Of a stretch of 64,000 nucleotides of DNA, positions 1 to 64,000 are shown piece by piece. The position numbers were made by a program, and so were the translations under genes. The notes beneath the pieces are model-generated. The model was not told the origin of the DNA and searched no databases. It worked only from the letters and a program-made list of their open reading frames with translations. How positions within the stretch are numbered: the first letter of the stretch is position 1; the number at the start of each line of letters is the position of its first letter. This DNA comes from Actinokineospora spheciospongiae (GTDB taxonomy: Bacteria; Actinomycetota; Actinomycetes; Mycobacteriales; Pseudonocardiaceae), in NCBI RefSeq assembly GCF_000564855.1, contig NZ_AYXG01000048.1:1-64000 (forward strand). Direction: 5' to 3'.

Positions 1-297
1 TCGTTCCGGTTGTTTTCCCGGCCCGTGTCGCTCTGACTTGGATAAAGTTACACGACCCCAAAACGGGGGTTCACAGGGGGGTCCCTTAAGCCGTCATCGG
101 CCGTGTTCGCGCTGGTCAGCGCCCACCCCGAGGTCGCGGCGCAGCCCGAGCGGCCACGCCGGGCCCGCGACCGCCCCCGGCGCGGAGACCCGCCGCCGCA
201 CGCCGGTCCCGACATCCGTCCCGACATTCCGTCTCGACACCGAGCCCCTCTCTCGCTATCTTGATAACGGATAGAGACTTGCGATGTCAGGAGTGGG
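1..297. other. Gene-free left edge with an imperfect palindrome
   Basis: I see no convincing coding region here; the open frames that exist have non-actinobacterial codon positions. Near the right end lies an imperfect inverted repeat, CTATC at 256-260 and GATAG at 270-274, extended outward by TCT/AGA. It lies 24 nt before the start of the winged-helix gene at 298 and could be its own operator. A short C4/G4 hairpin at about 55-69 is too weak to call a terminator. Confidence 0.4.
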
Positions 298-585
298 ATG
301 GACGCCGGTGATGTGGGTCGACTGCTGTTCGGCAGGCCGAGTCGACTGCGGTTGGCACTGTGGATTCACCAGCACGCGGGGCCGCGGTTCTTCCAGTCGG
401 AACCACCGAAGACGGTGATCGCGCAGAGCGCCTGCGGTGTGGAGCTGACCCGGCTGGTGGACCTGGGCATGTTGACCGAGCACCGCGAGCCCGCGAACCG
501 GCGCGTCTACTACGAGCGCACCCGCAGCCCGTTGTGGTCGATCATCACCGCCGCCTCGAAGGTCGTCGACCCCGTCGACAAGTAG
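298..585 (+). CDS. Small winged-helix (ArsR/PadR-like) regulator
   Basis: Encodes 95 residues with no transmembrane segment. The middle reads like a winged helix-turn-helix: a helix at about residues 14-27 (RLRLALWIHQHAG), a recognition-helix region around 36-57 and a basic wing with the REPANRRVYYERT segment near 63-75. Proteins of this type bind DNA as dimers and commonly control a neighbouring gene, but none of the ArsR metal-site cysteine motifs is seen. The ATG is preceded by AGGAG at a good distance. The palindrome at 256-274 would suit autoregulation. The gene stands alone; the next gene is convergent. The regulator call is inferred from pattern only. Confidence 0.55.
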   Translation: MDAGDVGRLLFGRPSRLRLALWIHQHAGPRFFQSEPPKTVIAQSACGVELTRLVDLGMLTEHREPANRRVYYERTRSPLWSIITAASKVVDPVDK

Positions 586-611
586 TCGACGGGGTCGAGC
601 GGGCCGGTCGG

Positions 612-1412
612 TCAGTTCCCGGGCGGGGTGCCGCCCCCGTCCGGGCCCTGGTCGTCGGTGCCGCCGGTGCCGTCGCGGCGCGGCGGCACGCCCTGCTGCT
701 GACCACCGGGCATCCCACCAAGGGCTCCGGGACCACCCATGACGTCTCCCTCGGAGACGGACTCCGCAGTGGCGGTGTCGCCGGAGGTGGTGGCCAGGAC
801 CATCACCTGGTCGCCGGTCTCCACCGCGGTCTTCACCGTGTCGGCGTCGATCACGTAGGTCTTGGTGAAGCCGTCGGCGCTCTTGGCGGTGATCGAGGTG
901 TCGCTGATCGCGGTGACCTCACCGGTCTGCATCAGCTTGGTCTCGTAGCCACCGTTGCCGTCCGAGGCGACGAATTCGCCGTGCAGCGCGCCCATCAGCC
1001 CACCCACCCCGCCCCGGATGACCATGCCGCCGGGACCTCCGCGCATCCCGCCGGGTCCACCGCGCTGCTCGGCGCCGTCCGCGGTGGCGTTGCCCGCCGC
1101 GTAGACGGCGAACCCGCCGCCGACGGCGACCCCCACGGCGACAGCGGTCGCGGCGGCGGTCTTCTTCCACGACCAGCGGGGCGCGGTCCGCTCCGGTGCG
1201 GGCGCGCCCCAGGTCATGGACTGTTCCGGCCCGGGTGCGCCCCAGGCCGCCTGCTGCTGGGGTGCGGGTTGCCCCGGCGCGGCCTGCGGCGCCGCGGACT
1301 CCTGGCCCACCGGCTGCCGCGCCGCGGGGTCGTGCGCCTCGGGCCGCGGGGCCGTGGGCTGCGCCGCGGGGGCGGGCTGCTCCTGGCCGGGCCTGCCGGT
1401 CTGGTCGGACAT
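612..1412 (-). CDS. Pro/Gln-rich membrane-anchored DUF5666-like protein
   Basis: Encodes 266 residues. The first 100 are a disordered Pro/Ala/Gln/Gly-rich cytoplasmic tail. Then comes a basic stretch (RWSWKK), one transmembrane helix (about residues 88-108) and an extracytoplasmic Gly/Met-rich linker. A small beta-barrel-like domain follows (TGEVTAISDTSITAKSADG, then KTYVIDADT and GDQVMV), as in DUF5666 proteins, ending in another Gly/Pro/Gln-rich tail. The start was placed at the ATG preceded by GAGGAACC; the frame stays open far upstream but without coding character. It is divergent from the two-component system, which may control it. Function is unknown; an envelope or stress role is a guess. 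Confidence 0.7.
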   Translation of the reverse strand: MSDQTGRPGQEQPAPAAQPTAPRPEAHDPAARQPVGQESAAPQAAPGQPAPQQQAAWGAPGPEQSMTWGAPAPERTAPRWSWKKTAAATAVAVGVAVGGGFAVYAAGNATADGAEQRGGPGGMRGGPGGMVIRGGVGGLMGALHGEFVASDGNGGYETKLMQTGEVTAISDTSITAKSADGFTKTYVIDADTVKTAVETGDQVMVLATTSGDTATAESVSEGDVMGGPGALGGMPGGQQQGVPPRRDGTGGTDDQGPDGGGTPPGN

Positions 1413-1477
1413 GGTTCCTCCTGGGTCCACCGCGGGGCCCCGTGCCCCTCGGTGTGGGACCAGGTTCGCCGCCGTCC

Positions 1478-1560
1478 CTGTGGATGAGCTGTGCACCGCT
1501 TCTGCGTCACCTATGTCCGGCTCGTCCGGGGAGCCGTCGCCGCGCACAGCTGATACACAG
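1478..1560. promoter_or_regulatory. Long-range inverted repeat between membrane protein and response regulator
   Basis: CTGTGGATGAGCTGTGC at 1478-1494 and GCACAGCTGATACACAG at 1544-1560 are inverted copies matching at 15 of 17 positions, separated by 49 nt. They sit in the divergent promoter region between the genes starting at 1412 (minus) and 1605 (plus). This placement suits binding sites for the adjacent OmpR-type regulator controlling both directions. That is inference; no promoter hexamers were confidently assigned. Confidence 0.45.
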
Positions 1561-1604
1561 GGTCGGCACAGTGCGACCCCAACCAGGCGCACCACGATGG
1601 GAGC

Positions 1605-2339
1605 ATGTCCGTGAACGCCGTGTCCCGCCCCGACCTCCGCAGGCCCGACGGCCAGCCCGTGCGCGTGCTGGTGGTCGACGACGAACCGACCCTGGCCGAG
1701 CTGGTCACGCTGGCGCTGCGCTACGAGGGTTGGGACGTGCGCAGCGCCCTGGACGGGGCCACGGCCGTGCGCACGGCGCGCGAGTTCAAGCCGGACGCGG
1801 TGGTCCTGGACGTGATGCTGCCGGACTTCGACGGCATCGAGGTGCTGCGGAGGCTGCGCGCGGAGAGCGACAACCTGCCGGTGCTGTTCCTGACCGCGAA
1901 GGACTCGGTGGAGGACCGGATCGCGGGCCTGACCGCGGGCGGCGACGACTACGTCACCAAGCCGTTCAGCGTCGAGGAGGTCGTGCTGCGGTTGCGGGCG
2001 CTGATGCGCCGGACCGGGGTGAGCGAGGCGGGCAACGACGCCACCCTGGTCGTGGGTGACCTGACGCTGGACGAGGACACCCGCGAGGTGCACCGGGCGG
2101 GTGTGGAGATCACGCTGACCGCCACCGAGTTCGAGCTGCTGCGGTTCCTGATGCGCAACCCGCGCCGGGTGCTGAGCAAGACGCAGATCCTCGACCGGGT
2201 GTGGAACTACGACTTCGGCGGTCAGGCCAACATCGTCGAGCTCTACATCTCCTACCTGCGCAAGAAGATCGACGCGGGCCGGGAGCCGATGATCCACACC
2301 ATGCGGGGGGCGGGCTATGCCCTCAAGCCCGCTGGGTGA
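1605..2339 (+). CDS. OmpR-family response regulator
   Basis: Encodes 244 residues. The receiver domain spans about 18-130, with the acidic pair in VVDDEP, the phospho-acceptor Asp in VVLDVMLPD, the switch Thr in LFLTAKD and the Lys in YVTKPF. The C-terminal OmpR/PhoB winged helix spans about 148-243 and contains the ILDRVWNYDFGG recognition region and the YISYLRKKID segment. Its stop lies 23 nt inside the histidine kinase gene, so the two are translationally coupled. It resembles the actinobacterial MprA/TcrA/CutR group. Likely targets include its own divergent promoter region and the membrane protein next door. Confidence 0.93.
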   Translation: MSVNAVSRPDLRRPDGQPVRVLVVDDEPTLAELVTLALRYEGWDVRSALDGATAVRTAREFKPDAVVLDVMLPDFDGIEVLRRLRAESDNLPVLFLTAKDSVEDRIAGLTAGGDDYVTKPFSVEEVVLRLRALMRRTGVSEAGNDATLVVGDLTLDEDTREVHRAGVEITLTATEFELLRFLMRNPRRVLSKTQILDRVWNYDFGGQANIVELYISYLRKKIDAGREPMIHTMRGAGYALKPAG

Positions 2340-3768
2340 GCGGCCCCTGTCCCTGCGCACCCGGCTCATCGCCGAGCAGCTCGTGCTGCTGGCGCTGGTG
2401 TGCCTGGTGATCGGGGTGGTCACCGTCGTGGGGTTGCGGGCGTTCCTGGTGGGGCAGCTCGACGACCAGTTGCGGCAGGCGAGCGGCCGGGCCACCGAGT
2501 TCTCCGGCCGGATGCCGCCGGGGATGCGCCCACCGCCGAGCAACGCGCCGGGCCGGGGGCCGGGCACGATCAGCGCGCTGATCGTGGGCGGCGCGGTCGA
2601 CGACGCGAAGCGGCAGACCAACACCCTGGTCCAGGAGCCGCTGTCCGGCTCGGCGATGGACGTGCTGGCGGCGCTGCCCGCCGACGGGGTCACCCGGGAC
2701 CGGGAGCTGGACGGGGTGGGCAACTACCGGCTCATCGCGGTCCGCACGGTCTACGGCGACGTCGTGGTGACCGGGCTGCCGCTGGCCGGGGTCGAGGACA
2801 CGCTGCTGACCACGGGCCTGGTGCTCGGCGGGGTCGCGCTGATCGGGTTGACCATCGCGGGGGTGGCCGGGGCGCTGATCGTGCGCCGGACCCTGGAACC
2901 GCTCGACCGGATGGCGGCGACCGCGCAGCGGGTGTCCGAGTTGGAGCTGGACCGGGGTGAGGTGGCGCTGTCGGTGCGGGTGCCCGCGGTGGACTCCGAC
3001 GAGCGGACCGAGGTCGGGCAGGTGGGGTCCGCGCTGAACCGGATGCTCGGGCACATCGGCCGCGCGCTGACCGCCCGGCAGGCCAGCGAGACCCGGGTGC
3101 GGCAGTTCGTGGCCGACGCCAGCCACGAGCTGCGCACGCCGCTGGCCGCGATCAGCGGGTACACCGAGCTGGCGAGCAGGCGCACCGGGGAACTGCCGCC
3201 GGACGTGGCGCACGCGCTGTCGCGGGTGGGCTCGGAGGCGCGGCGGATGACAGCCCTGGTGGAGGACCTGCTGCTGCTGGCCCGGCTGGACTCCGGGCGC
3301 CCACTGCTGCACGAGACGGTCGACCTGTCACTGCTGGTGATCGACACCGTCGGCGACGCCCGGGTGGCAGGCCCGGAGCACCACTGGCGGCTCGACCTGC
3401 CGGGCGAACCGGTGCTGGCGGTCGGCGACCAGGCCAGGCTGCACCAGGTCTTGGCGAACCTGCTGGCCAACGGCCGCACGCACACCCCACCGGGCACCAC
3501 GATCACCGTGGCCCTGACCCGCTCGGGCCCGGAGGCGGTGCTCACGGTGGCCGACGACGGCCCCGGCATCGCCCCGGACCTGCTGCCGGAGGTGTTCGAG
3601 CGCTTCGCCCGAGGCGACAGCTCCCGCAACCGCGCGGCGGGCAGCAGCACCGGCCTCGGCCTGGCGATCGTGGCAGCGGTGGTGCAGGCCCACGACGGTT
3701 CGGTCGACGTGGCGAGCGTGCCGGGCGAGACCCGCTTCACGGTGCGGCTGCCCGCAGCAGAAGCCTGA
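2317..3768 (+). CDS. Sensor histidine kinase
   Basis: Encodes 483 residues. There is an N-terminal transmembrane helix (about 17-43), an extracytoplasmic sensor region to about 150, a second helix (about 158-185), a HAMP linker and a HisKA domain with the phospho-acceptor in DASHELRTPLAAISGY. The HATPase_c domain has an N-box (LANLLANG), DDGPGIAPD, an F-box (FERFARGD) and a G2 box (GSSTGLGLAI). It pairs with the response regulator that overlaps its start. The 3' end of this gene is echoed in degenerate copies just downstream (see the repeat entry). The stimulus is unknown. Confidence 0.93.
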   Translation: MPSSPLGERPLSLRTRLIAEQLVLLALVCLVIGVVTVVGLRAFLVGQLDDQLRQASGRATEFSGRMPPGMRPPPSNAPGRGPGTISALIVGGAVDDAKRQTNTLVQEPLSGSAMDVLAALPADGVTRDRELDGVGNYRLIAVRTVYGDVVVTGLPLAGVEDTLLTTGLVLGGVALIGLTIAGVAGALIVRRTLEPLDRMAATAQRVSELELDRGEVALSVRVPAVDSDERTEVGQVGSALNRMLGHIGRALTARQASETRVRQFVADASHELRTPLAAISGYTELASRRTGELPPDVAHALSRVGSEARRMTALVEDLLLLARLDSGRPLLHETVDLSLLVIDTVGDARVAGPEHHWRLDLPGEPVLAVGDQARLHQVLANLLANGRTHTPPGTTITVALTRSGPEAVLTVADDGPGIAPDLLPEVFERFARGDSSRNRAAGSSTGLGLAIVAAVVQAHDGSVDVASVPGETRFTVRLPAAEA

Positions 3769-4003
3769 CCGACGGGCGAGCCGGGCCTCACCACGCAGGT
3801 ACCCGGAAGCCCGGCCGGGCGAGATCCGCTTCGTGGGGCGGGTGCCCGGCAAGACCCGCCTCTCTGTGCGGCTGCCCGCGGCGCAGGCCCGACCGGCGGT
3901 GTTCCACCGTGCGGGTGTCCGCGGCGGAAGCCCGACAGGCGGGCCTGCCGGGCACGGCACGCCTCACCACGCGGCTGTCCGCGTCGCAGGATTGACCGGT
4001 GGG
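3724..4003 (+). repeat. Degenerate tandem copies of the kinase gene 3' end
   Basis: The last codons of the kinase (PGETRFTVRLPAAEA, then stop) recur downstream in decayed form. PGKTRLSVRLPAAQA is encoded at about 3845-3889, a partial GEIRF-like copy sits at about 3815-3838, another fragment (VRVSAAEARQAG-like) at about 3908-3940, and GTARLTTRLSASQD plus stop at about 3950-3996. This accounts for most of the 240-nt gap before the convergent MerR gene. Repeated unequal duplication of a roughly 60-75 nt unit followed by decay is the simplest reading. Confidence 0.6.
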
Positions 4004-4010
4004 GCGTCGG

Positions 4011-4787
4011 TCAGGGCGGGGTGGTCGCGCGGTCGGCGTTGACGATGATCGCGTCGTGGACGTAGCGCGACAGGCCGGGGGCCATGTCGTCGTAGTTGCG
4101 GCCGATGCGCTCGTTGGCCAGGTAGGTGGCGGCGAGGTGGCGGTGCGTGTCGTGGTCGCAGTCGTGGAACCACCGGTGCAGGTGCAGGCGCTGCTCCTCG
4201 GCGAGGTCCGCGGCGGTCGGGGAGGTGGCCGGGACACCCGCCCGCATGGCGTCGAGCAGGCGCTGGTGGATGCCGGACTGCTCGGCGCGGATGGCGAGCC
4301 AGTCCGGCGCGGAGTGGGCCGAGGCGCGCCGCCGCCGCTGCCGCCACTGCTCGGTGCCGCCCCAGCGCTGCTCGGCGCGGTCGGCGTTGTCCTCCAACCG
4401 GGTGCTGCCGAACACCTCTAGTCGCTCCTGCGGGGTGAGGGTCAGGCCCAGCTTGCGTGCGGCCACCTCCCGGTCGATGACCGCCATCATGGCCTGGTGG
4501 CGGGCGATCCGCTCGCCGAGCAGCTCGCGTTGGGCGCGCAGCAGGTCCTCGTCGGTGACCCCGGGTTCGGCCAGCACGGCGCCGATCGTGCCGAGGTCGA
4601 GGTCCAGTTCCCGGTAGAACAGGATGCGCTGCAACCGCCGCAGGTCGTCGGCGGAGTAGAGCCGGTAGCCCGCCGGGCTGCGGTCGTTCGGTTCCAGCAG
4701 CCCGATCTCGTCGTAGTGGTGCAGGGTCCGCACGGACACCCCGGTGAGTGCCGCGACCGCGCCGACGGTGTGCTCTTCCATCTCCAT
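4011..4787 (-). CDS. MerR regulator of the TipAL type
   Basis: Encodes 258 residues from the ATG at 4787 (alternatives are an in-frame ATG two codons later or an upstream start at 4808). The N-terminal MerR helix-turn-helix (VGAVAALTGVSVRTLHHYDEIGLL, with the GYRLYSADDL wing) is followed by a coiled-coil dimerisation helix and a C-terminal TipAS-like domain of about 140 residues. TipAS domains trap thiopeptides or other multidrug ligands. The start lies just downstream of the stop of the preceding gene (4805), so the two may be co-transcribed. No mature TipA target gene is visible nearby. Confidence 0.85.
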   Translation of the reverse strand: MEMEEHTVGAVAALTGVSVRTLHHYDEIGLLEPNDRSPAGYRLYSADDLRRLQRILFYRELDLDLGTIGAVLAEPGVTDEDLLRAQRELLGERIARHQAMMAVIDREVAARKLGLTLTPQERLEVFGSTRLEDNADRAEQRWGGTEQWRQRRRRASAHSAPDWLAIRAEQSGIHQRLLDAMRAGVPATSPTAADLAEEQRLHLHRWFHDCDHDTHRHLAATYLANERIGRNYDDMAPGLSRYVHDAIIVNADRATTPP

Positions 4788-4804
4788 GCCGCCACTGTGG
4801 GGCC

Positions 4805-6435
4805 TCACGTGGCGTGGGGGTCAAGGGGCGCACGGTCGGGCCAGTCCTCGTCGCGGTCGAGGATGCCCGCGATGGGCAGCGGCAGGTATCCGGCCGAGTG
4901 CGGGAGGGGGTATTCGTCCAGCCTGCCGGTGTGGACGTTCCAGCGGACGAGGCGGGACGGGTGCTGGGTCGGGAACACGAGGGTGGACGCGCTTTCCCAC
5001 ACCGGGCCGCCCGGACCCACGGAGCTGAGCTGCATGTCGTCGGGGAGGCGGTACCGGGTCGGGGCGATCGCCGCGGGGTCGTGGATCGCGATCGTGTTCG
5101 GGTTGTTCCTGAGGGTGTAGACGATTCCGCCCGGGGCCAAGCGGTGCGGGGCCTCGACCGCGAGCGGGACCTGGGCGCCGTCCGGGGTGTGGAGGGTGTA
5201 CCACCCGGGGCCGCCGGACGAGCGGGTGCCGGAGAGCGGGTCGACCGCCCAGGTGCCGGGGCCGAGGGGTTCGGGGTCGTAACCGGGGAGCCAGCGGTAG
5301 GTGGTCGCGTCGTAGTACGTGCCCTCGGTGAAGTACAGGGCTCCGCCGTGGACGGCCAGTGGCCGACGGGTGAGGCCGTCCGCGCGGGGCAGGCTGGTCA
5401 CCTCCCCGGTGTCGAGGTCGAGCAGGTGCGGCTGGTCCCAGCTGTGGCGGCCGACGTGCGACCGGACCCCGCCGAGGAGCCCGCCGTCCGCGCTGCGCAC
5501 CGGGGCGAACCCCAGTTCGACCGGCAGCCGCGCCACCTCACCGTCCCAGCGGACCAGCCAGGCGACCTCGCCGGTGCTGACCACGACGCCGTCCCGGATC
5601 TCCAGCGCGTGGTGCACGTGCTGCCCCGGCACCCGCCCCAGCACACCGGTTCCTCCCCGCGCCACACGAGGACGTCGCGGGACGCGGTCACCACCCCGAC
5701 GCGCGGTGGGTCGCCCACGGGCAGCTCCACCCCCCGATCACCACCGAACGACTGCACGACCGCGATGGACGTGCCGCCCCCCACACCACCGCTCCCCAGG
5801 TCCTCGGGCGCCACCCTGAACGTGCGTGCGCGGGGACGCGGCTTGGGCAGGACCACGTGCGACGTCGTCGGGAGCGGCCGGGGAAGCGGCCGGATGCCGT
5901 CCGGGTCGTGGCGGATGAGCCCGTCGGAGACGGCGTGGGCCAACACCTCGGGGATCAGCCTGTCCTCGACCAGGAGGCGTTCGGCCAGGTCGTCGACGGG
6001 CGCGGGGTTCCCCCAGGCGGCGATGGAGGTGACCTCGGCGGCCAGCCGGACGAGGCGAGCGCGGACGTTGCTCTCCCGAAGGCGCTTCGCCTGCTCTTCC
6101 GGCAGTTCCAGGCGGTCCACGGCCATCGGCGGCCGCGTGACCAACCGGTACCCGTCTCCCTCCGGTACCAGCACCCCGGCGGCGACGAGCACGGGTATCG
6201 CGTCGCGCCGGGTCACCGGTACGGGGACCCCGAGCTGCGCGCACACCGGCGCGGGCACGGGGTCTCCTGGCAGCGGTTCGTCGTACCAGGACTCCGGGTG
6301 CCGCATCCCGTACCCCGCCGCGAAGTGGGCGACGTCCATGGCCTGGTACCCGAGCACCTGCCCCCACCCGGGGTCCTCGGCCCCCTCCGCCGCGGTGGTC
6401 CGCTTCACCCACCGGTGCCCGGCCGACGCCGCCAC
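4805..6435 (-). pseudogene. Frameshifted beta-propeller-like protein of unknown function
   Basis: One protein appears split over two frames. The first part starts at a GTG (6433-6435) directly after an in-frame TAG and runs as about 245 credible residues, a helical N-terminal region ending in ASRDVLVWRGEEPV. The reading then continues in another frame from about 5655 as VLGRVPGQHVHHALEIRDG and on to the stop at 4805. The second part has repeated WD/propeller-like strands (LLDLDTGEVTSLPRADG, LVRWNVHTGRLDEYPLP). The junction lies around 5640-5660 at a GTGTGCTGGGG run, where a 2-nt gain or 1-nt loss restores continuity. It may be a sequencing error or a genuine inactivation. No function assigned. 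Confidence 0.6.
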
Positions 6436-6478
6436 CGGCCAGAACTGCTACAGCCAGACCTTCCCCCGCACCTCTTCC

Positions 6479-6868
6479 TCAGCCGCGCCGGGCCACGCGC
6501 ACCTCGAACAGCCCGTTCCTCCCCAGATCGAGTTCATCCCCGCATACCCCGCCGGTCAGGCTCCCCAGCCCCACCGAACCGGTGCGGCTGCGGTACGGGG
6601 TCACCAGGACGTCCTCCCACTCCCCCAGCTCCACCGCGGGCGCGCCGTCGTGCGCCTCCAGCCGCACCTCCTGGTACGGGTCACCGGTCGAACCGTGCAA
6701 CCACCCGTCCCCGGCCGTTGCCAGCTCGCCGCTCAGCGCGGAGGTCTCCAATTCCCCCAGCAGCCCACCCGCCTCAGGCAGCCTGTCACCGCCCACCCCG
6801 TCCCGGACGACCAGCGTCCCGTACTCCGGCAGGTACTCGTCATCCTCGACCATCCCCAGCATCCCCAT
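6479..6868 (-). CDS. Hypothetical acidic protein
   Basis: About 129 residues from the ATG at 6868; in-frame ATGs at 6862 and 6853 are equally possible and none has a strong ribosome-binding site. The product is acidic and rich in Gly, Leu and Glu, with no transmembrane helix and no motif I recognise. It ends in LDLGRNGLFEVRVARRG. It lies 43 nt before the frameshifted propeller-like gene on the same strand and probably belongs to the same transcript. The pair may form a small lineage-specific unit. Confidence 0.55.
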   Translation of the reverse strand: MGMLGMVEDDEYLPEYGTLVVRDGVGGDRLPEAGGLLGELETSALSGELATAGDGWLHGSTGDPYQEVRLEAHDGAPAVELGEWEDVLVTPYRSRTGSVGLGSLTGGVCGDELDLGRNGLFEVRVARRG

Positions 6869-6996
6869 GCCCGCGACGGTAGCGGCGCCCGCCGACAGTT
6901 CCGGCTCAGGTGTCGAGGGCGTGATCGCTCGGCGAAACAAGGGGCCGGTGGCGTCCACCTGGGCCGGGTGGTGGTCGGGCAGGCTAGTTTGCTCGG

Positions 6997-7437
6997 GTGA
7001 GCCTCCTCGATGATGTGGCCGAGCGCGACGGCTGGCGCTGCTGGGTGTGCGACGAGCCGGTGGACCCCGACATGTCGGTGAACGACCCGCGGGGACCCAG
7101 CGTCGACAGCCGGACCGCCGATCGGAAGGCCAAGGTCGCCGAGCGGCTCGCGCACCGCGGGTGCAACACCCGCAAGGGCGCGGTGAAGGTGGTCATCGCC
7201 TGGCCGGAGCGCCTGCACGTGGCCGAGCCCGCGCCGCTGGTCACCGTCGCCGGGCGGCTGGAGCGCAAGGGGGGCCGCGAGGTGGTCGCCCGCTGCCCGA
7301 CCGAGCAGGACGCCCGCGAGGCGGCGGAGTGGCTGGCGGACCGGTTCTCCCGACTGGTCCCCGGGCTGCCGGTGACCGCGAACGTCGAGGCGGGCGGCGG
7401 GCAGTTCCTCGTCATCCTGACCACCGGCCGCCGCTGA
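6997..7437 (+). CDS. HNH-nuclease-like zinc-binding protein
   Basis: Encodes 146 residues from a GTG. The N-terminal half has the spacing of an HNH/McrA-type zinc fold: CWVCDEP (Cys13-x2-Cys16 region) paired with AHRGCNTRKGA about 35 residues later, which fits the conserved H-x2-C-N-x2-K-G signature. The C-terminal half (LVTVAGRLERKGGREVVARC, TANVEAGGGQFLVIL) looks like a small alpha/beta domain without recognised motif. Whether it cuts DNA is unknown; the fold call rests on the Cys/His pattern. It is flanked by divergent or convergent genes, so it is probably monocistronic. Confidence 0.6.
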   Translation: MSLLDDVAERDGWRCWVCDEPVDPDMSVNDPRGPSVDSRTADRKAKVAERLAHRGCNTRKGAVKVVIAWPERLHVAEPAPLVTVAGRLERKGGREVVARCPTEQDAREAAEWLADRFSRLVPGLPVTANVEAGGGQFLVILTTGRR

Positions 7438-7498
7438 CCCGGGACCACCGCGGCGAGCCGCACCGTCGACCGGACCGCCGGTCGGGGGTCCGCGCCGG

Positions 7499-7981
7499 TC
7501 AGTCGGCGAAGCGGGCTAGGTGGGCGGTGACGTCGTCGGCGAAGCGGGCGAGGAGGTCGGTGAGGGCGCGGCGGTCCTGGGGGGTCCAGTCGGCCAGGGC
7601 TTCGGTGAACCAGCCGAACAGGACACCGAGGTAGCGGGTGGCGAGGTCCCGGCCCTGCGGTGTCAGTTCGACCAGGCGGGCGCGGGAGTCGTTCGGGTCG
7701 GTGACGCGGTGGACGAGGCCGCGGGTCTCCAGGGTGTTGAGCTGGCGGGTGACGTGCGGGCCGACCACCTGCATCCGGGTGGCGATCTCGCCGACGCGCA
7801 GGGGTTCGCCCGCGATGTGCAGGACGTTGAGGACCGTCATGGCGGGGCGCTCCAGCGTCACGCCCGCCGCCGCCATGGCGCGCTCGTCGAGCTTGCCGCG
7901 GTTGACCGCGGTGCCGATCTGCGAGAGGCGGGGCAGCAGGGCCGCCAGCAGGTCGTCGGCTCCCCCGGTGTCGGTGGTCAT
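7499..7981 (-). CDS. MarR-family regulator
   Basis: Encodes 160 residues from the ATG at 7981, preceded by GGGGAG; an upstream in-frame start at 8002 would run into the operator. The winged helix spans about 35-105 (LRVGEIATRMQVVGPHVTRQLNTLETRGLVHRV, then DPNDSRARLVELTPQGRD with the typical wing). MarR proteins repress neighbouring genes until a phenolic or drug ligand binds. It is divergent from a flavin monooxygenase, and the 112 nt between them contain two copies of an ATACCTAA-type palindrome. Autoregulation plus control of the monooxygenase is the likely circuit. Confidence 0.9.
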   Translation of the reverse strand: MTTDTGGADDLLAALLPRLSQIGTAVNRGKLDERAMAAAGVTLERPAMTVLNVLHIAGEPLRVGEIATRMQVVGPHVTRQLNTLETRGLVHRVTDPNDSRARLVELTPQGRDLATRYLGVLFGWFTEALADWTPQDRRALTDLLARFADDVTAHLARFAD

Positions 7982-8000
7982 CAGCACTCCCCTTACATGC

Positions 8001-8087
8001 ATACCTAACTTAGGTATATGATCGGTGGTATCCCGTTCGCCGCGAGCGACCGCTCACGGCGTGGATAAAGATACCTAAGGTAGGTAG
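8001..8087. promoter_or_regulatory. Pair of MarR-type operators
   Basis: ATACCTAACTTAGGTAT at 8001-8017 is a perfect palindrome around one central base. ATACCTAAGGTAGGTAG at 8071-8087 has the same left arm and matches the right arm at 6 of 8 positions. The first lies just upstream of the MarR gene, the second ends 6 nt before the monooxygenase start codon region. Their symmetry, spacing and position suit a MarR dimer repressing both genes. Confidence 0.75.
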
Positions 8088-8093
8088 ACAGCC

Positions 8094-9269
8094 ATGGCTC
8101 GTGTTCTCGTCTCCGGTGCCAGTGTCGCCGGGCCGACGTTGGCGTTCTGGTTGCGGCACCACGGTTTCGAGGTCACCGTAGTGGAGAAGGCGGGGGCCGT
8201 TCGCGGTGGCGGCTACCCGATCGACATCCGGGGCACCGCGGTGGAGGTCGTCGACCGGATGGGGCTGCTCCCCCGGGTCGCGGCGAAGCACATCGACACG
8301 CGGCAGTTGACCTTCGTTGACGTCGATGGGCGCGAAGTCGGGACCATTCGGCCGGAGGAGGTCACCGGGGGTGTCGAGGGCCGTGACCTGGAGCTGCCCC
8401 GCGGTGACCTCACCGACGTCCTCTACGACGCCGTGCGCGACCGGGTCGACTTCCGCTTCGGCGACTCCATCGCCGCCCTCACCGAGCACGGCACCGGCGT
8501 CGACGTGGTGTTCCGGGGCGGGGACCGGGCGACCTTCGACCTGGTGATCGGGGCGGACGGGCTGCACTCGGGCACCCGACGGCTGGCCTTCGGGCCGGAA
8601 GCCGACCACCTCCGCCACCTGGGCTACTGCTTCGCCGGGTTCACCATGCCCAACCACCTGGGCCTGGCCCACGGCGGCATCACCTGGAACACCCCGGGCA
8701 AGGCGGGCGTGCTCTACGCGGCGGGCGCGAGCGACCGGCTGCACGCGTTCCTCACCTTCAGCAGCCCCGAACCGCCCGCCGGTGCCCACCGCGACCCGGC
8801 CGCGCAGCGCGAGCTGGTCGCGGCCGAGTTCGCGGGTCACGGCTGGGAGATCCCGCGCATAGTGGCCGCCATGCGCGCCGCCGACGACCTGTTCTTCGAC
8901 GTCGTCAGCCAGATCCACCTGCCCGCCTGGTCCACCGGCCGGGTGGCGCTGGTCGGCGACGCCGCCCACGCCCCGTCGTTCCTCTCCGGACAGGGGTCGA
9001 GCATCGCGCTGGTCGGTGCCTACGTCCTGGCGGGTGAGCTGGCCACGCACGCCGACCACACCGAGGCGTTCGCCGCGTACGAGCGGGGCCTGCGCGGTTT
9101 CGTGGAGCGCAACCAGGCTCTCGCGACCGGTGGCGCGCCGACGATCATCCCGCGCACGGCGGAGGAATTGCGCCTGCGCAACGCGGCGCTCGCCGACCCG
9201 ACCCTCCTGCCCGGACGGACGAGCCGGGAGGTGACCACCGCGCTCGCGCTGGCGGACTACGCGGCGTGA
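8094..9269 (+). CDS. FAD-dependent monooxygenase (TetX/PHBH-type)
   Basis: Encodes 391 residues. The N-terminal FAD-binding Rossmann motif is degenerate but clear (VSGASVAGPTLAFWLRHHG, GxSxxG form). The DG motif is LVIGADGLHSGTRR and the GD motif is VALVGDAAHAPSFLSGQGSSIAL, the latter diagnostic of the TetX-like subgroup. It probably hydroxylates an aromatic or polycyclic substrate using NAD(P)H and O2 in the cytoplasm. It is divergent from the MarR gene and probably induced through it. A drug-inactivating or detoxifying role is more likely than membership of the polyketide cluster, which begins about 4 kb away. Confidence 0.88.
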   Translation: MARVLVSGASVAGPTLAFWLRHHGFEVTVVEKAGAVRGGGYPIDIRGTAVEVVDRMGLLPRVAAKHIDTRQLTFVDVDGREVGTIRPEEVTGGVEGRDLELPRGDLTDVLYDAVRDRVDFRFGDSIAALTEHGTGVDVVFRGGDRATFDLVIGADGLHSGTRRLAFGPEADHLRHLGYCFAGFTMPNHLGLAHGGITWNTPGKAGVLYAAGASDRLHAFLTFSSPEPPAGAHRDPAAQRELVAAEFAGHGWEIPRIVAAMRAADDLFFDVVSQIHLPAWSTGRVALVGDAAHAPSFLSGQGSSIALVGAYVLAGELATHADHTEAFAAYERGLRGFVERNQALATGGAPTIIPRTAEELRLRNAALADPTLLPGRTSREVTTALALADYAA

Positions 9270-9281
9270 GGTGTTCGACGT

Positions 9282-9485
9282 TCAGGCGCCTCGGCCGGTG
9301 CGCTCCTGCAGGGCCTCGATCCGCTCGCTCGCCTCGGCCTTGGTGAGGTCGTCCGGGACCTCCTCACCGGCTTCCTGGGCGAGGGTGTGCAGGTAGGAGC
9401 GCTGCGGGCCGGTCATCGGCTCGTCGCCGGTGACCCACTCGTCGGTGGGCTTCTCGGCCGTGGGCTCGGGTGTGGACTCGGTCAT
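9282..9485 (-). CDS. DUF3072 family small protein
   Basis: Encodes 67 residues. The conserved core DEPMTGPQRSYLHTLAQEAGEEVPDDLTKAEASERIEALQ matches the DUF3072 pattern: a PMT-x2-Q-x-SYL motif, then a helix with LTKAEAS-x2-I. Such proteins are short, acidic and common in actinobacteria with no known role. The gene is convergent with the monooxygenase, 12 nt away, and divergent from zwf. Confidence 0.85.
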   Translation of the reverse strand: MTESTPEPTAEKPTDEWVTGDEPMTGPQRSYLHTLAQEAGEEVPDDLTKAEASERIEALQERTGRGA

Positions 9486-9592
9486 CTGTCGTCTCCTCGG
9501 AGGGGTCGAACGGGTGTTCGGCCAAGGTAGTCGGATCGATTCACCCGCGCACGCCGAGCGGGATGCGGGCGGCGGGCGAATACTCGGAGCAC

Positions 9593-10975
9593 ATGGAGAC
9601 CATCCCGCCGCACGTGTTCGTGATCTTCGGCGCGACCGGGGACCTGGCCAGGCGCAAGCTGTTCCCCGGGCTGTTCAAGCTGTACCGGGCCGGGCTGCTG
9701 CCGGAGTTCGCCGTCATCGGGTCGGGCAGGCACTCGCCGGGCACCGACGAGGAGTTCCGCGCCAAGGTCGCCAAGGACCCCGACGACCCGCGGTGGGCGG
9801 AGTTCGCCGAGCACATCACCTTCCAGACCTCCTCGGCCGACGACGGCGAGGAACTGGCGGCAGCGGTCGAGGCGCGGCGGGCGGAGTTGGGTGCGGACTC
9901 CCGCACGCTGCTGTACCTGTCCGTGCCGCCGGGCACCATGCGGCCGATGGTGGACATGCTCGGCAAGACCGGCCTGTCCCGGGACGCCCGGCTGGTGCTG
10001 GAGAAGCCGTTCGGCAGCGACCTGGAGACCGCGCGCGAGCTGAACTCCGCGCTGCACGAGGTGTTCGACGAGGACAGCCTGTTCCGGATCGACCACTTCC
10101 TCGGCAAGGAAGCGGTGCAGAACATCCTGGTGTTCCGCTTCGCCAACGGCCTGTTCGAACCGATCTGGCGGCAGGGGCACATCGCCTACGTGCAGATCGA
10201 CGTGCCGGAGTCGATCGGCATCGAGGGCCGGGCGAGCTTCATGGAGTCCACCGGCACCTTCCGCGACATGGTCACCACCCACCTGTGCCAACTGCTCGGG
10301 TTCCTGGCGCTGGAGCCGCCGACGGAGATCAGCGCGGAGGCGCTGCGCGCGGAGAAGCTCAAGCTCTACCGCTCGCTGCGCCCGCTGGACCCGGAGAAGG
10401 TCGTCTTCGGCCAGTACGCCGGGTACCGCGACGAGGAGGGCGTGGCCCCGGATTCCGAAGTGGAGACGTTCGTGGCGCTGGAGGCCCGCGTCGACAACTG
10501 GCGGTGGCAGGGCGTGCCGTTCTACCTGCGCACCGGCAAGGCGATGGCGCAGTCGCGGCGCACGGTGACCGTCGGGTTCACCGAACCGCCGCTGGCGATG
10601 TTCCCCAACCGGGTCGACTGCGCGCCCAGCGAGCTGGTGTTCGAGCTGACCGAGGAGCCGCGGGTGGCGCTGGGCATCCGGGCGAAGAAGCCGGGGCCGG
10701 GCCTGGAGGTCGGGTCGGCGCGGCTGGACCTGGACTTCGAGGAGGCGTTCCAGGGCGCGGAACCGCTGGAGGCCTACGAGAAGCTGCTGCTCGACGTGCT
10801 GCGCGGCGACCAGACGCTGTTCAGCGGCAACGCCGAGATCGAACGCCTGTGGGAGGTGTGCGAGCCGGTGCTGGAGAACCCGCCGCCGGTCCAGGTCTAC
10901 GACAGGGGGAGCTGGGGGCCGAAGGCCGCGCTGGCCGTGCCCGGTGAGGCCGGTTGGCGGGCAGCCGAGCAGTGA
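9593..10975 (+). CDS. zwf: Glucose-6-phosphate 1-dehydrogenase
   Basis: Encodes 460 residues from the ATG at 9593, which has GGAG just upstream; a longer reading from 9470 lacks coding character. It oxidises glucose 6-phosphate to 6-phosphogluconolactone with NADP, supplying NADPH through the pentose phosphate route. Visible signatures are the Rossmann GATGDLARRKLFPGL near residue 12, EKPFGSDL, and the active-site RIDHFLGKEAVQNI. It is about 40 residues shorter than the usual bacterial enzyme (near 500), so it may be a second isozyme rather than the one in the main tkt-tal-zwf operon. Its TGA overlaps the GTG start of the next gene. Confidence 0.93.
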   Translation: METIPPHVFVIFGATGDLARRKLFPGLFKLYRAGLLPEFAVIGSGRHSPGTDEEFRAKVAKDPDDPRWAEFAEHITFQTSSADDGEELAAAVEARRAELGADSRTLLYLSVPPGTMRPMVDMLGKTGLSRDARLVLEKPFGSDLETARELNSALHEVFDEDSLFRIDHFLGKEAVQNILVFRFANGLFEPIWRQGHIAYVQIDVPESIGIEGRASFMESTGTFRDMVTTHLCQLLGFLALEPPTEISAEALRAEKLKLYRSLRPLDPEKVVFGQYAGYRDEEGVAPDSEVETFVALEARVDNWRWQGVPFYLRTGKAMAQSRRTVTVGFTEPPLAMFPNRVDCAPSELVFELTEEPRVALGIRAKKPGPGLEVGSARLDLDFEEAFQGAEPLEAYEKLLLDVLRGDQTLFSGNAEIERLWEVCEPVLENPPPVQVYDRGSWGPKAALAVPGEAGWRAAEQ

Positions 10976-12762
10976 CCGCGTACCCACCGATCGCCGAGCA
11001 CGGCATCATCGGCGACCTGCGCACGGCGGCGCTGGTCGACACGGGCGGCCGGGTCGACTGGTTCTGCGCGCCCCGCTTCGACTCGCCCAGCGTCTTCGGC
11101 GCGCTGCTCGACGCCGAGCGCGGCGGGCACTGGCTGATCAACCCGGTGTGCGAGGTGGTGACCAGGCACCAGTACTACTTCCCCGACACCAACATCCTCA
11201 TCACCCGCTTCCTCACCGAGGACGGCATCGTCGAGGTGCAGGACTACATGCCGATCCTGCGCCCGCACGACCCCGACCACCGGCAGCGGCTGGTGCGCCG
11301 GGTGGTGAACGTACGCGGGCACATGACCATGCGGATGCGCGTCGAACCGCGCCCCGACTACGGCCGCGCCGTCCCGGACACCAGTGGCGACGGGCGACGG
11401 GTGGTGTTCGAGACGGCGGACCTGCGGCTGGCGCTGGAGTCCTCGGTGGAGCTGGAGGTCGGGGGCGGTGCCGCCGGGGCGGAGTTCCCGCTGTCGGCTC
11501 AGGAGACCGCGCTGTTCGTGCTGGAGGTCGGCGACCCCGGACCGGCCGGGGAGCACGACGGCGACCTGTTCGACGCCACGGTCGGGTTCTGGCGCGGCTG
11601 GTTGTCGAAGTCGCGCTACACCGGCCGCTGGCGGGAGATGGTGCACCGCTCGGCGCTGACGCTCAAGCTGCTCACCCACGAGCCAACCGGCGCCATCGTG
11701 TCCGCACCGACCATGGGCCTGCCCGAGCAGTTGGGCGGCGAGCGCAACTGGGACTACCGGTACGTGTGGCTGCGCGACGCCGCGTTCAGCCTGTACGCCC
11801 TGCTGCGCCTGGGTTTCGTCGACGAGGCGGAGGCGTTCACCGGCTGGCTGACCGACCGGGTCACCGAGGACCACGACGGCGAACTGGGCCCGCTGCGCGT
11901 CCTCTACACCATCGACGGCGACAGCGACCTGGTCGAGGAGGAGCTGGACCACCTGTCCGGCTACCGGGGCTCCCGCCCGGTCCGGGTCGGCAACGGGGCG
12001 GCGGGCCAGCTCCAGCTCGACGTCTACGGCGAGGTGATCGACTCGATCTACCTGTTCGACAAGCACGGCGCGGGCATCTCCCACGGGGTGTGGGCGGGCC
12101 TGTGCGTGCTGCTCGACTGGCTGATGGACCACTGGGACCAGCCGGACCAGGGCATCTGGGAGTCCCGGGGCGACGGCCGCGACCACACGTTCTCCCGGGT
12201 GATGTGCTGGGTGGCCGTCGAGCGCATGGTGCGCGTGGCCCGCCGCCGCGGCCTGCCCGCCGACCTCACCCGCTGGACCACCGTCCGCGACGACATCTAC
12301 CGCCAGATCATGACCGAGGGCTGGAACGGTGAGGCGTTCACCGCCGCCAAGGACACCGACGGCCTCGACGCGGCGCTGCTGCTGATGCCGATGGTCAAGT
12401 TCTGCTCCCCCACCGACCCCCGCTTCCTGGCCACGGTCGAGGCCATCGACGAGGCGCTGGTGGTCGACGACAGCCTGGTCTTCCGCTATGACCCCGAGGC
12501 CGGGGCGGACGGCCTCGACGGCGAGGAGGGCACGTTCTCGCTGTGCTCGTTCTGGTGGGTGGAGGCGCTGGCGCGCACCGGGCAGCAGGACCGGGCCAGG
12601 CTGGCGATGGAGAAGATGTTCACCTACGCCAACCACCTCGGGCTGTACGCGGAGCAGATCGCCCTGACCGGGGAGCAACTGGGCAACTTCCCGCAGGCGT
12701 TCACCCACCTGGCCCTGATCAGCGCCGCCACCAACCTGGACCGCTTCTTCGACACCGCCTGA
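10972..12762 (+). CDS. Glycoside hydrolase family 15 protein (trehalase/glucoamylase type)
   Basis: Encodes 596 residues from the GTG overlapping the zwf stop; a TTG at 10954 is the alternative. The N-terminal beta-sandwich (PPIAEHGIIGDLRTAALVDTGGRVDWFCAPRFDSPSVFG) is followed by the catalytic alpha/alpha-barrel with ERNWDYRYVWLRDAAFSLYALLRLG. A second acid region lies in the GEEGTFSLCSFWWVEALARTGQ segment, as in actinobacterial GH15 trehalases. It hydrolyses alpha-glucosidic bonds, plausibly cytoplasmic trehalose since no signal peptide is present. Coupling to zwf suggests glucose feeding into the pentose phosphate path. Confidence 0.87.
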   Translation: MTAYPPIAEHGIIGDLRTAALVDTGGRVDWFCAPRFDSPSVFGALLDAERGGHWLINPVCEVVTRHQYYFPDTNILITRFLTEDGIVEVQDYMPILRPHDPDHRQRLVRRVVNVRGHMTMRMRVEPRPDYGRAVPDTSGDGRRVVFETADLRLALESSVELEVGGGAAGAEFPLSAQETALFVLEVGDPGPAGEHDGDLFDATVGFWRGWLSKSRYTGRWREMVHRSALTLKLLTHEPTGAIVSAPTMGLPEQLGGERNWDYRYVWLRDAAFSLYALLRLGFVDEAEAFTGWLTDRVTEDHDGELGPLRVLYTIDGDSDLVEEELDHLSGYRGSRPVRVGNGAAGQLQLDVYGEVIDSIYLFDKHGAGISHGVWAGLCVLLDWLMDHWDQPDQGIWESRGDGRDHTFSRVMCWVAVERMVRVARRRGLPADLTRWTTVRDDIYRQIMTEGWNGEAFTAAKDTDGLDAALLLMPMVKFCSPTDPRFLATVEAIDEALVVDDSLVFRYDPEAGADGLDGEEGTFSLCSFWWVEALARTGQQDRARLAMEKMFTYANHLGLYAEQIALTGEQLGNFPQAFTHLALISAATNLDRFFDTA

Positions 12763-12772
12763 GCGCCCCCGG

Positions 12773-13126
12773 TCACACCACCGGGTGGTCGGGCACCCGG
12801 GCCAGCAGGTCCTCCGGGGCGGACAACCGCCACGCCTCGAAGACCAACTCGGACAGCTCGTCGACCTCCACCCCGGACAGCCGCACCACCACCCAGCCGA
12901 ACCCACCCCAGGTGAACTGCTCCTCGAACACCTCTGGCCGCTCGGCGACGAGCGCCTGCTGCTCCGACAGGGTTTGCTTGAGGCCGACGGTCTGCGTGCG
13001 CGGCCAGTAGTAGCCGAACCTCTTGCCGCACACGGAGAAACTGCTGGCGCGCTCACCGTCGGCGCGGTCGACCTCGGCGAGGGCGCCGAGGATGTCGAAG
13101 AACTGTTCACTGCGCACGGCCATCAT
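12773..13126 (-). CDS. MmcQ/YjbR family protein
   Basis: Encodes 117 residues from the first of two adjacent ATGs, with GGGGAG upstream. The sequence contains the family's FGYYWPRTQTVGLKQTLSEQQALVAERPEVFEEQFTWGGFGWVVVRL stretch in broken form: an aromatic-rich beta segment, the Gln-rich helix and the late GW-x-VVRL strand, then the EAWRLSAP helix. The fold resembles double-wing DNA-binding proteins, but no specific role is established. It is convergent with the GH15 gene (10 nt apart). Confidence 0.8.
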   Translation of the reverse strand: MMAVRSEQFFDILGALAEVDRADGERASSFSVCGKRFGYYWPRTQTVGLKQTLSEQQALVAERPEVFEEQFTWGGFGWVVVRLSGVEVDELSELVFEAWRLSAPEDLLARVPDHPVV

Positions 13127-13180
13127 CCACTCCCCAGGGTCGAGGTGGCGAAGCCTAGCCGGCACCCCCGACAGAACCGG

Positions 13181-13375
13181 CTACGCGTCGCGGTTGTCGG
13201 CGACCGGGTCGTGCGCCTCCCGGTCGGGGCCGTCGATGGTGCCGGTCTCGGCGTTGTGGTGGAACCCGGCCGGGCTGCCCTGGAGGGTTCTGTTCGGCTG
13301 GACGGTCGCCAACCGCCCCGGGCGTTGGCCGCGCAGGTGGTCGAGTTCGGCAGGGGTGAGCGGATGACGCTGTCC
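13181..13375 (-). pseudogene. Remnant of a PPOX-class F420/flavin oxidoreductase
   Basis: About 60 codons survive of a family that is normally about 130 residues. The fragment reads PLTPAELDHLRGQRPGRLATV, then a short gap and GFHHNAETGTIDG. This matches the N-terminal start of pyridoxamine-phosphate-oxidase-like, F420-dependent proteins, including the GRLATV strand and the NAETGTID turn. No start codon sits in a sensible place and the reading stops at 13181 in unrelated sequence, so the C-terminal half with the cofactor site is gone. It lies between the MmcQ/YjbR gene and the first TetR promoter, at the left edge of the antibiotic cluster. Confidence 0.6.
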
Positions 13376-13446
13376 TGGGCGCCCGGGCCGGGGGTCGCAA
13401 TCCCGCGACGGTCGAAGGGGTGCGAAACGCGTCGCGCGGCACCCAG

Positions 13447-13475
13447 TTGCGTAGTGAGTACTCACTACGTATCAT
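13447..13475 (+). promoter_or_regulatory. Leaderless-type promoter with 18-bp TetR operator
   Basis: GTAGTGAGTACTCACTAC at 13451-13468 is a perfect 18-bp palindrome. It fills the spacer between TTGCGT (13447-13452, -35) and TATCAT (13470-13475, -10; 17 bp spacing). The -10 ends 7 nt before the ATG, implying a leaderless or nearly leaderless transcript. The same palindrome occurs in the same position at 51243-51260. Confidence 0.8.
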
Positions 13476-13482
13476 TGGTGGC

Positions 13483-14115
13483 ATGAGCGGACAGGAAGCA
13501 CCTCGGCAGCGGGCACCTCGGCGCAGCGTCGAGGAGCGCCGCGCCATGGTGGTCGCCGCCGCCATCCCGCTGCTGGCCGAACTCGGGCCATCGGTGACCA
13601 CGTTGCAGATCGCGCGGGCCGCCGGGATCAGCGAGCCCACCGTCTTCCGGGCGTTCACCGACAAGGACGAGTTGCTGGCCGCCTGCCTCGCTCACGTTTC
13701 CGACCCCACCCGGGTCATCGCCGAATTGGCCGCCGTCGACCCCGAACTGCCCCTGCGCGAGCGGTTGGTCGCGGTGATCGACGCCGTTTCGGCCCAGGCT
13801 GCCCTGACCGGGGCCGTGGTGGACGCCGTGCGGCTGGCCGCTCCCCCTCGGGCCCGCAGCACGGACGCCGCGGGGGACGGGGAACGGGCCAGGGCCACCG
13901 CCGGGCGGGACTCCGCCCGCGCCCGGTTGCACGCCGCCGTGGTCGCCGTGCTGGAGAGCGACGCCGGGGCGCTGCGGACCTCGGTCGGAGAGGTGGCGAC
14001 CGTGGTGCTCACCATCGTGACCGCCCTGGGGACCGGGGCCAGGTGGAGCGGCGACGACGACGGGTTGACCGCGGGCGCGCTCGCCGACCTCGTGTTGAAC
14101 GGCGTCGCACTGTAG
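13483..14115 (+). CDS. TetR-family repressor (left exporter module)
   Basis: Encodes 210 residues from the ATG just after the palindromic operator. The N-terminal TetR domain has RRSVEERRAMVVAAAIPLLAELG followed by a clean helix-turn-helix, VTTLQIARAAGISEPTVFRAFTDKDELLAACL. The remaining helical ligand domain is Ala-rich and diverse. It is followed after 42 nt by an MFS transporter gene, the usual drug-export repressor arrangement. An identical operator precedes the second TetR-MFS module at 51.2 kb, so cross-regulation by a common ligand, perhaps the cluster product, is likely. Confidence 0.9.
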   Translation: MSGQEAPRQRAPRRSVEERRAMVVAAAIPLLAELGPSVTTLQIARAAGISEPTVFRAFTDKDELLAACLAHVSDPTRVIAELAAVDPELPLRERLVAVIDAVSAQAALTGAVVDAVRLAAPPRARSTDAAGDGERARATAGRDSARARLHAAVVAVLESDAGALRTSVGEVATVVLTIVTALGTGARWSGDDDGLTAGALADLVLNGVAL

Positions 14116-14157
14116 TTCGACCTCGACCCACCACTTGGGAGCGGAAAGGCACCCGCC

Positions 14158-15405
14158 GTGATCAACGCCGCCCGCGTGCCCGCCATCGCCCGCGACCGCC
14201 GGTTCCTCGCCCTGTGGGGTGCCCACAGCATCTCCACCCTCGGGGACGCGCTCACCACCCTCACCCTGATCCTCCTGGTCACCGAGAAGACCCACTCGGT
14301 CGCCGCGATCGGGGGGCTGACCCTGGTCATCGCCGTGCCCGGCATCGTGATCGGGCTGCTGGCCGGGGCCTACGTCGACCGGCACGACCGGCGGCGGATC
14401 ATGATCCTGTCGGACGCGCTGCGGGCGGTGCTGCTGCTGGCGCTCGCCGTCTCGGTCGTGAGCCGGCCCGGGTTGCCCGTGCTCTACCTGATCGCCTTCC
14501 TCCAGGCCGCGGTCGGGACGTTCTTCGAACCGGCCCGGGCCGGGTTGATGCAGGTGATCGTGCCCGCCGAGGAGCAACTGCGGGCGAACTCGCTCATGCA
14601 GACGACCACGGTCATCGGGGAGCTGACCGGGGCGACCGCGGCCGGTGTGCTGGTCGCCACCCTGCACACCCACTGGATCGCCTTCACCGTGGACGCGGCG
14701 ACCTTCGCGGTGTCGGCGCTGCTCATCGCGATGATCCGGCGCACCGACAACACCCCGGCCTGCGAGCCGCAGACGACCTGGGCCGCGATCACCGACGGGT
14801 TGCGCGCGGTGCGCTCCTCCCCCGCGCTGCGCGGGCTGCTGCTGGTGTTCAGCGCGCTCACCTTCGCGCTCAGCCCCATGGCCGTGCTGCTCGCCCCCTA
14901 CGTGGTCGACACGCTGCACATCTCCACCGGCTGGATCGGCGTGATCCAGAGCGGTGACACCGCGGGCAACCTGATCGGGGGTGTACTGGTCCTCGTGCTG
15001 GCCAAGCGGATCAACCCGCGGTTGATGATCATCACCGGGATGGTGCTGCTGGCCGCGCTGATCGCCGCGCTGCCGCTGGCGGCCACCGTGGTGGCGCTGC
15101 TCGTCGCCCACCTCATCTTCGGTCTGCTCACCGTGTCGATCCAGACCGGCATCGGCGCGCTCATCCAGACCGAGGTGGACAACGCGCTGATGGGGCGGTT
15201 CATGGGGCTGATGTCGATCATCCCGAGCACCGTGTCCATCTTCGGCATGGCCTTCGCGGGCAGCTTCGGCGCGCTGCTGGGCATCCAGACCGTCTTCGTC
15301 ACCTGCGGCGCCGTCCTCGCCGTGGGGACCGCTCTGGCCTGGTCGCAGTTCCGGCGGGCCGCCCGGGAGCGGGTGGCGGCGACCGCGGAACCCGCCGTGC
15401 CATGA
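14158..15405 (+). CDS. MFS transporter (MFS_3 type)
   Basis: Encodes 415 residues from a GTG preceded by GGAAAGG. It has about 12 hydrophobic helices and the MFS signature loop between helices 2 and 3 (GAYVDRHDRRRIMILSDALRAVL). The N-terminal FLALWGAHSISTLGDALTTLTLILLVTE resembles the MFS_3/EntS exporter group. It sits in the plasma membrane and probably exports a small molecule by proton antiport. It is cotranscribed with the TetR repressor. A rho-independent-type hairpin follows at 15414. It is a candidate exporter for the cluster product or for an intermediate. Confidence 0.85.
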   Translation: MINAARVPAIARDRRFLALWGAHSISTLGDALTTLTLILLVTEKTHSVAAIGGLTLVIAVPGIVIGLLAGAYVDRHDRRRIMILSDALRAVLLLALAVSVVSRPGLPVLYLIAFLQAAVGTFFEPARAGLMQVIVPAEEQLRANSLMQTTTVIGELTGATAAGVLVATLHTHWIAFTVDAATFAVSALLIAMIRRTDNTPACEPQTTWAAITDGLRAVRSSPALRGLLLVFSALTFALSPMAVLLAPYVVDTLHISTGWIGVIQSGDTAGNLIGGVLVLVLAKRINPRLMIITGMVLLAALIAALPLAATVVALLVAHLIFGLLTVSIQTGIGALIQTEVDNALMGRFMGLMSIIPSTVSIFGMAFAGSFGALLGIQTVFVTCGAVLAVGTALAWSQFRRAARERVAATAEPAVP

Positions 15406-15413
15406 GACCGGTG

Positions 15414-15450
15414 CCGGTGGTCCGCCCGACGGGAGCGGGCGGACCACCGG
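15414..15450. terminator. Perfect 15-bp stem between convergent genes
   Basis: CCGGTGGTCCGCCCG (15414-15428) pairs without mismatch with 15436-15450 across a 7-nt loop. It lies between the convergent MFS gene (ends 15405) and radical SAM gene (ends 15487), so it can stop transcription from both sides. There is no U-tract, as is common in actinomycetes. Confidence 0.75.
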
Positions 15451-15486
15451 ATCACCTCGGCCACCGAGGTCGCGCAGGCCACCCGG

Positions 15487-17382
15487 TCACATCAGGGCCG
15501 GGTTGGCCAGCGGGCGGGCGACCGCCATGTAGTGCGCGGCCGTCTCGTGGTTGTCGAGGTGGTCGTGGAAACCGCAGCGGGCCTGGAAGGTGTAGCTGAC
15601 CCGCTCCGGCCGCGGCGGCGACATCAGACAGTCCGACCAGGCGCGGATGGCCGCCTCCACGTCGACGCCGAACTCGACCGGCTCGCTCACGTAGAACCAC
15701 TCCCCGTCGACCAGCTCGGTGTACCAGCCGGTGGGCGGCTCATCCCCCGGCTTGACGTACACCGGGCGGCACCAGCGCTCGTAGCGGTACAGCTCCCTGG
15801 CGAAGGGGCGCCACTCCGGCGGGAACTCCGGCACCATCGACTGTTCCCACCACTGCCCCACCACCGCCTCCAGCTCCGGTGTGCCGTGCAGCGCGCGCAG
15901 CGCGGCCGCGATGGCCGGGGACTCGGCGAAAACCGGCATCCGCTCGACCAACCCCACCGCCGCGGAGGTCCGGTCCTCCTCGAAGGCCCGCATCAGGCTG
16001 GTGACCACCTGCGACTGGGTCAGTCCGGTGACGTCGCGCAGCGGTTGCCAGGTGTGGCGCAGGTACTGGTTCTCCCCCAGCACCCTGGCCCAGTACATGA
16101 ACCGCTGCATCTCCAGGTTCTCCGGCACCGTGGAGGTCCGGTTGGCCAGTACGTACTCGAAGTCGTCCGACTCACCGCGGATGGTGACGAAGCCGTGCAC
16201 CCCCCGGTTCTCGGTGTAGGAGGTGTTGGGCAGCAACAGCATCGGGTACACAGCGATGCGCGAAACCATGGTGGCGAGGCGGTCGTAGCCGCGCAGGAAC
16301 GAGTTCGGCGTCTCCCCCGGCGCCCCCCAGATCAGCTCCGCGTAGCAGTCGAGTCCCTCCTCGTTGAGCCAGGTGACCAGGCCCTCCCACTGGTTCACCT
16401 TCATGTTCTTGCGCAGCATGCCGGTGAGCGCGTCGTCGGAAAGCGTCTGCAGGGCGAGGGTGAACGAGCTCTTGAAGTCGTGCTTCTTGAGCGCGCGGAC
16501 GATGTCGTAGAAGCGGTTGGACTTGTTCTTGGCCCAGCTCGTCTCCAGTGCCCGGGGGAACCCGTACCGCTCTCGGGTCTTGATCAGCATCTCGACGAAC
16601 TGCTCGTCGGCCTCCAGCAGGCCGAAGTTGGAGTCGCAGAGCACGATCGAGGGAACCTGGTGGAAGCCGAACATGTCCAGCTCGTGGGCCAGGCGGTCGG
16701 TGGAGAACGAGCGCATCTTCTGCCCCACCGCCCCGCCCCAGTAGCAGAACGAGCACTTGTAGGGGCAGCCGCGGTTGGTCTCCATCAGCGCCACGTCGTA
16801 GGGGAAGTGTCCCGCCGCGTTGGTCATCGGGATGGCACCGGTGAGGAACGGCGACGGCACGGTGTCGAGGTCGCCGATGCGCTCGCGCTCGGCCGTGGTG
16901 TGCACCGAGCCGTCCGGGCGCCGCACCGACAGGCCCGCCACCGCGGTGCCCGCGAGCTCCCCCGGGTGCTCGTGCAGGTCGCGCACCAGCTCGGCGAAGG
17001 TGGTCTCGCCCTCGCCGTTGATCACGACGTCGACCCAGGGGAACTCGCGGAACACCCGCTCGGCCTGGTAGGCGACGTGGTTGCCGCCGAACAGGACCGT
17101 GCCGCGCGGGTTGACCTGCTTGAACGTTTCGGCGAGCATGCCGAAGTTGCGGTAGTTCCAACCCAGCACGGAGAAGCCGATGACGTCGGGGACCCGGTCG
17201 CGGAACAGTTCCCTGGTCATCTCCGGCAGTGGGACCCCGCCGCGGAAGTTGCGGATCTCGACCTCGGTGGCCACGGCCAGGTCGGGGTCGGCGGCGATCA
17301 CCGCCTTGAGGTAGCCCGCCGCCAGCGGCATGGAGTCCACCGGCATGTCCCAGGCGCCCTGCTGTACGAGGCAGATGTGCAT
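15487..17382 (-). CDS. B12-binding-domain radical SAM enzyme
   Basis: Encodes 631 residues. The N-terminal cobalamin-binding-like Rossmann region (about 1-150: MHICLVQQGAWDMPVDSMPLAAGYL opening, IGFSVLGWNYRNF, VLFGGNHVAYQ) lacks the DxHxxG base-off motif. The radical SAM core follows with Cys206, Cys210 and Cys213 in the CxxxCxxC cluster motif (GCPYKCSFCYWGG), then the GAPGETPNSF segment. A long C-terminal region (about 420-631) has no recognised motif. Class B relatives methylate unactivated carbon or rearrange rings. It is the last gene of a six-gene minus-strand operon of polyketide genes. C-methylation of the polyketide or its starter is plausible but unproven, and such enzymes are uncommon in type II clusters. 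Confidence 0.85.
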   Translation of the reverse strand: MHICLVQQGAWDMPVDSMPLAAGYLKAVIAADPDLAVATEVEIRNFRGGVPLPEMTRELFRDRVPDVIGFSVLGWNYRNFGMLAETFKQVNPRGTVLFGGNHVAYQAERVFREFPWVDVVINGEGETTFAELVRDLHEHPGELAGTAVAGLSVRRPDGSVHTTAERERIGDLDTVPSPFLTGAIPMTNAAGHFPYDVALMETNRGCPYKCSFCYWGGAVGQKMRSFSTDRLAHELDMFGFHQVPSIVLCDSNFGLLEADEQFVEMLIKTRERYGFPRALETSWAKNKSNRFYDIVRALKKHDFKSSFTLALQTLSDDALTGMLRKNMKVNQWEGLVTWLNEEGLDCYAELIWGAPGETPNSFLRGYDRLATMVSRIAVYPMLLLPNTSYTENRGVHGFVTIRGESDDFEYVLANRTSTVPENLEMQRFMYWARVLGENQYLRHTWQPLRDVTGLTQSQVVTSLMRAFEEDRTSAAVGLVERMPVFAESPAIAAALRALHGTPELEAVVGQWWEQSMVPEFPPEWRPFARELYRYERWCRPVYVKPGDEPPTGWYTELVDGEWFYVSEPVEFGVDVEAAIRAWSDCLMSPPRPERVSYTFQARCGFHDHLDNHETAAHYMAVARPLANPALM

Positions 17383-17403
17383 CTCGGTTCCTCGCTCCCG
17401 GTC

Positions 17404-19041
17404 TCAGGCGGGGAGGTCGAGCAGGTGGGTGAGCACCTCGCGCAGCACCCGGTCGGGGTCCCGCGCGGGCCCGGGCGAGCGCCAGGCGACGACGTTGTCC
17501 GGGCGCACCAGCAGCGCGCCGCCCGGCCCCAGCCCGGCGGTGGCCAGCCAGGTCCGGTCCTCGGCGACCAGGTCGGCGTCCCCGCCGGTGCCGACCCGGT
17601 GGGCGGTCAGCGACACGCCGCGCACGGCGTCCTCCGCGGCCCGGCACCAGTCGTGCCCGTCCGGGCCGGTCAGCAGCACGAAGCCGGGGCCCGCCAGGTC
17701 CAGGGTGGACACGCGCTCGCCCTTGAGCTCCACCCAGCCGTGCGGCAGCCGGGAGCCGGGGTGCCCGTCGAGATCGAGGGCCACGTCCTCCAGCGACGGC
17801 ACCTCGCCGCGGGCGCCGATGACCGCGCGGGAGTCGTACTGGTAGCCGAAGCCCAGCACGAGCGGATCGGCGATGCGCAGGGCGGCGCGGGCCTTCTCCA
17901 CCTCGGGCCCGGTGGACCACTGCAGGTGCAGGTTGCGGAACCGCAAGAGGGTCTGCTCCTGGGCGAAGCGGGCCACCGGCAGCCGTTCGGCCTCGTAGCT
18001 GTCCAGCAGCCCCCGGCCCGCCTCGCCACGCACGACCATGGCCAGTTTCCAGGCCAGGTTGTGCCCGTCGGAGATGCCGGTGCTCAACCCGAACGCGCCG
18101 ATCGGCGGGATGGTGTGCGCGGCGTCTCCCACCAGGAACACCCGACCCGAGCACGTGCTCTCCGCGACCCGGGAGGACATCTGCCAGGTGAGCCTGCCGA
18201 GGATCTCCACGTCGAGGTCGGGGATGCCGACCGCGGCGCGGACGAGGTCGCGGCACCGCTGCGGCGGGTAGTCCTCCAGGGTCTCGCCCTCGTCCTCCAC
18301 GGTGACGTGGAAGACCCAGCGGTCGGTGTTGTTGACCGCGACCAGGATGCCCTCGAAGCCGTCGCCCTTGACCTCGCAGAAGGCGAACTCCCGCCCACGC
18401 ACCAGGTCGGCGAGGTCGGCCTGGAACAGCATGTTGACCATCGGGTTGGTCAGGTCGTCCTCGCCGGTGGTGGCGATGCCGAGCAGGTCGCGGACCGTGC
18501 TGCGGGCCCCGTCGGCGGCGATGAGGTAGTCCGCGCGCACGGTCCTGGTGCGCTCGCCGTCGCGGTCGGCCAGGGTCACGGTGACACCGTCGTCGTCCTG
18601 GGCGAAGCCGACCAACTCGGTGTTGAAGTGGACCGCGACCCCGCCGTCGACGGCCGCGTCCAGCAGCACCCGGTCGATCTGGTCCTGCGCGCACGGCCCG
18701 CCTCTGGTGGGGCTGATCCGGTTGGTCACCTCGATCAGGCCCGGCGGCGGGGTGGGGTAGCGCTCCACCGTGGACAGGTCGTCGGTCAGCGCGGTGACGT
18801 TGATCTTGGAGGTGCTCGGCACCAGGGCGGCGCTGGCCCGGGTGATCTGCTCCTCCAAACCCACGGCGCGGAAGAACTCGCGGGCGGGCGGCTGCACGCC
18901 GGTCGCCCGCGGGTGGATCGACAACCCGCCGCGGCGCTCGACCACCACGGCCGGGACGCCGTGGCGCACGAGCGCCACCGCGCAGGACAGGCCGACGGTG
19001 CTGCCGCCGACGATCAGGACAGGGACACGCTCTTCGGACAC
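17404..19041 (-). CDS. Aromatic polyketide flavin hydroxylase (RdmE/DnrF type)
   Basis: Encodes 545 residues from a GTG preceded by GGGGGAGAG. The FAD-binding motif is [17 protein letters not shown] (GxSxxG variant common in this group), DG motif [18 protein letters not shown] motif [24 protein letters not shown]. The C-terminal 150 residues form a thioredoxin-like domain ([13 protein letters not shown]) as in 530-550 residue anthracycline/angucycline hydroxylases. It likely adds oxygen to the polycyclic aglycone with NADPH and O2. Its closest relative in the window is the hydroxylase at 44062-45708; the two share motifs and length throughout and look like paralogues with different positions of attack. 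Confidence 0.9.
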
Positions 19042-19079
19042 ACTCTCCCCCTCTCGGTTCGGTTGGCTCGTCCGCCCGG

Positions 19080-20150
19080 TCACCGGCGCACGGCCTCGAC
19101 CACGCTCGACGACGCCACGCCGGACCACGCGGGCCGGATGGGCAGGATGCGCTGCAACTCGAAGCCCGCCGCCTTGACCAGGGCGGCGAAGTCCACCCTG
19201 GACCGCTCCTTGGCGCCGGTGTTCAGCAGCATGTTGACGTCGCTGCGGGCGGCGATCTGCGACGGGATCGAGCTGTCGAACTGCGCCGGGTACAGCGTCT
19301 CGACGATCAGCAGCTTCGCGCCGGGGCGCATGGCCGCGTGGCAGTTGACGAGGATTTCGACGCTGCGCTGATCGCTCCAGTCGTGCAGGACGTTGTTGAG
19401 CAGGTAGGCGTCGCCGCCCTCGGGCACCGACTCGAAGAAGTCGCCGGTCACCAGGTCGCAGCGGGAGAGCACGTCGGAGTCGGCCAGCCGGGCGCGGGCG
19501 TGCTCGACCATGTAGGGCAGCTCGAAGAGCACCCCCTTGAGCTTGGGGTTGGCCGCCAGGATCGCCGAGAGCAGGATGCCCCGACCGGCGCCGACCTCGA
19601 CCAGGGTGCCGAACTGGGTGAAGTCGTAGGTGCTCACGACCGCGTCGGCGGTGTAGGTGACGAAGAAGGTCATCGCCCTGCCGAGGATCTCCAGCATGTG
19701 CTCGGGCATCTGCGCGAACGGGTTGGCGTGCTTCTCCTTCTCCATCACCGAGCGGCCGTTGCGCACGCAGTCCTCCAGCTCACCCCACCGGTGCTGGTGG
19801 TGCGGACTGGCCATCATCAGCGCGAACGGGTGCAGCGAATCCGGTACGTCGGTGCGCAGGTGCCTGCCCTTGGCGGTGAGGGTGAACCTGGTCTGCTCCG
19901 GCTCGACCAGCACGCCCGCGCTGACGAGCAGGCGCAGCAGCCGCAGCAGCGCGTCCGGGTTGGCGCCGGTGTGCCCGGCCAACTCCTCGTGCGTGGCCGC
20001 CCCGTCACCGATCAGGTCGGCGATCCCCAGCTTGGCCGCGACGTGCACGGCGCTGGACTCGTGGTGCGCGGTGATCGTCCGGAACAGGTCGACCGCGGAG
20101 GTCGGCCCCGGCGCGACGGCCTGTTCAGCCCGATCTTCTGTCGTAGTCAC
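19080..20150 (-). CDS. SAM O-methyltransferase (DnrK/TcmO fold)
   Basis: Encodes 356 residues from a GTG. The N-terminal dimerisation/winged-helix region ([42 protein letters not shown]) precedes the SAM domain. That domain carries [19 protein letters not shown] and the NNVLHDWSD motif whose His is the usual catalytic base of plant-type O-methyltransferases. It probably methylates a phenol or carboxyl of the aglycone. It lies inside the minus-strand operon but has its own upstream SARP-box triplet at 20204-20232 and a good AGGAG, so it may start a separate transcript with the hydroxylase and radical SAM gene. Confidence 0.9.
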
Positions 20151-20203
20151 GTGACCACCTCTCCTGGCGGAACCCGGATGTTGCGGTAATGGTTTTCCCC
20201 GAC

Positions 20204-20232
20204 TCTGGACGGCTCCTCGAAATCCGCTCGAA
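20204..20232 (-). promoter_or_regulatory. SARP-box triplet before the O-methyltransferase
   Basis: Read on the minus strand: TTCGAGC (20232-20226), TTCGAGG (20221-20215) and the weaker GTCCAGA (20210-20204), each starting 11 bp after the last. The block ends 54 nt before the GTG at 20150. The first two repeats match those before KS-alpha at 40102-40119. Eleven-base phasing of TCGAG-type heptamers is the known binding pattern of SARP activators. Confidence 0.7.
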
Positions 20233-20235
20233 CGC

Positions 20236-20850
20236 TCAGACCGAGGTCACCACCTGCTCGTAGGCCAGCCGCGGCAGTCGTTCGCGCCAGGCGTCGGGGC
20301 CGGGCCTGCCGATGTTGACCACGGCGAGCACCCGGTGCCGACCGTCCGGGAAGAACTCCCGGTTGATCCCGTCGGCGTCGAACCCGCTCATCGGCCCGGC
20401 GGCCAGGCCGACCGCGCGGACGCCGAGGATGAAGTAGCCGACCTGGATGCCCGCGTTGAACTCCGCGGTCCGATCGCGCACCGCCTGGTCGGCGAACAGC
20501 GCGCCCACCCACGGCGCGTTCGGGAACACCACCGGCAGGTGCTCGTCGAACCCGTGGTCGGCGGCCAGGACCGCGACGAGGGGCGCGCGGCTGGTCTTGT
20601 CCTTGTTGCCGGGCATGAGCTGGTCGACCAACCGCTGCCTGGCTTCGGGCGTGCGGACCAGCACCACCCGCAGCGGTTGCACGTTCATGGAGGTCGGTCC
20701 CCACTTGACCAGCTCGTGGATCGCGCGGACCTGCTCGTCACCGACGGGCTCGTCGGTGAAGGTGCTGGCGGTGCGGGCGGCGCGGAACAGCAGGTCACCT
20801 GCCGCGCCGTCGAGCACCGCGTGCCCCGTGTCGTCCTGCGGATTCGTCAT
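20236..20850 (-). CDS. Nitroreductase-family flavoprotein (RutE-like)
   Basis: Encodes 204 residues. Family features are the early FRAARTASTFTDEPVGDEQVRAIHELVKWGPTSMNVQPLRVVLV segment, with the substrate-loop Arg and the SMNxQP flavin contact, and the late PMSGFDADGINREFFPDG stretch typical of the malonic semialdehyde reductase/RutE branch. It binds FMN and uses NAD(P)H to reduce nitro, quinone or enone groups. It is the third gene of the minus-strand operon behind AT and a hydroxylase. Reduction of a polyketide quinone or enone, or recycling flavin, is more likely than pyrimidine catabolism here. Confidence 0.87.
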   Translation of the reverse strand: MTNPQDDTGHAVLDGAAGDLLFRAARTASTFTDEPVGDEQVRAIHELVKWGPTSMNVQPLRVVLVRTPEARQRLVDQLMPGNKDKTSRAPLVAVLAADHGFDEHLPVVFPNAPWVGALFADQAVRDRTAEFNAGIQVGYFILGVRAVGLAAGPMSGFDADGINREFFPDGRHRVLAVVNIGRPGPDAWRERLPRLAYEQVVTSV

Positions 20851-20875
20851 GCGGCCACTCCTCTGCGGTTGTCGG

Positions 20876-22492
20876 TCACCGCGCGGCTTCGCGGGTGGGC
20901 AGCGCGCTACCGTCGGCGGCGACGAGCGCGGCGAGGACGTCGGCGACCTCGGGTCGGTCGCCGCGGGCGGCCACGTAGCCGTCCGGGCGGGCCAGGACCC
21001 AACCACCCGGCGGCAGGGCCAGGGCCACGGCGAGCAGGCCGTCGCGGTCGGGCAGGGCGCCGGGGGCGGTCTCGTCGGCGGTGACGACCCTGGTGCTGAG
21101 CCAGGAACCCCGGTCGGCCAGTGCTCCGACGAGCCTCCCCGCCGCCGGGCCGACGAGCGCGGTCCACCTCAGGTCGCGCAGCTCTTCGGCGACCGCCGCG
21201 GTCGCCGCCGCATCGGCGCACCGGAACGCGGTGAGCCGCTCGCCCGGTCGCGGCCTGCCTGCTCCGCGCGCGGGGTCCGGCGTCGTGAGTGGACTGTCCT
21301 GGTAATTCACCCGCAGGCCGGAGACGCCGCCGAGGATCTTGCGCTGGAGCGCGACCTTGATCTTCGGCAGGAGCTTCACCAGGCCGAACACGACCGGCAG
21401 CGCCACCCCGGCGGCGGCGTTGCGCATCTGCACCAGGAAGGTGGCGGTGCGGGTGGAGTCGAGCAGCGCGGCGCCGACCGGCACCCGCTCGTCGCCGTAG
21501 CTGTCCAGCAGCCCGGGGCCCGCCTGCCCGCGCACCACGGCGGCGAGCTTCCAGGCCAGGTTGTGGGCCTCCTGGATGCCGGTGTTCATGCCCTGCCCGG
21601 ATGCGGGGCTGTGCACGTGCGCGGCGTCACCGGCGAGCAGGCAGCGCCCGTCGCGCATCCGGGTGACCATGCGCTGCTGGAAGGTGAACACCGAGACCCA
21701 GACCGGGGCCGCGACCCGGACCGGCGAGCCGAGCCCGCGCGAGAGCTGCTCGGTGAACCGGGCCGCGACCACCTCGGGGGTGGGGTCGTGCCGGGTGCCC
21801 GCGGTGTCGAGCAGCCGCCAGCGGCCGGGGGTGCTCATCGGCACCATCATCATGGTCAGCCCGCCCGCCCGAACCCAGTGGATGCTGTTGCGCGGCAGGT
21901 CGGCCTCGACGTCGGCGTCGGCGATCAACCAGGTTTCGCTGGCCTCGCCGAGCAGCGGCAGGCCCAGCCGCTTGCGGATGGCACTGTGCCCGCCGTCCGC
22001 GCCGAGCAGCCACGGCACCGCCAGCCGCTCCTCGGTCCCGTCGGCGTGGCCCAGGGTGATCAGCACCCGCTCGGCGTCCTGCTCGAAGGTGCGCAGTCGC
22101 ACCCCCCACTCGACCTCGACCCCGAGCCCGCGCGCGGTGTCGCGCAGCACGGCCTCGGTCTGCACCTGGTCGATGCACAGGGTGAACGGGAAGCGGGTGG
22201 GCATCTGGGAGTAGTCGGCGTCCAGCCGGGCCAGCCGCCGTCCATTGGCGTGCAGGGTGAACGCCTGGATGCGCTGCCCGCGGGCGAGCATGTCGTCGAC
22301 CACGCCCATCTGGTCGTAGACCTCGAGGGTGCGCGGGTGGGTGGCGATCGCGCGGCTGGTCGTGGCGGGCCCGGCGGCCGCGTCCACCAGCCGGACCGCG
22401 ATGCCGCGCCGGGCCAGCTCGACGGCCGCGGTCAGCCCGACCGGGCCCGCGCCGACCACCAGCACCAGCGGTGGTGTCTCGTTCACCGACAT
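20876..22492 (-). CDS. Flavin monooxygenase (MhpA/polyketide hydroxylase class)
   Basis: Encodes 538 residues. It has FAD motif VLVVGAGPVGLTAAVELARRG, DG motif LGADGGHSAIRKRLGL and GD motif CLLAGDAAHVHSPASGQGMNTGIQ. The C-terminal thioredoxin-like part ends in PGGWVLARPDGYVAARGD. It resembles aromatic ring hydroxylases of polyketide clusters and MhpA-like enzymes. It lies 12 nt after the acyltransferase gene stop and 25 nt before the nitroreductase gene, so the three are cotranscribed. The site of attack is not predictable. One of six flavin monooxygenases in this window, five of them in the cluster. Confidence 0.88.
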   Translation of the reverse strand: MSVNETPPLVLVVGAGPVGLTAAVELARRGIAVRLVDAAAGPATTSRAIATHPRTLEVYDQMGVVDDMLARGQRIQAFTLHANGRRLARLDADYSQMPTRFPFTLCIDQVQTEAVLRDTARGLGVEVEWGVRLRTFEQDAERVLITLGHADGTEERLAVPWLLGADGGHSAIRKRLGLPLLGEASETWLIADADVEADLPRNSIHWVRAGGLTMMMVPMSTPGRWRLLDTAGTRHDPTPEVVAARFTEQLSRGLGSPVRVAAPVWVSVFTFQQRMVTRMRDGRCLLAGDAAHVHSPASGQGMNTGIQEAHNLAWKLAAVVRGQAGPGLLDSYGDERVPVGAALLDSTRTATFLVQMRNAAAGVALPVVFGLVKLLPKIKVALQRKILGGVSGLRVNYQDSPLTTPDPARGAGRPRPGERLTAFRCADAAATAAVAEELRDLRWTALVGPAAGRLVGALADRGSWLSTRVVTADETAPGALPDRDGLLAVALALPPGGWVLARPDGYVAARGDRPEVADVLAALVAADGSALPTREAAR

Positions 22493-22504
22493 GCCTTCCT
22501 CCCT

Positions 22505-23557
22505 CTACAGGCCTTCTGCCAGGTCGACTGCGTGCCCCTCGGCCCGCAGGGCGAGGGCGGCGGCGCGCACCGATCGCCGGTCCGCCGCGGGCGGGCCGGG
22601 CTGGGCCGGGAGCAGGGCGAGCACCGAGCTGCCGCCGGTGCGCACCGCGGGGTGGCGCCGGGCCAGCGTGGCCAGCCCCTGCCCCGGGCCCGCTTCGAGC
22701 AGCAGGACGTCGCCCTCGGCGGCCAGCAGCGCGTCCAGGGCGGGCCAGAACAGCACGGCCTCGACCGGCTGCCTGGCCCAGAAGCGGGGGTTCGCGGCGT
22801 CCTCGCGGCGCAGCCTGGCCGCGGTGTAGCCGGAGTAGACGGTGGTGTCCGGTTCCGCCACCGCGACCGAGGCGATGAACTCCTCCGCGCCCGCGGCAGC
22901 CTCGGCCAGCGCGGGACTGTGGAAGGCGCTCTCCGCCGGTACCCGGCGGCAGGTGAAATTGCTGTCGCGCAAAGACTCCGCGACCGCGGCCAATGGTGCC
23001 GTCGGGCCCGCAAGCACGGTCTGGCGGGGGGCGTTGACCACTCCGACCACCACGTCGCCGGTGAGGAAGGGCCGTAGCTGCTCCGGGGTGGCCGCGACGG
23101 CGAGCATGCCGCCGGGCGGTGCGGTGGCCAAGCGGCGGACCCGGTCGAGCACCAGCGCCACCGCGTCGCGCAGGCCGAACACGCCGGTGAGCGTCGCGGC
23201 GGCCACCTCGCCGACGCTGTGCCCGAGCAGCGCGACGGGCCGCACGCCCCAACCCAGCACCAGGGTGCCCAGGGCGTAGTCGACCGCGTAGAGCAGCGGC
23301 TGCGCGCGGCTGACGTGGTCGATCGAGACGGTGGGCCGCTCGGCGAGCCACTCGGCGCGCAGCTCGGGGGCGCCCTCGGCGGCCATCGCGTCGAGCACCT
23401 CGTCCATCGCGGCGGTGAACACCGGGTCGACGCGGTAGAGGCCCGCGGCCATCCGGACGTGCTGCGAGCCCTGGCCCGGCAGCAGGACCGCCACCGGCCG
23501 GGGGGTGCCCGGCCGGTGGCGCTGCGGTGAGCCGGGGCTTCCTGCGGTGCTCAGCAT
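22505..23557 (-). CDS. Discrete acyltransferase (malonyl-CoA:ACP/DpsD-like)
   Basis: Encodes 350 residues with the AT fold: PVAVLLPGQGSQHVRMAAGLY, nucleophile Ser114 in GHSVGE, and His213 in ESAFHSPAL, which is closest to the malonyl-type HAFH signature. Most type II systems borrow FabD, so a dedicated AT is notable. Doxorubicin (DpsD) and R1128 (ZhuC) clusters carry one for starter selection or for editing acetyl-ACP. It is the first gene of a six-gene operon and has a triple SARP-box 46 nt upstream. Together with the Ser-type KSIII at 42998 it suggests a special starter-unit route. Confidence 0.88.
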   Translation of the reverse strand: MLSTAGSPGSPQRHRPGTPRPVAVLLPGQGSQHVRMAAGLYRVDPVFTAAMDEVLDAMAAEGAPELRAEWLAERPTVSIDHVSRAQPLLYAVDYALGTLVLGWGVRPVALLGHSVGEVAAATLTGVFGLRDAVALVLDRVRRLATAPPGGMLAVAATPEQLRPFLTGDVVVGVVNAPRQTVLAGPTAPLAAVAESLRDSNFTCRRVPAESAFHSPALAEAAAGAEEFIASVAVAEPDTTVYSGYTAARLRREDAANPRFWARQPVEAVLFWPALDALLAAEGDVLLLEAGPGQGLATLARRHPAVRTGGSSVLALLPAQPGPPAADRRSVRAAALALRAEGHAVDLAEGL

Positions 23558-23602
23558 GGCGGACTCCTCGCTCTGGTACCGACCGCCACCGTCGGGAGTG
23601 CC

Positions 23603-23631
23603 GGTCGAGCCGGGGTCGACGACGGCTCGAC
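23603..23631 (-). promoter_or_regulatory. SARP-box triplet before the acyltransferase operon
   Basis: On the minus strand GTCGAGC (23631-23625), GTCGACC (23620-23614) and CTCGACC (23609-23603) begin exactly 11 bp apart. The last ends 46 nt before the start codon at 23557. The arrangement mirrors the divergent plus-strand triplet at 23707-23735, so a single 228-nt region drives two operons. Confidence 0.7.
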
Positions 23632-23706
23632 GCCCGCGCCGGAGTCGGCCAGAGCCCGTGTCGGAGCCCGGTGTCGGCGCCGCGTCCGATCCCGTGCCAG
23701 AACGGG

Positions 23707-23735
23707 TTCGAGCCCGCGTTGACCGCTGCCCGAGC
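23707..23735 (+). promoter_or_regulatory. SARP-box triplet before the second methyltransferase
   Basis: TTCGAGC (23707-23713), GTTGACC (23718-23724) and CCCGAGC (23729-23735) are phased at 11 bp and end 50 nt before the ATG at 23785. Distance and phasing match the other predicted SARP sites in the cluster. Confidence 0.65.
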
Positions 23736-23784
23736 CGTGGCGGTGACGGTGGCGGCCCAGTCCGGGTCGGCCAGAAGGAGTGTC

Positions 23785-24810
23785 ATGCCGGGAACAGAGC
23801 ACGGGGTCACCCGCGAGCGGTTGCTGTCGATGATGACCGCGTACAAGTCGACCTACTTGCTGCGGGCGGCGATCGAGCTGGGGGTGTTCGACGCCCTCGC
23901 CGACGGGTCGGCCGACCCGGACACCGTCGCGGCGATCCTGCGCACGAGCCCACGCGGCACGCGGCTGCTGCTACGCGCGCTGGCAGCGGCCGGGTTGCTG
24001 GCGGTCGACGGTGAGCAGTTCGGCCTCGCCCCGGGTGCGGAAACCCTGCTGGTGCGCTCCAGCCCGCAGTACGGCGGCGGGGTCGTGCGGGTCGCGGCGA
24101 GCGACTGGGAGTGGGACGCGATGAAGGACTTGGCCGGTGCCGTGCGCGCGGGTGGCACGCTGCTGGCGGAGAACGCCGAGGCGCCGGGGTTCCCCTACTG
24201 GGTGGACTTCGCCACCCACCTGACCTTCGCCACCGGGCCGGGCGCGGAGTTCGTCGCCGACCTGCTGGTCCCGGCCGCGGCGGGCCGGGACCGGTACGGG
24301 GTGCTGGACGTGGGCTGCGGGCACGGGCTCTTCGGCTTCGCGGTGGCCCAGCGGGTGCCCGGGGCGACGGTGTCCTGCCTGGACTGGCCGGACGTGCTCG
24401 ACGTCGCCCGCGGGCACGCCGAGCGGCTCGGCCTGGCCGACCGCGTCCACTACCTGCCCGGCGACGCGTTCGAGGTGCCGCTCGGCGGCCCCTACGACGC
24501 GGTGGTCCTGGGCAACTTCCTGTTCCAGTTTTCCGCCCGGCGCGGGACCGAGCTGCTGCGCAGGCTGGCGGGCGCGCTGAAGCCGGGCGGCCGGGTGGTC
24601 GTCATCGGGTTCACCACCGGCGACCGCCCGCCCGCCGAGGACTACCACGCGCACCTGCTGAGCCTGCTGATGCTCGCCGGGACCACCGAGGGCGAGCTGC
24701 ACTCCCCGATCGTCTACCAGAAGATGTTGGCCACGGCGGGTTTCGCGGCCACGGCGGCGCACGAGCGCCCCGGCCTCCCGCTGCGGGCCGTCACCGCCGA
24801 GCTGGCCTGA
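23785..24810 (+). CDS. Methyltransferase-fold protein lacking the O-MT catalytic His motif
   Basis: Encodes 341 residues from an ATG with AAGGAG upstream. The N-terminal dimerisation domain (MMTAYKSTYLLRAAIELGVFDALADG) and SAM-binding VLDVGCGHGLFGFAVAQRVPG are clear. At the position where O-methyltransferases of this fold carry NVLHDW, this protein reads GNFLFQFS, without His or Asp. DnrK-fold relatives lacking that base include C-methyltransferases such as BchU and non-methylating homologues such as RdmB. A C-methyltransferase or a recruited non-methyltransferase role is therefore possible. It is followed after 9 nt by a flavin hydroxylase in the same operon. Confidence 0.85.
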   Translation: MPGTEHGVTRERLLSMMTAYKSTYLLRAAIELGVFDALADGSADPDTVAAILRTSPRGTRLLLRALAAAGLLAVDGEQFGLAPGAETLLVRSSPQYGGGVVRVAASDWEWDAMKDLAGAVRAGGTLLAENAEAPGFPYWVDFATHLTFATGPGAEFVADLLVPAAAGRDRYGVLDVGCGHGLFGFAVAQRVPGATVSCLDWPDVLDVARGHAERLGLADRVHYLPGDAFEVPLGGPYDAVVLGNFLFQFSARRGTELLRRLAGALKPGGRVVVIGFTTGDRPPAEDYHAHLLSLLMLAGTTEGELHSPIVYQKMLATAGFAATAAHERPGLPLRAVTAELA

Positions 24811-24819
24811 GGAGGCCCG

Positions 24820-26292
24820 ATGTCGACCGAGACCGACGTGGTGATCGCCGGTGGCGGTCCGGTGGGCCTGATGCTGGCCGCCGAGCTGGCCCTCGCCGGG
24901 GTGCGCACCACCGTGCTGGAGCGCGAACCCACCCCGCCACCGCACGCCCGCGCCTGGGGCCTGCACGCCCGCACGGCGGAGACCCTGGACCGCCGCGGGC
25001 TCCTGGCCCCGCTGCTGCACGAGAAAGCGCGGTGGCCGAAGATGCCGTTCGCGGGCCTGTGGCCGCTGTTGGAGCTGTCCGCGCTCGACTCCGACCACCC
25101 ATACCTGGTCAACGTGCCGCAAACACGGGTGGAGGCCGTGCTCGCCGACCGCGCGGCATCCGCGGGCGCGGCGATCCGGCGGGGCGGCGCGGTGGTCGGC
25201 CTGCGCCAAGACGCGGACGGGGTGGTGGTGGAGGCGACCGGACCGGACGGGGTGTACGAGATCCGCGCGCTGTTCGCGGTCGGCTGCGACGGCGGGCGCA
25301 GCACCGTGCGTGAGCTGGCGGGAATCGACTTCCCGGGCACCGACCCGACGGTCGGATCGCTGCTGTGCGACTGCACTCTGCCGACGATGGCCGACGAGCG
25401 GCGCGGGATCACGCGCACCGAGCGCGGCACGGTCAACATCAACCCGCGACCCAGCGGTGAGGTGCGGATCGTCACCACCGAGTTCGGCAGGCCGCACGCC
25501 GACCGGGGGGCACCGGTGACCGCCGAGGAGTTCCGGGCGGCGGTGCGGCGGGTGCTGGGTCGCGACCTGGACCTGGTGGACCCGACGTACCTGACCCGGT
25601 TCGGGGACGCGACGCGGCAGGCGCGGCGGTACCGGGCGGGGCGGGTGCTGCTGGCGGGCGACGCGGCCCACGTGCACTTCCCATACGGCGGGCTGGGACT
25701 GAACCTGGGGTTGCAGGACGCGGTGAACCTCGGGTGGAAGCTGGCGGCGGAGGTGTCCGGGTGGGCGTCCGAGGGGCTGCTGGACAGCTACGAGGCCGAG
25801 CGGCACCCGGTGGCGGCGGCGGTGCTGGAACACAGCCGGACGCAGCTCGCGCTGCTGAACCCGGACCGGAACGTGACGGCGCTGCGGGTGCTGTTCGGGG
25901 AGCTGCTGGCGATCCCGGAGGTGAACCGGTTGCTGGCCGCGCGGTGCACGGGGACGGACACCGAGTACCCGGGCGCCCGGTTCGCGGCGGACCTGGCGCT
26001 GAGTACGGCGGACGGGGTGACCCGGTTGAGCGGGTTGCTGTACGAGGGGCGGGGGGTGCTGGTGGACCTGACCGGGGAGGACTGGGCAGGCCGGGTGGCG
26101 GCGCCGTGGGCGGAGCGGGTGCGGGTGATCTCGGCGACCGCCGAGGGCGCGCCCGCGGCGGCCCTGCTGGTGCGCCCGGACGGCTACCTGGCCTGGTCGG
26201 CGGGCGTCGGGGAGGCGGAGCCGCCGGAGACGGGGCCGCAGGAGGCGGGATTGCGGGAGGCGCTGCGGACGTGGTTCGGCGTGGTGGTGTGA
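24820..26292 (+). CDS. Flavin monooxygenase (PgaE/Rox type)
   Basis: Encodes 490 residues, preceded by GAGGAGG. FAD motif VVIAGGGPVGLMLAAELALAG, DG motif VGCDGGRSTVRELAGI, and GD motif VLLAGDAAHVHFPYGGLGLNLGLQDAVNLGWKL with the LNLGLQDAVNL extension typical of PgaE, RdmE-related and rifampicin hydroxylases. At about 490 residues it has the usual length of angucycline-type oxygenases with a C-terminal thioredoxin-like domain (PAAALLVRPDGYLAWS). Cotranscribed with the methyltransferase-fold gene. Likely acts on the polycyclic intermediate. Confidence 0.88.
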   Translation: MSTETDVVIAGGGPVGLMLAAELALAGVRTTVLEREPTPPPHARAWGLHARTAETLDRRGLLAPLLHEKARWPKMPFAGLWPLLELSALDSDHPYLVNVPQTRVEAVLADRAASAGAAIRRGGAVVGLRQDADGVVVEATGPDGVYEIRALFAVGCDGGRSTVRELAGIDFPGTDPTVGSLLCDCTLPTMADERRGITRTERGTVNINPRPSGEVRIVTTEFGRPHADRGAPVTAEEFRAAVRRVLGRDLDLVDPTYLTRFGDATRQARRYRAGRVLLAGDAAHVHFPYGGLGLNLGLQDAVNLGWKLAAEVSGWASEGLLDSYEAERHPVAAAVLEHSRTQLALLNPDRNVTALRVLFGELLAIPEVNRLLAARCTGTDTEYPGARFAADLALSTADGVTRLSGLLYEGRGVLVDLTGEDWAGRVAAPWAERVRVISATAEGAPAAALLVRPDGYLAWSAGVGEAEPPETGPQEAGLREALRTWFGVVV

Positions 26293-26493
26293 GGACGGTT
26301 CCCACCACCGCCCGCACGTCACCGCGCGCTCTGACCACCACGTTGCGCTTGGCGCACTCCGCCTGTGGTTGCCGCGCCCGGTTGACGTGCTCTCGTCGGC
26401 GCGCTCCCGTTGGTGCGCCCTGGTCACCGCACTCTGCCCACTGTGGCCTGGTTGCCGCTTTCCGGCTGCCGGGTTCTTGTCGCCGCGGGTCTC

Positions 26494-27459
26494 TCATCGG
26501 GACACGCGGTGGCGGGAACCCCGTACGCGCTCCGCGGCGAAGGCGACGGCGAGTTGCGCCACGTCCGCGGGTGACAGCCGGATTCCGGTCGCGGCGGCGT
26601 TCTCCTCGACGTGCTCGGCGCGCCTGCTGCCGGGGATCGGCACGACGTCCTCGCCCTGGGCCAGCAACCACGCCAGCGCGATCTGGCTCGGACTGCGCCC
26701 CTCCCGGGCCGCGATCGCCTCCAGCGGGGCGAGCAGTGCCCGGTTGTGGTGGAAGTTCTCACCTCGCAGGCGCGGGTGGTTGCGGCGGTGGTCGCCCTCG
26801 GCGAAGTCCGCCGGGGACCGCAGCGCCGCCGACAGAAAACCCTTGCCCAGCGGCGTGTGCGCCACGAAACCGATCCCCAGCTCCCGAAGTGCCGGGAGGA
26901 CCTCCTCCCGCACGCCCCGCTCCCACAGCGAGTACTCGCTCTCCACCGCCGTGATCGGGTGGACCGCGTGCGCCCCGCGCACGTCCGCGGGCGCGGCCTC
27001 GGACAGCCCGATGTGGCGCACCTTCCCCGCCGCGACCAGCTCGGCCAACGCGCCGACGCTCTCGGCCACCGGGACGTCCGGGTCCACCCGGGCCAGGTAG
27101 TACAGGTCGACGTGGTCGACCCCCAGCCTGCGCAGGGAGGCGTCACAGGCGCGGTGGAGGTAGGTGGGCGTGCCGTCCAGGACCACCGGGGGGCCACCGG
27201 GGACCCGGGAGCGGGCGCCACCCCTGGTCGCCAGCACCACCCGGTCGCGTATCCCGCGCACCGCCCGGCCCACCAGCTCCTCGTTCGCCCCGCCCCCGTA
27301 GAAGTCCGCCGTGTCCACGAGGGAGACCCCGAGGTCGACCGCGCGGCGGATGGCGGCCGCGCACCGGTCCGCCTCGGCCGGGCCGTAGCCGCCGGTCATC
27401 CCCAGGCAGCCCAGGCCGAGCGCGGACACGACCAAGCTGCCCAGCTCTCTGTTCTCCAT
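26494..27459 (-). CDS. Aldo/keto reductase with altered catalytic residues
   Basis: Encodes 321 residues from the ATG at 27459. The (beta/alpha)8 fold is clear: LGLGCLGMTGGYG, VDTADFYGGGANEELVGRAVRG, EYSLWERGVREEVLPALRELGIGFVAHTPLGKGFL, and the NADPH-binding PIPGSRRAEHVEENAAA. The tetrad Asp and Tyr are kept in DTADFYG, but the Lys position reads VLATRGG (Arg) and the His position reads DLYYLARVDP (Ala). In well-studied family members the Lys and His are needed for proton relay, so this may be a poor reductase or have a shifted mechanism. Relatives in polyketide clusters reduce side-chain or sugar ketones. Divergent from an aromatase gene with shared SARP-like boxes. Confidence 0.85.
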   Translation of the reverse strand: MENRELGSLVVSALGLGCLGMTGGYGPAEADRCAAAIRRAVDLGVSLVDTADFYGGGANEELVGRAVRGIRDRVVLATRGGARSRVPGGPPVVLDGTPTYLHRACDASLRRLGVDHVDLYYLARVDPDVPVAESVGALAELVAAGKVRHIGLSEAAPADVRGAHAVHPITAVESEYSLWERGVREEVLPALRELGIGFVAHTPLGKGFLSAALRSPADFAEGDHRRNHPRLRGENFHHNRALLAPLEAIAAREGRSPSQIALAWLLAQGEDVVPIPGSRRAEHVEENAAATGIRLSPADVAQLAVAFAAERVRGSRHRVSR

Positions 27460-27481
27460 GCACCGCACGGTCCCCAGCGGC

Positions 27482-27511
27482 GGTCCAACGGCGTTGGAGC
27501 CGCGCTCAAGC
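27482..27511. promoter_or_regulatory. SARP-like boxes between aldo/keto reductase and aromatase
   Basis: Plus-strand heptamers GTCCAAC (27483), TTGGAGC (27494) and CTCAAGC (27505) are phased at 11 bp and end 50 nt before the GTG at 27561. Because the motif is nearly self-complementary, minus-strand copies also phase towards the reductase start at 27459. Individual repeats match the (T/G)TCGAGC consensus at about 5 of 7 positions, so this is the weakest of the set. Confidence 0.5.
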
Positions 27512-27560
27512 GGTCGGTGCCAGGTTCGGGGAACCAGACCACGCACGAGAGGAGCGCACC

Positions 27561-28487
27561 GTGTCGACAGCAAGGCAGTCGGTCCAGGCGACCACCGTGG
27601 ACGCAGCCGCGGACACCCTGTTCGACCTGATCGCCGAGGTCGAGCAGGCGAAGCGGGTGTTCACCACCGTCATCCACACCGAGTACCTGCGGCGGGAGGA
27701 GACCAGCGACCGCGTCGAGCGCTGGTCGTGGGACGACAAGACCGGGGTGGTGCGCAACTGGCGGGCGAGCCGGACCCTGGACCGGGGCGCCGGTCGGATC
27801 ACCTTCCGGCACGAGAACCCCCCGGCGGGGTTGGACTCGGTCACCGGGGAATGGACGTTCAAGCCCCTCTCGGCGGACCGGACCACCGTCGAGCTGCGCC
27901 ACGACTTTCAGGCCGCGGACCAGCAGGCGGGCGAGCGGCTCGACCGGGGCGCGGCCACCCAGCTCGCCCAGCTCGCCCGGTTCGCCGCCGACCTGGAGCG
28001 AATCCGGGAATACGAGGTGTCCTACGAGGTGGAACTGCTGATCCCGGCTTCCGCCGACGAGCTCTACGACTACTTCTCCGACGCCGCGCGGTGGCCGGAG
28101 CGGATTCCGCACTGCCTCAGCGTCCGGCTGTCGGAGGACGTCGCGCCCGCGCAGGTGGTGGAGATGGACGTGCAGGTGCCCAGCGGGGCGGTGCACACCA
28201 CCAAGCAGGCGCGGATCTGCTTCCCCGGTGAGAAGGTCGTCTGGCGGCAGCTCGCAGGTCTCCCGCCGCTCGACGACGCGCTGTTCGGGTACATGAGCTT
28301 CACCCCGACCGAGGGCGGTGTGCTGGCCAGGGCGGGCTCCACCGAGCTGCTCAAGCCGCGGGCGGTGGCCAAGCGGGGGTGGGAGGCGCAGGAGGCCAAG
28401 GACCACGTCGCCGAGGTGCGCGGCGGGCGCAACCTGGACGCGCTGAACAGCGCGGCCGAGTACCTGGCCAGGAAGGCGGCCCGGTGA
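27561..28487 (+). CDS. Didomain aromatase/cyclase (first copy)
   Basis: Encodes 308 residues from a GTG with GAGAGGAG upstream. Two SRPBCC (START-like) domains: residues about 1-140 (VQATTVDAAADTLFDLIAEVEQ) and 150-300 (YEVELLIPASADELYDYFSDAARWPERIPHCLSVRL). Didomain cyclases close and aromatise the first ring of a poly-beta-ketone on ACP. It differs strongly from the second didomain protein at 33908-34861; its N-terminal domain is the more divergent. Possibly one acts on the first ring and the other on a later ring. Coupled (GTGA) to the Gfo/Idh/MocA gene. Confidence 0.85.
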   Translation: MSTARQSVQATTVDAAADTLFDLIAEVEQAKRVFTTVIHTEYLRREETSDRVERWSWDDKTGVVRNWRASRTLDRGAGRITFRHENPPAGLDSVTGEWTFKPLSADRTTVELRHDFQAADQQAGERLDRGAATQLAQLARFAADLERIREYEVSYEVELLIPASADELYDYFSDAARWPERIPHCLSVRLSEDVAPAQVVEMDVQVPSGAVHTTKQARICFPGEKVVWRQLAGLPPLDDALFGYMSFTPTEGGVLARAGSTELLKPRAVAKRGWEAQEAKDHVAEVRGGRNLDALNSAAEYLARKAAR

Positions 28488-29587
28488 GCGGGCCCAGGGT
28501 CGGGATGTTCGGCCACGGGTGGTGGTCCCGCAAGTACCTGGTGCCCGCCCTGGCCGGGGCGGGGGCGGACCTGGTGGCGGTGTGCGGGCGCGACCCCGGC
28601 CGGGCCGCCGAGGCCGCGGCCGGGTTCGGCGTGGCGCGCTCGTTCCACCGGCTGGAGGACATGCTCGACGCGGTCGCGCTCGACGCCCTGGTGATCGCCT
28701 CCTCGCCCTCGTCGCACCTCGCCGCCGTCACCGCGGCCGGGGCGGCGGGGCTGGCGGTCTTCTGCGAGAAGCCCCTCGCCCGCGACGCGGCGGAGACGGC
28801 GCGGATGCTCCGGGCGTGCGCGGGGGCCAACACCGTGGTCGGGTTCACCCAGCGGTGGAACCCGGCGATGCGGACGGTCAAGCGGCTGCTGGCCGAGGGG
28901 GCCGTCGGCCGGGTGCGGCACGTGCGCTACCGGACGGCCAGTTCCCTGTCCGCGGACCCCGGCACCCCGTGGGACTGGCGGTACGACCCCCGTGAGTACG
29001 CCCACGGCGTCCTCAGCGACCTCGGGCCGCACGCGGTCGACCTGATCCGGTGGCTCGTCGGCGACATCACCGAGGTGAGCGCCACCGGGCACACCGTGCA
29101 CGGTTCGCGCACCGCGGCGAACGGCACCGAGGCGATCGTGCGCAACTGGGACGAATGCGCGGTGACCGCGCGGTTGGCCTCCGGCGCGCACGCCTCGCTC
29201 GCGCTGAGCCGGGTGCTGCCGATCAGCCCGTACCGGCGGTTCCAGAACGAGCTCGACGTCGTCGGCAGCCGCGGCACACTGGCCTTCACCTCGGACCGGC
29301 CGGTGGAGGTGGTGCTCGCCCCGGCGGGCGGTGAGCCGCGGGCGGTGCCGGTCGACGAGCTGGAACCGCTCGCCGACGCCGGGCCGTTCGAGCAGCTCAT
29401 GGCGGTGATGCGGCACGGCGCCGCGCGGCAGGGGCACGACATGGTCGAGGTCTTCCGAGGCGGGGCACCCGAGCACGCGCCCACCCTGGCAGACGGGCAC
29501 ACCGGGCAACTGGTGCTCGACGCGGCGGCCGCGTCGGCGGCCGCGCGGGCGTGGACGCCCTGCCCCGAACCCGCGCCGGTGCGCTGA
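28484..29587 (+). CDS. Gfo/Idh/MocA-family oxidoreductase
   Basis: Encodes 367 residues from a GTG that overlaps the aromatase stop. The N-terminal Rossmann fold starts at GMFGHGWWSRKYLVPALAGAG; the family's catalytic Lys motif is VFCEKPLARDAAETARML. The C-terminal alpha/beta domain includes GVLSDLGPHAVDLIRWLVGDI, the GPH-x2-D-x4 motif. Such enzymes oxidise or reduce sugars or cyclic alcohols with NAD(P). Tight coupling to a cyclase gene favours action on the polyketide (ketone reduction or ring oxidation) over sugar metabolism, but a hexose ketoreductase role cannot be excluded. Confidence 0.87.
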   Translation: MSGPRVGMFGHGWWSRKYLVPALAGAGADLVAVCGRDPGRAAEAAAGFGVARSFHRLEDMLDAVALDALVIASSPSSHLAAVTAAGAAGLAVFCEKPLARDAAETARMLRACAGANTVVGFTQRWNPAMRTVKRLLAEGAVGRVRHVRYRTASSLSADPGTPWDWRYDPREYAHGVLSDLGPHAVDLIRWLVGDITEVSATGHTVHGSRTAANGTEAIVRNWDECAVTARLASGAHASLALSRVLPISPYRRFQNELDVVGSRGTLAFTSDRPVEVVLAPAGGEPRAVPVDELEPLADAGPFEQLMAVMRHGAARQGHDMVEVFRGGAPEHAPTLADGHTGQLVLDAAAASAAARAWTPCPEPAPVR

Positions 29588-29609
29588 ACGGGCCCGGGTG
29601 GGCGTGCGG

Positions 29610-30380
29610 TCAGTCGACGGTGGCGACGGCCCGCGTCCACCCGGCACCCGCCCTGGCGAGCTTGACGGGGAAGCAGGTGACCGAGAAGCCGAACGGGGCA
29701 GGCAGCGCGCCCAGGTTGCCCAACCGCTCGATCTGGCAGTACTCGCGCTCGCGGCCCACCATGTGCGCGGGCCAGAGCACACCGGGGTCGCCGGTTCGGT
29801 TGTACTCCTCGATGATGTGCGGGAACGGCGCGTCCAGGCTGAACGCGTCCGTCCCGATCACCCGCACCCCTTGGTCGAGGAGCAGGTGCACCGCTGACGC
29901 GTCGAGCCCGGTGAACCGGCTGAAGTAGGCCGGGGTGCCCAGGTGCGCGTCGGCACCGGTGCGCAGCAGGACGATGTCCAGCGGTCGCAGCCGGTACCCG
30001 ATCCGGCGCAGCTCGGCGGCGATGTGGTCGGCGCCGACGCGGGGCGCGCCCGCGCCGCGCAGGTCGAGCAGCACCCCCGGGCGCTGGAACCAGTCCAGCG
30101 GCATCTGGTCGATGGTCTTCGGCGTCCCGTAGGACGCGGTGGACCCGTAGTGGGCGGGCGCGTCGACGTGCGTGCCGGTGTGCACGGTCAGGGTGAAGGT
30201 GTCGTTGTTGAGGAACTCCCCGCCGGGCAGCGCGGACGGGTCGAGGTCGAGCCCCAGGTGTTCGAGCATCTCCGCGCACATGTGCTTGGCGCCCTCGGCG
30301 GGCGTCATCACCTCGTGCACCACGGGGTCCGGCTCCCAGAAGGTCGCGTCGACGGGCGAGGACAGGTCGATCAGCGCCAC
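29610..30380 (-). CDS. Cyclase-family protein (kynurenine formamidase fold)
   Basis: Encodes 256 residues from a GTG preceded by GGAGAG. The metal-binding signature HTGTHVDAPAHYG (HxGTHxDxPxH) and DIVLLRTGADAHLG segment place it in the PF04199 cyclase/formamidase family. In oxytetracycline, mithramycin and related clusters members (OxyN, MtmX type) are late-ring cyclases. It is the terminal gene of the KR-aromatase-ligase-hydroxylase operon, which supports a role in later ring closure. Convergent with the Gfo/Idh/MocA gene, 22 nt away. Confidence 0.87.
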   Translation of the reverse strand: MALIDLSSPVDATFWEPDPVVHEVMTPAEGAKHMCAEMLEHLGLDLDPSALPGGEFLNNDTFTLTVHTGTHVDAPAHYGSTASYGTPKTIDQMPLDWFQRPGVLLDLRGAGAPRVGADHIAAELRRIGYRLRPLDIVLLRTGADAHLGTPAYFSRFTGLDASAVHLLLDQGVRVIGTDAFSLDAPFPHIIEEYNRTGDPGVLWPAHMVGREREYCQIERLGNLGALPAPFGFSVTCFPVKLARAGAGWTRAVATVD

Positions 30381-30403
30381 GGTGGCTCTCCTCTTCTGCG
30401 GGG

Positions 30404-31630
30404 TCAGCGGACGAACAGCTCGGTGGCGATCCGGATGCGCGGGTTGCCGTAGGCGAGCCGGTTGAGCACCTTGCGGAACACCGGGGTGCGGGACATGACC
30501 CTGGCCGCGGTGGGCCGCACGGCCGAGACCAGGCCGCCCTGCGACAACATGGCCCGGCTCTGCAACTGCTGCAGCCGCACGACCTTGGCGATGTCCGCGC
30601 GGCGGGCGGAGGGGAACCGGCCGAGGAACGCCGCGGTCGCGTCGCCCGCGGCCTTGGAGGCCATGAGCAGCGGGTGGGCGAGCACGGCGTCCTGCACGGC
30701 GAGGTTGATGCCCTGGGCCCCGATCGGGCTGTGCGTGTGCGCGGCGTCGCCGAGCAGCACCAGGCCGTCGGCCACCCAGTGCCGGGCGGTGCCGGAGAAC
30801 ACGTCGAGCACGCTGAGGTCGCCCAGCCGGGTCAAGTGCTCGCGCACCTGATCTGCGTAGGCGGGCACGGCCAGTGCGATCTGCTCGCGGAGGTGGTCGA
30901 GGCCGCGGGCGGCGAGCGGGCGGTAGCCGTGGTGCGGGAACGTCCAGCCGATCTGGACGGTGTCCGGGTAGGACTTGTAGGCCAGCACCGGGTTCCCCAT
31001 GGCGCGGAAGATCTGCACCGCGTCCGGGGTGGCGTCGGTCAGCGGCAGCTTGAACCACAACACGTCCTGGTCGAACACGTCGATCCGGTCCTCCGGGATG
31101 CCCGCCAGCCGTCGCACCTTGGAGAACCGGCCGTCCGCGGCCACCACGCAGTGCGCCAGCACCACCCGCTCGCCCTCGGCGCAGCGGGTGACCACCCCCT
31201 CGACCCGGCCGTCGGCGCGCACCAGGTCGGTGACCCGGTGCGCGGCCAGGTGGACCGCGCCGTGCCGCTCGGCGGCGGCGAGCAGCTCACCGAGCAGGTG
31301 CGGCTGCGGAACGCTGAGCAGGCAGTTGTGCGGTCCGGGCAGGCGGCCGTAGTCGATGTCGACCAGCACCCGGTCGCGGTCGACGAACCGGAACCGCCGG
31401 TGCGGGTGGGCGCCGCGGTCGCGGGCGCCGTCGAGCACCCCCAGCCCGGCGAGCAGCGCCTGCCCACCGGGCTGGAGGATCTCGCCGCGGTAGGCGCGGT
31501 CGAGCGAGCGGCTGCGCTCGACGACCACGACCCGCGCGCCGGACCTGGCCAACAACAGCGCCAGCGTCAGCCCGGCGGGCCCGCCGCCCACGACGCAGAA
31601 GTCCACGCGCAGGTCGGCGAGGGCGGTCAT
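30404..31630 (-). CDS. Short flavin-dependent monooxygenase
   Basis: Encodes 408 residues; the ATG overlaps the preceding TGA (ATGA). FAD motif FCVVGGGPAGLTLALLLARSG, then a YRGEILQPGGQALLAGLG segment, DG-type motif VVAADGRFSKVRRLAG, and GD motif LVLLGDAAHTHSPIGAQGINLAVQDAVLAHPLL. It lacks the thioredoxin-like C-terminal domain of the larger hydroxylases and resembles ubiquinone/menaquinone-type and small polyketide oxygenases. Probably oxidises the aglycone; coupling to the ligase-ABM gene suggests the two oxygenases may act in sequence. Confidence 0.87.
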   Translation of the reverse strand: MTALADLRVDFCVVGGGPAGLTLALLLARSGARVVVVERSRSLDRAYRGEILQPGGQALLAGLGVLDGARDRGAHPHRRFRFVDRDRVLVDIDYGRLPGPHNCLLSVPQPHLLGELLAAAERHGAVHLAAHRVTDLVRADGRVEGVVTRCAEGERVVLAHCVVAADGRFSKVRRLAGIPEDRIDVFDQDVLWFKLPLTDATPDAVQIFRAMGNPVLAYKSYPDTVQIGWTFPHHGYRPLAARGLDHLREQIALAVPAYADQVREHLTRLGDLSVLDVFSGTARHWVADGLVLLGDAAHTHSPIGAQGINLAVQDAVLAHPLLMASKAAGDATAAFLGRFPSARRADIAKVVRLQQLQSRAMLSQGGLVSAVRPTAARVMSRTPVFRKVLNRLAYGNPRIRIATELFVR

Positions 31631-32304
31631 CCCTGCCTGCCCGCGGCGGTGGGCGTCTCCTCGTCGGCCGGCGCCCGGTTCCAGGCCACGTGGGTCACCC
31701 GTTCGACGGTGATCTCGGCGGTGCTCGCCAGCCGGGCGTGCTCGGGGCCGGAAACGGCCACCTCGCGGGCGGCCGGGTCCCACCAGTACTCCAGGCCGGT
31801 GCAGGTGCCCGCGTCGCGCAGCGAGCGGTTGAGGTCGGCGTAGCCGAAGCCGCGGATCTCGCGGATGTGCGTGGCGAAGGCGGTGAACGCCGCGTCGAAC
31901 TCCTCCGCCGACCCGGTGCCGCGGTAGGTGGTGATCGTCATCAGCGGGGTGCCGAACTCCGCGCGCTCCCCCGCGGACTCGGCGGCGTTGACCCGAAACA
32001 GGTTCTTGCACAGGTCGAGGTCGGCCTTGCGCAGCATCGACTGCATCACGCCTTGGTGGTCGCGGAACTCGGGGCTCTGCACCACCTTCTGGAAGGCCTC
32101 CTGGTCGAGCCACCAGCCGAAGTTGACGTAGACCGACGGGTCGTCGGCCAACCGGACGGCCTGGTGCGCGCCGAACCCGTCCTGCCCGCGCATGTACTCC
32201 ACGTGTTCGAGGAAGAAGCGCTCGAACTCCAGGGGGTCGCCCGCGGTGCTGAAGCGCGCGATCACCGTGATCAGGTTGCTCAGGTCCTTGCCGTCGTCGG
32301 CCAT
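31627..32304 (-). CDS. Possible free ABM-domain monooxygenase from an internal start
   Basis: Alternative 225-residue product of the 3' third of the ligase gene, starting at the ATG at 32302-32304 just after GGAGGACGGGA. It contains two ferredoxin-like ABM domains (LITVIARFSTAGDPLEFERFFLEHVEYMRGQDGF and LMTITTYRGTGSAEEFDAAFTAFATHIREI). This is the size of stand-alone didomain oxygenases in other aromatic polyketide clusters, which turn hydroquinone-like intermediates into quinones. Both fused and free forms could be made; the sequence alone cannot decide. Confidence 0.5.
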   Translation of the reverse strand: MADDGKDLSNLITVIARFSTAGDPLEFERFFLEHVEYMRGQDGFGAHQAVRLADDPSVYVNFGWWLDQEAFQKVVQSPEFRDHQGVMQSMLRKADLDLCKNLFRVNAAESAGERAEFGTPLMTITTYRGTGSAEEFDAAFTAFATHIREIRGFGYADLNRSLRDAGTCTGLEYWWDPAAREVAVSGPEHARLASTAEITVERVTHVAWNRAPADEETPTAAGRQG

Positions 32305-33921
32305 TCCCGTCCTCCGTTCGTCGGTGTTTCCCGGCACCCGGGCGCCGAGCGCGCGCCGGGTGATGAGTTCGGCCCGCAGGTCGCGCCGGTTGACCTTGCC
32401 CACCGGTGACCGCGGGATGGCGGTGACCAGCTCCACGTGGCGCAACCGCTGGTAGTGCGGCACCCGCTCGGCGACGAAAGCGGCCACCGCCTCGGCGACC
32501 CCAATGGTGCTCGCGGTGGGGTCGGCGGCGTCGGCGGCACCGGCCGCGGGCACCACGAACGCGGTGGGCACCTCGCCGCTCTCGGAGTCCGGGTAGGCGA
32601 CCACCGCGCAGTCGCGCACCGCCGGGTGCCGCTCCAGCACGGACTCGACCTCGGCCGGGGAGACGAGGTAGTTGTCGCACTTGAACAGGTCCTTGATCCG
32701 GTCGACCAGGTGCAGGCGGCCCGCGGGGTCGACGTAGCCGATGTCGCCGGTGGACAACCACCCGTGCTCGTCGATCCCGGTCGGCTCGTCGGGATCGAGG
32801 TAGCCCAGCATCACCTGCGGGCCGCGGACCTGGACCTCGCCGCGCTCGCCGGTGGGCAGCACCCGCCGGGTGGACAGGTCGACCACGCGGCACGCCGTGC
32901 CCGGCACCGGCGGGCCCACCGACCCCGGCCCGGGGTCGGCGGCCGAGGCCGAGTGGGTCAGCGGGGAGGTCTCGGCGAGGCCGTAGCCCTGCAGCACGGG
33001 AACCCCGAAGTGCGCGGAGAGCCGCTCGGCGACCACCGGGGACAACGCCGATCCGCCGGAGGCGATCATCGCAACCGTGTCCAACCGCAGCCCCGGCAGG
33101 GCGGGGTCGGCGGCGAGCCGGGTCAACCGCACCGGGATCGTGTACAGGTGGCTGCACCGGCTGCGGTTGGCCAGATCGATGCCCGCCTTGGGGTCGGCGT
33201 CGGCGCACAGCACCTGCGTCGCCCCGGCGTGCACCGCGGCGTTCAGGTGCATCAGGTGGAACTTGGGCAGTTGGTTGAGGACCGTCGACCCGCTGTGCAG
33301 TCCGTGCGCGGCCGCCACCTGCGCGGCGTTCACCGTGAGGTTGCGGTGCGAGAGCAGGACCCCCTTGGGCAGGCCGGTCGTGCCGCTGGTGAAGTGGACG
33401 CAGGCGAGGGCGCCCGGGTCGACCGGCGGCGCGGGCGCGGCGCGGGCACCGAGCACCTGGTGGGCGGCGACGAGGTCGTCGAGGGTGCGGATGTCCCCGG
33501 CGTCCTCGCGGCCGCCCGGGCCGACCAGGGTCGCCTCCAGCAGGTTCGGCGGGCGGGTGCGGACCCGGCGCAACTGGGCGAACAGGTCGGTGGTGACGAA
33601 GGCCAGCCGGGCGTCCGAGCTGATCAGGGCGTGTTCGAGCAGGTGGGCGGGCATCAGCGGGTTGATCGGGGCCACGGTGTGGCCCGCGCGGATCACGCCG
33701 TAGAACGCCACGGCGAAGTCGGGGTGCAGCGGCGAGGCGACCGCGACCACGGCGCGCCGGGACCCCAGCAGCCCCCGCAGCGCGTGGGCGCAGGCAGTGA
33801 CGGCCTCGTCCAGCTCCGCGTAGGTGAGGTCGCCGTAGTCGGCCCGCAGCGCGACCCGGTCGGGGTGCGCGCGGGCGGTGGCGGCCAGCACCGCGTCGAG
33901 GGTCAGGTCAGGCCCGGGCAT
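31627..33921 (-). CDS. Acyl-CoA/ACP ligase fused to an ABM monooxygenase
   Basis: A single open frame of 764 residues. Residues 1-520 are an ANL acyl ligase: P-loop VHFTSGTTGLPKG, GYGLAETSPLTHS, STGDIGYVDPAGRLHLVDRIKD, and the terminal catalytic Lys in RSPVGKVNRRDL, which activates a carboxylate as its adenylate. After a linker, residues 540-764 are two tandem ABM (antibiotic biosynthesis monooxygenase) domains of the cofactor-free quinone-forming type. No stop separates them, yet the second part begins at an ATG (32304) with a strong GGAGGACGGGA site. The start overlaps the upstream aromatase stop by 14 nt. The ligase could load a starter acid or activate a product carboxyl. Confidence 0.85.
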   Translation of the reverse strand: MPGPDLTLDAVLAATARAHPDRVALRADYGDLTYAELDEAVTACAHALRGLLGSRRAVVAVASPLHPDFAVAFYGVIRAGHTVAPINPLMPAHLLEHALISSDARLAFVTTDLFAQLRRVRTRPPNLLEATLVGPGGREDAGDIRTLDDLVAAHQVLGARAAPAPPVDPGALACVHFTSGTTGLPKGVLLSHRNLTVNAAQVAAAHGLHSGSTVLNQLPKFHLMHLNAAVHAGATQVLCADADPKAGIDLANRSRCSHLYTIPVRLTRLAADPALPGLRLDTVAMIASGGSALSPVVAERLSAHFGVPVLQGYGLAETSPLTHSASAADPGPGSVGPPVPGTACRVVDLSTRRVLPTGERGEVQVRGPQVMLGYLDPDEPTGIDEHGWLSTGDIGYVDPAGRLHLVDRIKDLFKCDNYLVSPAEVESVLERHPAVRDCAVVAYPDSESGEVPTAFVVPAAGAADAADPTASTIGVAEAVAAFVAERVPHYQRLRHVELVTAIPRSPVGKVNRRDLRAELITRRALGARVPGNTDERRTGMADDGKDLSNLITVIARFSTAGDPLEFERFFLEHVEYMRGQDGFGAHQAVRLADDPSVYVNFGWWLDQEAFQKVVQSPEFRDHQGVMQSMLRKADLDLCKNLFRVNAAESAGERAEFGTPLMTITTYRGTGSAEEFDAAFTAFATHIREIRGFGYADLNRSLRDAGTCTGLEYWWDPAAREVAVSGPEHARLASTAEITVERVTHVAWNRAPADEETPTAAGRQG

Positions 33922-34861
33922 GGCCGCCCTCCTCGGCGAAGGCCTTGGCGTGGCGCAGGGTGGCCATGCTGTTCGCGCTCAGCGCCTGGTGCACGAACTC
34001 CCGCGCCTTGCGCACCGAGCCGTCCGGGCCGAGCACGGTGTGCACGGCCGCGCGGTTGATCGACACCGTGTGTCGCGAGGTCGCGGTGACCTCCCCGCCG
34101 TCCTCGACCAGCAGCCACTCGCCGGTGTGCACCGTCATCAGCGCGGGGACGGTGGTCTGCTTGTAGACGATGCGGCGCTCGGGGAAGCACACCCGCACCG
34201 ACTCGGTGGTGTGGACCGTCCCGTCCTCGGTCCGGGTGTCCATCGCCACCACCTGGATGTTCGGGGTGTCCTCGCGCAGTCGCAGCGCGGCGACGTGCGG
34301 CAGCCGGTCGGGCCACCGCGCGGCCTCGTGCAGGAACGAGTACACATCGGACAGCGAACCCGCGATCCGCGCCGAGTCGGCGAAGTCGAACGTCAACTCC
34401 TCGTGCTCGCGCACGTTCTCGACGGCGTTCTTCAGCTTCTCCAGCTCTGCGCGGCTGTTCTGGTCGACCGCCGCGCGCACCCACTCCAGCGCGCCGGGGT
34501 CGTCCTCGACGACCCGGTAGTCGTGCTTGAGCACGATCCGCGTCTCGCGCTCGGACAGCCGCCGCAGCACCCACTCGCCGCCCATGGCGGCCACCGGGGC
34601 CTGCGACACGTCCTGTCGGAAGCGGACGCTGAGCCCGTCGGGGTCGAGGTGGCGCCGGGAGGTCCAGCTCTTCACCTCGCCGTTGGCCAGCGCCCACAGC
34701 CGGATGTGCTCGTCGGCGCCGTCGAAGCCGAGGCGCTCGGCGTGGATGGTGGGTGGGAAGATTCCCGGCCAGCGCGCCACGTCGGCGACCAGGCCGTAGA
34801 TGACCTCGGCCGGGGCCAAGACCGTGATCTCGTGCTCGTCGAAGTGCGTCTGCGCAGCCAT
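33908..34861 (-). CDS. Didomain aromatase/cyclase (ActVII-like)
   Basis: Encodes 317 residues. Two SRPBCC domains: about 5-150 (HEITVLAPAEVIYGLVADVARWPGIFPPTIHAERLG) and 160-310 (FADSARIAGSLSDVYSFLHEAARWPDRLPHVAALRL). This architecture and these motifs are those of first-ring aromatases that follow C9 ketoreduction. It sits 11 nt after the ketoreductase gene, which fits that sequence of events. Second didomain cyclase of the cluster; see 27561-28487. Confidence 0.9.
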   Translation of the reverse strand: MAAQTHFDEHEITVLAPAEVIYGLVADVARWPGIFPPTIHAERLGFDGADEHIRLWALANGEVKSWTSRRHLDPDGLSVRFRQDVSQAPVAAMGGEWVLRRLSERETRIVLKHDYRVVEDDPGALEWVRAAVDQNSRAELEKLKNAVENVREHEELTFDFADSARIAGSLSDVYSFLHEAARWPDRLPHVAALRLREDTPNIQVVAMDTRTEDGTVHTTESVRVCFPERRIVYKQTTVPALMTVHTGEWLLVEDGGEVTATSRHTVSINRAAVHTVLGPDGSVRKAREFVHQALSANSMATLRHAKAFAEEGGHARA

Positions 34862-34872
34862 CGCCGTCCCCC

Positions 34873-35724
34873 TCAGTAGTTGCCGAGCCCGCCGCAGACG
34901 TTGAGCGCCTGCGCGGTGACCGACGCCGCCGCGTCGGAGGCCAGGTAGGACACCATCGCCGCGACCTCGGCCGGGGTGCAGTAGCGGCCGAGCGGGATCT
35001 TGGCCTGGAACCGCTCGAGGACCTCCTCCTCGGTCACCCCCCAGTGCGCGGCGTAGCCCTGGCGCACCCGCTGGGCCATCGGCGTTTCGACGTAGCCGGG
35101 GCAGACCGCGTTCACCGTGACGCCGGTCTTGGCCAGTTCCAGGGCCAGCGCCTTGGTGAAACCGATGACCCCGTGCTTGGAGGCGGAGTACGGCGCGCCC
35201 AGCGCCACCCCCTGCTTGCCGCCGGTGGAGGCGATGCTGATCACGCGGCCGGATGGCCTGCCCAGCATGCCGCCGGTGGTGAGGACCGCCCTGGTCATCA
35301 GGAACACGCCGGTGAGGTTGGTGTTGATCACGTCGAACCACAGCTCGTCGGTGATCTGCGCGGTCACGCCGCCGCCGCTGCGGCCCGCGTTGTTCACCAG
35401 CAGGTCCACCGGGCCGTAGCGCTCGACGGCCGCGGCGGCGAACGCGTCGACCTCCGCAGGCGAGCGCACGTCGCACCGGGCGCCGTCGACCTCGTGGCCG
35501 CGGTCGCGCAGTTCCTTCACCGCCCCCCCGACATCGCCGCGGGCGCAGAGGAACACCCGGTACCCCCGGCCCGCGAGGGACTCGGCCACGGCGAAGCCGA
35601 TGCCGGTCGTGCCGCCGGTGACCACGGCGACCCGCTCCCCCGTGCCCGTCGGCTCCCGGTCCGCCCGCGCCGCGCCCGCCCGCACCTGCCCCACCTTCGC
35701 CGCGCCCACCTGTTCCGCCACCAC
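34873..35724 (-). CDS. Polyketide C9 ketoreductase (actIII type SDR)
   Basis: Encodes 283 residues from a GTG with AAGGAGG. Rossmann motif VVTGGTTGIGFAVAESLAGRG, NNAG, catalytic Ser in ISIASTGGKQG and Tyr/Lys in PYSASKHG, and the closing VTAQALNVCGGLGNY typical of type II polyketide ketoreductases. It has an unusual 25-residue Ala/Arg/Glu-rich N-terminal extension. The stereo-determining PGG loop of ActIII reads SGG here (NNAGRSGGGV). It reduces the C9 carbonyl of the ACP-bound chain with NADPH. First gene of a five-gene operon and divergent from the SnoaL-P450 pair. Confidence 0.92.
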   Translation of the reverse strand: MVAEQVGAAKVGQVRAGAARADREPTGTGERVAVVTGGTTGIGFAVAESLAGRGYRVFLCARGDVGGAVKELRDRGHEVDGARCDVRSPAEVDAFAAAAVERYGPVDLLVNNAGRSGGGVTAQITDELWFDVINTNLTGVFLMTRAVLTTGGMLGRPSGRVISIASTGGKQGVALGAPYSASKHGVIGFTKALALELAKTGVTVNAVCPGYVETPMAQRVRQGYAAHWGVTEEEVLERFQAKIPLGRYCTPAEVAAMVSYLASDAAASVTAQALNVCGGLGNY

Positions 35725-35765
35725 TGCCTCCTTGCGAGATCGGTGCGTTGAACGTGCTGCGCGCC

Positions 35766-35783
35766 GCTCGAATCCCGCTCAAC
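35766..35783 (-). promoter_or_regulatory. SARP-box pair before the ketoreductase operon
   Basis: On the minus strand GTTGAGC (35783-35777) and TTCGAGC (35772-35766) start 11 bp apart and end 42 nt before the GTG at 35724. Confidence 0.65.
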
Positions 35784-35801
35784 GACCGGTGGGCGCGCCG
35801 G

Positions 35802-35830
35802 TTCCAGCGCGGGTCGAGCCCGGCTCGACA
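35802..35830 (+). promoter_or_regulatory. SARP-box triplet before the SnoaL-P450 pair
   Basis: TTCCAGC (35802), GTCGAGC (35813) and CTCGACA (35824) are phased at 11 bp, ending 51 nt before the ATG at 35881. Together with the minus-strand pair at 35766-35783 it gives this 156-nt divergent region a site set for each direction. Confidence 0.65.
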
Positions 35831-35880
35831 CCCCCGACCGAGCCTGGTCGACGATGTGGTCCACAGAGGAGGAAACCGCC

Positions 35881-36324
35881 ATGACGCTGCCGCTGCACCG
35901 GGCCGGTGCACCCGACACCGAGACCTACCACCGGGTCCAGCACTTCTACGCGCACCAGATGCAGCTACTCGATGACGGGTCGGTCGAGCGGTGGTCGGAA
36001 ACCTTCACCGAGGACGGGACCTTCGCCGCGAACGCCCACCCCGAGCCGACCACCGGGCGCGGCGCCATCGCCGAAGCCGCGCGCCGGGCGTCGACCGAGC
36101 TCGCGCGCGCCGGTGTGGTGCGCAGGCACTGGCTGGGCATGGTGACCGTGTCCACCCAGCCCGCGGGCACCCTGCTCGCCCGCTGCTACGCGTTGGTGAT
36201 CTCCACGCCCAAGGGCGGTCAGGCCGGCGTGCACGTGAGCACCGTCTGCGAGGACGTGCTCGTGCCCGACGGCGACGACTTCCTGGTGCGCGAGCGCCGG
36301 GTCACCCGCGACGACCTCGGCTGA
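35881..36324 (+). CDS. SnoaL/NTF2-like protein
   Basis: Encodes 147 residues from an ATG with AGAGGAGGAAA. Starts with a helix containing YHRVQHFYAHQMQLLDDGSVERWSETFTEDGTFAAN, the characteristic opening of SnoaL-like cone-shaped folds, and continues with the HWLGMVTV strand and curved sheet. Members act as late-ring cyclases (SnoaL, AknH), hydroxylases (SnoaL2, AclR) or two-component oxygenase partners. Coupled to the P450 gene 10 nt later. Exact role open. Confidence 0.82.
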   Translation: MTLPLHRAGAPDTETYHRVQHFYAHQMQLLDDGSVERWSETFTEDGTFAANAHPEPTTGRGAIAEAARRASTELARAGVVRRHWLGMVTVSTQPAGTLLARCYALVISTPKGGQAGVHVSTVCEDVLVPDGDDFLVRERRVTRDDLG

Positions 36325-36334
36325 AGGGCCCGGC

Positions 36335-37498
36335 ATGAGCATCGACCAGGACGGGGCGGTGGTCGCGCTCGCCGACAGCCCGGTGTGCGCGGCCGACCCG
36401 TACCCCGGGCTGGCCCGGCTGCGCGGGCGCGGGCCCGCCGTGCGGGTGCAGACCTCGTTCATGGGTGAGGTCTGGCTGGTGACCCGGTACGAACTCGCCC
36501 GGACCCTGCTCGCCGACCCCCGGTTCAGCCGCAGGCGGCCCGACGACGGCGAGGTGGCCGCGGTCGACTCCGACCCGCCGGAGCACACCCGAATCCGCAA
36601 GCTCGTCGGCAAGGCGTTCACCCACCACCGAATCCAGCGCCTGCGGCCGTGGGTGCAGGGCTTCGTGGACGCCCAGCTCGACGAACTGGTGGCGGTGGGC
36701 GGACCGGTCGACCTGCTGGACCGGTTCGCCTACCCGCTGCCGATCGCGGTGATCTGTGAAATGCTCGGCGCTCCGGCGGCGGATCGGGCCGACGTGCGGG
36801 CGCGGACGGAAAAGATCCTCGAAGGCGAAGTGGCAGAAAACCGCGAGAAGGTTTACGACCTCACGAAAGCATATATAAAGGGCCTTATTGCGACAAAACG
36901 GGCACAGCCCGGCGATGACCTGATGAGCGCGCTGATCGCCGCGCGCGAGGGTGACAGCCGGTTCACCGAACCGGAACTCGTCGAATTGGGCATCGCGCTG
37001 ATCGCGGCAGGCTACGCCACGACCACCAACCTCATCGGCAACGGGATTCACGCGCTGCTGCGCAACCCCGATCAGCTCGACCTGCTGCGGCGGCGACCGG
37101 AGCTGATCGGGTCGGCAGTGGAGGAGTTCCTGCGCTACGAGAGCTCCTTCAGCGCGGCGGGCCAGATCGCCAAGGAGGACGTGCCGATCGGCGACGGCCT
37201 GGTGGTCCGCAGCGGGCAGGTCGTGTTGATCTCCTTCTGCGGAGCCAACCGGGACCCGCTGCGCTTCCCGGACCCGGACCGGCTCGACATCACCCGCGCG
37301 CCGAACCCGCACCTGGCGTTTTCGCACGGGATACACCACTGCCTCGGCGCGCCGCTGGCGCGGATGGAGGCCGAGATCGCGATCGGGACCCTGGTCCGGC
37401 GTTTTCCGGACCTGCGTATCGGCGGTACCACCGAATGGCGGGAGAACATCATGCGCGGTCTGCACGCGCTTCCGGTGGTTCTCGGAGAACCCACTTGA
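36335..37498 (+). CDS. Cytochrome P450
   Basis: Encodes 387 residues, a normal bacterial class I length. Motifs: PPEHTRIRKLVGKAFT, I-helix AGYATTTNLIGNG, K-helix EEFLRYE (ExxR) and haem loop FSHGIHHCLGAPLAR with the Cys ligand. The I-helix lacks the usual acid of the AGxE/DT proton-relay motif (Ala in its place, followed by Thr). This occurs in P450s with unusual chemistry such as oxidative coupling or peroxide use. A stretch around 36826-36905 is distinctly AT-richer than the rest. It needs ferredoxin partners, which are not encoded nearby. Confidence 0.92.
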   Translation: MSIDQDGAVVALADSPVCAADPYPGLARLRGRGPAVRVQTSFMGEVWLVTRYELARTLLADPRFSRRRPDDGEVAAVDSDPPEHTRIRKLVGKAFTHHRIQRLRPWVQGFVDAQLDELVAVGGPVDLLDRFAYPLPIAVICEMLGAPAADRADVRARTEKILEGEVAENREKVYDLTKAYIKGLIATKRAQPGDDLMSALIAAREGDSRFTEPELVELGIALIAAGYATTTNLIGNGIHALLRNPDQLDLLRRRPELIGSAVEEFLRYESSFSAAGQIAKEDVPIGDGLVVRSGQVVLISFCGANRDPLRFPDPDRLDITRAPNPHLAFSHGIHHCLGAPLARMEAEIAIGTLVRRFPDLRIGGTTEWRENIMRGLHALPVVLGEPT

Positions 37499-38044
37499 AG
37501 ACGTCGAGCGGGAATCTAGCGCGGCTCCAGCGCAGGGAGTATTTGTTGTAAGGAACGGCGAGGCCGGGAGCCGGGGAGGGGACGTCGTTGCCGGACACTG
37601 ACAGCACGCCCCCGTTGGCGCGCGTGCGCCTGGAAAAGCCGTACGAGAAGACACCACCGGAAAAGTCACCCGTCCGGTCGATCAAGTTCGACGCCCACCG
37701 CGGTCGCACGGAGAGGCCCCCGGTGGGCGCCGGATCGACCGACCCCGACCGGACACGCGCCCGCCTTGACGACACCCCCGCGCGACGGGGATTCCGCGGG
37801 CACCACCGGTGATCCCGGGCAGCAGGCGCGTTCCCGCGCGGCGCGGCGCGGGCGACACCGGGGCGACGGGGGCCGAGCGGGGCCCGGTGGTCCATACCAC
37901 TCACCAGCCGACCGCGGTGCGGTGGCACCACCCCGGCCTGTCAGGCGGGCAGACGGGGACGACGCGCTGAACGGTCATTGTCGGTGACCGACCAGGGGGC
38001 TGGAGGCGGCACCCCGGCGGCCACGAACTGAGGGGGAAACGCGC
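37499..38044. other. 546-nt intergenic region upstream of the SARP gene
   Basis: No convincing gene. A 74-codon frame from a TTG at 37588 (after GGGGAGGGG) encodes a charged, Pro/Arg-rich sequence with no recognisable motif and weak coding character, so I leave it unannotated. The AT-richer part around 37545-37560 and the imperfect palindrome GTCGGTGACCGAC at 37980-37992 are the only regulatory-looking elements. No 11-bp-phased SARP boxes were seen, so the SARP gene is probably controlled by something else. Confidence 0.4.
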
Positions 38045-39946
38045 ATGACCAGGTTCATGATGCTCGGGCCGCTGGCGGTCGTCACCGCGGACAGAACCAT
38101 CACGCCGACCGCCCCGATGCTGCGGCGCACATTGGCTCTGCTGCTGCTCAACGTGAACTCCGTCGTCAGCTTCGGCACGCTGGTCGAGGAGCTGTGGGAC
38201 GAGAACCCGCCGCGCAGCGCGAAAACAACGCTGCAAACCTACATCTACCAGTGGCGCAAGCTCCTCGGCTCCTCCGCGACCCCGGCGCAGTCAGCGGCGG
38301 TGGCGGGCGGTTTCCCCGGGACCGCGCTGCTGACCCGGCAGGCAGGCTACGAACTGCGCCTCGGCCCCGACGACGTGGTGGACGTGGACCAGTTCGAGTC
38401 CGCGGTGCGCCGGGCCAAGGCCAAGCACGGCGACGGCCTCGTCGAGGACGCCAGCACGGCTCTGCGCTCGGCGCTGGCCCTGTGGCGCGGGGCCATCCTG
38501 GACGACACCGAGATCGGTCCGGTGCTCGGCGCCTCGGTCACCCGGCTGGCCGAGGCCAGGCAGGAGGCGCTCGAACTGCGGCTGGACCTGGACCTGCAAC
38601 TGGGCAGGCACCGGGAGCTGGTCAGCGAGCTGAGTTCGCTGGTCCGCGAGCACCCCGGCCACGAGGGCTTCGTCAACAAGCTCATGGTCGCCCTGGTCCG
38701 CGCGGGGCGCCGGTCCGACGCCTTGGACGTCTACCGCCGGGCCCGGGTGGAGATGGTCGAGGGGCTGGGCCTGGAACCGTCCACCGAGACCCAGCGGTTG
38801 CACGAGGCGATCCTCACCGGCGAGGTGGACCTGACCCCGCGCGGATCGGCGACCGCCGCCTCGGCGCGGCCCGCCCAGATCCCGCCCGCGGGCAGCCACT
38901 TCGTCGGCCGCGGCCGGGAGTACCGGCAGTTGCAGGCGACCGTGGCCGATCCAGGGCAGCACGACGGGTGGAGCGCGGGCGGCGGGATGCGGGTGGTCGA
39001 GATCGTCGGCGCCCCCGGGGTCGGCAAGACGGCCTTCGTCACCCACGTCGGGCACCGGCTGCGGTCGCTGTTCCCGGACGGGCAGCTCTACGCCAGCCCC
39101 GGCGCCACCGACGACCGCGGCATCGCCGAGATCCTGGCGGGGTTCCTGGAGGGCGCCGGGGTGCCGCCGCAGCAACAGCCCACCCGACTCACCGCGCTGA
39201 TCAGCATGTTCCGGACCTGGACGGCGGACAGGAAGGTCTTGGTCGTGCTCGACGACGTCGTCTCCAGCTCGCACGCGCGGATGCTGGCGCCCAGCGGCGC
39301 GGGCTGCGCGCTGCTGCTGACCAGCCGCATCCCGCTGGGCGCGGTGCAGGCCACCAGCACCGTCGTGCTGCCTCCGCTCACCGAGCAGCAGGCCGTGGAC
39401 CTGCTGGCGCGCAGGCTCGGCGAGCAGCGGGTGGCCGCCGAGCCGGTGGCCGCGCGGCTGCTGGCCCAGATGTGCGAGCGGCTGCCGGTGCTGCTGCACG
39501 CGGCGGCGGGCAAGCTGGCCGCGCAGCCGGAGTGGAGCATGGCCAGGCTGGCCGAGCGGCTGACCTCGGCCGAGGACGTGCTCGCCGAGCTGGGTGCGGG
39601 CGGGGCGGCCTTCCTGGTCAACGTCGACTCGACCTACCGCGAGCTGCCCGCGGTCGCCAGGGCCGCCTTCGACTTCCTGGCGCGCAGACCGACCAGGGCG
39701 GTCACCGCCGAGGTGATCTCGGCCGAGTTCGAGGTGCCCGCCACGACCGCGAAGAGCGCGCTGGAGAAGCTCGCCGAGGCCTATCTGATAGAGGTGTGCC
39801 CGCCCGCGCTGGACTGCCACCACGCCTGCGGGGACACCTACCGCATCTCCCCGCTGATGAGCCTGGTGGCCAAGCGGCTGGCCACCACCTCCCACGCGGC
39901 GGGTTCGGGCGGCGCGCAGCCGCACCGGTTGCGCGCGCTCGTGTGA
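38045..39946 (+). CDS. SARP-family pathway activator with NB-ARC domain
   Basis: Encodes 633 residues. An OmpR-like winged helix (about 1-95: FMMLGPLAVVT, LVEELWDENPPRSAKTTLQTYIYQWRKLLG) is followed by a BTAD domain (about 110-260) ending in YRRARVEMVEGLGLEPSTETQRLHEAIL. An NB-ARC ATPase follows with P-loop EIVGAPGVGKTAF and Walker B KVLVVLDDV. Size lies between short SARPs (DnrI) and full AfsR; no TPR repeats follow. SARPs activate antibiotic operons by binding heptamers repeated every 11 bp. It is the only SARP gene in the window and stands immediately before the minimal PKS operon, so it is the likely cluster switch. Confidence 0.92.
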   Translation: MTRFMMLGPLAVVTADRTITPTAPMLRRTLALLLLNVNSVVSFGTLVEELWDENPPRSAKTTLQTYIYQWRKLLGSSATPAQSAAVAGGFPGTALLTRQAGYELRLGPDDVVDVDQFESAVRRAKAKHGDGLVEDASTALRSALALWRGAILDDTEIGPVLGASVTRLAEARQEALELRLDLDLQLGRHRELVSELSSLVREHPGHEGFVNKLMVALVRAGRRSDALDVYRRARVEMVEGLGLEPSTETQRLHEAILTGEVDLTPRGSATAASARPAQIPPAGSHFVGRGREYRQLQATVADPGQHDGWSAGGGMRVVEIVGAPGVGKTAFVTHVGHRLRSLFPDGQLYASPGATDDRGIAEILAGFLEGAGVPPQQQPTRLTALISMFRTWTADRKVLVVLDDVVSSSHARMLAPSGAGCALLLTSRIPLGAVQATSTVVLPPLTEQQAVDLLARRLGEQRVAAEPVAARLLAQMCERLPVLLHAAAGKLAAQPEWSMARLAERLTSAEDVLAELGAGGAAFLVNVDSTYRELPAVARAAFDFLARRPTRAVTAEVISAEFEVPATTAKSALEKLAEAYLIEVCPPALDCHHACGDTYRISPLMSLVAKRLATTSHAAGSGGAQPHRLRALV

Positions 39947-40101
39947 GCGGCCGGGGCGCCGCCCTCGTTGCCTTCCTCGTGGCTCCTGTTCAAGGAGTCG
40001 CGGTCGCCCAGGTCCGGCATGACTGACGCCCCCAGCCGAACGCATGATCCGGGGGGGGTGGTGTCACCGGGCCTGGTGGCATCGCCGGCACCCCGGCCGT
40101 C

Positions 40102-40119
40102 TTCGAGTGCGGTTCGAGG
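40102..40119 (+). promoter_or_regulatory. SARP-box pair before the minimal PKS operon
   Basis: TTCGAGT (40102-40108) and TTCGAGG (40113-40119) are exact TTCGAG repeats 11 bp apart. They lie 109 nt before the KS-alpha GTG, farther than the other sites, which implies a leader of roughly 80-90 nt. They lie downstream of the SARP gene stop, in a 282-nt gap with no gene. Confidence 0.7.
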
Positions 40120-40228
40120 AAGACGGACGACCATTCTCCCTATCGGCCAACACTTTCCGCGCACGCGGACACCAGTGAACCGGGCCGGTGGGCGGGTCCC
40201 CCGCCCACACTCGTCGACAGGAGGCGCG

Positions 40229-41500
40229 GTGTCCCAGCGGCGCGTTGTGATAACCGGGATCGGCGTCATCGCCCCGGGCGGTGCGGGCACGAAGGCGTTC
40301 TGGGAGCTGATCACCTCCGGCGCCACGGCGACCCGGCTGATCACCTCGTTCGACCCCACCCCGTTCCGCTCCCGGATCGCGGCCGAGTGCGACTTCGACC
40401 CGGTGCTCGGCGGGCTCGACCCCGAGCAGGTCGGGCGGCTGGACCGGGTGGCCCAGTTCGCCGTGGTCGCGGCCGGGGAGGCGTTGGCCGACAGCGGGTT
40501 CGAGGCGGGCGGCCACCCGCCGGAGCGGTTCGGGGTGAGCATCGGCACCGCCGTCGGCTGCACCCAGCGGTTGGAGGAGCAGTACGTGGCGATCAGCGGC
40601 GGCGGGCAGCACTGGCTGGTCGACCACACCGCGGGCAGCCCGCACCTCCACGACTACTTCGTGCCCAGCTCGATCGCCGCGGAGGTGGCGTGGCTGGCAG
40701 GCGCGGAGGGCCCGGCCACCGTGGTCTCGGCCGGGTGCACCTCCGGCATCGACGCCATCGGCCACGCCGCCGAGCTGATCCGCGAGGGCTCGGTGGACGT
40801 GGTGCTCGCCGGTGGCACCGACGCGCCGATCTCCCCGATCACGGTGGCCTGCTTCGACGCGATCACCGCGACCTCGCCGCGCAACGACGACCCGGAGCAC
40901 GCCTCCCGGCCATTCGACCGCACCCGCAACGGGTTCGTGCTCGGCGAGGGCGCTGCGGTGCTGGTGCTGGAGGAGCGCGCGGCGGCGCGCAGGCGCGGGG
41001 CCCGCATCTACGCCGAGGTCGCCGGGTTCGCCTCGCGCGGCAACGCCCACCACATGACCGGCCTGCGCCCGGACGGCAAGGAGATGTCGGCGGCCATCAC
41101 CGCCGCGCTGGCCGAGGCGCGGCTGGCACCGGAGTCGGTGGACTACGTCAACGCGCACGGCACCGCGACCAGGCAGAACGACGTCCACGAGACCGCCGCG
41201 CTCAAGGACAGCCTCGGCGAGCACGCCTGGCGGGTGCCGATCAGCTCGATCAAGTCCATGCTCGGGCACTCCCTCGGCGCGATCGGCGCCATCGAACTGG
41301 CCGCGAGCGCCCTGGCCATCGACCGCGCGGTGGTGCCGCCCACGGCCAACCTGCGCGAGCCGGACCCGGCGCTGGACCTGGACTACGTGCCGCTGACCGC
41401 GCGCGAGCGCCGCACCCGCGCCGTGTTGAAGGTCGGCAGCGGCTTCGGCGGGTTCCAGAGCGCGATGGTGCTGACCGACGGGGAAGGGACGGACCGGTGA
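40229..41500 (+). CDS. Type II PKS ketosynthase KS-alpha
   Basis: Encodes 423 residues from a GTG with CAGGAGG. Catalytic Cys170 in VSAGCTSGID, His310 in VNAHGTATRQND and His347 in SMLGHSLGA match KS-alpha placement; length is standard. With the chain-length factor it performs the repeated decarboxylative condensation of malonyl-ACP into a poly-beta-ketone. First gene of the KS-CLF-ACP-KSIII-hydroxylase operon, with its stop overlapping the next start. Confidence 0.97.
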   Translation: MSQRRVVITGIGVIAPGGAGTKAFWELITSGATATRLITSFDPTPFRSRIAAECDFDPVLGGLDPEQVGRLDRVAQFAVVAAGEALADSGFEAGGHPPERFGVSIGTAVGCTQRLEEQYVAISGGGQHWLVDHTAGSPHLHDYFVPSSIAAEVAWLAGAEGPATVVSAGCTSGIDAIGHAAELIREGSVDVVLAGGTDAPISPITVACFDAITATSPRNDDPEHASRPFDRTRNGFVLGEGAAVLVLEERAAARRRGARIYAEVAGFASRGNAHHMTGLRPDGKEMSAAITAALAEARLAPESVDYVNAHGTATRQNDVHETAALKDSLGEHAWRVPISSIKSMLGHSLGAIGAIELAASALAIDRAVVPPTANLREPDPALDLDYVPLTARERRTRAVLKVGSGFGGFQSAMVLTDGEGTDR

Positions 41501-42729
41501 GCCGCACCGTGGTGACCGGGATCGGGGTGATCGCCCCGACCGGGCTGACCCTGCCGGAACACTGGTCGGCGACGCTGCGCGGGGAGAACCGGATCGACCG
41601 GATCAGCCTGTTCGACCCGGAGCGCTACCCCAGCAGGCTCGCAGGCGAGGTGCGCGGGTTCGTGCCCGCCGAGCGGGTGCCCGGCAGGCTGGTCCCGCAG
41701 ACCGACCGGATGACCCGGTTCGCCATCGCCGCGGCCGACGGGGCGTTCGCCGACGCCGCCGTGGACACCACCGGTCTGTCCCCGCTGGAAATGGGGGTGG
41801 TGACCGCCAACTCCTCCGGTGGGTTCGACTTCGGGCAGCGCGAGCTGCAGAACCTGCACGCCAACAGCCCCAAGCACGTCAGCGCGTACATGTCCTTCGC
41901 CTGGTTCTACGCGGTCAACTCCGGGCAACTGTCCATCCGGCACAACCTGCGCGGGCCCGCCGGGGTGCTGGTGGCCGAGCAGGCGGGCGGCCTCGCCGCG
42001 GTCGCGCAGGCCCGCAGGCGGGTGCGCGCGGGCACCAGGGTGGTGCTCACCGGCGGGGTCGACTCGCCGCTGTGCCCCTACGGGCTGGCCGCGCTGATGG
42101 CGGGCGGCAGGCTGAGCACCCGCGACGACCCGCGCACCGCCTACCTGCCCTTCGACGCCGACGCGGCCGGGCAGGTGCCCGGCGAGGGCGGCGCGCTGCT
42201 GGTGGTCGAGGAGGCCGAGGCGGCGCGGGCCAGGGGGGCGCGGGTGTACGGGCAGATCGCGGGTTACGGCGCCACCTTCGACCCGCGCCCCGGCTCCGGC
42301 CGCCCGCCGAACCTGCGCCGGGCGATCGAGGTCGCCCTCGACGACGCCGAGGCGGCGCCCGCCGACATCGGCGTCGTGTTCGCCGACGCCGCCGCGGTCC
42401 CCGAGCTCGACCGGGTGGAGGCCGACGCGCTCGCGGCGGTCTTCGGCCCGCGCGGGGTGCCCGTCACCGCACCCAAGGCGGGCACCGGGCGGCTGTCGTC
42501 CGGCGCGGCCCCGCTCGACCTGGTCGGCGCGCTGCTGACGCTGCGCGAGGGGAGCATCCCGCCGACCGCCAACACCACCGTCGACCCCGGCTACGGCATC
42601 GACCTGGTGGTCGGCGCGCCGCGGCCGGTCGAGGCCACCGCCGCGCTGGTGGTGGCCAGGGGGGTCGGTGGCTTCAACACCGCCATGGTGGTCCGAACCG
42701 AGTCCAGGACAGGAAGGAACCCCCGATGA
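41497..42729 (+). CDS. Type II PKS chain-length factor (KS-beta)
   Basis: Encodes 410 residues from a GTG overlapping the KS-alpha stop. The Cys is replaced by Gln162 (VAEQAGG), the hallmark of KS-beta. The length gate that in the actinorhodin protein is Phe109/Thr112/Phe116 reads Phe110/Gly113/Leu117 here (GGFDFGQREL). Smaller residues at the second and third positions are associated with chains longer than octaketide, so decaketide or longer is expected. It dimerises with KS-alpha; the cavity between them sets chain length. Confidence 0.96.
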   Translation: MSRTVVTGIGVIAPTGLTLPEHWSATLRGENRIDRISLFDPERYPSRLAGEVRGFVPAERVPGRLVPQTDRMTRFAIAAADGAFADAAVDTTGLSPLEMGVVTANSSGGFDFGQRELQNLHANSPKHVSAYMSFAWFYAVNSGQLSIRHNLRGPAGVLVAEQAGGLAAVAQARRRVRAGTRVVLTGGVDSPLCPYGLAALMAGGRLSTRDDPRTAYLPFDADAAGQVPGEGGALLVVEEAEAARARGARVYGQIAGYGATFDPRPGSGRPPNLRRAIEVALDDAEAAPADIGVVFADAAAVPELDRVEADALAAVFGPRGVPVTAPKAGTGRLSSGAAPLDLVGALLTLREGSIPPTANTTVDPGYGIDLVVGAPRPVEATAALVVARGVGGFNTAMVVRTESRTGRNPR

Positions 42730-43001
42730 CCGAGCTGACCCTCGATGGCCTGATCACGATCATGCGCGAGTGCGCCGGTGAGGACGAGGCGGTCGACCTC
42801 GACGGCGGCGTCGAGGACACGCCGTTCGACGAGCTCGGCTACGACTCGCTGGCGCTGATGGAGGCGGCCTCCCGGGTCGGCCGCGACTACGGCGTCGACC
42901 TGCCCGAGGACGCGCTGGGCCGGGTGCGCACCCCGGGTGAGTTCCTCACCCTGGTCAACGACCGCCTCGCCGCGGTGACCGCGGCGGGCGGCGCGCTGTG
43001 A
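42726..43001 (+). CDS. Acyl carrier protein
   Basis: Encodes 91 residues; the ATG overlaps the chain-length factor stop. The phosphopantetheine attachment Ser41 lies in [14 protein letters not shown], and the rest is the acidic four-helix pattern of type II PKS ACPs. It carries the growing chain between KS, KR and cyclases. Its TGA overlaps the GTG of the KSIII homologue. Confidence 0.96.
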
Positions 43002-44032
43002 CCGACCCGGCGCTCTACCTGGCCGGGTGCGGTACCTGGCTGCCGCCTCCGGTGGCAGCGGCGACCGCGGTCGCCGAGGGCCGCTTCGACCCCCGGCTGG
43101 CCCGCTCGACCGAGGTGGTCTCGGTCGCGGTCGCGGGGGCGGAGTCCGCCCCGGAGATGGCGGCCATGGCCGCCGGGGTGGCCCTGCGGCGCAGCGGGTG
43201 CGGTCCGGCCGACATCGACCTGGTGCTGCACGCCAGCTTCTTCCACCAGGGCCACGACCTGTGGGCGCCCGCCTCCTACGTGCAGCGGGTGGCGGTGGGC
43301 AACCGGTGCCCGGCGCTGGAGGTGGGCCAGGTCTCCAACGGCGGCATGGGCGCCCTGGAGCTGGCCGCGGCCTACCTGGCCGCGGCGCCGGGGCGCTCGG
43401 CGGCGCTGGTCACCACCGGCGACAAGTTCTGCCCGCCGGGGTTCGACCGCTGGCACAGCGATCCCGGCACCGTCTACGCCGACGGCGGTACCGCGGTGGT
43501 GCTGTCGCGGCGCGGCGGCTTCGCCAGGCTGCGCAGCCTGGTGACGGTGTCGGACCCGGAGCTGGAGGGCATGCACCGCGGCGACGACCCGTTCGGCGAC
43601 ACCCCGTTCAGCCACCGCCCCTCGGTTGACCTGGACGCCTGCAAGCGCGGGTTCCTGGCCACCGCGGGCACTTCGTTCGCGGTGGCCAGGGTCGGCGCCG
43701 GGCAGGCGACGGCGCTCAAGCGCGCGCTGGCGGAGGCGGGCGCGGAACTGGGTGACGTGGCCAGGGTGGTGCTGCCGCACCTGGGGCGCAGGCGGTTGCA
43801 GGCGGCCTACTTCGGGCGGTTCGACATCGACCCGGACCGCACGACCTGGCCGTGGAGCCGCACCGTCGGCCACCTCGGCGCAGGTGACACGTTCGCCGGG
43901 TTCGACCACCTGGTCTCCACCGGCCTGCTCGCCCCCGGCGAGCTGTGCCTGCTGGTCAGCGTCGGCGCCGGGTTCAGTTGGTCGTGCGCGGTGGTCGAGG
44001 TGTTGGAGCACCCGGACTGGGTGATCACCTGA
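42998..44032 (+). CDS. KSIII homologue with Ser in place of catalytic Cys
   Basis: Encodes 344 residues. The thiolase fold is clear, but the nucleophile position reads [16 protein letters not shown], Ser113 where KSIII enzymes have Cys. His261 ([11 protein letters not shown]) and the GHLGAGDTF motif (His292, Asp297) resemble KSIII-like acyltransferases such as CerJ rather than FabH with its GNTS Asn. DpsC of daunorubicin biosynthesis also has Ser at the nucleophile and selects a propionyl starter, working with the acyltransferase DpsD. Location directly after the ACP, plus a dedicated AT in the cluster, suggests a starter-unit priming or acyl transfer role. Confidence 0.88.
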
Positions 44033-44061
44033 TCCGGACCCCGGAGCGGAAGGAGAGTTCG

Positions 44062-45708
44062 GTGTCAGCAGAGTCGGAGCGGGTGCCGGTGCTGGTGGTG
44101 GGCGCGGGAGGCGTCGGCCTGGCCGCGGCGCTGTTCCTCACCAGGCAGGGCGTGCGGCCGCTGGTGGTCGAGCGCCACGGGTCGACCTCGGTCTACCCGA
44201 GGGCGACCGGGTTGGCGCCCCGGACGCGGGAGCTGTTCCGCGAGGCCGGGGTGGACCGGGAGGTGCTCGCGGCGGGCAGCCTGATGGCCCGCAGCGGGGG
44301 CAAGGTGGTGGTGCGGCGGCTGGCCGGGGAGGACCTCGGCGCGGCCAGGCGCAATTCGCCGGTCGCCGACGACAGCACCGACGTGGTGGGCGCGTTCAGC
44401 CCGATCAACAGCAGCAACGGGATCTGCCCGCAGGACGTGCTCGAACCCATCCTGCTCGACCGCGCCCGCGCGGGCGGCGCACAGGTCCGGTTCGACACCG
44501 AGGTCACCGGCCTGCGGCAGGAGGCCGACCACGTGCTGGTCGACCTGCTCGACCGGGGCACCGGCCGCGAGTCCACCGTGGCGGCCGAGTACGTGGTCGC
44601 CGCCGACGGCGCGGACAGCGGCACCCGGCGGCGGCTGGGGATCGGCACCAGCGGCCCCGGCGCGCTGGGCGGCCCGATGATCAGCGTCCTGTTCCGGGCC
44701 GACCTGGCCGAGCTGGTGCGCGGCAATGAGTTCGTGGTCTGCGAGATCCGCAACGAGGAGACCGAGGGCCTGCTGCTGGCGATCAACAACACCGACCGCT
44801 GGGTCTTCTACATCTCCTGCCACCCGGAGCGCGGTGAGACCCCGGCGGACTTCCCGGTCGAGCGCTGCGTGTCCCTGGTCCGCGCGGCGATCGGCCTGCC
44901 GGACCTGGAGATCACCCCGCTGGCGGTCATGCCGTGGCAGCCCGCGGCCTTCACCGCCGACCGCTTCGCCGACGGGCGGGTCTTCCTCGCCGGTGACGCG
45001 GCGCACGTGATGCCGCCGAGCGGGGCCTACGGCCTCAACACCGGCATCGCGGACGCGCACAACCTGGCCTGGAAGCTCGGCCTGGTGCTCTCGGGCCGAG
45101 CGGGCGCGGGCCTGCTCGACAGCTATGCGGCCGAGCGCGAACCGGTGGCGGGCTTCACCGTGGCGCAGGCGATGCTGGTGCAGCGCAACCCGCGGCTGCA
45201 CTGGGACCTGGAGTCCTCGCTGGCCGAGCGCGAGCGGATCGGCATGGGCCACCCGGTGGTGGTGTCGCTGGGCTACCAGTACACCTCGGGCGCGGTGATC
45301 GGGCCGCGGTCGGAGCTGCCGTCGCTGGCCGACCCCGGTCTCGACCTCGATGGGCACCCCGGCAGCCGCGCCCCGCACCTGTGGGTGACCGAGAACGAAG
45401 TGCGCAAGTCCACGCTGGACCTGCTCGGCGACGGCTTCGTGCTGCTGTGCGGGCCAGACGGGCAGCGGTGGCGCGAGCACGCGGCCGGGTTGGTCGGGCA
45501 GGCCGGGTACCCGCTGCGGGTGCGCGTGATCGGCCCGGAGGGTGACGTGATCGACCCCGACCGGGTTTGGCCGACGGTGGCCGGGATCAAGCCGGACGGG
45601 GCGCTCCTGGTCCGACCGGACGGCTTCGTGGCCTGGCGGGCCGCCGACGCCGGGGCGCTGCCGGAGCTGGAGGCCGCGCTGCGGGCGGTGCTGGCCCTGG
45701 CGGGCTGA
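44062..45708 (+). CDS. Aromatic polyketide flavin hydroxylase (paralogue)
   Basis: Encodes 548 residues from a GTG with AAGGAGAG. FAD motif VLVVGAGGVGLAAALFLTRQG, DG motif VAADGADSGTRRRLGI, GD motif RVFLAGDAAHVMPPSGAYGLNTGI and a thioredoxin-like C-terminus (GFVLLCGPDGQRW). Shared stretches such as [20 protein letters not shown] and the GYQY block show common descent with the hydroxylase at 17404-19041. Last gene of the minimal PKS operon, so an early hydroxylation is likely. A strong bidirectional hairpin follows. Confidence 0.9.
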   Translation: MSAESERVPVLVVGAGGVGLAAALFLTRQGVRPLVVERHGSTSVYPRATGLAPRTRELFREAGVDREVLAAGSLMARSGGKVVVRRLAGEDLGAARRNSPVADDSTDVVGAFSPINSSNGICPQDVLEPILLDRARAGGAQVRFDTEVTGLRQEADHVLVDLLDRGTGRESTVAAEYVVAADGADSGTRRRLGIGTSGPGALGGPMISVLFRADLAELVRGNEFVVCEIRNEETEGLLLAINNTDRWVFYISCHPERGETPADFPVERCVSLVRAAIGLPDLEITPLAVMPWQPAAFTADRFADGRVFLAGDAAHVMPPSGAYGLNTGIADAHNLAWKLGLVLSGRAGAGLLDSYAAEREPVAGFTVAQAMLVQRNPRLHWDLESSLAERERIGMGHPVVVSLGYQYTSGAVIGPRSELPSLADPGLDLDGHPGSRAPHLWVTENEVRKSTLDLLGDGFVLLCGPDGQRWREHAAGLVGQAGYPLRVRVIGPEGDVIDPDRVWPTVAGIKPDGALLVRPDGFVAWRAADAGALPELEAALRAVLALAG

Positions 45709-45746
45709 GTCGAGGACGTGGAATGGGGTGGCCACCGGGGGTCGTC

Positions 45747-45794
45747 GGAAGGGGTTCCGCCCGCGATCGGAAGATCGCGGGCGGAACCTCTTCC
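45747..45794. terminator. Strong bidirectional terminator hairpin
   Basis: GGTTCCGCCCGCGATC (45753-45768) pairs perfectly with 45773-45788 around a GGAA loop, and outer bases GGAAG/CTTCC extend the stem to about 22 bp with one mismatch. It follows the minimal PKS operon and faces the convergent sugar methyltransferase operon. Confidence 0.85.
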
Positions 45795-45901
45795 GTTTCC
45801 GCGCCCAGGCGGAACACCACCAAGCCGCCCCCGCAACCGGGCACCACGGTTAACCGGACTCCGCCGATCCCGAAACGCACACCTGTCATCACGCCCGGGA
45901 A

Positions 45902-46028
45902 GAACACCGTCTGGGAGAGGAACACCCTGTCCTCACGGAACGTCCGGTCCCGAAGTGTGCGGCTGTTCGGTCGGGCATGACGTTCCGAGAACACCGCACC
46001 CTCGGAACACCGCGTCTTCGGAAACACC
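45902..46028. repeat. Cluster of GAACACC repeats between two terminators
   Basis: GAACACC occurs at 45902, 45920, 45989 and 46005, and a GAAACACC variant at 46021, irregularly spaced and often followed by G or C plus pyrimidines (GAACACCGC, GAACACCCT). The 45709-46087 gap has no gene with coding character. The repeat cluster sits between two hairpins and looks like a non-coding intergenic repeat family. Confidence 0.5.
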
Positions 46029-46067
46029 GCTGCCCCGCCCCCGGGGAGCCGGGGCGGGGCAGCGGTG
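46025..46067. terminator. 17-bp GC-rich hairpin after the sugar methyltransferase operon
   Basis: CACCGCTGCCCCGCCCC (46025-46041) pairs perfectly with 46051-46067 across a 9-nt loop. It starts 21 nt beyond the stop of the TylF-like gene (46088) on the minus strand and is the likely end of that operon. Confidence 0.8.
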
Positions 46068-46087
46068 GGCCCCGGGCGGGGAGCCGC

Positions 46088-46855
46088 TCAGGCGGAGCGG
46101 CGCCAGTAGACGCCGAACTTGTCGACGGTGACTATCTCGTCGGTGATGCCGTTGGCGTCGCGGTAGTCGTGCACGGCGTCCGCGCAGGCGCGCAGGCCGT
46201 AGTCGTCGATGATGGCGTAACCGCCGACCGAGAGCTTCGGGTAGAGGTTCTCCAGGACCGCGGTCGTCGACTCGTAGAGGTCACCGTCGAGGCGCAGGAC
46301 GGCGATCCGCTCGACCGGGGCCTCCGGCATCGTGTCCTTGAACCAGCCGGGGAGGAACTTCACCGCCTCGTCCAGCAGGCCGTAGCGGCGGAAATTCTCC
46401 TGGACCTGCTCCATCGGGATGCCCAGGACGTCGTTGTACTCGTGCATGCGCATCTTGCGGTCCCTCGGCTTGCTGTCCTCGCCGACCTCGGGCATGCCCT
46501 GGAACGAGTCGGCGACCCAGACCGCGCGGTCGTCCACGCCGTGGACCTTGAGGATGCCCCGCATGAAGATGCAGACGCCGCCGCGCCACACGCCGGTCTC
46601 GATGAGGTCGCCGGGGATGCCGTCGGCGATGACCCGCTCGACGCAGTCCTGCACGTTCTGCAGGCGCTTGAGGCCGACCATGGTGTGCGCGACCGTCGGC
46701 CAGTCCTCGCCGCGGGAGCGCAGTTCGGCGTTGTACGGGCCGTGCGGCGCGGCGCCCGGCCCCGCCGGGAGCCGGGGGTTCGAGCTGTCCTGGTACACCG
46801 TGTTCGTCAGCGTCCGCTTGAGCAGGTCGAGGTAGAGGTGGGTGGGGTTGTCCAT
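46088..46855 (-). CDS. TylF/MycF/SpnH-like sugar O-methyltransferase
   Basis: Encodes 255 residues from an ATG with GGAAGGA. SAM-binding region LIETGVWRGGVCIFMRGIL, VWVADSFQGMPEVGED, and the metal-binding acidic pairs in LRLDGDLYES and YAIIDDYG match the Mg-dependent macrocin O-methyltransferase family. Members methylate one hydroxyl of a 6-deoxyhexose already attached to an aglycone. Third gene after two MycE-like genes in the same operon, the same two-large-one-small set as spinosyn SpnI/SpnK/SpnH. Confidence 0.92.
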   Translation of the reverse strand: MDNPTHLYLDLLKRTLTNTVYQDSSNPRLPAGPGAAPHGPYNAELRSRGEDWPTVAHTMVGLKRLQNVQDCVERVIADGIPGDLIETGVWRGGVCIFMRGILKVHGVDDRAVWVADSFQGMPEVGEDSKPRDRKMRMHEYNDVLGIPMEQVQENFRRYGLLDEAVKFLPGWFKDTMPEAPVERIAVLRLDGDLYESTTAVLENLYPKLSVGGYAIIDDYGLRACADAVHDYRDANGITDEIVTVDKFGVYWRRSA

Positions 46856-46886
46856 CGGGGGTCCTTCCGGTCGGGTGGGGGCGGGG

Positions 46887-48047
46887 TCACCAGGTGGGCG
46901 TGCGGGGAATCCAATCGGGGATGCCGCCTTCGCGGTTGACGCCCTTCTCCAGGAAAGCGATGTTGTGGTGGGCGTAGACGCCGGTGAGCGACTCGGCCAC
47001 CGAACCCGCCGCGCCGGGACCGGTCCACTCCTCGTGGTGCAGGGCGTCGAGGAGGGTCTTGAGCAGGCCGATCGAGGTGCCCGGCCCGGCGACCGGGCCC
47101 GCGGTGCCGCCGTAGTCGGGCAGGTACGCCGTCCACAGGTCCTCGATGACGTAGAACCCGCCCGGACGCACGTGCGGGAACAGCGCCGCGAAGGTGGTGA
47201 GGATGTGGTCGTTCTTGTGGCTGCCGTCGTCGATGATGATGTCGAACGGGCCGTTGCGCTCGACCACCTCCGACAGCAGCGCCCGGTCGGACTGATCGCC
47301 GATGACGGTGGTGATCCGCAGCTCGTCGAGGCCGTTCTTGTCGAACAGGTCCATCCCGTACACGGTGCCGCGGCGGAAGTAGTGCTTCCACACCTTCAGT
47401 GACGCGCCGCCCTCATCGGGGTCCTGGTAGCCGCCGATGCCGATCTCCAGCAGCCGCACGGGTTCGTCGCGGAACCGGCTGAAGTGTTCCTCGTAGCGCC
47501 GGGCGAACCAGTGCAGCCCGCCCCACTTGTCCGAGCCGCACCGCGCCATCAGCTCGCCGAGGTCGGCCCGGCCCGGCTCGGTGCCAGCCAGCAGGGCGTC
47601 GACCGCCTTCGGTGTCTCCTCCACCAGCTCGATCCGGGGGACCCCGGACCCGTCGAGGGCCTTGCCGTAGAGCGGGACCGTGCGGCGGGCGGTGTGGGCG
47701 TGGCCGCTGTAGCGGCCGTAGAGGGCGCGAGCGAATTGGTGGACGTCGTACTCCACGCGCAGCCCGACCCGATCCGCGGTCGAGCCGGGCGCCACCTCGA
47801 TCGGGCGGCCGTCGACCACGGTGCACAGGAAGCTCGCCCGCTCGTCGCCGGACACGACGTCGAGCCCCACCGGCACCGGATGGGTGTTGCCGGGTCTGCG
47901 CGCGCGGAAGACCAACTCCTCGACCAGCAGGCGGGCGGTCTCGGCCAGGGGCAGTTCGGCCACGACCGCCCGCAGGCGCTCGTCGTCGTCCGCGGCCCGG
48001 ATCAGCCGCTCCAGAAACGCGGTGGCGCGTGGTGCTGCTACGTGCAT
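46887..48047 (-). CDS. MycE/SpnI/SpnK-like sugar O-methyltransferase (copy 1)
   Basis: Encodes 386 residues from the ATG at 48047; the frame is open far upstream but without coding character. An N-terminal helical domain (about 1-160) precedes a SAM domain with LLEIGIGGYQDPDEGGASLKVWKHYF and the metal-binding FDIIIDDGSHKNDH, as in mycinamicin MycE (399 residues). It probably methylates a specific hydroxyl of the attached deoxysugar. Thirty nt downstream of its paralogue at 48077. Confidence 0.92.
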   Translation of the reverse strand: MHVAAPRATAFLERLIRAADDDERLRAVVAELPLAETARLLVEELVFRARRPGNTHPVPVGLDVVSGDERASFLCTVVDGRPIEVAPGSTADRVGLRVEYDVHQFARALYGRYSGHAHTARRTVPLYGKALDGSGVPRIELVEETPKAVDALLAGTEPGRADLGELMARCGSDKWGGLHWFARRYEEHFSRFRDEPVRLLEIGIGGYQDPDEGGASLKVWKHYFRRGTVYGMDLFDKNGLDELRITTVIGDQSDRALLSEVVERNGPFDIIIDDGSHKNDHILTTFAALFPHVRPGGFYVIEDLWTAYLPDYGGTAGPVAGPGTSIGLLKTLLDALHHEEWTGPGAAGSVAESLTGVYAHHNIAFLEKGVNREGGIPDWIPRTPTW

Positions 48048-48076
48048 CCCGCTGTCCTTCCTCGGGTGGGTGGCCG

Positions 48077-49267
48077 TCACGACCGGGTGGCCCTGGCCGC
48101 GCGGAGCATGTCGGCAACGGGGCTGCCCGCCGCGTTGGACCCCTTCTCGACCACGGCCACGTTCGGGTACAGGTGCAGGCCGATGACCTGTGTGTCCGTC
48201 GGCAGCGGCGCGCGGGCGCCGGGGCGCAGGAATTCCTCGTGGTGCAGTCCGTCCACCAGGGTCTTGAGGAAGCCGACGGTGAACCGCGGGTCGCCGAGGT
48301 CGGTGTCGTCGCCGTGGAACACCTCGGGCCAGTACGCGGTGTGCAGGTCCTCGATGACGTAGAGCCCGGTGGGGCGCAGGTGGGGGAACAGGGTGTGGAA
48401 CGTGGAGATGACGTGCGAGCTGACGTGGCTGCCGTCGTCGATGACGATGTCGAAGGGACCGTGCCGCTCGGCGAACTCCAACAGCTCCTCCGGTTTGGAC
48501 TGGTCGGCCACGGTGGTGCTCAGCCGGGGGCCGTCGAGCGGGCTCTTGTCGGCGATGTCGATGCCGTGCACCAGCGCCCGGGGGAAGAAGTGCTTCCACA
48601 TGTGCAGCGACGTGCCGCCCCGGCGAGGGTCCTCGTAGCCGCCGATGCCGATCTCCAGGATCGTCAGCCGGTGCTCGCGCAGCGGGGCGAAGTGCCGTTC
48701 GTAGTGCGGGGTGTACTGGTGCAGCGCACCCCACTTGTCGGTGCCGCAGCGCACGGCCAGCTCGCCGAGGTCCGCCGCACCGCGCCGGTCGAGGACCTGC
48801 ACCACGCGCTGCACCACCCAGTAGTAGAACGGAGGGGGCACCTCGCGGTCGGGTGAGGGCACCACGAACCGGTGCCCTGGCCAGCGGATGGCGCGGGTGG
48901 CGGCGGTGACCAGCTCGCGCGGCCCGTACAGTGCGCGCGCCACCTCCACGAGGTCTTGGGCGATGACCGCCGGGGGCGGCGCGGTGCCGGGGGTGTGCCC
49001 GTCGCGGACCTCGATCCCACCGGGACCCACGCACACCGTGGTGGCCAGCTCGCGGCCGCGGTGGGCGAGGGCGAGCACGACCGACACCGCCTCCCCGGCG
49101 CGGACACCGGTGTCGCCGAGCCTGGCGCGGAAGACGACCTCCTCGACCAGCACCCGCGCGGTGCGCTCCACCCCCAACCCGTCGATCGCGGCGGTGACGT
49201 CGCCATCGGCTGATGCGGTCGCGGCGAGCAGGTCCCGGATGAGGTCGGTCGCCTCCGTGGCAAGCAT
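48077..49267 (-). CDS. MycE/SpnI/SpnK-like sugar O-methyltransferase (copy 2)
   Basis: Encodes 396 residues from the ATG at 49267; upstream sequence carries its SARP boxes, so a longer reading is unlikely. Same domain order as its neighbour, with ILEIGIGGYEDPRRGGTSLHMWKHFF and FDIVIDDGSHVSSH. It is clearly a paralogue but diverged across the N-terminal domain, as expected for different positions on the sugar. First gene of the three-gene sugar methylation operon and divergent from the glycosyltransferase-like gene. Confidence 0.92.
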   Translation of the reverse strand: MLATEATDLIRDLLAATASADGDVTAAIDGLGVERTARVLVEEVVFRARLGDTGVRAGEAVSVVLALAHRGRELATTVCVGPGGIEVRDGHTPGTAPPPAVIAQDLVEVARALYGPRELVTAATRAIRWPGHRFVVPSPDREVPPPFYYWVVQRVVQVLDRRGAADLGELAVRCGTDKWGALHQYTPHYERHFAPLREHRLTILEIGIGGYEDPRRGGTSLHMWKHFFPRALVHGIDIADKSPLDGPRLSTTVADQSKPEELLEFAERHGPFDIVIDDGSHVSSHVISTFHTLFPHLRPTGLYVIEDLHTAYWPEVFHGDDTDLGDPRFTVGFLKTLVDGLHHEEFLRPGARAPLPTDTQVIGLHLYPNVAVVEKGSNAAGSPVADMLRAARATRS

Positions 49268-49300
49268 GGCGCCGAGGCTGTCCCCCGGCGCTGGACCGCA

Positions 49301-49318
49301 GCTCGACCCGCGCTCGAA
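49301..49318 (-). promoter_or_regulatory. SARP-box pair before the sugar methylation operon
   Basis: On the minus strand TTCGAGC (49318-49312) and GTCGAGC (49307-49301) start 11 bp apart and end 34 nt before the ATG at 49267. Confidence 0.7.
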
Positions 49319-49327
49319 CCGGGGCGG

Positions 49328-49345
49328 GTCGAGCGCGGGTCGAGC
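49328..49345 (+). promoter_or_regulatory. SARP-box pair before the glycosyltransferase-like gene
   Basis: GTCGAGC at 49328-49334 and again at 49339-49345 are identical heptamers, 11 bp apart, and the flanking bases also repeat (GGTCGAGCGCG twice). They end 43 nt before the ATG at 49389. This is the cleanest SARP site pair in the window. Confidence 0.75.
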
Positions 49346-49388
49346 GCGGCGGGCCACGCTCGTGTCCTGACCCACGGGAGGACCCGAG

Positions 49389-50672
49389 ATGAAGGTGCTC
49401 GTCTTCGCGCTGTCCACAGTGGCCTACGGGGACACCCTCGTCGGCATCGGGCTGACCAACCAGCTGCGCGCCGCGGGGGTGCGCAGCCACTACGTCATCA
49501 CCGCCTCGTCGGAGAACCTGTTGCGCCACCACGGTTATCCCCACACCGTCCTCGACCCCGCCGGGGGGCAAGATGTGCGCGCGGAGGTCGACGCGGTGGT
49601 CCGGCGGTTCCGACCGGACGCCATCGTGCTGGCCGACTACCTCAACCACTGGGGGACGCTGATCCGCCAGTTCGACACCGACCCGTGGTTCATCGACGAC
49701 TACCGGCTGCCGGTGCTGCCCATCGACATCTGGGAGTGGGAGAACACCGCGTTCCGCTTCGACGTCTGCGGCAGGCGCCACGAGCGCGAGGTGAGCAGGC
49801 GCATCCTGGACATGCCCGCGCACCTGCGGCCGGTGCCGGTGTGCCACCTGGACCCGGGCCCAGCCGGGTACGGCCACCCGTACCGGGTGCTGCCGCCGGA
49901 GCCCGCGCTGACCGCGGCGCGGCGGCGGGAGGTGCGCGCGGCCCTCGGCGTCGGTGAGCGGCACCGCCTGGTCATGCTGCCGATGGCGGCCTGGCAGCAC
50001 CAGCGCGGGGACCGACCCGGGATGACCGAGATGGTGGGCAGGCTGGGCAGGCGGGTGCCCGAGCTGCTCGCCGACTACCTGCGGCGGCTGCCGAGCGACG
50101 CGCACCTGCTGTTCATCGGGGGCAACGTGCCTGAGCCGTTCCTGGCGCTGCCCGCCGAGCGGGTGCACCTGCTGCCGCTGTGCGCCCCGGACCGCTACGA
50201 CGAGCTGCTGGCGTCGGTGGACGCCGTGCTCTCCTTGACCACCACGGGGTTGACGGTGTCCAGGGCGATCCTGGCCGACACACCCGCGATGCTGCTCACC
50301 AACCGCTTCACCGTGCCCGACACCGCCGCGGTGGACACCGTGGAGTCCGAACTGGGTGGTATGGACCCCGTGGTGCGCCGGTGGTTGCTCGACACCGCGC
50401 CCGTCGAGCCGTTCCGGATGTGGCCCAAGGGCCAGCACGCGTTCCTGGAGCCGCTGCTCAAGGACAACCCACACCTCGACGCCCTGGTGCACCGGGAGCT
50501 GTTCGACGGCGGGGGCGTGGTGGCGGCGTTGACGGCGCTGTTGTTCGACCCGGGGACCCGCGACGACCTGGCCGCGCGGCGCGCGGGGTACGCGGCCGCC
50601 GTGGCGGCGCTGCCCCCGACCGAGGAGGTCTTCGCGGCGGCGGCCGGGCGGGCGGCACTGGCGGTGCGGTGA
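49389..50672 (+). CDS. Atypical GT-B-like putative glycosyltransferase
   Basis: Encodes 427 residues with GGGAGG upstream. The layout suggests a GT-B glycosyltransferase: N-terminal Rossmann start MKVLVFALSTVAYGDTLVGIGLTNQLRAAG, VDAVVRRFRPDAIVLADYL, then a second half with HLLFIGGNVPEPFLALPAERVHLLPLCAPDRYDELLASVDAVLSLTTTGLTVSRAILADTPAMLL, like the donor-binding domain. It lacks the GT1 HCGxxT/donor motif of ordinary antibiotic glycosyltransferases. It may belong to the family catalogued as DUF6365; I could not check. It is the only glycosyltransferase candidate in the cluster and is divergent from three sugar methyltransferases, which supports attachment of the sugar they modify. Confidence 0.7.
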   Translation: MKVLVFALSTVAYGDTLVGIGLTNQLRAAGVRSHYVITASSENLLRHHGYPHTVLDPAGGQDVRAEVDAVVRRFRPDAIVLADYLNHWGTLIRQFDTDPWFIDDYRLPVLPIDIWEWENTAFRFDVCGRRHEREVSRRILDMPAHLRPVPVCHLDPGPAGYGHPYRVLPPEPALTAARRREVRAALGVGERHRLVMLPMAAWQHQRGDRPGMTEMVGRLGRRVPELLADYLRRLPSDAHLLFIGGNVPEPFLALPAERVHLLPLCAPDRYDELLASVDAVLSLTTTGLTVSRAILADTPAMLLTNRFTVPDTAAVDTVESELGGMDPVVRRWLLDTAPVEPFRMWPKGQHAFLEPLLKDNPHLDALVHRELFDGGGVVAALTALLFDPGTRDDLAARRAGYAAAVAALPPTEEVFAAAAGRAALAVR

Positions 50673-50745
50673 GGGCGAACGGGCTTGCGCACAACGGGTG
50701 CCTGCCCTGGCACCCGACGGGACCACCCGAGGAGGATTCGACGGC

Positions 50746-51207
50746 ATGACCGAGCCACAGAACGACGAGCGACCACCGAGCCCGGGCGACTTCCTCTGCC
50801 GGGTGCACGCCGACCTGCGCCGATCGCTGGCGATCATCCGCGGGCAGTTCGACGACGCGGCGGCCGACCCGGTGCCGCGCCCGGAGCTGCGCGCCGGGCT
50901 CACCACGGGGTGCCTGCAGATGTGCGACCTGCTCACTCGCCACCACCTGCACGAGGACGACGACTTCGGGCGGCTGGAGGCCTACTTCCCGCAGCTGGCC
51001 CCGGCGATCCGGCGGCTGCGCGCCGAGCACGAAGACGTCGCCGGGGCGCTGGCCGACCTGCGGGCGCTGCTGGCCCGGTTCGAGGTGGGTGAGGTGGGCG
51101 CCGACCGCATCCGCGACGACGTGGTGCGGTTGACCACGGCCCTGCAGGCGCACTTCGACTACGAGGAGGCGCAGCTGGTCCCGGTGCTGAACGCGGCGGC
51201 CACCTGA
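50746..51207 (+). CDS. Hemerythrin-like HHE-domain protein
   Basis: Encodes 153 residues from the ATG at 50746 after GGAGGA. The four-helix iron-binding pattern is visible: an early FLCRVHADLRRSL, then LLTRHHLHEDDDFGRLEAYFP, LRAEHEDVAGAL and LQAHFDYEEAQLVPVL. These His and Glu/Asp residues are spaced as in diiron hemerythrins. Such proteins bind or sense O2 or nitric oxide. It lies 73 nt after the glycosyltransferase-like gene on the same strand and may be cotranscribed. A supporting role for the many oxygenases is speculative. Confidence 0.82.
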   Translation: MTEPQNDERPPSPGDFLCRVHADLRRSLAIIRGQFDDAAADPVPRPELRAGLTTGCLQMCDLLTRHHLHEDDDFGRLEAYFPQLAPAIRRLRAEHEDVAGALADLRALLARFEVGEVGADRIRDDVVRLTTALQAHFDYEEAQLVPVLNAAAT

Positions 51208-51237
51208 TCCGCGGGCTCACGGATCGGGTGGGGCAGA

Positions 51238-51267
51238 TTGACGTAGTGAGTACTCACTACATACGAT
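51238..51267 (+). promoter_or_regulatory. Leaderless promoter with the same 18-bp TetR operator
   Basis: TTGACG (51238-51243, -35) and TACGAT (51262-51267, -10) are 18 bp apart. The spacer holds GTAGTGAGTACTCACTAC (51243-51260), base-for-base the palindrome at 13451-13468. The -10 ends 6 nt before the ATG at 51274, indicating a leaderless transcript. Confidence 0.85.
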
Positions 51268-51273
51268 GTCGAC

Positions 51274-51876
51274 ATGACCGCACCTTCCCCCGCCGAGCCC
51301 CCGACCGCCGAACCGCACCGCGAGCAGCTCGTGTGGGCCGCGCTCCCGCTGCTCCTCGCGCACGGCCAGGACACCACCCCGGCGCAGGTCGCCCACGCGG
51401 CGGGCGTCGCGGAGGACGTCGTCACCCGCACCTTCCCCGACGCCGAATCCCTGCGCACCGCCTGCCTGGCGATCGCGCTGCGCGGCGAGGACACCCGGGC
51501 CCACCTCGCGGCGGTCGACCCCGGCCTGCCGCTGGTGGACCGGCTCACCATGGCCGCCGAGGCGATCACCGACCACGCCACCCGGGTGGGAGCTCTCACC
51601 GGGGCACCCACCCGGGTCGACCACACCCACCAAGCCGACCAAGCCTCCCCTGATCAAGCCCCCACCGATCAGGCAGACCCCGCCGACCGGACTGCGGCGC
51701 CGGGCGAACTCGTCGCCCTGTTCGAGTCCGACCGCGCCGCGCTGCGGACACCGCCGGAACGGTTGGCCCCGCTCTTCCAGGCCCTCGCGGTGGCCGCCGG
51801 GCAACTCGGGCGGTCACCGGGGGAGCTGGTGGACCTGTTCCTGCACGGCGCACTCACCCCCGGTCAGGAGGACTGA
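51274..51876 (+). CDS. TetR-family repressor (right exporter module)
   Basis: Encodes 200 residues. N-terminal TetR domain with REQLVWAALPLLLAHGQ and a somewhat degenerate helix-turn-helix, TTPAQVAHAAGVAEDVVTRTFPDAESLRTACL, shared in outline with the repressor at 13483. A low-complexity linker rich in Asp, Gln, Ala and Thr (around residues 110-140) interrupts the ligand domain. Its stop overlaps the MFS start (TGATG). Shares an identical operator with the left module, so either repressor could act on both. Confidence 0.88.
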   Translation: MTAPSPAEPPTAEPHREQLVWAALPLLLAHGQDTTPAQVAHAAGVAEDVVTRTFPDAESLRTACLAIALRGEDTRAHLAAVDPGLPLVDRLTMAAEAITDHATRVGALTGAPTRVDHTHQADQASPDQAPTDQADPADRTAAPGELVALFESDRAALRTPPERLAPLFQALAVAAGQLGRSPGELVDLFLHGALTPGQED

Positions 51877-53402
51877 TGTCACCGAACGAGGCACCACCCG
51901 AGGACGAGCCGGAGACCCGCCACCCCACCGTGGTGATGTGGGCACTGCTGGTGTGCGCCTTCCTGGCCATGCTGGACGGCTCGGTCATCGTCACCATCCT
52001 GCCCAAGATCGTCGACCAGGTCGGCGGCTCCGACTCCTGGTACCTGTGGTTGGTCACCGCCTACCTGCTGGCATCGTCGATCAGCGTGCCGATCTACGGT
52101 CGGTTCTCCGACCTCTACGGCCGCAGGCGGTTGCTGCTGCTGGGCTTGGGCCTGTTCCTGGTCGGCTCGCTGGCCTGCGGCTTCGCGGGCTCGATGGCGT
52201 TCCTGATCGCCGCGCGCACGGTGCAGGGCCTCGGCGCGGGCGCGCTGCTGACGCTGAGCATGGCGGCCATCCGCGAGGTCTTCCCGACCGGCAAGTCCAC
52301 CGTGCTGCTGCGCATCCAGTCGATCATCGCGGCGCTGATGCTGATCGGCATGGTCGGCGGCCCGCTGCTCGGCGGCGTGCTGGCCGACGGGATCGGCTGG
52401 CGCTGGGCCTTCTTCATCAACCTGCCCTTCGCGGGTGCGGCCTTCGTCGCACTGACCCTGCTCTACCCGCGCATCCGCCAGGCGCGAACAGTGACGGGCC
52501 GACTTGACGTCGCGGGCATCGCACTGCTGAGCACCGGCCTGTCCCTGGTCCTCATCGGACTCAGCCTCAAGGGCCAGAGCACCGGCGGCCGGACGCTGGA
52601 GTGGACCGATCCGGTGGTGGCCGGGTGCCTGGTGCTCGGTGCACTGCTGCTGGCGGCCCTGGTTCCGGTCGAGCGCCGGGCGGGCACCCCGATCCTGCCG
52701 CTGTACCTGCTGCGCGGGCGCAGCTTCTCCGCCCTGCTGGTCGGCGGGTTCTTCTTCCAGCTCGCCGTGATGCCGATCGGCATCATCGTCCCGCTCTACT
52801 TCCAGCACGTGCGCGGCTACTCGGCCAGCACGTCCGCCTTCTTGGTGCTGCCGCTGCTGGTGGGCATGGCGCTGAGCAGCAGGCTGACCGCGCTGGTCAT
52901 CCTGGGGACCGGCCGCACCAAACCGGTGCTGCTGGCCGGGGCGGCCCTGCTGACCACCGGCTCCGCGGCCTTCGCCTTCCTCGACGGGGGCACATCCCCG
53001 TGGCTGACCAGCGTCTGGCTGCTGCTGGCGGGCGTGGGCACCGGCCCGGCCATGGGCGGGCTGACCATCGCCACGCAGAACTCCGTGCCCCGCTCCGACA
53101 TGGGCACCGGCACGGCGGGCGCCACCCTCACCAAGCAGCTCGGCGGCGTCCTGGGCCTCACCCTGGCGCAGTCGCTGGCCAACCACTACACCCACAACAG
53201 CGCGATCAACACCGAGGCCGCGAGCTCCACCATCCTGTGGATCAGCGGCACCGCGGGCCTGCTCGCCGTCGCCTCGATCGCGATGATGCACGACGTCTTC
53301 GTCGAACGCCCCGGCAAACCCCTGCCGGGCACCCCCGCCGCGGCCGCGACCCCCACCGCCCCGGAGGCGGCCTCCGCCCCGATCGGCTCGGCCGAGAAGT
53401 AG
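51876..53402 (+). CDS. DHA2-type MFS drug exporter
   Basis: Encodes 508 residues with 14 predicted hydrophobic helices. Motif C-like opening FLAMLDGSVIVTILPKIV (the LD-x-TVVNVALP region), loop motif A GRFSDLYGRRRLLLLG, and DHA2-type MFLxxRxxSxxxLxGGF-like segment YLLRGRSFSALLVGGFFFQLAVMPIGIIVPLYFQHVRG. Such 14-helix antiporters export polyketides and dyes. Translationally coupled to the TetR gene and followed by a VOC protein; the three form a typical export-resistance operon at the right edge of the cluster. Confidence 0.92.
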   Translation: MSPNEAPPEDEPETRHPTVVMWALLVCAFLAMLDGSVIVTILPKIVDQVGGSDSWYLWLVTAYLLASSISVPIYGRFSDLYGRRRLLLLGLGLFLVGSLACGFAGSMAFLIAARTVQGLGAGALLTLSMAAIREVFPTGKSTVLLRIQSIIAALMLIGMVGGPLLGGVLADGIGWRWAFFINLPFAGAAFVALTLLYPRIRQARTVTGRLDVAGIALLSTGLSLVLIGLSLKGQSTGGRTLEWTDPVVAGCLVLGALLLAALVPVERRAGTPILPLYLLRGRSFSALLVGGFFFQLAVMPIGIIVPLYFQHVRGYSASTSAFLVLPLLVGMALSSRLTALVILGTGRTKPVLLAGAALLTTGSAAFAFLDGGTSPWLTSVWLLLAGVGTGPAMGGLTIATQNSVPRSDMGTGTAGATLTKQLGGVLGLTLAQSLANHYTHNSAINTEAASSTILWISGTAGLLAVASIAMMHDVFVERPGKPLPGTPAAAATPTAPEAASAPIGSAEK

Positions 53403-53417
53403 GAAGAAGGCACCGAC

Positions 53418-53825
53418 ATGACCGCGACCGAGAACGACACCGTCGCCGCCCAACCAGACGCGGCCGAGGGCAAGGTCGTCTTCTGGCACCTGCGCACGAC
53501 CGACATCACCCGGGCGAAGGCCTTCTACGAGGGCCTGTTCGGCTGGGCCTTCCAGGAGATCAACCCCCTCACCTACGCCGTGCAGGCGGGCGGCGGCCTG
53601 ATGGGCTGCCTGGTGGAGACCGACGAGAAACCAGGCCCGGTGGCGAGCAGCGTCCTCTACACCCACGTCGGCGACCTGCCCGGCAAGCTCGAGCGGGCCC
53701 TGGAGCTGGGCGCGGAGGTGGTCACCGAACCGCTGAACGTCTACGGCACCAAGGCCTTCGCCGACCTGCGCGACCCCACGGGCACGGTGTTCGGGCTGTG
53801 GACGGAGACCTTCAAGGCGAGCTGA
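53418..53825 (+). CDS. VOC-superfamily (glyoxalase/bleomycin-resistance fold) protein
   Basis: Encodes 135 residues. A single pair of beta-alpha-beta-beta-beta modules: VVFWHLRTTDITRAKAFYEGLFGWAFQEI, then GDLPGKLERALELGAEVVTEPLNVYGTKAFADLRDPTGTVFGLW with the typical DPTG-x-xF-x-LW ending. Members bind metal or sequester antibiotics. Cotranscribed with the exporter (15 nt), so a drug-binding resistance role is plausible. A terminator hairpin follows. Confidence 0.88.
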   Translation: MTATENDTVAAQPDAAEGKVVFWHLRTTDITRAKAFYEGLFGWAFQEINPLTYAVQAGGGLMGCLVETDEKPGPVASSVLYTHVGDLPGKLERALELGAEVVTEPLNVYGTKAFADLRDPTGTVFGLWTETFKAS

Positions 53826-53855
53826 GGCACCCCCAACCTCGGATCGCCGACTGCG

Positions 53856-53892
53856 GGCGCGGGGCCGGTGGCCGCCTCACCGGCCCCGCGCC
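53856..53892. terminator. Terminator hairpin after the exporter operon
   Basis: GGCGCGGGGCCGGTG (53856-53870) pairs perfectly with 53878-53892 over a 7-nt loop and is followed by GTTT. It ends the TetR-MFS-VOC operon and marks the right boundary of the main cluster. Confidence 0.82.
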
Positions 53893-53989
53893 GTTTCCGT
53901 GACGGCACAGAAATCGCATTGGCGGCGCCGGTACCGACTCCATCGACACAGAATCCCCGCTGAAGAACAAGGGCAGGACCACACACTGT

Positions 53990-54611
53990 CGCAGTAGGAC
54001 CAGCGCGACAGTCCCGGTGACGTGCTGGGACGCCATCGACGTGCCGAAGGGGTGACCGTCGCGGAGTCGGTGCCGAAGTCCTCGCACCCCGGCACTTGCC
54101 GCGGGTACGACCTCGGCCTCCTCGGCCACGCCACAGATCTTGCCCGCGGTGGTGGCCGCGACGTGCGTGCCGTGGCCGTTGGTGCTCCAGCCCTGCGCGT
54201 CCAGGGGACCACGATGATCCCGACCTGCTCGCTGAGCCACTCGTCGGCCTCGTGGAAGGCCACCAACTCCCGCACGGCCGCCCGGACCCCGTCCGGCACT
54301 GCCGCGGTGAACACCCCGCGATCGGCGGCACAGCACACATCAACGTTGCGCACGAGGATCGAGGTTGCCCCCGCCACCACGTAGCACGTGTGGTCGACAT
54401 CGATGGTCAGGTTGTGCATGCGCGAGTCCCCGATGTGGAACCCGACCCGCGCGACCTCGACCGCCCGCCCCCGGTCATCCCGGGTCGACGACCCGGGGCG
54501 CAGTTCGGCAGCGTTGACCCAGCGGTTCTCGTCCACCGACCGGAACGGGTGCTCCGAAGTGGCCCCAACCGGCGTCAGACAAACACCCAGAACCACATTT
54601 TCGCAGGTCAC
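53990..54611 (-). pseudogene. Decayed Hint-domain and subtilase remnant
   Basis: Two fragments on the minus strand. From 54611 to about 54215 the frame encodes the C-terminal part of a Hint (hedgehog/intein) domain as found before polymorphic toxins: TPVGATSEHPFRSVD, RVHNLT-like MHNLTIDVDHTCYVVAGATSILVRN, with the final His-Asn of the usual VLVHN box degraded to Arg-Asn. In a different frame, 54180-54160 encodes NGHGTHVAATTAG, the catalytic-His motif of S8 subtilases, and 54045-54010 encodes GTSMASQHVTGTVAL, the catalytic-Ser motif. Only about 45 residues separate motifs that are normally 130-160 apart, and the Asp motif is missing. Deletion and frameshift have destroyed the gene or genes. 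Confidence 0.7.
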
Positions 54612-54636
54612 GCCACGATCGTGACGCCACTGGGGG

Positions 54637-55320
54637 TCAAGCGGTCAGGTGGGCGTGCAGCAGGCCTGCGGCTTCGAGCAGGGCGAGGGACTGCGCGTCG
54701 AGAGCGGCGCGGCGTTCGGCGATGGCGGCGGCGAGGGCTTCACGGCTGCCCGTGCGGTGCAGGTCGGTCAGGACCTGGGTGATGCGGGGGAACGGGTAGT
54801 GGGCCTTGCGGAGCATGGCAACGACCCGGGCGTCGCGGACGTCGAGCGGGGTGTAGCGGCGGTAGCCGGTGGCGGGGTCGCGGGCGGGGGTGAGCAGGCC
54901 CGCAGCCTCCCACACGCGTAGTGCGGAGGTGCGCACCGACAGCGTGGCGGCGACCTCGCCGACCAGTCGGTCCGGGCCGGGGGTGACCGGGGTGTCGGCG
55001 ACCGCGCCGAGGGCTTCGGCGGTGCTCTCGGCGGCTTGGCGCTCGGCGTGGAGGGTGGCGTGGGCGGCGTCGACGAGGTGCAGTGCGGTGGTGGGGTCGC
55101 CCGCGTTGGCGGCGTGCAGGACGGCGGTGGCGCGGTCGGTGCCGAGGGCGCGGGCGAGGGCGCGGTAGGCGAGGAGGGCGCGCAGGTGCTCGGGGCCGTA
55201 CCGGCGGTAGCCGGATTCGGTTCTGGGCACCTCCGGGAGCACGCCCGCCGCCTCGTGGTTGCGGACCTGCTGGGTGGAGATGCCCGCGTGCCGGGCTAGG
55301 TCGACTGGGCGCAGCGGCAT
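54637..55320 (-). CDS. MerR regulator with two helix-turn-helix units
   Basis: Encodes 227 residues. Two MerR-type DNA-binding units occur in one chain: residues 1-70 (VDLARHAGISTQQVRNHEAAGVLPEVPRTESGYRRYGPEHL) and about 118-180 (VGEVAATLSVRTSALRVWEAAGLLTPARDPATGYRRYTPLDVRDARVVAML). Double-headed MerR proteins are a recognised actinobacterial type but most MerR regulators have one unit. Divergent from the UvrA-like gene, whose promoter has the long spacer suited to MerR control, so it is the probable regulator of self-resistance. Confidence 0.88.
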   Translation of the reverse strand: MPLRPVDLARHAGISTQQVRNHEAAGVLPEVPRTESGYRRYGPEHLRALLAYRALARALGTDRATAVLHAANAGDPTTALHLVDAAHATLHAERQAAESTAEALGAVADTPVTPGPDRLVGEVAATLSVRTSALRVWEAAGLLTPARDPATGYRRYTPLDVRDARVVAMLRKAHYPFPRITQVLTDLHRTGSREALAAAIAERRAALDAQSLALLEAAGLLHAHLTA

Positions 55321-55342
55321 GGCGCATGCCTACCACGGGGGT

Positions 55343-55406
55343 TGAGGCTTTTTTCGGCCGACTCCAGCACAGGTCTCAACTGGTTGTTCAAAGATAGGGT
55401 TGAAGT
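55343..55406 (+). promoter_or_regulatory. Divergent MerR/UvrA-like promoter, leaderless start
   Basis: TAGGGT at 55395-55400 fits an actinomycete -10 box and lies only 6 nt before the GTG at 55407, with no ribosome-binding site, so the UvrA-like mRNA is probably leaderless. The inverted repeat TTCAA-N8-TTGAA (55388-55405) overlaps the -10, and a second pair, GTTGAG (about 55341-55346) with CTCAAC (55375-55380), lies upstream. Both are candidate MerR sites. Confidence 0.55.
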
Positions 55407-57685
<2,279 letters not shown>

Positions 57686-57689
<4 letters not shown>

Positions 57690-58030
57690 GCGGGTTCCCC
57701 GCCGCGGTCGCCGCCGCCGCGTCGGCCGTGGCGGACGTCCTCGACGGGCACCGGCCGCGCGGCGGCGGGGCGTACCCGATCGGTGTGGTGCTGCCGGTGC
57801 TCGTCGAGCAGCACGACGTGCTGCGGGCCGCCGTGGACGCGGTCCCCGATCCGCTGCCGGAACCGCTGGCGGCCGAGTTGGCGGGGTTGATGAGCTACCT
57901 GCAACTGCTGCGGGTGCGCTACCACCGGCTCAGCACCATCGAGACCCAGGACTCGGTGTTCGCCACGCGCGCGATCACCGCCACGCACGTGGAGGCGCGG
58001 CGGGTGCGGGACCGGGCGAAGCGGATGTGA
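57686..58030 (+). CDS. Hypothetical protein coupled to the UvrA-like gene
   Basis: Encodes 114 residues; its ATG overlaps the UvrA-like stop (ATGA), so it is translated with it. Predicted all-helical: an Ala-rich first helix, a PIGVVLPVLVEQHDVLRAAVDAV helix, and a C-terminal LRVRYHRLSTIETQDSVFATRAITATHVEARRVRDR segment rich in Arg. No motif recognised. Coupling suggests it assists the ATPase or is a small DNA-associated partner. Confidence 0.7.
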
Positions 58031-58161
58031 CCCCCGGGGCGTCCGGCTGGAACCGGTGGACGTGGCCCGTCCGCTGAGTGGCACCGGCGCCCGCCGGACG
58101 CACAGCCCGCTCACAGGGAACGCACAAAACCCACCCAGCGCGGCCCACCACCGTGGTCCCC

Positions 58162-60054
58162 ATGACCCTCGTCGCCGACCGCGCCGTGCCCACCGACCAA
58201 CCCGGTGGCGTCCCCGAAATCCCCGCCGCTCCCCCGCCGAGACGGCACCGCGTCGCACTGGCGGTGCTGCTGCTGGGAACCGCCGTGCTCTACCTGTGGA
58301 ACCTGGGCGCCTCTGGGTGGGCCAATGCCTACTACTCGGCCGCCGCGCAGGCGGGCGGGGAGAGCTGGTCGGCGTGGTTCTTCGGCGCGACCGACGCGGC
58401 GGGCGGCATCACCGTCGACAAGACGCCCGCGGCGACCTGGCTCATGGGGTTGTCCGTGCGGGTCTTCGGGCTCAGCCCGTGGAGCGTGCTGGTGCCGCAG
58501 GCGCTGGCCGGGGTGGCGTCGGTGGCTGTGCTGCACGCGGCGGTCCGGCGGTGGTCCGGCCCGGCGGCGGGGCTGATCGCGGGTGCGGCGCTGGCGTTGA
58601 CCCCGGTGGCGGCGCTGATGTTCCGGTTCAACAACCCGGACGCGCTGCTGGTGTTGTTGCTGGTGGTAGCCGCCTACTGCGTGGTGCGCGCGTTGGAGAA
58701 GGCCAGTCCGAAGTGGCTGGTGCTGGCGGGCGCGGCGGTCGGGTTCGCGTTCCTGACCAAGATGTTGCAGGCGTTCCTGGTGCTGCCCGCGTTCGGGCTG
58801 GTCTACCTGATCGCCGCCCCCACCGGGCTGGGCAAGCGGATCGGGCACCTGGTCGCCGCGCTTGGCGCGATGGTCGTCGCGGGCGGCTGGTGGGTGCTCG
58901 TGGTCGAGTTGGTCCCCGCTGCCAGTAGGCCCTACATCGGCGGCTCGCAGGAGAACAGCGTGCTGGAGCTGGCGCTGGGCTACAACGGCCTGGGCAGGCT
59001 CACCGGCAACGAGGTCGGCAGCGTCGGCGGCGGTGCGGGCTGGGGCTCGCCCGGCTGGTCGCGGCTGTTCGGCACCGAGATGGGCAGCGAGATCGCCTGG
59101 CTGCTGCCCGCCGCGCTGCTGGCCCTGCTCGGCGGTCTCTGGCTGACCCGCCGCGCCCCGCGCACCGACCGGACCCGGGCCGCGCTGATCCTGTGGGGCG
59201 GGTGGCTGGTCGTCACCGGCGTCACGTTCAGCCTGATGGACGGCATCATCCACCCGTACTACGCGGTGGCGCTGGCCCCGGCGGTGGCGGCCCTGGTGGG
59301 CATCGGCGCGGCCACCGCCTGGCGGTCGCGGCACGACTTCGCCTCGGTGGGGTTGCTGGCGGCGGGGGTGGCGCTGACCGCGGTCGAGGCGTCGCTGCTG
59401 CTGGCCAGGGAGTCGGACTGGCTGCCCTGGCTGCGGCCGGTGGTGCTGTTCGGCGGGCTGGTGGTGGCCGCGCTGATCGTCCTGGTGCCGGTGCTGCCCA
59501 GGCTCGCCGCCCGGGGGGTCGCGGCGCTGGCGCTGGTCGTGGTGCTCGCCGCCCCTGGCGCGTACTCGGTCGCCACCGCCGCGCAGCCGCACTCCGGTGC
59601 GCTGCCCTCGGTCGGTCCCGGCAGCGCCATGGGCTTCGGCGGGGGCGGTGGACCCGGCGGTGGCGGGCGCGGCGGCGGCATGGGCGGCCTGCTCGGCGCC
59701 CCGACCCCCAGCGCCGAGGTGGTCGCCGCGCTGTCGCGGGACTCCACGTCCTACACGTGGGCGGCGGCCGTGGTCGGCTCCAACAACGCGGCGGGCTACC
59801 AGCTCGCGATCGACCTGCCGGTGTTCGCCCTGGGCGGCTTCAACGGCACCGACCCGGCGCCGACCCTGGCGCAGTTTCAGCAGATGGTGGCGAACGGTCA
59901 GGTCCACTGGTTCATCAGCAGCACGATCATGTCCGGCGGTTCCGGCAGCGATGCCGCCCGGGAGATCGCCGAGTGGGTCGCGGACAACTTCACCGCCACC
60001 CCCGTCGACGGCACCGCGCTCTACGACCTGTCGACCCCCACCGCCACAACGTGA
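58162..60054 (+). CDS. GT39/ArnT-like membrane glycosyltransferase (copy 1)
   Basis: Encodes 630 residues from the ATG at 58162. About 12 transmembrane helices start at LAVLLLGTAVLYLWNLG. The first outer loop has the acidic GGITVDKTPAATWLMGL segment of the PMT/ArnT fold, which uses lipid-linked sugars. A Gly-rich linker (about 515-540) leads to a C-terminal extracytoplasmic domain ending in NFTATPVDGTALYDL. Resembles Bacillus YkcB-type transferases that decorate cell-wall polymers or proteins. Paralogue of the protein at 61436. Confidence 0.87.
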   Translation: MTLVADRAVPTDQPGGVPEIPAAPPPRRHRVALAVLLLGTAVLYLWNLGASGWANAYYSAAAQAGGESWSAWFFGATDAAGGITVDKTPAATWLMGLSVRVFGLSPWSVLVPQALAGVASVAVLHAAVRRWSGPAAGLIAGAALALTPVAALMFRFNNPDALLVLLLVVAAYCVVRALEKASPKWLVLAGAAVGFAFLTKMLQAFLVLPAFGLVYLIAAPTGLGKRIGHLVAALGAMVVAGGWWVLVVELVPAASRPYIGGSQENSVLELALGYNGLGRLTGNEVGSVGGGAGWGSPGWSRLFGTEMGSEIAWLLPAALLALLGGLWLTRRAPRTDRTRAALILWGGWLVVTGVTFSLMDGIIHPYYAVALAPAVAALVGIGAATAWRSRHDFASVGLLAAGVALTAVEASLLLARESDWLPWLRPVVLFGGLVVAALIVLVPVLPRLAARGVAALALVVVLAAPGAYSVATAAQPHSGALPSVGPGSAMGFGGGGGPGGGGRGGGMGGLLGAPTPSAEVVAALSRDSTSYTWAAAVVGSNNAAGYQLAIDLPVFALGGFNGTDPAPTLAQFQQMVANGQVHWFISSTIMSGGSGSDAAREIAEWVADNFTATPVDGTALYDLSTPTATT

Positions 60055-60137
60055 TCCGCGTCATGACCGATGAGGACACAGGTCCCGCACAGCTTCGGCA
60101 CACCGACCACCCAGCGGACCCCCGGAGGCTCGCAGCC

Positions 60138-61439
60138 ATGACAGCCACCTCGCTCCCCCTCCCCGCCCAGCGGGGTCTCGGCCGCGGTCCCGTGCGGGTC
60201 GCGGGACCGGCCCCCGTCCTCGACGTCGTCGTGCCCGTGCACAACGAGGAGGTCGACCTCGAACCGTGCGTGCGCCGCCTGCACGCGCACCTCAAGGCCC
60301 AGTTCCCGTACCGGTTCCGGATCACCGTGGCCGACAACGCCAGCACCGACCGCACCGCCGAGGTGGCCGACGCGCTGGCCGAGGCGCTGCCCGAGGTGCG
60401 CTCGGTGCGGCTGGAGCAGAAGGGCCGCGGCCGGGCGCTGCACACCACCTGGCTCGGCTCCGACGCCGAGGTACTGGCCTACATGGACGTGGACCTCTCG
60501 ACCGACCTGGCGGCGCTGTCGCCGCTGGTGGCCCCGCTGATCTCCGGGCACTCCGACGTGGCCATCGGCTCGCGGCTGGCCCGGGGCGCGCGGGTGGTGC
60601 GCGGGCCCAAGCGCGAGTTCATCTCCCGCGCCTACAACGTGATCCTGCGCGGCACCCTGCGCGTGCGCTTCTCCGACGCGCAGTGCGGGTTCAAGGCCAT
60701 CCGCGCCGACGTGGCGCGCACGCTGCTGCCGCACGTGGCCGACACCGGCTGGTTCTTCGACACCGAGCTGCTGGTGCTGGCCCAGCGCGCGGGCCTGCGC
60801 ATCCACGAGGTCCCGGTGGACTGGGTGGACGACCCGGACAGCCGGGTGGACATCGTGGCCACCGCGCTGGCCGACCTGCGCGGCATCGCCCGCCTCGGCC
60901 GGGGTCTGACCACCGGCGCCATCCCGATCGCCCGGCTGCGCGAGCAGTTGTCCCGGGGCGCGATCAGCGCGGACCCGCCGGGGGTGCCCGCGGGGCTGCT
61001 GCGGCAACTGGTGCGCTTCGGCGCGATCGGCGTGCTCAGCACCGCGGCGTACCTGGTGCTGTACGTGCTGCTGCGCGGCGGCGTCGGCCCGCAGGCGGCG
61101 AACTTCACCGCGCTGCTGGTCACCGCGGTCGGCAACACCGCGGCGAACCGGCGGCTCACCTTCGGCGTGCGCGGCAGCGGCGGCGCGGCCAGGCACCAGT
61201 TCCAGGGGCTGCTCGTGTTCGCCCTCGGGTTGGGCCTGACCAGCGGGTCGCTGGCCCTGCTGCACGGCCTGGGCGACCCGGGTCGCGGCACCGAGGTCGT
61301 CGTCCTGGTCGGGGCCAACCTCGCCGCCACCGTCCTGCGGTTCCTGCTGCTGCGCGGCTGGGTGTTCCGCCGCGCGGACGAGCGGTCCACCCTCGAGGAG
61401 ACCGGCGCCGCGGCGCCGAGTGCGGAGAACGCGCGATGA
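60138..61439 (+). CDS. GT2 polyprenyl-phosphate sugar synthase fused to GtrA domain
   Basis: Encodes 433 residues from the ATG at 60138 (GGAGG upstream); an in-frame ATG at 60063 is possible. Residues about 30-270 form a GT2 domain like dolichyl-phosphate mannose/glucose synthases: VLDVVVPVHNEEVDLEPCVRRL, ADNASTDRTAEVA, metal-binding MDVDLSTD, SDAQCGFKAIRAD. Residues about 290-415 form a four-helix GtrA-type flippase domain (LVRFGAIGVLSTAAYLVLYVLL, FTALLVTAVGNTAANRRLTF). It makes and probably flips the lipid-linked sugar used by the flanking GT39 proteins. Stop overlaps the next start (ATGA). Confidence 0.9.
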   Translation: MTATSLPLPAQRGLGRGPVRVAGPAPVLDVVVPVHNEEVDLEPCVRRLHAHLKAQFPYRFRITVADNASTDRTAEVADALAEALPEVRSVRLEQKGRGRALHTTWLGSDAEVLAYMDVDLSTDLAALSPLVAPLISGHSDVAIGSRLARGARVVRGPKREFISRAYNVILRGTLRVRFSDAQCGFKAIRADVARTLLPHVADTGWFFDTELLVLAQRAGLRIHEVPVDWVDDPDSRVDIVATALADLRGIARLGRGLTTGAIPIARLREQLSRGAISADPPGVPAGLLRQLVRFGAIGVLSTAAYLVLYVLLRGGVGPQAANFTALLVTAVGNTAANRRLTFGVRGSGGAARHQFQGLLVFALGLGLTSGSLALLHGLGDPGRGTEVVVLVGANLAATVLRFLLLRGWVFRRADERSTLEETGAAAPSAENAR

Positions 61440-63325
61440 CCACCACGACGACCACCACGACGTCCGAACCCCGGCACGCCGCACCCGCCGCGCCCGCGGT
61501 CGCCGCCCAGGTGCCCGCGGCCCGGCGCGGCTGGGAGCGGCCCGCGCTGATCGGGCTGCTGGCCGTGACGGCCGCGCTGTACCTGTGGGACCTGAGCGCT
61601 TCGGGCTGGGCCAACGACTTCTACGCCGCCGCCGCGCAGGCGGGGACGCAGAGCTGGAAGGCGCTGTTCTTCGGCTCGCTCGACGCGGGCAACACCATCA
61701 CCGTCGACAAGCCACCCGCCGCGCTGTGGCTGATGGCGCTGTCGGGGCGGGTCTTCGGGTTCTCCTCGTGGAGCATGCTGCTGCCGCAGGCGCTGTGCGG
61801 GATCGGCTCGGTGTGGTTGCTGCACAACGCGGTCCGGCGCTGGTCCGGTCCGGTCGCCGGGCTGATCGCGGGTGCCGCGCTGGCGCTGACGCCGGTGGCC
61901 GCGCTGATGTTCAAGTTCAACAACCCGGACGCGCTGCTGGTGCTGCTGATGGTGGCGGGCGGCTACTGCGTGGTGCGGGCGACGGAGGGGGCGAGCTGGC
62001 GGTGGCTGGCCCTGGCCGGTGTCGCAATCGGTTTCGCGTTCCTGGCCAAGACGTTGCAGGCCTTCCTGGTGCTGCCCGCCTTCGGGCTGGTGTACCTGGT
62101 CGCCGCGCCCACCGGCCTGGGCAGGCGGCTGCTGCACCTGCTGGGCGCGGTCGCGGCGCTGGTGGTCTCGGCGGGCTGGTTCGTGGTCGTCACCGACCTG
62201 TGGCCCGCCGACTCGCGGCCCTACGTCGGCGGTTCCACCGACAACACCGAACTCGACCTGGCCCTGGGCTACAACGGCCTGGGCCGCATCTTCGGCGGCT
62301 CGGGCAACGGCGGCGGGGGCGGGGGTGGCGGCGGCATGGGCACCGCGTTCGGCGGGGACACCGGGCTGGGCCGGATGTTCGGCGCCGCGTTCGGCTCCGA
62401 GGTGTCGTGGCTGCTGCCGTCCGCGCTGATCGCCCTGGTCGCCGGGCTCTGGTTCACCCGCCGGGCACCGCGCACCGACCGCGCCCGCGCCGGGCTGCTG
62501 CTCTGGGGCGGGTGGATGGTGGTGACCGCGCTGGTGTTCAGCTACATGGAGGGCACCATCCACCCGTACTACACGGTGGCGCTGGCCCCCGGCGTCGCGG
62601 GCGTGATCGGCATCGGCACCCGGGAGCTGTGGCGTGGTCGAGACCACCTGGGCGCGCGGGTCGTGCTGGCGGCCGTGGTGGCGGTCGGCGCGGGCTGGGG
62701 CTTCGTGCTGCTGGAGCACGACGCGCAGTGGTTGCCGTGGCTGCGCTGGGTGGTGGCCGCGCTCGGGGTGCTCTCCGCGACCGCGATCGCCGTGGGCGCG
62801 CACCGGTTCGCCAGGGCGGCCGTGCCGGTGGCGCTGGTGGCGCTGCTGGCCGGGGGCGGTGCCACCACGGCGTACGCGGTGGCCACCGCGACGACCGCGC
62901 ACAGCGGTTCGATCCCGGCCTCCGGTCCCGCGTCGGCGGGTGGCGGCGGCGCGTTCGGCGGCGGGGGCGGTCCGGGCGGTGGGCAGGAGGTCAGCGCGGA
63001 ACTGGTGCGGGCGCTGCGCGCCACCACCGGGACGTGGGCGGCGGCGAGCACCGGGTCGATGGGCGCGGGCAGCCTGCAACTGGCAAGTGGCCGTCCGGTG
63101 ATCCCCATCGGCGGCTTCAACGGCGGCGACCCGGCACCCACGCTGGCGCAGTTCCAGCGGTACGTCGCCGAAGGCCAGGTCCGCTACTACATCGCGGGCG
63201 GTCAGGGCCGCGGGATCGGCGGCCCCGGCGGCAGCGACGACATCGCCACCTGGGTGCAGGAGAACTTCACCCGGACCAGCATCGGCGGCCAGACGGTGTA
63301 CGACCTGGCTGCGCCCCTCGGGTGA
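61436..63325 (+). CDS. GT39/ArnT-like membrane glycosyltransferase (copy 2)
   Basis: Encodes 629 residues. A Thr-rich start (eight Thr in a row) precedes about 12 helices. The acidic first-loop motif is ITVDKPPAALWLMAL, and long blocks are shared with the copy at 58162 (GLIAGAALALTPVAALMF, FNNPDALLVLLMV). A Gly-rich insertion (about 285-305) lies in a periplasmic-side loop and a second Gly-rich linker precedes the C-terminal extracytoplasmic domain (GGFNGGDPAPTLAQFQRYVA). It uses the lipid-linked sugar from the coupled GT2-GtrA protein. Confidence 0.87.
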   Translation: MTTTTTTTTSEPRHAAPAAPAVAAQVPAARRGWERPALIGLLAVTAALYLWDLSASGWANDFYAAAAQAGTQSWKALFFGSLDAGNTITVDKPPAALWLMALSGRVFGFSSWSMLLPQALCGIGSVWLLHNAVRRWSGPVAGLIAGAALALTPVAALMFKFNNPDALLVLLMVAGGYCVVRATEGASWRWLALAGVAIGFAFLAKTLQAFLVLPAFGLVYLVAAPTGLGRRLLHLLGAVAALVVSAGWFVVVTDLWPADSRPYVGGSTDNTELDLALGYNGLGRIFGGSGNGGGGGGGGGMGTAFGGDTGLGRMFGAAFGSEVSWLLPSALIALVAGLWFTRRAPRTDRARAGLLLWGGWMVVTALVFSYMEGTIHPYYTVALAPGVAGVIGIGTRELWRGRDHLGARVVLAAVVAVGAGWGFVLLEHDAQWLPWLRWVVAALGVLSATAIAVGAHRFARAAVPVALVALLAGGGATTAYAVATATTAHSGSIPASGPASAGGGGAFGGGGGPGGGQEVSAELVRALRATTGTWAAASTGSMGAGSLQLASGRPVIPIGGFNGGDPAPTLAQFQRYVAEGQVRYYIAGGQGRGIGGPGGSDDIATWVQENFTRTSIGGQTVYDLAAPLG

Positions 63326-63421
63326 GGACTTTGGACCCCTGGGACAGCGGCGTCGGGCCCGCGTAGGCTGCCGAGCACTCGGTTCCGACGCCGCTGGGAG
63401 GGGTGGTCGCCATGCGCGCGT

Positions 63422-63790
63422 GTGCGCGGCACCCCTGGGACGGCGGTGGTCACCATCGCTGAGCCGGTGCGGCCGCAGGCCCGCGTGGACCCGACCGCAG
63501 CCCCGGACCCGGCACCCGGCCCCCGGCTGCAGGGCCACGCGGACCTCACCACCCGCCCGGACGTGGAGGCCCTGCTGCTGGCGCTCTGCGGCCAGGCCAC
63601 CGGCGACGTCCACCTCGACCTCGCCGAACTCGACTTCATCGACGTGTCCGGCGTGATCTCCCTGCTGCGGGCGGCCGCCACCCTCCCCCCGGGCGCCCAC
63701 CTGGTGCTGAGCAACCCCCCGCAGGCCATGCGCCGCATCCTGGAGGTCCTCGGCCCCGCGGTGGCCGAGTCCGGCGTCCGGGTCGACTGA
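63422..63790 (+). CDS. STAS-domain anti-anti-sigma-like protein
   Basis: About 122 residues from a GTG at 63422; the start is uncertain because the best ribosome-binding site (GGGAGGGG near 63397) serves an ATG at 63412 in another frame that soon stops. The STAS fold spans about 36-120: a first strand, ALLLALCGQATGDVHLDLAELDFIDVSGVISLLRAAATLP with the phosphorylatable Ser in DVSG, and LVLSNPPQAMRRILEVLG. Such proteins release sigma factors from anti-sigma kinases. No kinase gene is nearby. Confidence 0.78.
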   Translation: MRGTPGTAVVTIAEPVRPQARVDPTAAPDPAPGPRLQGHADLTTRPDVEALLLALCGQATGDVHLDLAELDFIDVSGVISLLRAAATLPPGAHLVLSNPPQAMRRILEVLGPAVAESGVRVD

Positions 63791-63839
63791 GCCGCGCACC
63801 TCCCGCCACACTGTCCACACAGGACCGGTCGGGGCGCGG

Positions 63840-64000
63840 TCAGGGAGCGGGCCTGTCGTCGGCGAGGCCCGCTTCGTAGCCCGCGATGACCAACTGCGCC
63901 CGGTCGCGGGTGGACAGTTTGGCCCTGAGGTGGCCGATGTGGGTCTTCACCGTGTGCCTGCTCAGGTGCAGGGCCTCCTCGATCTCCGCGTTGGACAGCC
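63840..64000 (-). CDS. LuxR-type response regulator, C-terminal part
   Basis: Cut by the window edge; only the last 53 codons are present. They encode a LuxR/NarL helix-turn-helix: LSNAEIEEALHLSRHTVKTHIGHLRAKLSTRDRAQLVIAGYEAG, then a short tail. This is the usual DNA-binding end of a NarL-type response regulator, convergent with the STAS gene. The receiver domain must lie beyond position 64000. Confidence 0.85.
   Translation of the reverse strand, partial: LSNAEIEEALHLSRHTVKTHIGHLRAKLSTRDRAQLVIAGYEAGLADDRPAP

Follow-up and report, generated by a model that had tools for sequence, protein, structure and literature searches.

A type II polyketide gene cluster of Actinokineospora spheciospongiae that looks like a combination of daunorubicin-type priming with the ring closure of mithramycin

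The locus described here raised the question of what kind of aromatic polyketide its genes would make and whether, as a preliminary description had held, it combines parts rarely found together. Gene calls, Pfam/NCBIfam profiles and residue checks identified approximately 35 neighbouring genes, at about 13.5-53.8 kb of the window (the whole 64,000-nucleotide stretch that was analysed), as a type II PKS cluster (Table 1). Enzyme families were assigned from the profiles on called genes; catalytic residues were checked separately. All of the enzymes named previously were found in this range: the minimal PKS, with KS-alpha, chain length factor and ACP in tandem, the Ser-for-Cys KSIII homologue and discrete acyltransferase, two didomain aromatases, the ligase-ABM fusion, five flavin hydroxylases (g19, g22, g25, g30 and g42), the P450, the SnoaL-like protein, the B12-type radical SAM enzyme, two DnrK-fold proteins, three sugar O-methyltransferases (assigned at family level) and dual exporters. 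The exception to this inventory was the DrrC-type resistance gene, which lay outside the range. The SARP activator g37, ketoreductase g33, MtmY/DpsY-like cyclase g29, aldo/keto reductase g26, Gfo/Idh protein g28 and nitroreductase g21 were additional to the earlier list. As an overall explanation, we give about even chances to a horizontally variable type II PKS cluster whose ketoreduced aromatic polyketide is primed with propionyl or another short acyl group. The cluster is known here from its genes alone, and its reactions, starter, sugar and ring system are those that we infer from them.

Table 1. Predicted genes of the cluster, with positions in the window. G104 is the genome that carries the related cluster described in the text.
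Gene	Predicted product	Position	Strand	Evidence
g16	TetR-family regulator	13546..14115	+	TetR_N 1.3e-10; best G104-contig match TetR, 35%
g17	MFS exporter	14158..15405	+	MFS_1 8e-41; no G104-contig match at E 1e-5
g18	KedN5-family B12 radical SAM C-methyltransferase	15487..17382	-	NF033712; CPYKCSFC; 72% in G104
g19	RdmE-like FAD aromatic hydroxylase	17404..19041	-	FAD_binding_3 1e-85, Rng_hyd_C; RdmE model 443 bits, under cut-off 700
g20	Methyltransf_2 (DnrK-fold family) O-methyltransferase	19080..20150	-	SAM motif EVGAGRG
g21	Nitroreductase-family protein	20236..20850	-	PF00881; NF003768 244.6 bits, cut-off 152; no G104-contig match
g22	FAD monooxygenase (OxyS/MtmOIV/rifampin monooxygenase superfamily)	20876..22492	-	Recurs at 50-61%
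g23	Discrete acyltransferase, DpsD-like	22505..23557	-	Acyl_transf_1 1e-38; GHSVG; 59% to S. coeruleorubidus locus L027
g24	Methyltransf_2 (DnrK-fold family) methyltransferase	23785..24810	+	SAM motif DVGCGHG; 76% in G104
g25	FAD aromatic hydroxylase	24820..26292	+	FAD_binding_3 6e-86; 67% in G104
g26	Aldo/keto reductase, MtmW's family, similar size	26494..27459	-	PF00248 1.5e-70; 54-61% in HmicA12, SM10, G104
g27	Second, divergent didomain aromatase/cyclase	27561..28487	+	Polyketide_cyc, two stretches
g28	Gfo/Idh/MocA oxidoreductase	28484..29587	+	65% and equal position in G104
g29	Second/third-ring cyclase, MtmY/DpsY-like by family, size, place	29610..30380	-	PF04199 1.3e-33; 80% in G104, 61-68% in core clusters
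g30	FAD monooxygenase (PRK06185/UbiH type)	30404..31630	-	Recurs at 46-67%
g31	Acyl-CoA ligase fused to ABM domain(s)	31627..33921	-	PF00501 + PF13193 + PF03992
g32	First-ring didomain aromatase/cyclase	33908..34861	-	42-64% in core clusters and G104
g33	Ketoreductase	34873..35721	-	PF00106; up to 75% (L010)
g34	SnoaL_4 protein, candidate MtmX-like fourth-ring cyclase	35881..36324	+	PF13577 3e-17
g35	Cytochrome P450	36335..37498	+	PF00067; heme Cys in HHCLG; 80% in G104
g37	SARP (BTAD/NB-ARC) activator	38045..39946	+	51% in G104
g38	KS-alpha	40229..41500	+	PF00109/PF02801; catalytic Cys in SAGCTSG
g39	Chain length factor	41497..42729	+	Gln replaces Cys (AEQAGG)
g40	Acyl carrier protein	42726..43001	+	PF00550; Ser of DSL, GYDSLA
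g41	DpsC-like priming KSIII (Ser-His-Asp)	42998..44032	+	PDB 4xs7 E 9.8e-151; S113, H292, D297
g42	RdmE-like FAD hydroxylase	44062..45708	+	RdmE model 495 bits, under cut-off 700
g43	TylF-family sugar O-methyltransferase	46088..46855	-	PF05711 3e-103
g44	MycE-like sugar O-methyltransferase	46887..48047	-	PF17843; PDB 3ssm 1.5e-99, 8ia9 2.1e-93
g45	MycE-like sugar O-methyltransferase	48077..49417	-	PF17843 9e-34
g46	DUF6365, predicted GT-B glycosyltransferase	49389..50672	+	PF19892 532 bits
g47	Hemerythrin-like protein, membership uncertain	50746..51207	+	PF01814; no G104-contig match
g48	Probable TetR-like regulator of g49	51331..51876	+	N-terminus reads as TetR-type HTH; no Pfam or NCBIfam profile match
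g49	MFS exporter, DHA2/EmrB type	51876..53402	+	MFS_1 7e-46; 43% in G104
g50	Glyoxalase-fold protein, membership uncertain	53418..53825	+	PF00903 9e-8; no G104-contig match

The priming genes resembled those of daunorubicin-type loci. The KSIII carried the Ser-His-Asp triad and was accompanied by the acyltransferase, which together constitute a DpsC-like priming module; the part of PMC12664062 that deals with DpsC describes this triad and the role of the enzyme. The nearest KS-alpha was at 74% among the matches listed (at least 80 loci) and at 75% within 373 genomes. In the KS-alpha/CLF tree the window fell into a seven-row clade (SH-aLRT 99) with the KSIII- and AT-containing loci L010, L025, L027 and L088, as well as L016 and G104; a branch other than G104 was nearest to the window. 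The likeness to daunorubicin-type loci covers KSIII, AT and the KS/CLF clade. In contrast, the 21 kb fetched of the S. coeruleorubidus locus had no match to the ligase-ABM fusion, the KedN5-type enzyme, DUF6365 or the sugar O-methyltransferases, and no g31 match was present in that genome at E 1e-90. The KSIII g41, aided by g23, would load a starter onto the ACP g40, and g38/g39 would then extend it.

The ring-forming genes resembled those of mithramycin, with the ligase g31 and small cyclase g34 located beside the aromatase g32 and the MtmY-type g29. This correspondence with MtmL, MtmX and MtmY is one of family, size and gene order. The g34 gene adjoined the ligase-aromatase-ketoreductase block in the window, G104 and G164. 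Matches to g31 were found in 8 of the 373 genomes, each on the same contig as a type II KS-alpha gene; at its C-terminus Pfam reports one ABM domain, while two ABM-like halves were read by eye. The g27 aromatase type was seen elsewhere only in G104, apart from one weak match (25%). In the available part of PMC7247220, the MtmQ-MtmY-MtmL-MtmX logic is described and mtmOIII (99 aa, 'Monooxygenase') is listed beside mtmL. That part also shows that mithramycin shares an aromatase, an MtmY-type cyclase, an acyl-CoA ligase, a 150-aa putative cyclase and an aldo/keto reductase with the window, but is acetate-primed and has an unfused ligase of 514 aa; KSIII, AT and radical SAM genes are absent from the portion of the gene table given for its 34-gene cluster (PMC7247220). 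The ketoreductase and DpsC-like priming set the cluster apart from mithramycin.

By analogy, g33 and g32 would set the first ring and g29 would form rings two and three. The ligase half of g31 may adenylate a free carboxyl and, with g34, close the fourth ring in the manner of MtmL and MtmX, and its ABM half may oxygenate or hold the same intermediate. According to the relevant part of PMC6689052, ABM domains act as monooxygenases and/or chaperone-like helpers and are also fused to cyclases. The ABM half may nevertheless matter little, since mtmOI and mtmOIII are described as dispensable in the mithramycin pathway in the part available of PMC7247220.

The claim of parts rarely found together held for only a portion of the cluster. 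A core of KS/CLF/ACP, ketoreductase, aromatase, ligase-ABM fusion, MtmY-like cyclase, SnoaL_4 protein and two flavoenzymes (g30 and g22) recurred in seven clusters: Streptomyces sp. SM10, Streptomyces sp. HmicA12, S. rimosus NRRL WC-3904 (two), S. montanisoli, Kitasatospora CB01950 and G164. The ketoreductase of HmicA12 matched at 30% only, the ligase match extended into the ABM part in all but CB01950 (6/7), and g30 and g22 were matched in 6/7 and 5/7 clusters, respectively. A DpsC-like KSIII and AT joined the core in SM10, HmicA12, CB01950 and G164. In contrast to the window, the stretches fetched for these clusters had no match to the KedN5-type enzyme, g27, DUF6365 or the sugar O-methyltransferases. 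The unusual layer on top of the core is the KedN5-type B12 radical SAM enzyme, the second aromatase type, the DUF6365 protein and three sugar O-methyltransferases.

Genome G104, distant but from the same class as the window genome, carried a largely collinear related cluster (contig C20, about 16.9-71.3 kb). Genes g24-g35 were collinear at 61-80%, and KS-alpha matched at 75%. G104 shared the KedN5-type enzyme (72%), the g27-type aromatase, the fused g31, the AT, g22, g42, g37 and DUF6365 (two copies), and had two g19-like and two g20-like genes. It differed in priming, with a FabH-like Cys KSIII, E1 alpha/beta proteins and a second ACP in place of the DpsC-like KSIII, and in its sugars, with deoxyaminosugar genes and an EryCIII-type glycosyltransferase but no match to the window's sugar O-methyltransferases. 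These comparisons supported the proposal of a heavily oxidised, glycosylated aromatic polyketide, with no near-identical match seen in the 373 genomes (KS-alpha at most 75%). No description of genes for starter, methylation and sugars in this combination was found, and the product is probably undescribed.

KedN5, which belongs to the kedarcidin pathway, gives its name to the NF033712 model, against which g18 scored 1007.5 bits (cut-off 700) with the CxxxCxxC motif present. In the PDB, g18 matched TokK (2e-57, 198 bits) and CysS (1.6e-45, 159 bits). In cystobactamid biosynthesis, as the available part of PMC12846815 describes it, an oxygenase, an O-methyltransferase and a B12 radical SAM enzyme (CysC, CysF and CysS) act in turn on para-aminobenzoate; genes of these kinds are adjacent in the window, where the substrate would be a type II aglycone. 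On this precedent (PMC12846815, in part), g19 would hydroxylate, g20 O-methylate and g18 C-methylate, and the outcome would be either an alkyl ether bigger than methoxy or another sp3 C-methyl; the alkyl ether is one option among several, because g18 scores higher with TokK than with CysS. The flavin hydroxylases and P450 would oxidise the aglycone. The P450 gene had a lower GC3 (0.87).

DUF6365 proteins scored above cut-off in 4 of the 373 genomes, each encoded no more than 13 kb from a type II KS-alpha gene. The preliminary description had proposed an atypical glycosyltransferase; the protein is present, and Foldseek, on a poor model (pLDDT 50.4, TM 0.2-0.3), suggests a GT-B glycosyltransferase, with 49 of the 50 listed matches being glycosyltransferases and one a UDP-GlcNAc 2-epimerase. 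An RmlC-family gene was located elsewhere in the genome, off the cluster, on a contig in which no homologues of RmlA and RmlB of G104 were found. The g46 protein may transfer a deoxysugar whose genes lie elsewhere in the genome, with rhamnose as the first guess, which g43-g45 would O-methylate.

Taken to its boldest, and only tentatively, this evidence would describe a tetracycle with a branched alkyl ether (ethoxy, isopropoxy or larger) installed on the aglycone by the hydroxylase, O-methyltransferase and KedN5 cassette and glycosylated by a GT-B family (DUF6365) that is tied to type II clusters and has no described function; the window and G104 would be an undescribed family in which priming and sugar sets are exchanged around a fixed chassis. 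The cluster unites two lines of textbook logic, one for priming of the daunorubicin type and one for ring closure like that of mithramycin, and its comparison with G104 shows a single chassis around which starter and sugar sets have been swapped. It also gives DUF6365 a function that can be put to the test, the transfer of sugars during aromatic polyketide biosynthesis, and makes g18 a candidate enzyme for the radical C-methylation of a type II aglycone.

Clearly less probable than the overall explanation given above is an anthracycline proper, made by aklavinone logic: DpsC/DpsD priming, KR, ARO, a DpsY-type cyclase, an ABM anthrone oxygenase and SnoaL-type aldol closure of the fourth ring, with the g31 ligase otherwise employed. 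The KSIII, AT and KS/CLF are nearest to, or group with, daunorubicin-type loci, the hydroxylases g19 and g42 are RdmE-like, and closing an anthracycline-type ring would be just as feasible for a protein of the SnoaL fold. However, SnoaL, AknH and DnrD-type cyclases belong to Pfam SnoaL and g34 matched SnoaL_4 only, the RdmE models stayed under their cut-offs, and none of the five genomes with KSIII and AT loci L010, L025, L027, L088 and L057 had a g31 match at E 1e-90. The ligase gene also lies inside the cyclase-aromatase-ketoreductase block, an arrangement common to the window, G104 and G164; its presence in the latter two is not independent evidence, because these clusters were partly picked by their g31 match.

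A different polyketide, whether an angucycline or some other angular or linear type, is quite unlikely; here g22 and g25 would open or hydroxylate a ring and g31 would activate an exogenous acid that is then attached. Both flavoenzymes fall within the PgaE/OxyS/rifampin monooxygenase superfamily, and many of the at least 80 listed KS-alpha loci share g32, g33 and g25 at about 40-70%, but the KS/CLF lies outside the large group that contains the locus of S. globisporus 1912, a landomycin producer, g29 and g34 fit tetracyclic logic, and no aryl-acid supply genes were recognised among the called genes. A decayed or silent cluster is very improbable: it has no specific support, the GC3 of the P450 gene (0.87) hinting only at recent acquisition, whereas catalytic residues were present wherever checked and the core enzymes fitted their family models across most of their length.

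In the favoured reading of a short-acyl-primed, ketoreduced polyketide, the SARP g37 would activate the cluster genes and g17 and g49 would export the product. The resistance gene proposed earlier was the UvrA-like gene at 55449-57689, past the end of the cluster. It had no match on the G104 contig and was present at the same chromosomal site in the congener G011, which had no type II KS-alpha match at E 1e-100; a role as DrrC-type self-resistance gene of the cluster is not supported. The proposal of a DNA-binding product, which had leaned on it, loses that support, and a UvrA-like gene beside a cluster is on its own no evidence for such a product. In a second congener a single gene, with no match in the window, stood where the window carries 45 kb, so that the cluster has the look of a block inserted between g14 and g54.

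The cluster, taken as genes g16 to g50, is real and apparently intact; genes were called with a simple codon-usage caller and their starts are approximate. The enzyme classes named in the preliminary description were all borne out by Pfam and NCBIfam, with the exception of the placing of the UvrA-like gene. The class of cluster is already known and its core recurs. Recurrence was surveyed in 373 genomes of the class, in which the first two to five candidates were scored per genome, so that the counts are lower bounds, and distances were taken from coordinates. A scan for KS-alpha loci listed at least 80 loci, and the genus sample comprised 16 genomes, including the host.

The recurring core is a block encoding a cyclase (g29), a flavoenzyme (g30), the acyl-CoA ligase-ABM fusion (g31), an aromatase (g32), a ketoreductase (g33) and a SnoaL_4 protein (g34). 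The same block, at times incomplete, was found in S. rimosus WC-3904 (two places), S. montanisoli, S. sp. SM10, S. sp. HmicA12, Kitasatospora CB01950, a Streptosporangiaceae MAG and the surveyed genome G164; these stretches were picked by their match to g31, which is therefore present by selection, whereas the accompanying genes are not. S. rimosus NRRL WC-3904 carries two separate ligase-core clusters (L177 and L179/L180), with a g31 match in each. Matches to g31 at E 1e-100 were obtained in at least eight of the 373 genomes, all eight of which had a type II KS-alpha match on the same contig, and in five of the eight the match extended to residue 621 or further, into the ABM part. A DpsC-like KSIII match (E 1e-70) lay on the g31 contig in at least four of these eight genomes, host included, two of the matches being just 44-45% identical. 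At E 1e-90, g31 was matched in seven of the 15 genomes behind the chosen loci. According to an account of mithramycin, rings one to four are formed by MtmQ, MtmY and then MtmL with MtmX; its gene list places mtmOIII (99 aa) beside mtmL, and mtmOI and mtmOIII are called dispensable (PMC7247220). We infer from its size and name that mtmOIII encodes an ABM protein. In the window an ABM unit is fused onto the ligase, in contrast to the separate mtmL, with mtmOIII alongside, in that mithramycin list (PMC7247220). Fusion of ABM domains to polyketide cyclases has been described, along with monooxygenase or chaperone-like roles for them (PMC6689052).

A related cluster was found in G104, a genome of the same class, with KS-alpha (75%) and KedN5 (73%) homologues approximately 11 kb apart in the class survey. 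Its contig keeps the order of g24 to g35 (61-80%), with one additional SDR between g30 and g31. Next come homologues of g42, g40 to g38 and g37, two g20-like and two g19-like genes, a g18 homologue, two DUF6365 genes, an AT, an exporter and a g22 homologue. No match at E 1e-5 was found on the contig to the DpsC-like KSIII (g41), the sugar O-methyltransferases (g43 to g45), g17, g21, g47, g50 or g52. G104 instead has a Cys FabH-like KSIII, a second ACP, E1 alpha/beta proteins, dTDP-deoxyaminosugar genes and an EryCIII-like transferase. By gene content, the window and G104 thus share a chassis and differ in their priming and sugar sets. The idea that the gene set is unique to the window does not hold for the core, nor, in view of G104, for much of the rest apart from the priming and sugar genes. 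The pair of didomain aromatases (g27 and g32) was found in the window and G104 only, among 89 loci plus the window, a comparison of 80 loci listed by the scan, mostly with flanks of 10 kb or less, and nine later, mostly overlapping ones, from which copies beyond the flanks would escape. Four loci had two g32-like copies and one had a weak g27-like match (25%).

An 85-row tree of KS-alpha and CLF, built rapidly from tblastn stretches with no bootstrapping and with G104 and G164 included, placed the window in a seven-row clade (SH-aLRT 99) with G104, L010, L025, L027 (S. coeruleorubidus), L088 (S. ruber) and L016 (a Micromonosporaceae MAG). Within it the window pairs with L016 (support 89), not G104; support at two forks is as low as 36 and 9. 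KSIII and AT genes lie beside the PKS in each of L010, L025, L027 and L088. The KSIII of the window, g41, aligned with DpsC of the daunorubicin PKS (4xs7) over residues 6-342 of 344 (E 9.8e-151) and keeps Ser113-His292-Asp297; a Ser-His-Asp triad is described for DpsC (PMC12664062).

KedN5 itself has a role in kedarcidin biosynthesis. Proteins similar to it (E 1e-90) were found in at least six of the 373 genomes, in two of which (host and G104) the contig concerned also carries a KS-alpha match; these two, at least, also had DUF6365 on that contig. L016, among the scan loci listed, is a further case, with a KedN5 homologue (50%) approximately 6.5 kb from its type II KS-alpha and no ligase-ABM match within the 21 kb examined. 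The window has g18, g19 and g20 side by side, and the G104 homologues of these genes are likewise neighbours. In cystobactamid, an oxygenase (CysC), a methyltransferase (CysF) and a B12 radical SAM enzyme (CysS) convert an aryl position to ethers ranging from ethoxy to butoxy (PMC12846815). Since g18 scored higher with TokK than with CysS, it may act at sp3 positions other than an alkyl ether.

DUF6365 (g46) was matched (E 0.001) in at least seven of the 373 genomes and exceeded the family cut-off in four, in all of which a type II KS-alpha gene lay no more than approximately 13 kb away; the 15 congeners gave no match at E 1e-10. Selected ORFs around DUF6365 in G104, G283, G386 and L042 included, in each case, one or more genes of deoxysugar type adjoining or near it, encoding a dehydratase, a DegT aminotransferase or a sugar transferase. 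DUF6365 adjoins type II PKS genes in the loci L042, L055, L192 and L193/L194, with deoxysugar-type genes nearby in L042, L192 and L194. No solved structure was matched by sequence at E 1, and no paper on the family was found in the open-licence literature. An AlphaFold2 model from three sequences was poor (pLDDT 50.4); with it, 49 of the best 50 Foldseek matches were glycosyltransferases (CalG1, GtfD, LanGT2, SnogD and others) and one was a UDP-GlcNAc 2-epimerase, at E down to 8.5e-09 and TM of 0.2-0.3. No NDP-sugar synthesis genes were recognised within the cluster and one RmlC-family gene lies elsewhere in the host genome, so rhamnose as the transferred sugar, suggested by the TylF and MycE families, is a guess; the 19.8 kb contig bearing the RmlC-family gene gave no homologues of the G104 RmlA and RmlB. 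L058 (Nocardia tenerifensis) has a sugar O-methyltransferase of the MycE-like type (44% to g44), separated from its PKS core by a few genes.

Available portions of the descriptions of persiamycin, coelulatin, ruskamycin and frankiamicin showed no match to the gene set; the radical SAM enzyme of coelulatin is, in that portion, HemN-like. No described cluster with these gene combinations was found in the open-licence literature.

In congener G004 the left (g11 to g14) and right (g54 to g57) flanks are parted by one 531-aa gene without a match in the window, where g14 and g54 are approximately 45 kb apart. Congener G011 has the MerR regulator g51 (60-64%) and the UvrA-like g52 (79%) directly ahead of g54 to g57, and no KS-alpha match at E 1e-100. 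Since both occupy the same chromosomal site there, g52 is best read, from these comparisons, as part of a variable chromosomal flank. It had been proposed as DrrC-type resistance belonging to the cluster, a placing that was not upheld: the gene lies beyond the range claimed for the cluster and was not matched (E 1e-5) in the 119.5 kb G104 contig. All 16 genomes of the genus have UvrA-family matches.

Coordinates of features in the window and elsewhere in the host genome
Feature	Sequence	Start	End
Interval between P450 and SARP genes	window	37499	38044
MerR regulator (g51)	window	54637	55320
UvrA-like gene (g52)	window	55449	57689
Further type II KS-alpha gene	host contig C60	11582	12826
Further type II KS-alpha gene	host contig C147	36875	38119

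The window spans positions 1-64000 of host contig C48 and has a GC of 0.73. The host genome (7.5 Mb) contains two further type II KS-alpha genes and 62 ketoacyl-synthase domain matches in all, some of them weak. A role for the P450 as a heme-less glycosyltransferase activator was ruled out, as the heme Cys is present; TIGR04515 scored 160 bits, below its cut-off of 343. In the approximately 550 bases separating the P450 from the SARP gene, a single low-scoring 74-aa ORF was called.
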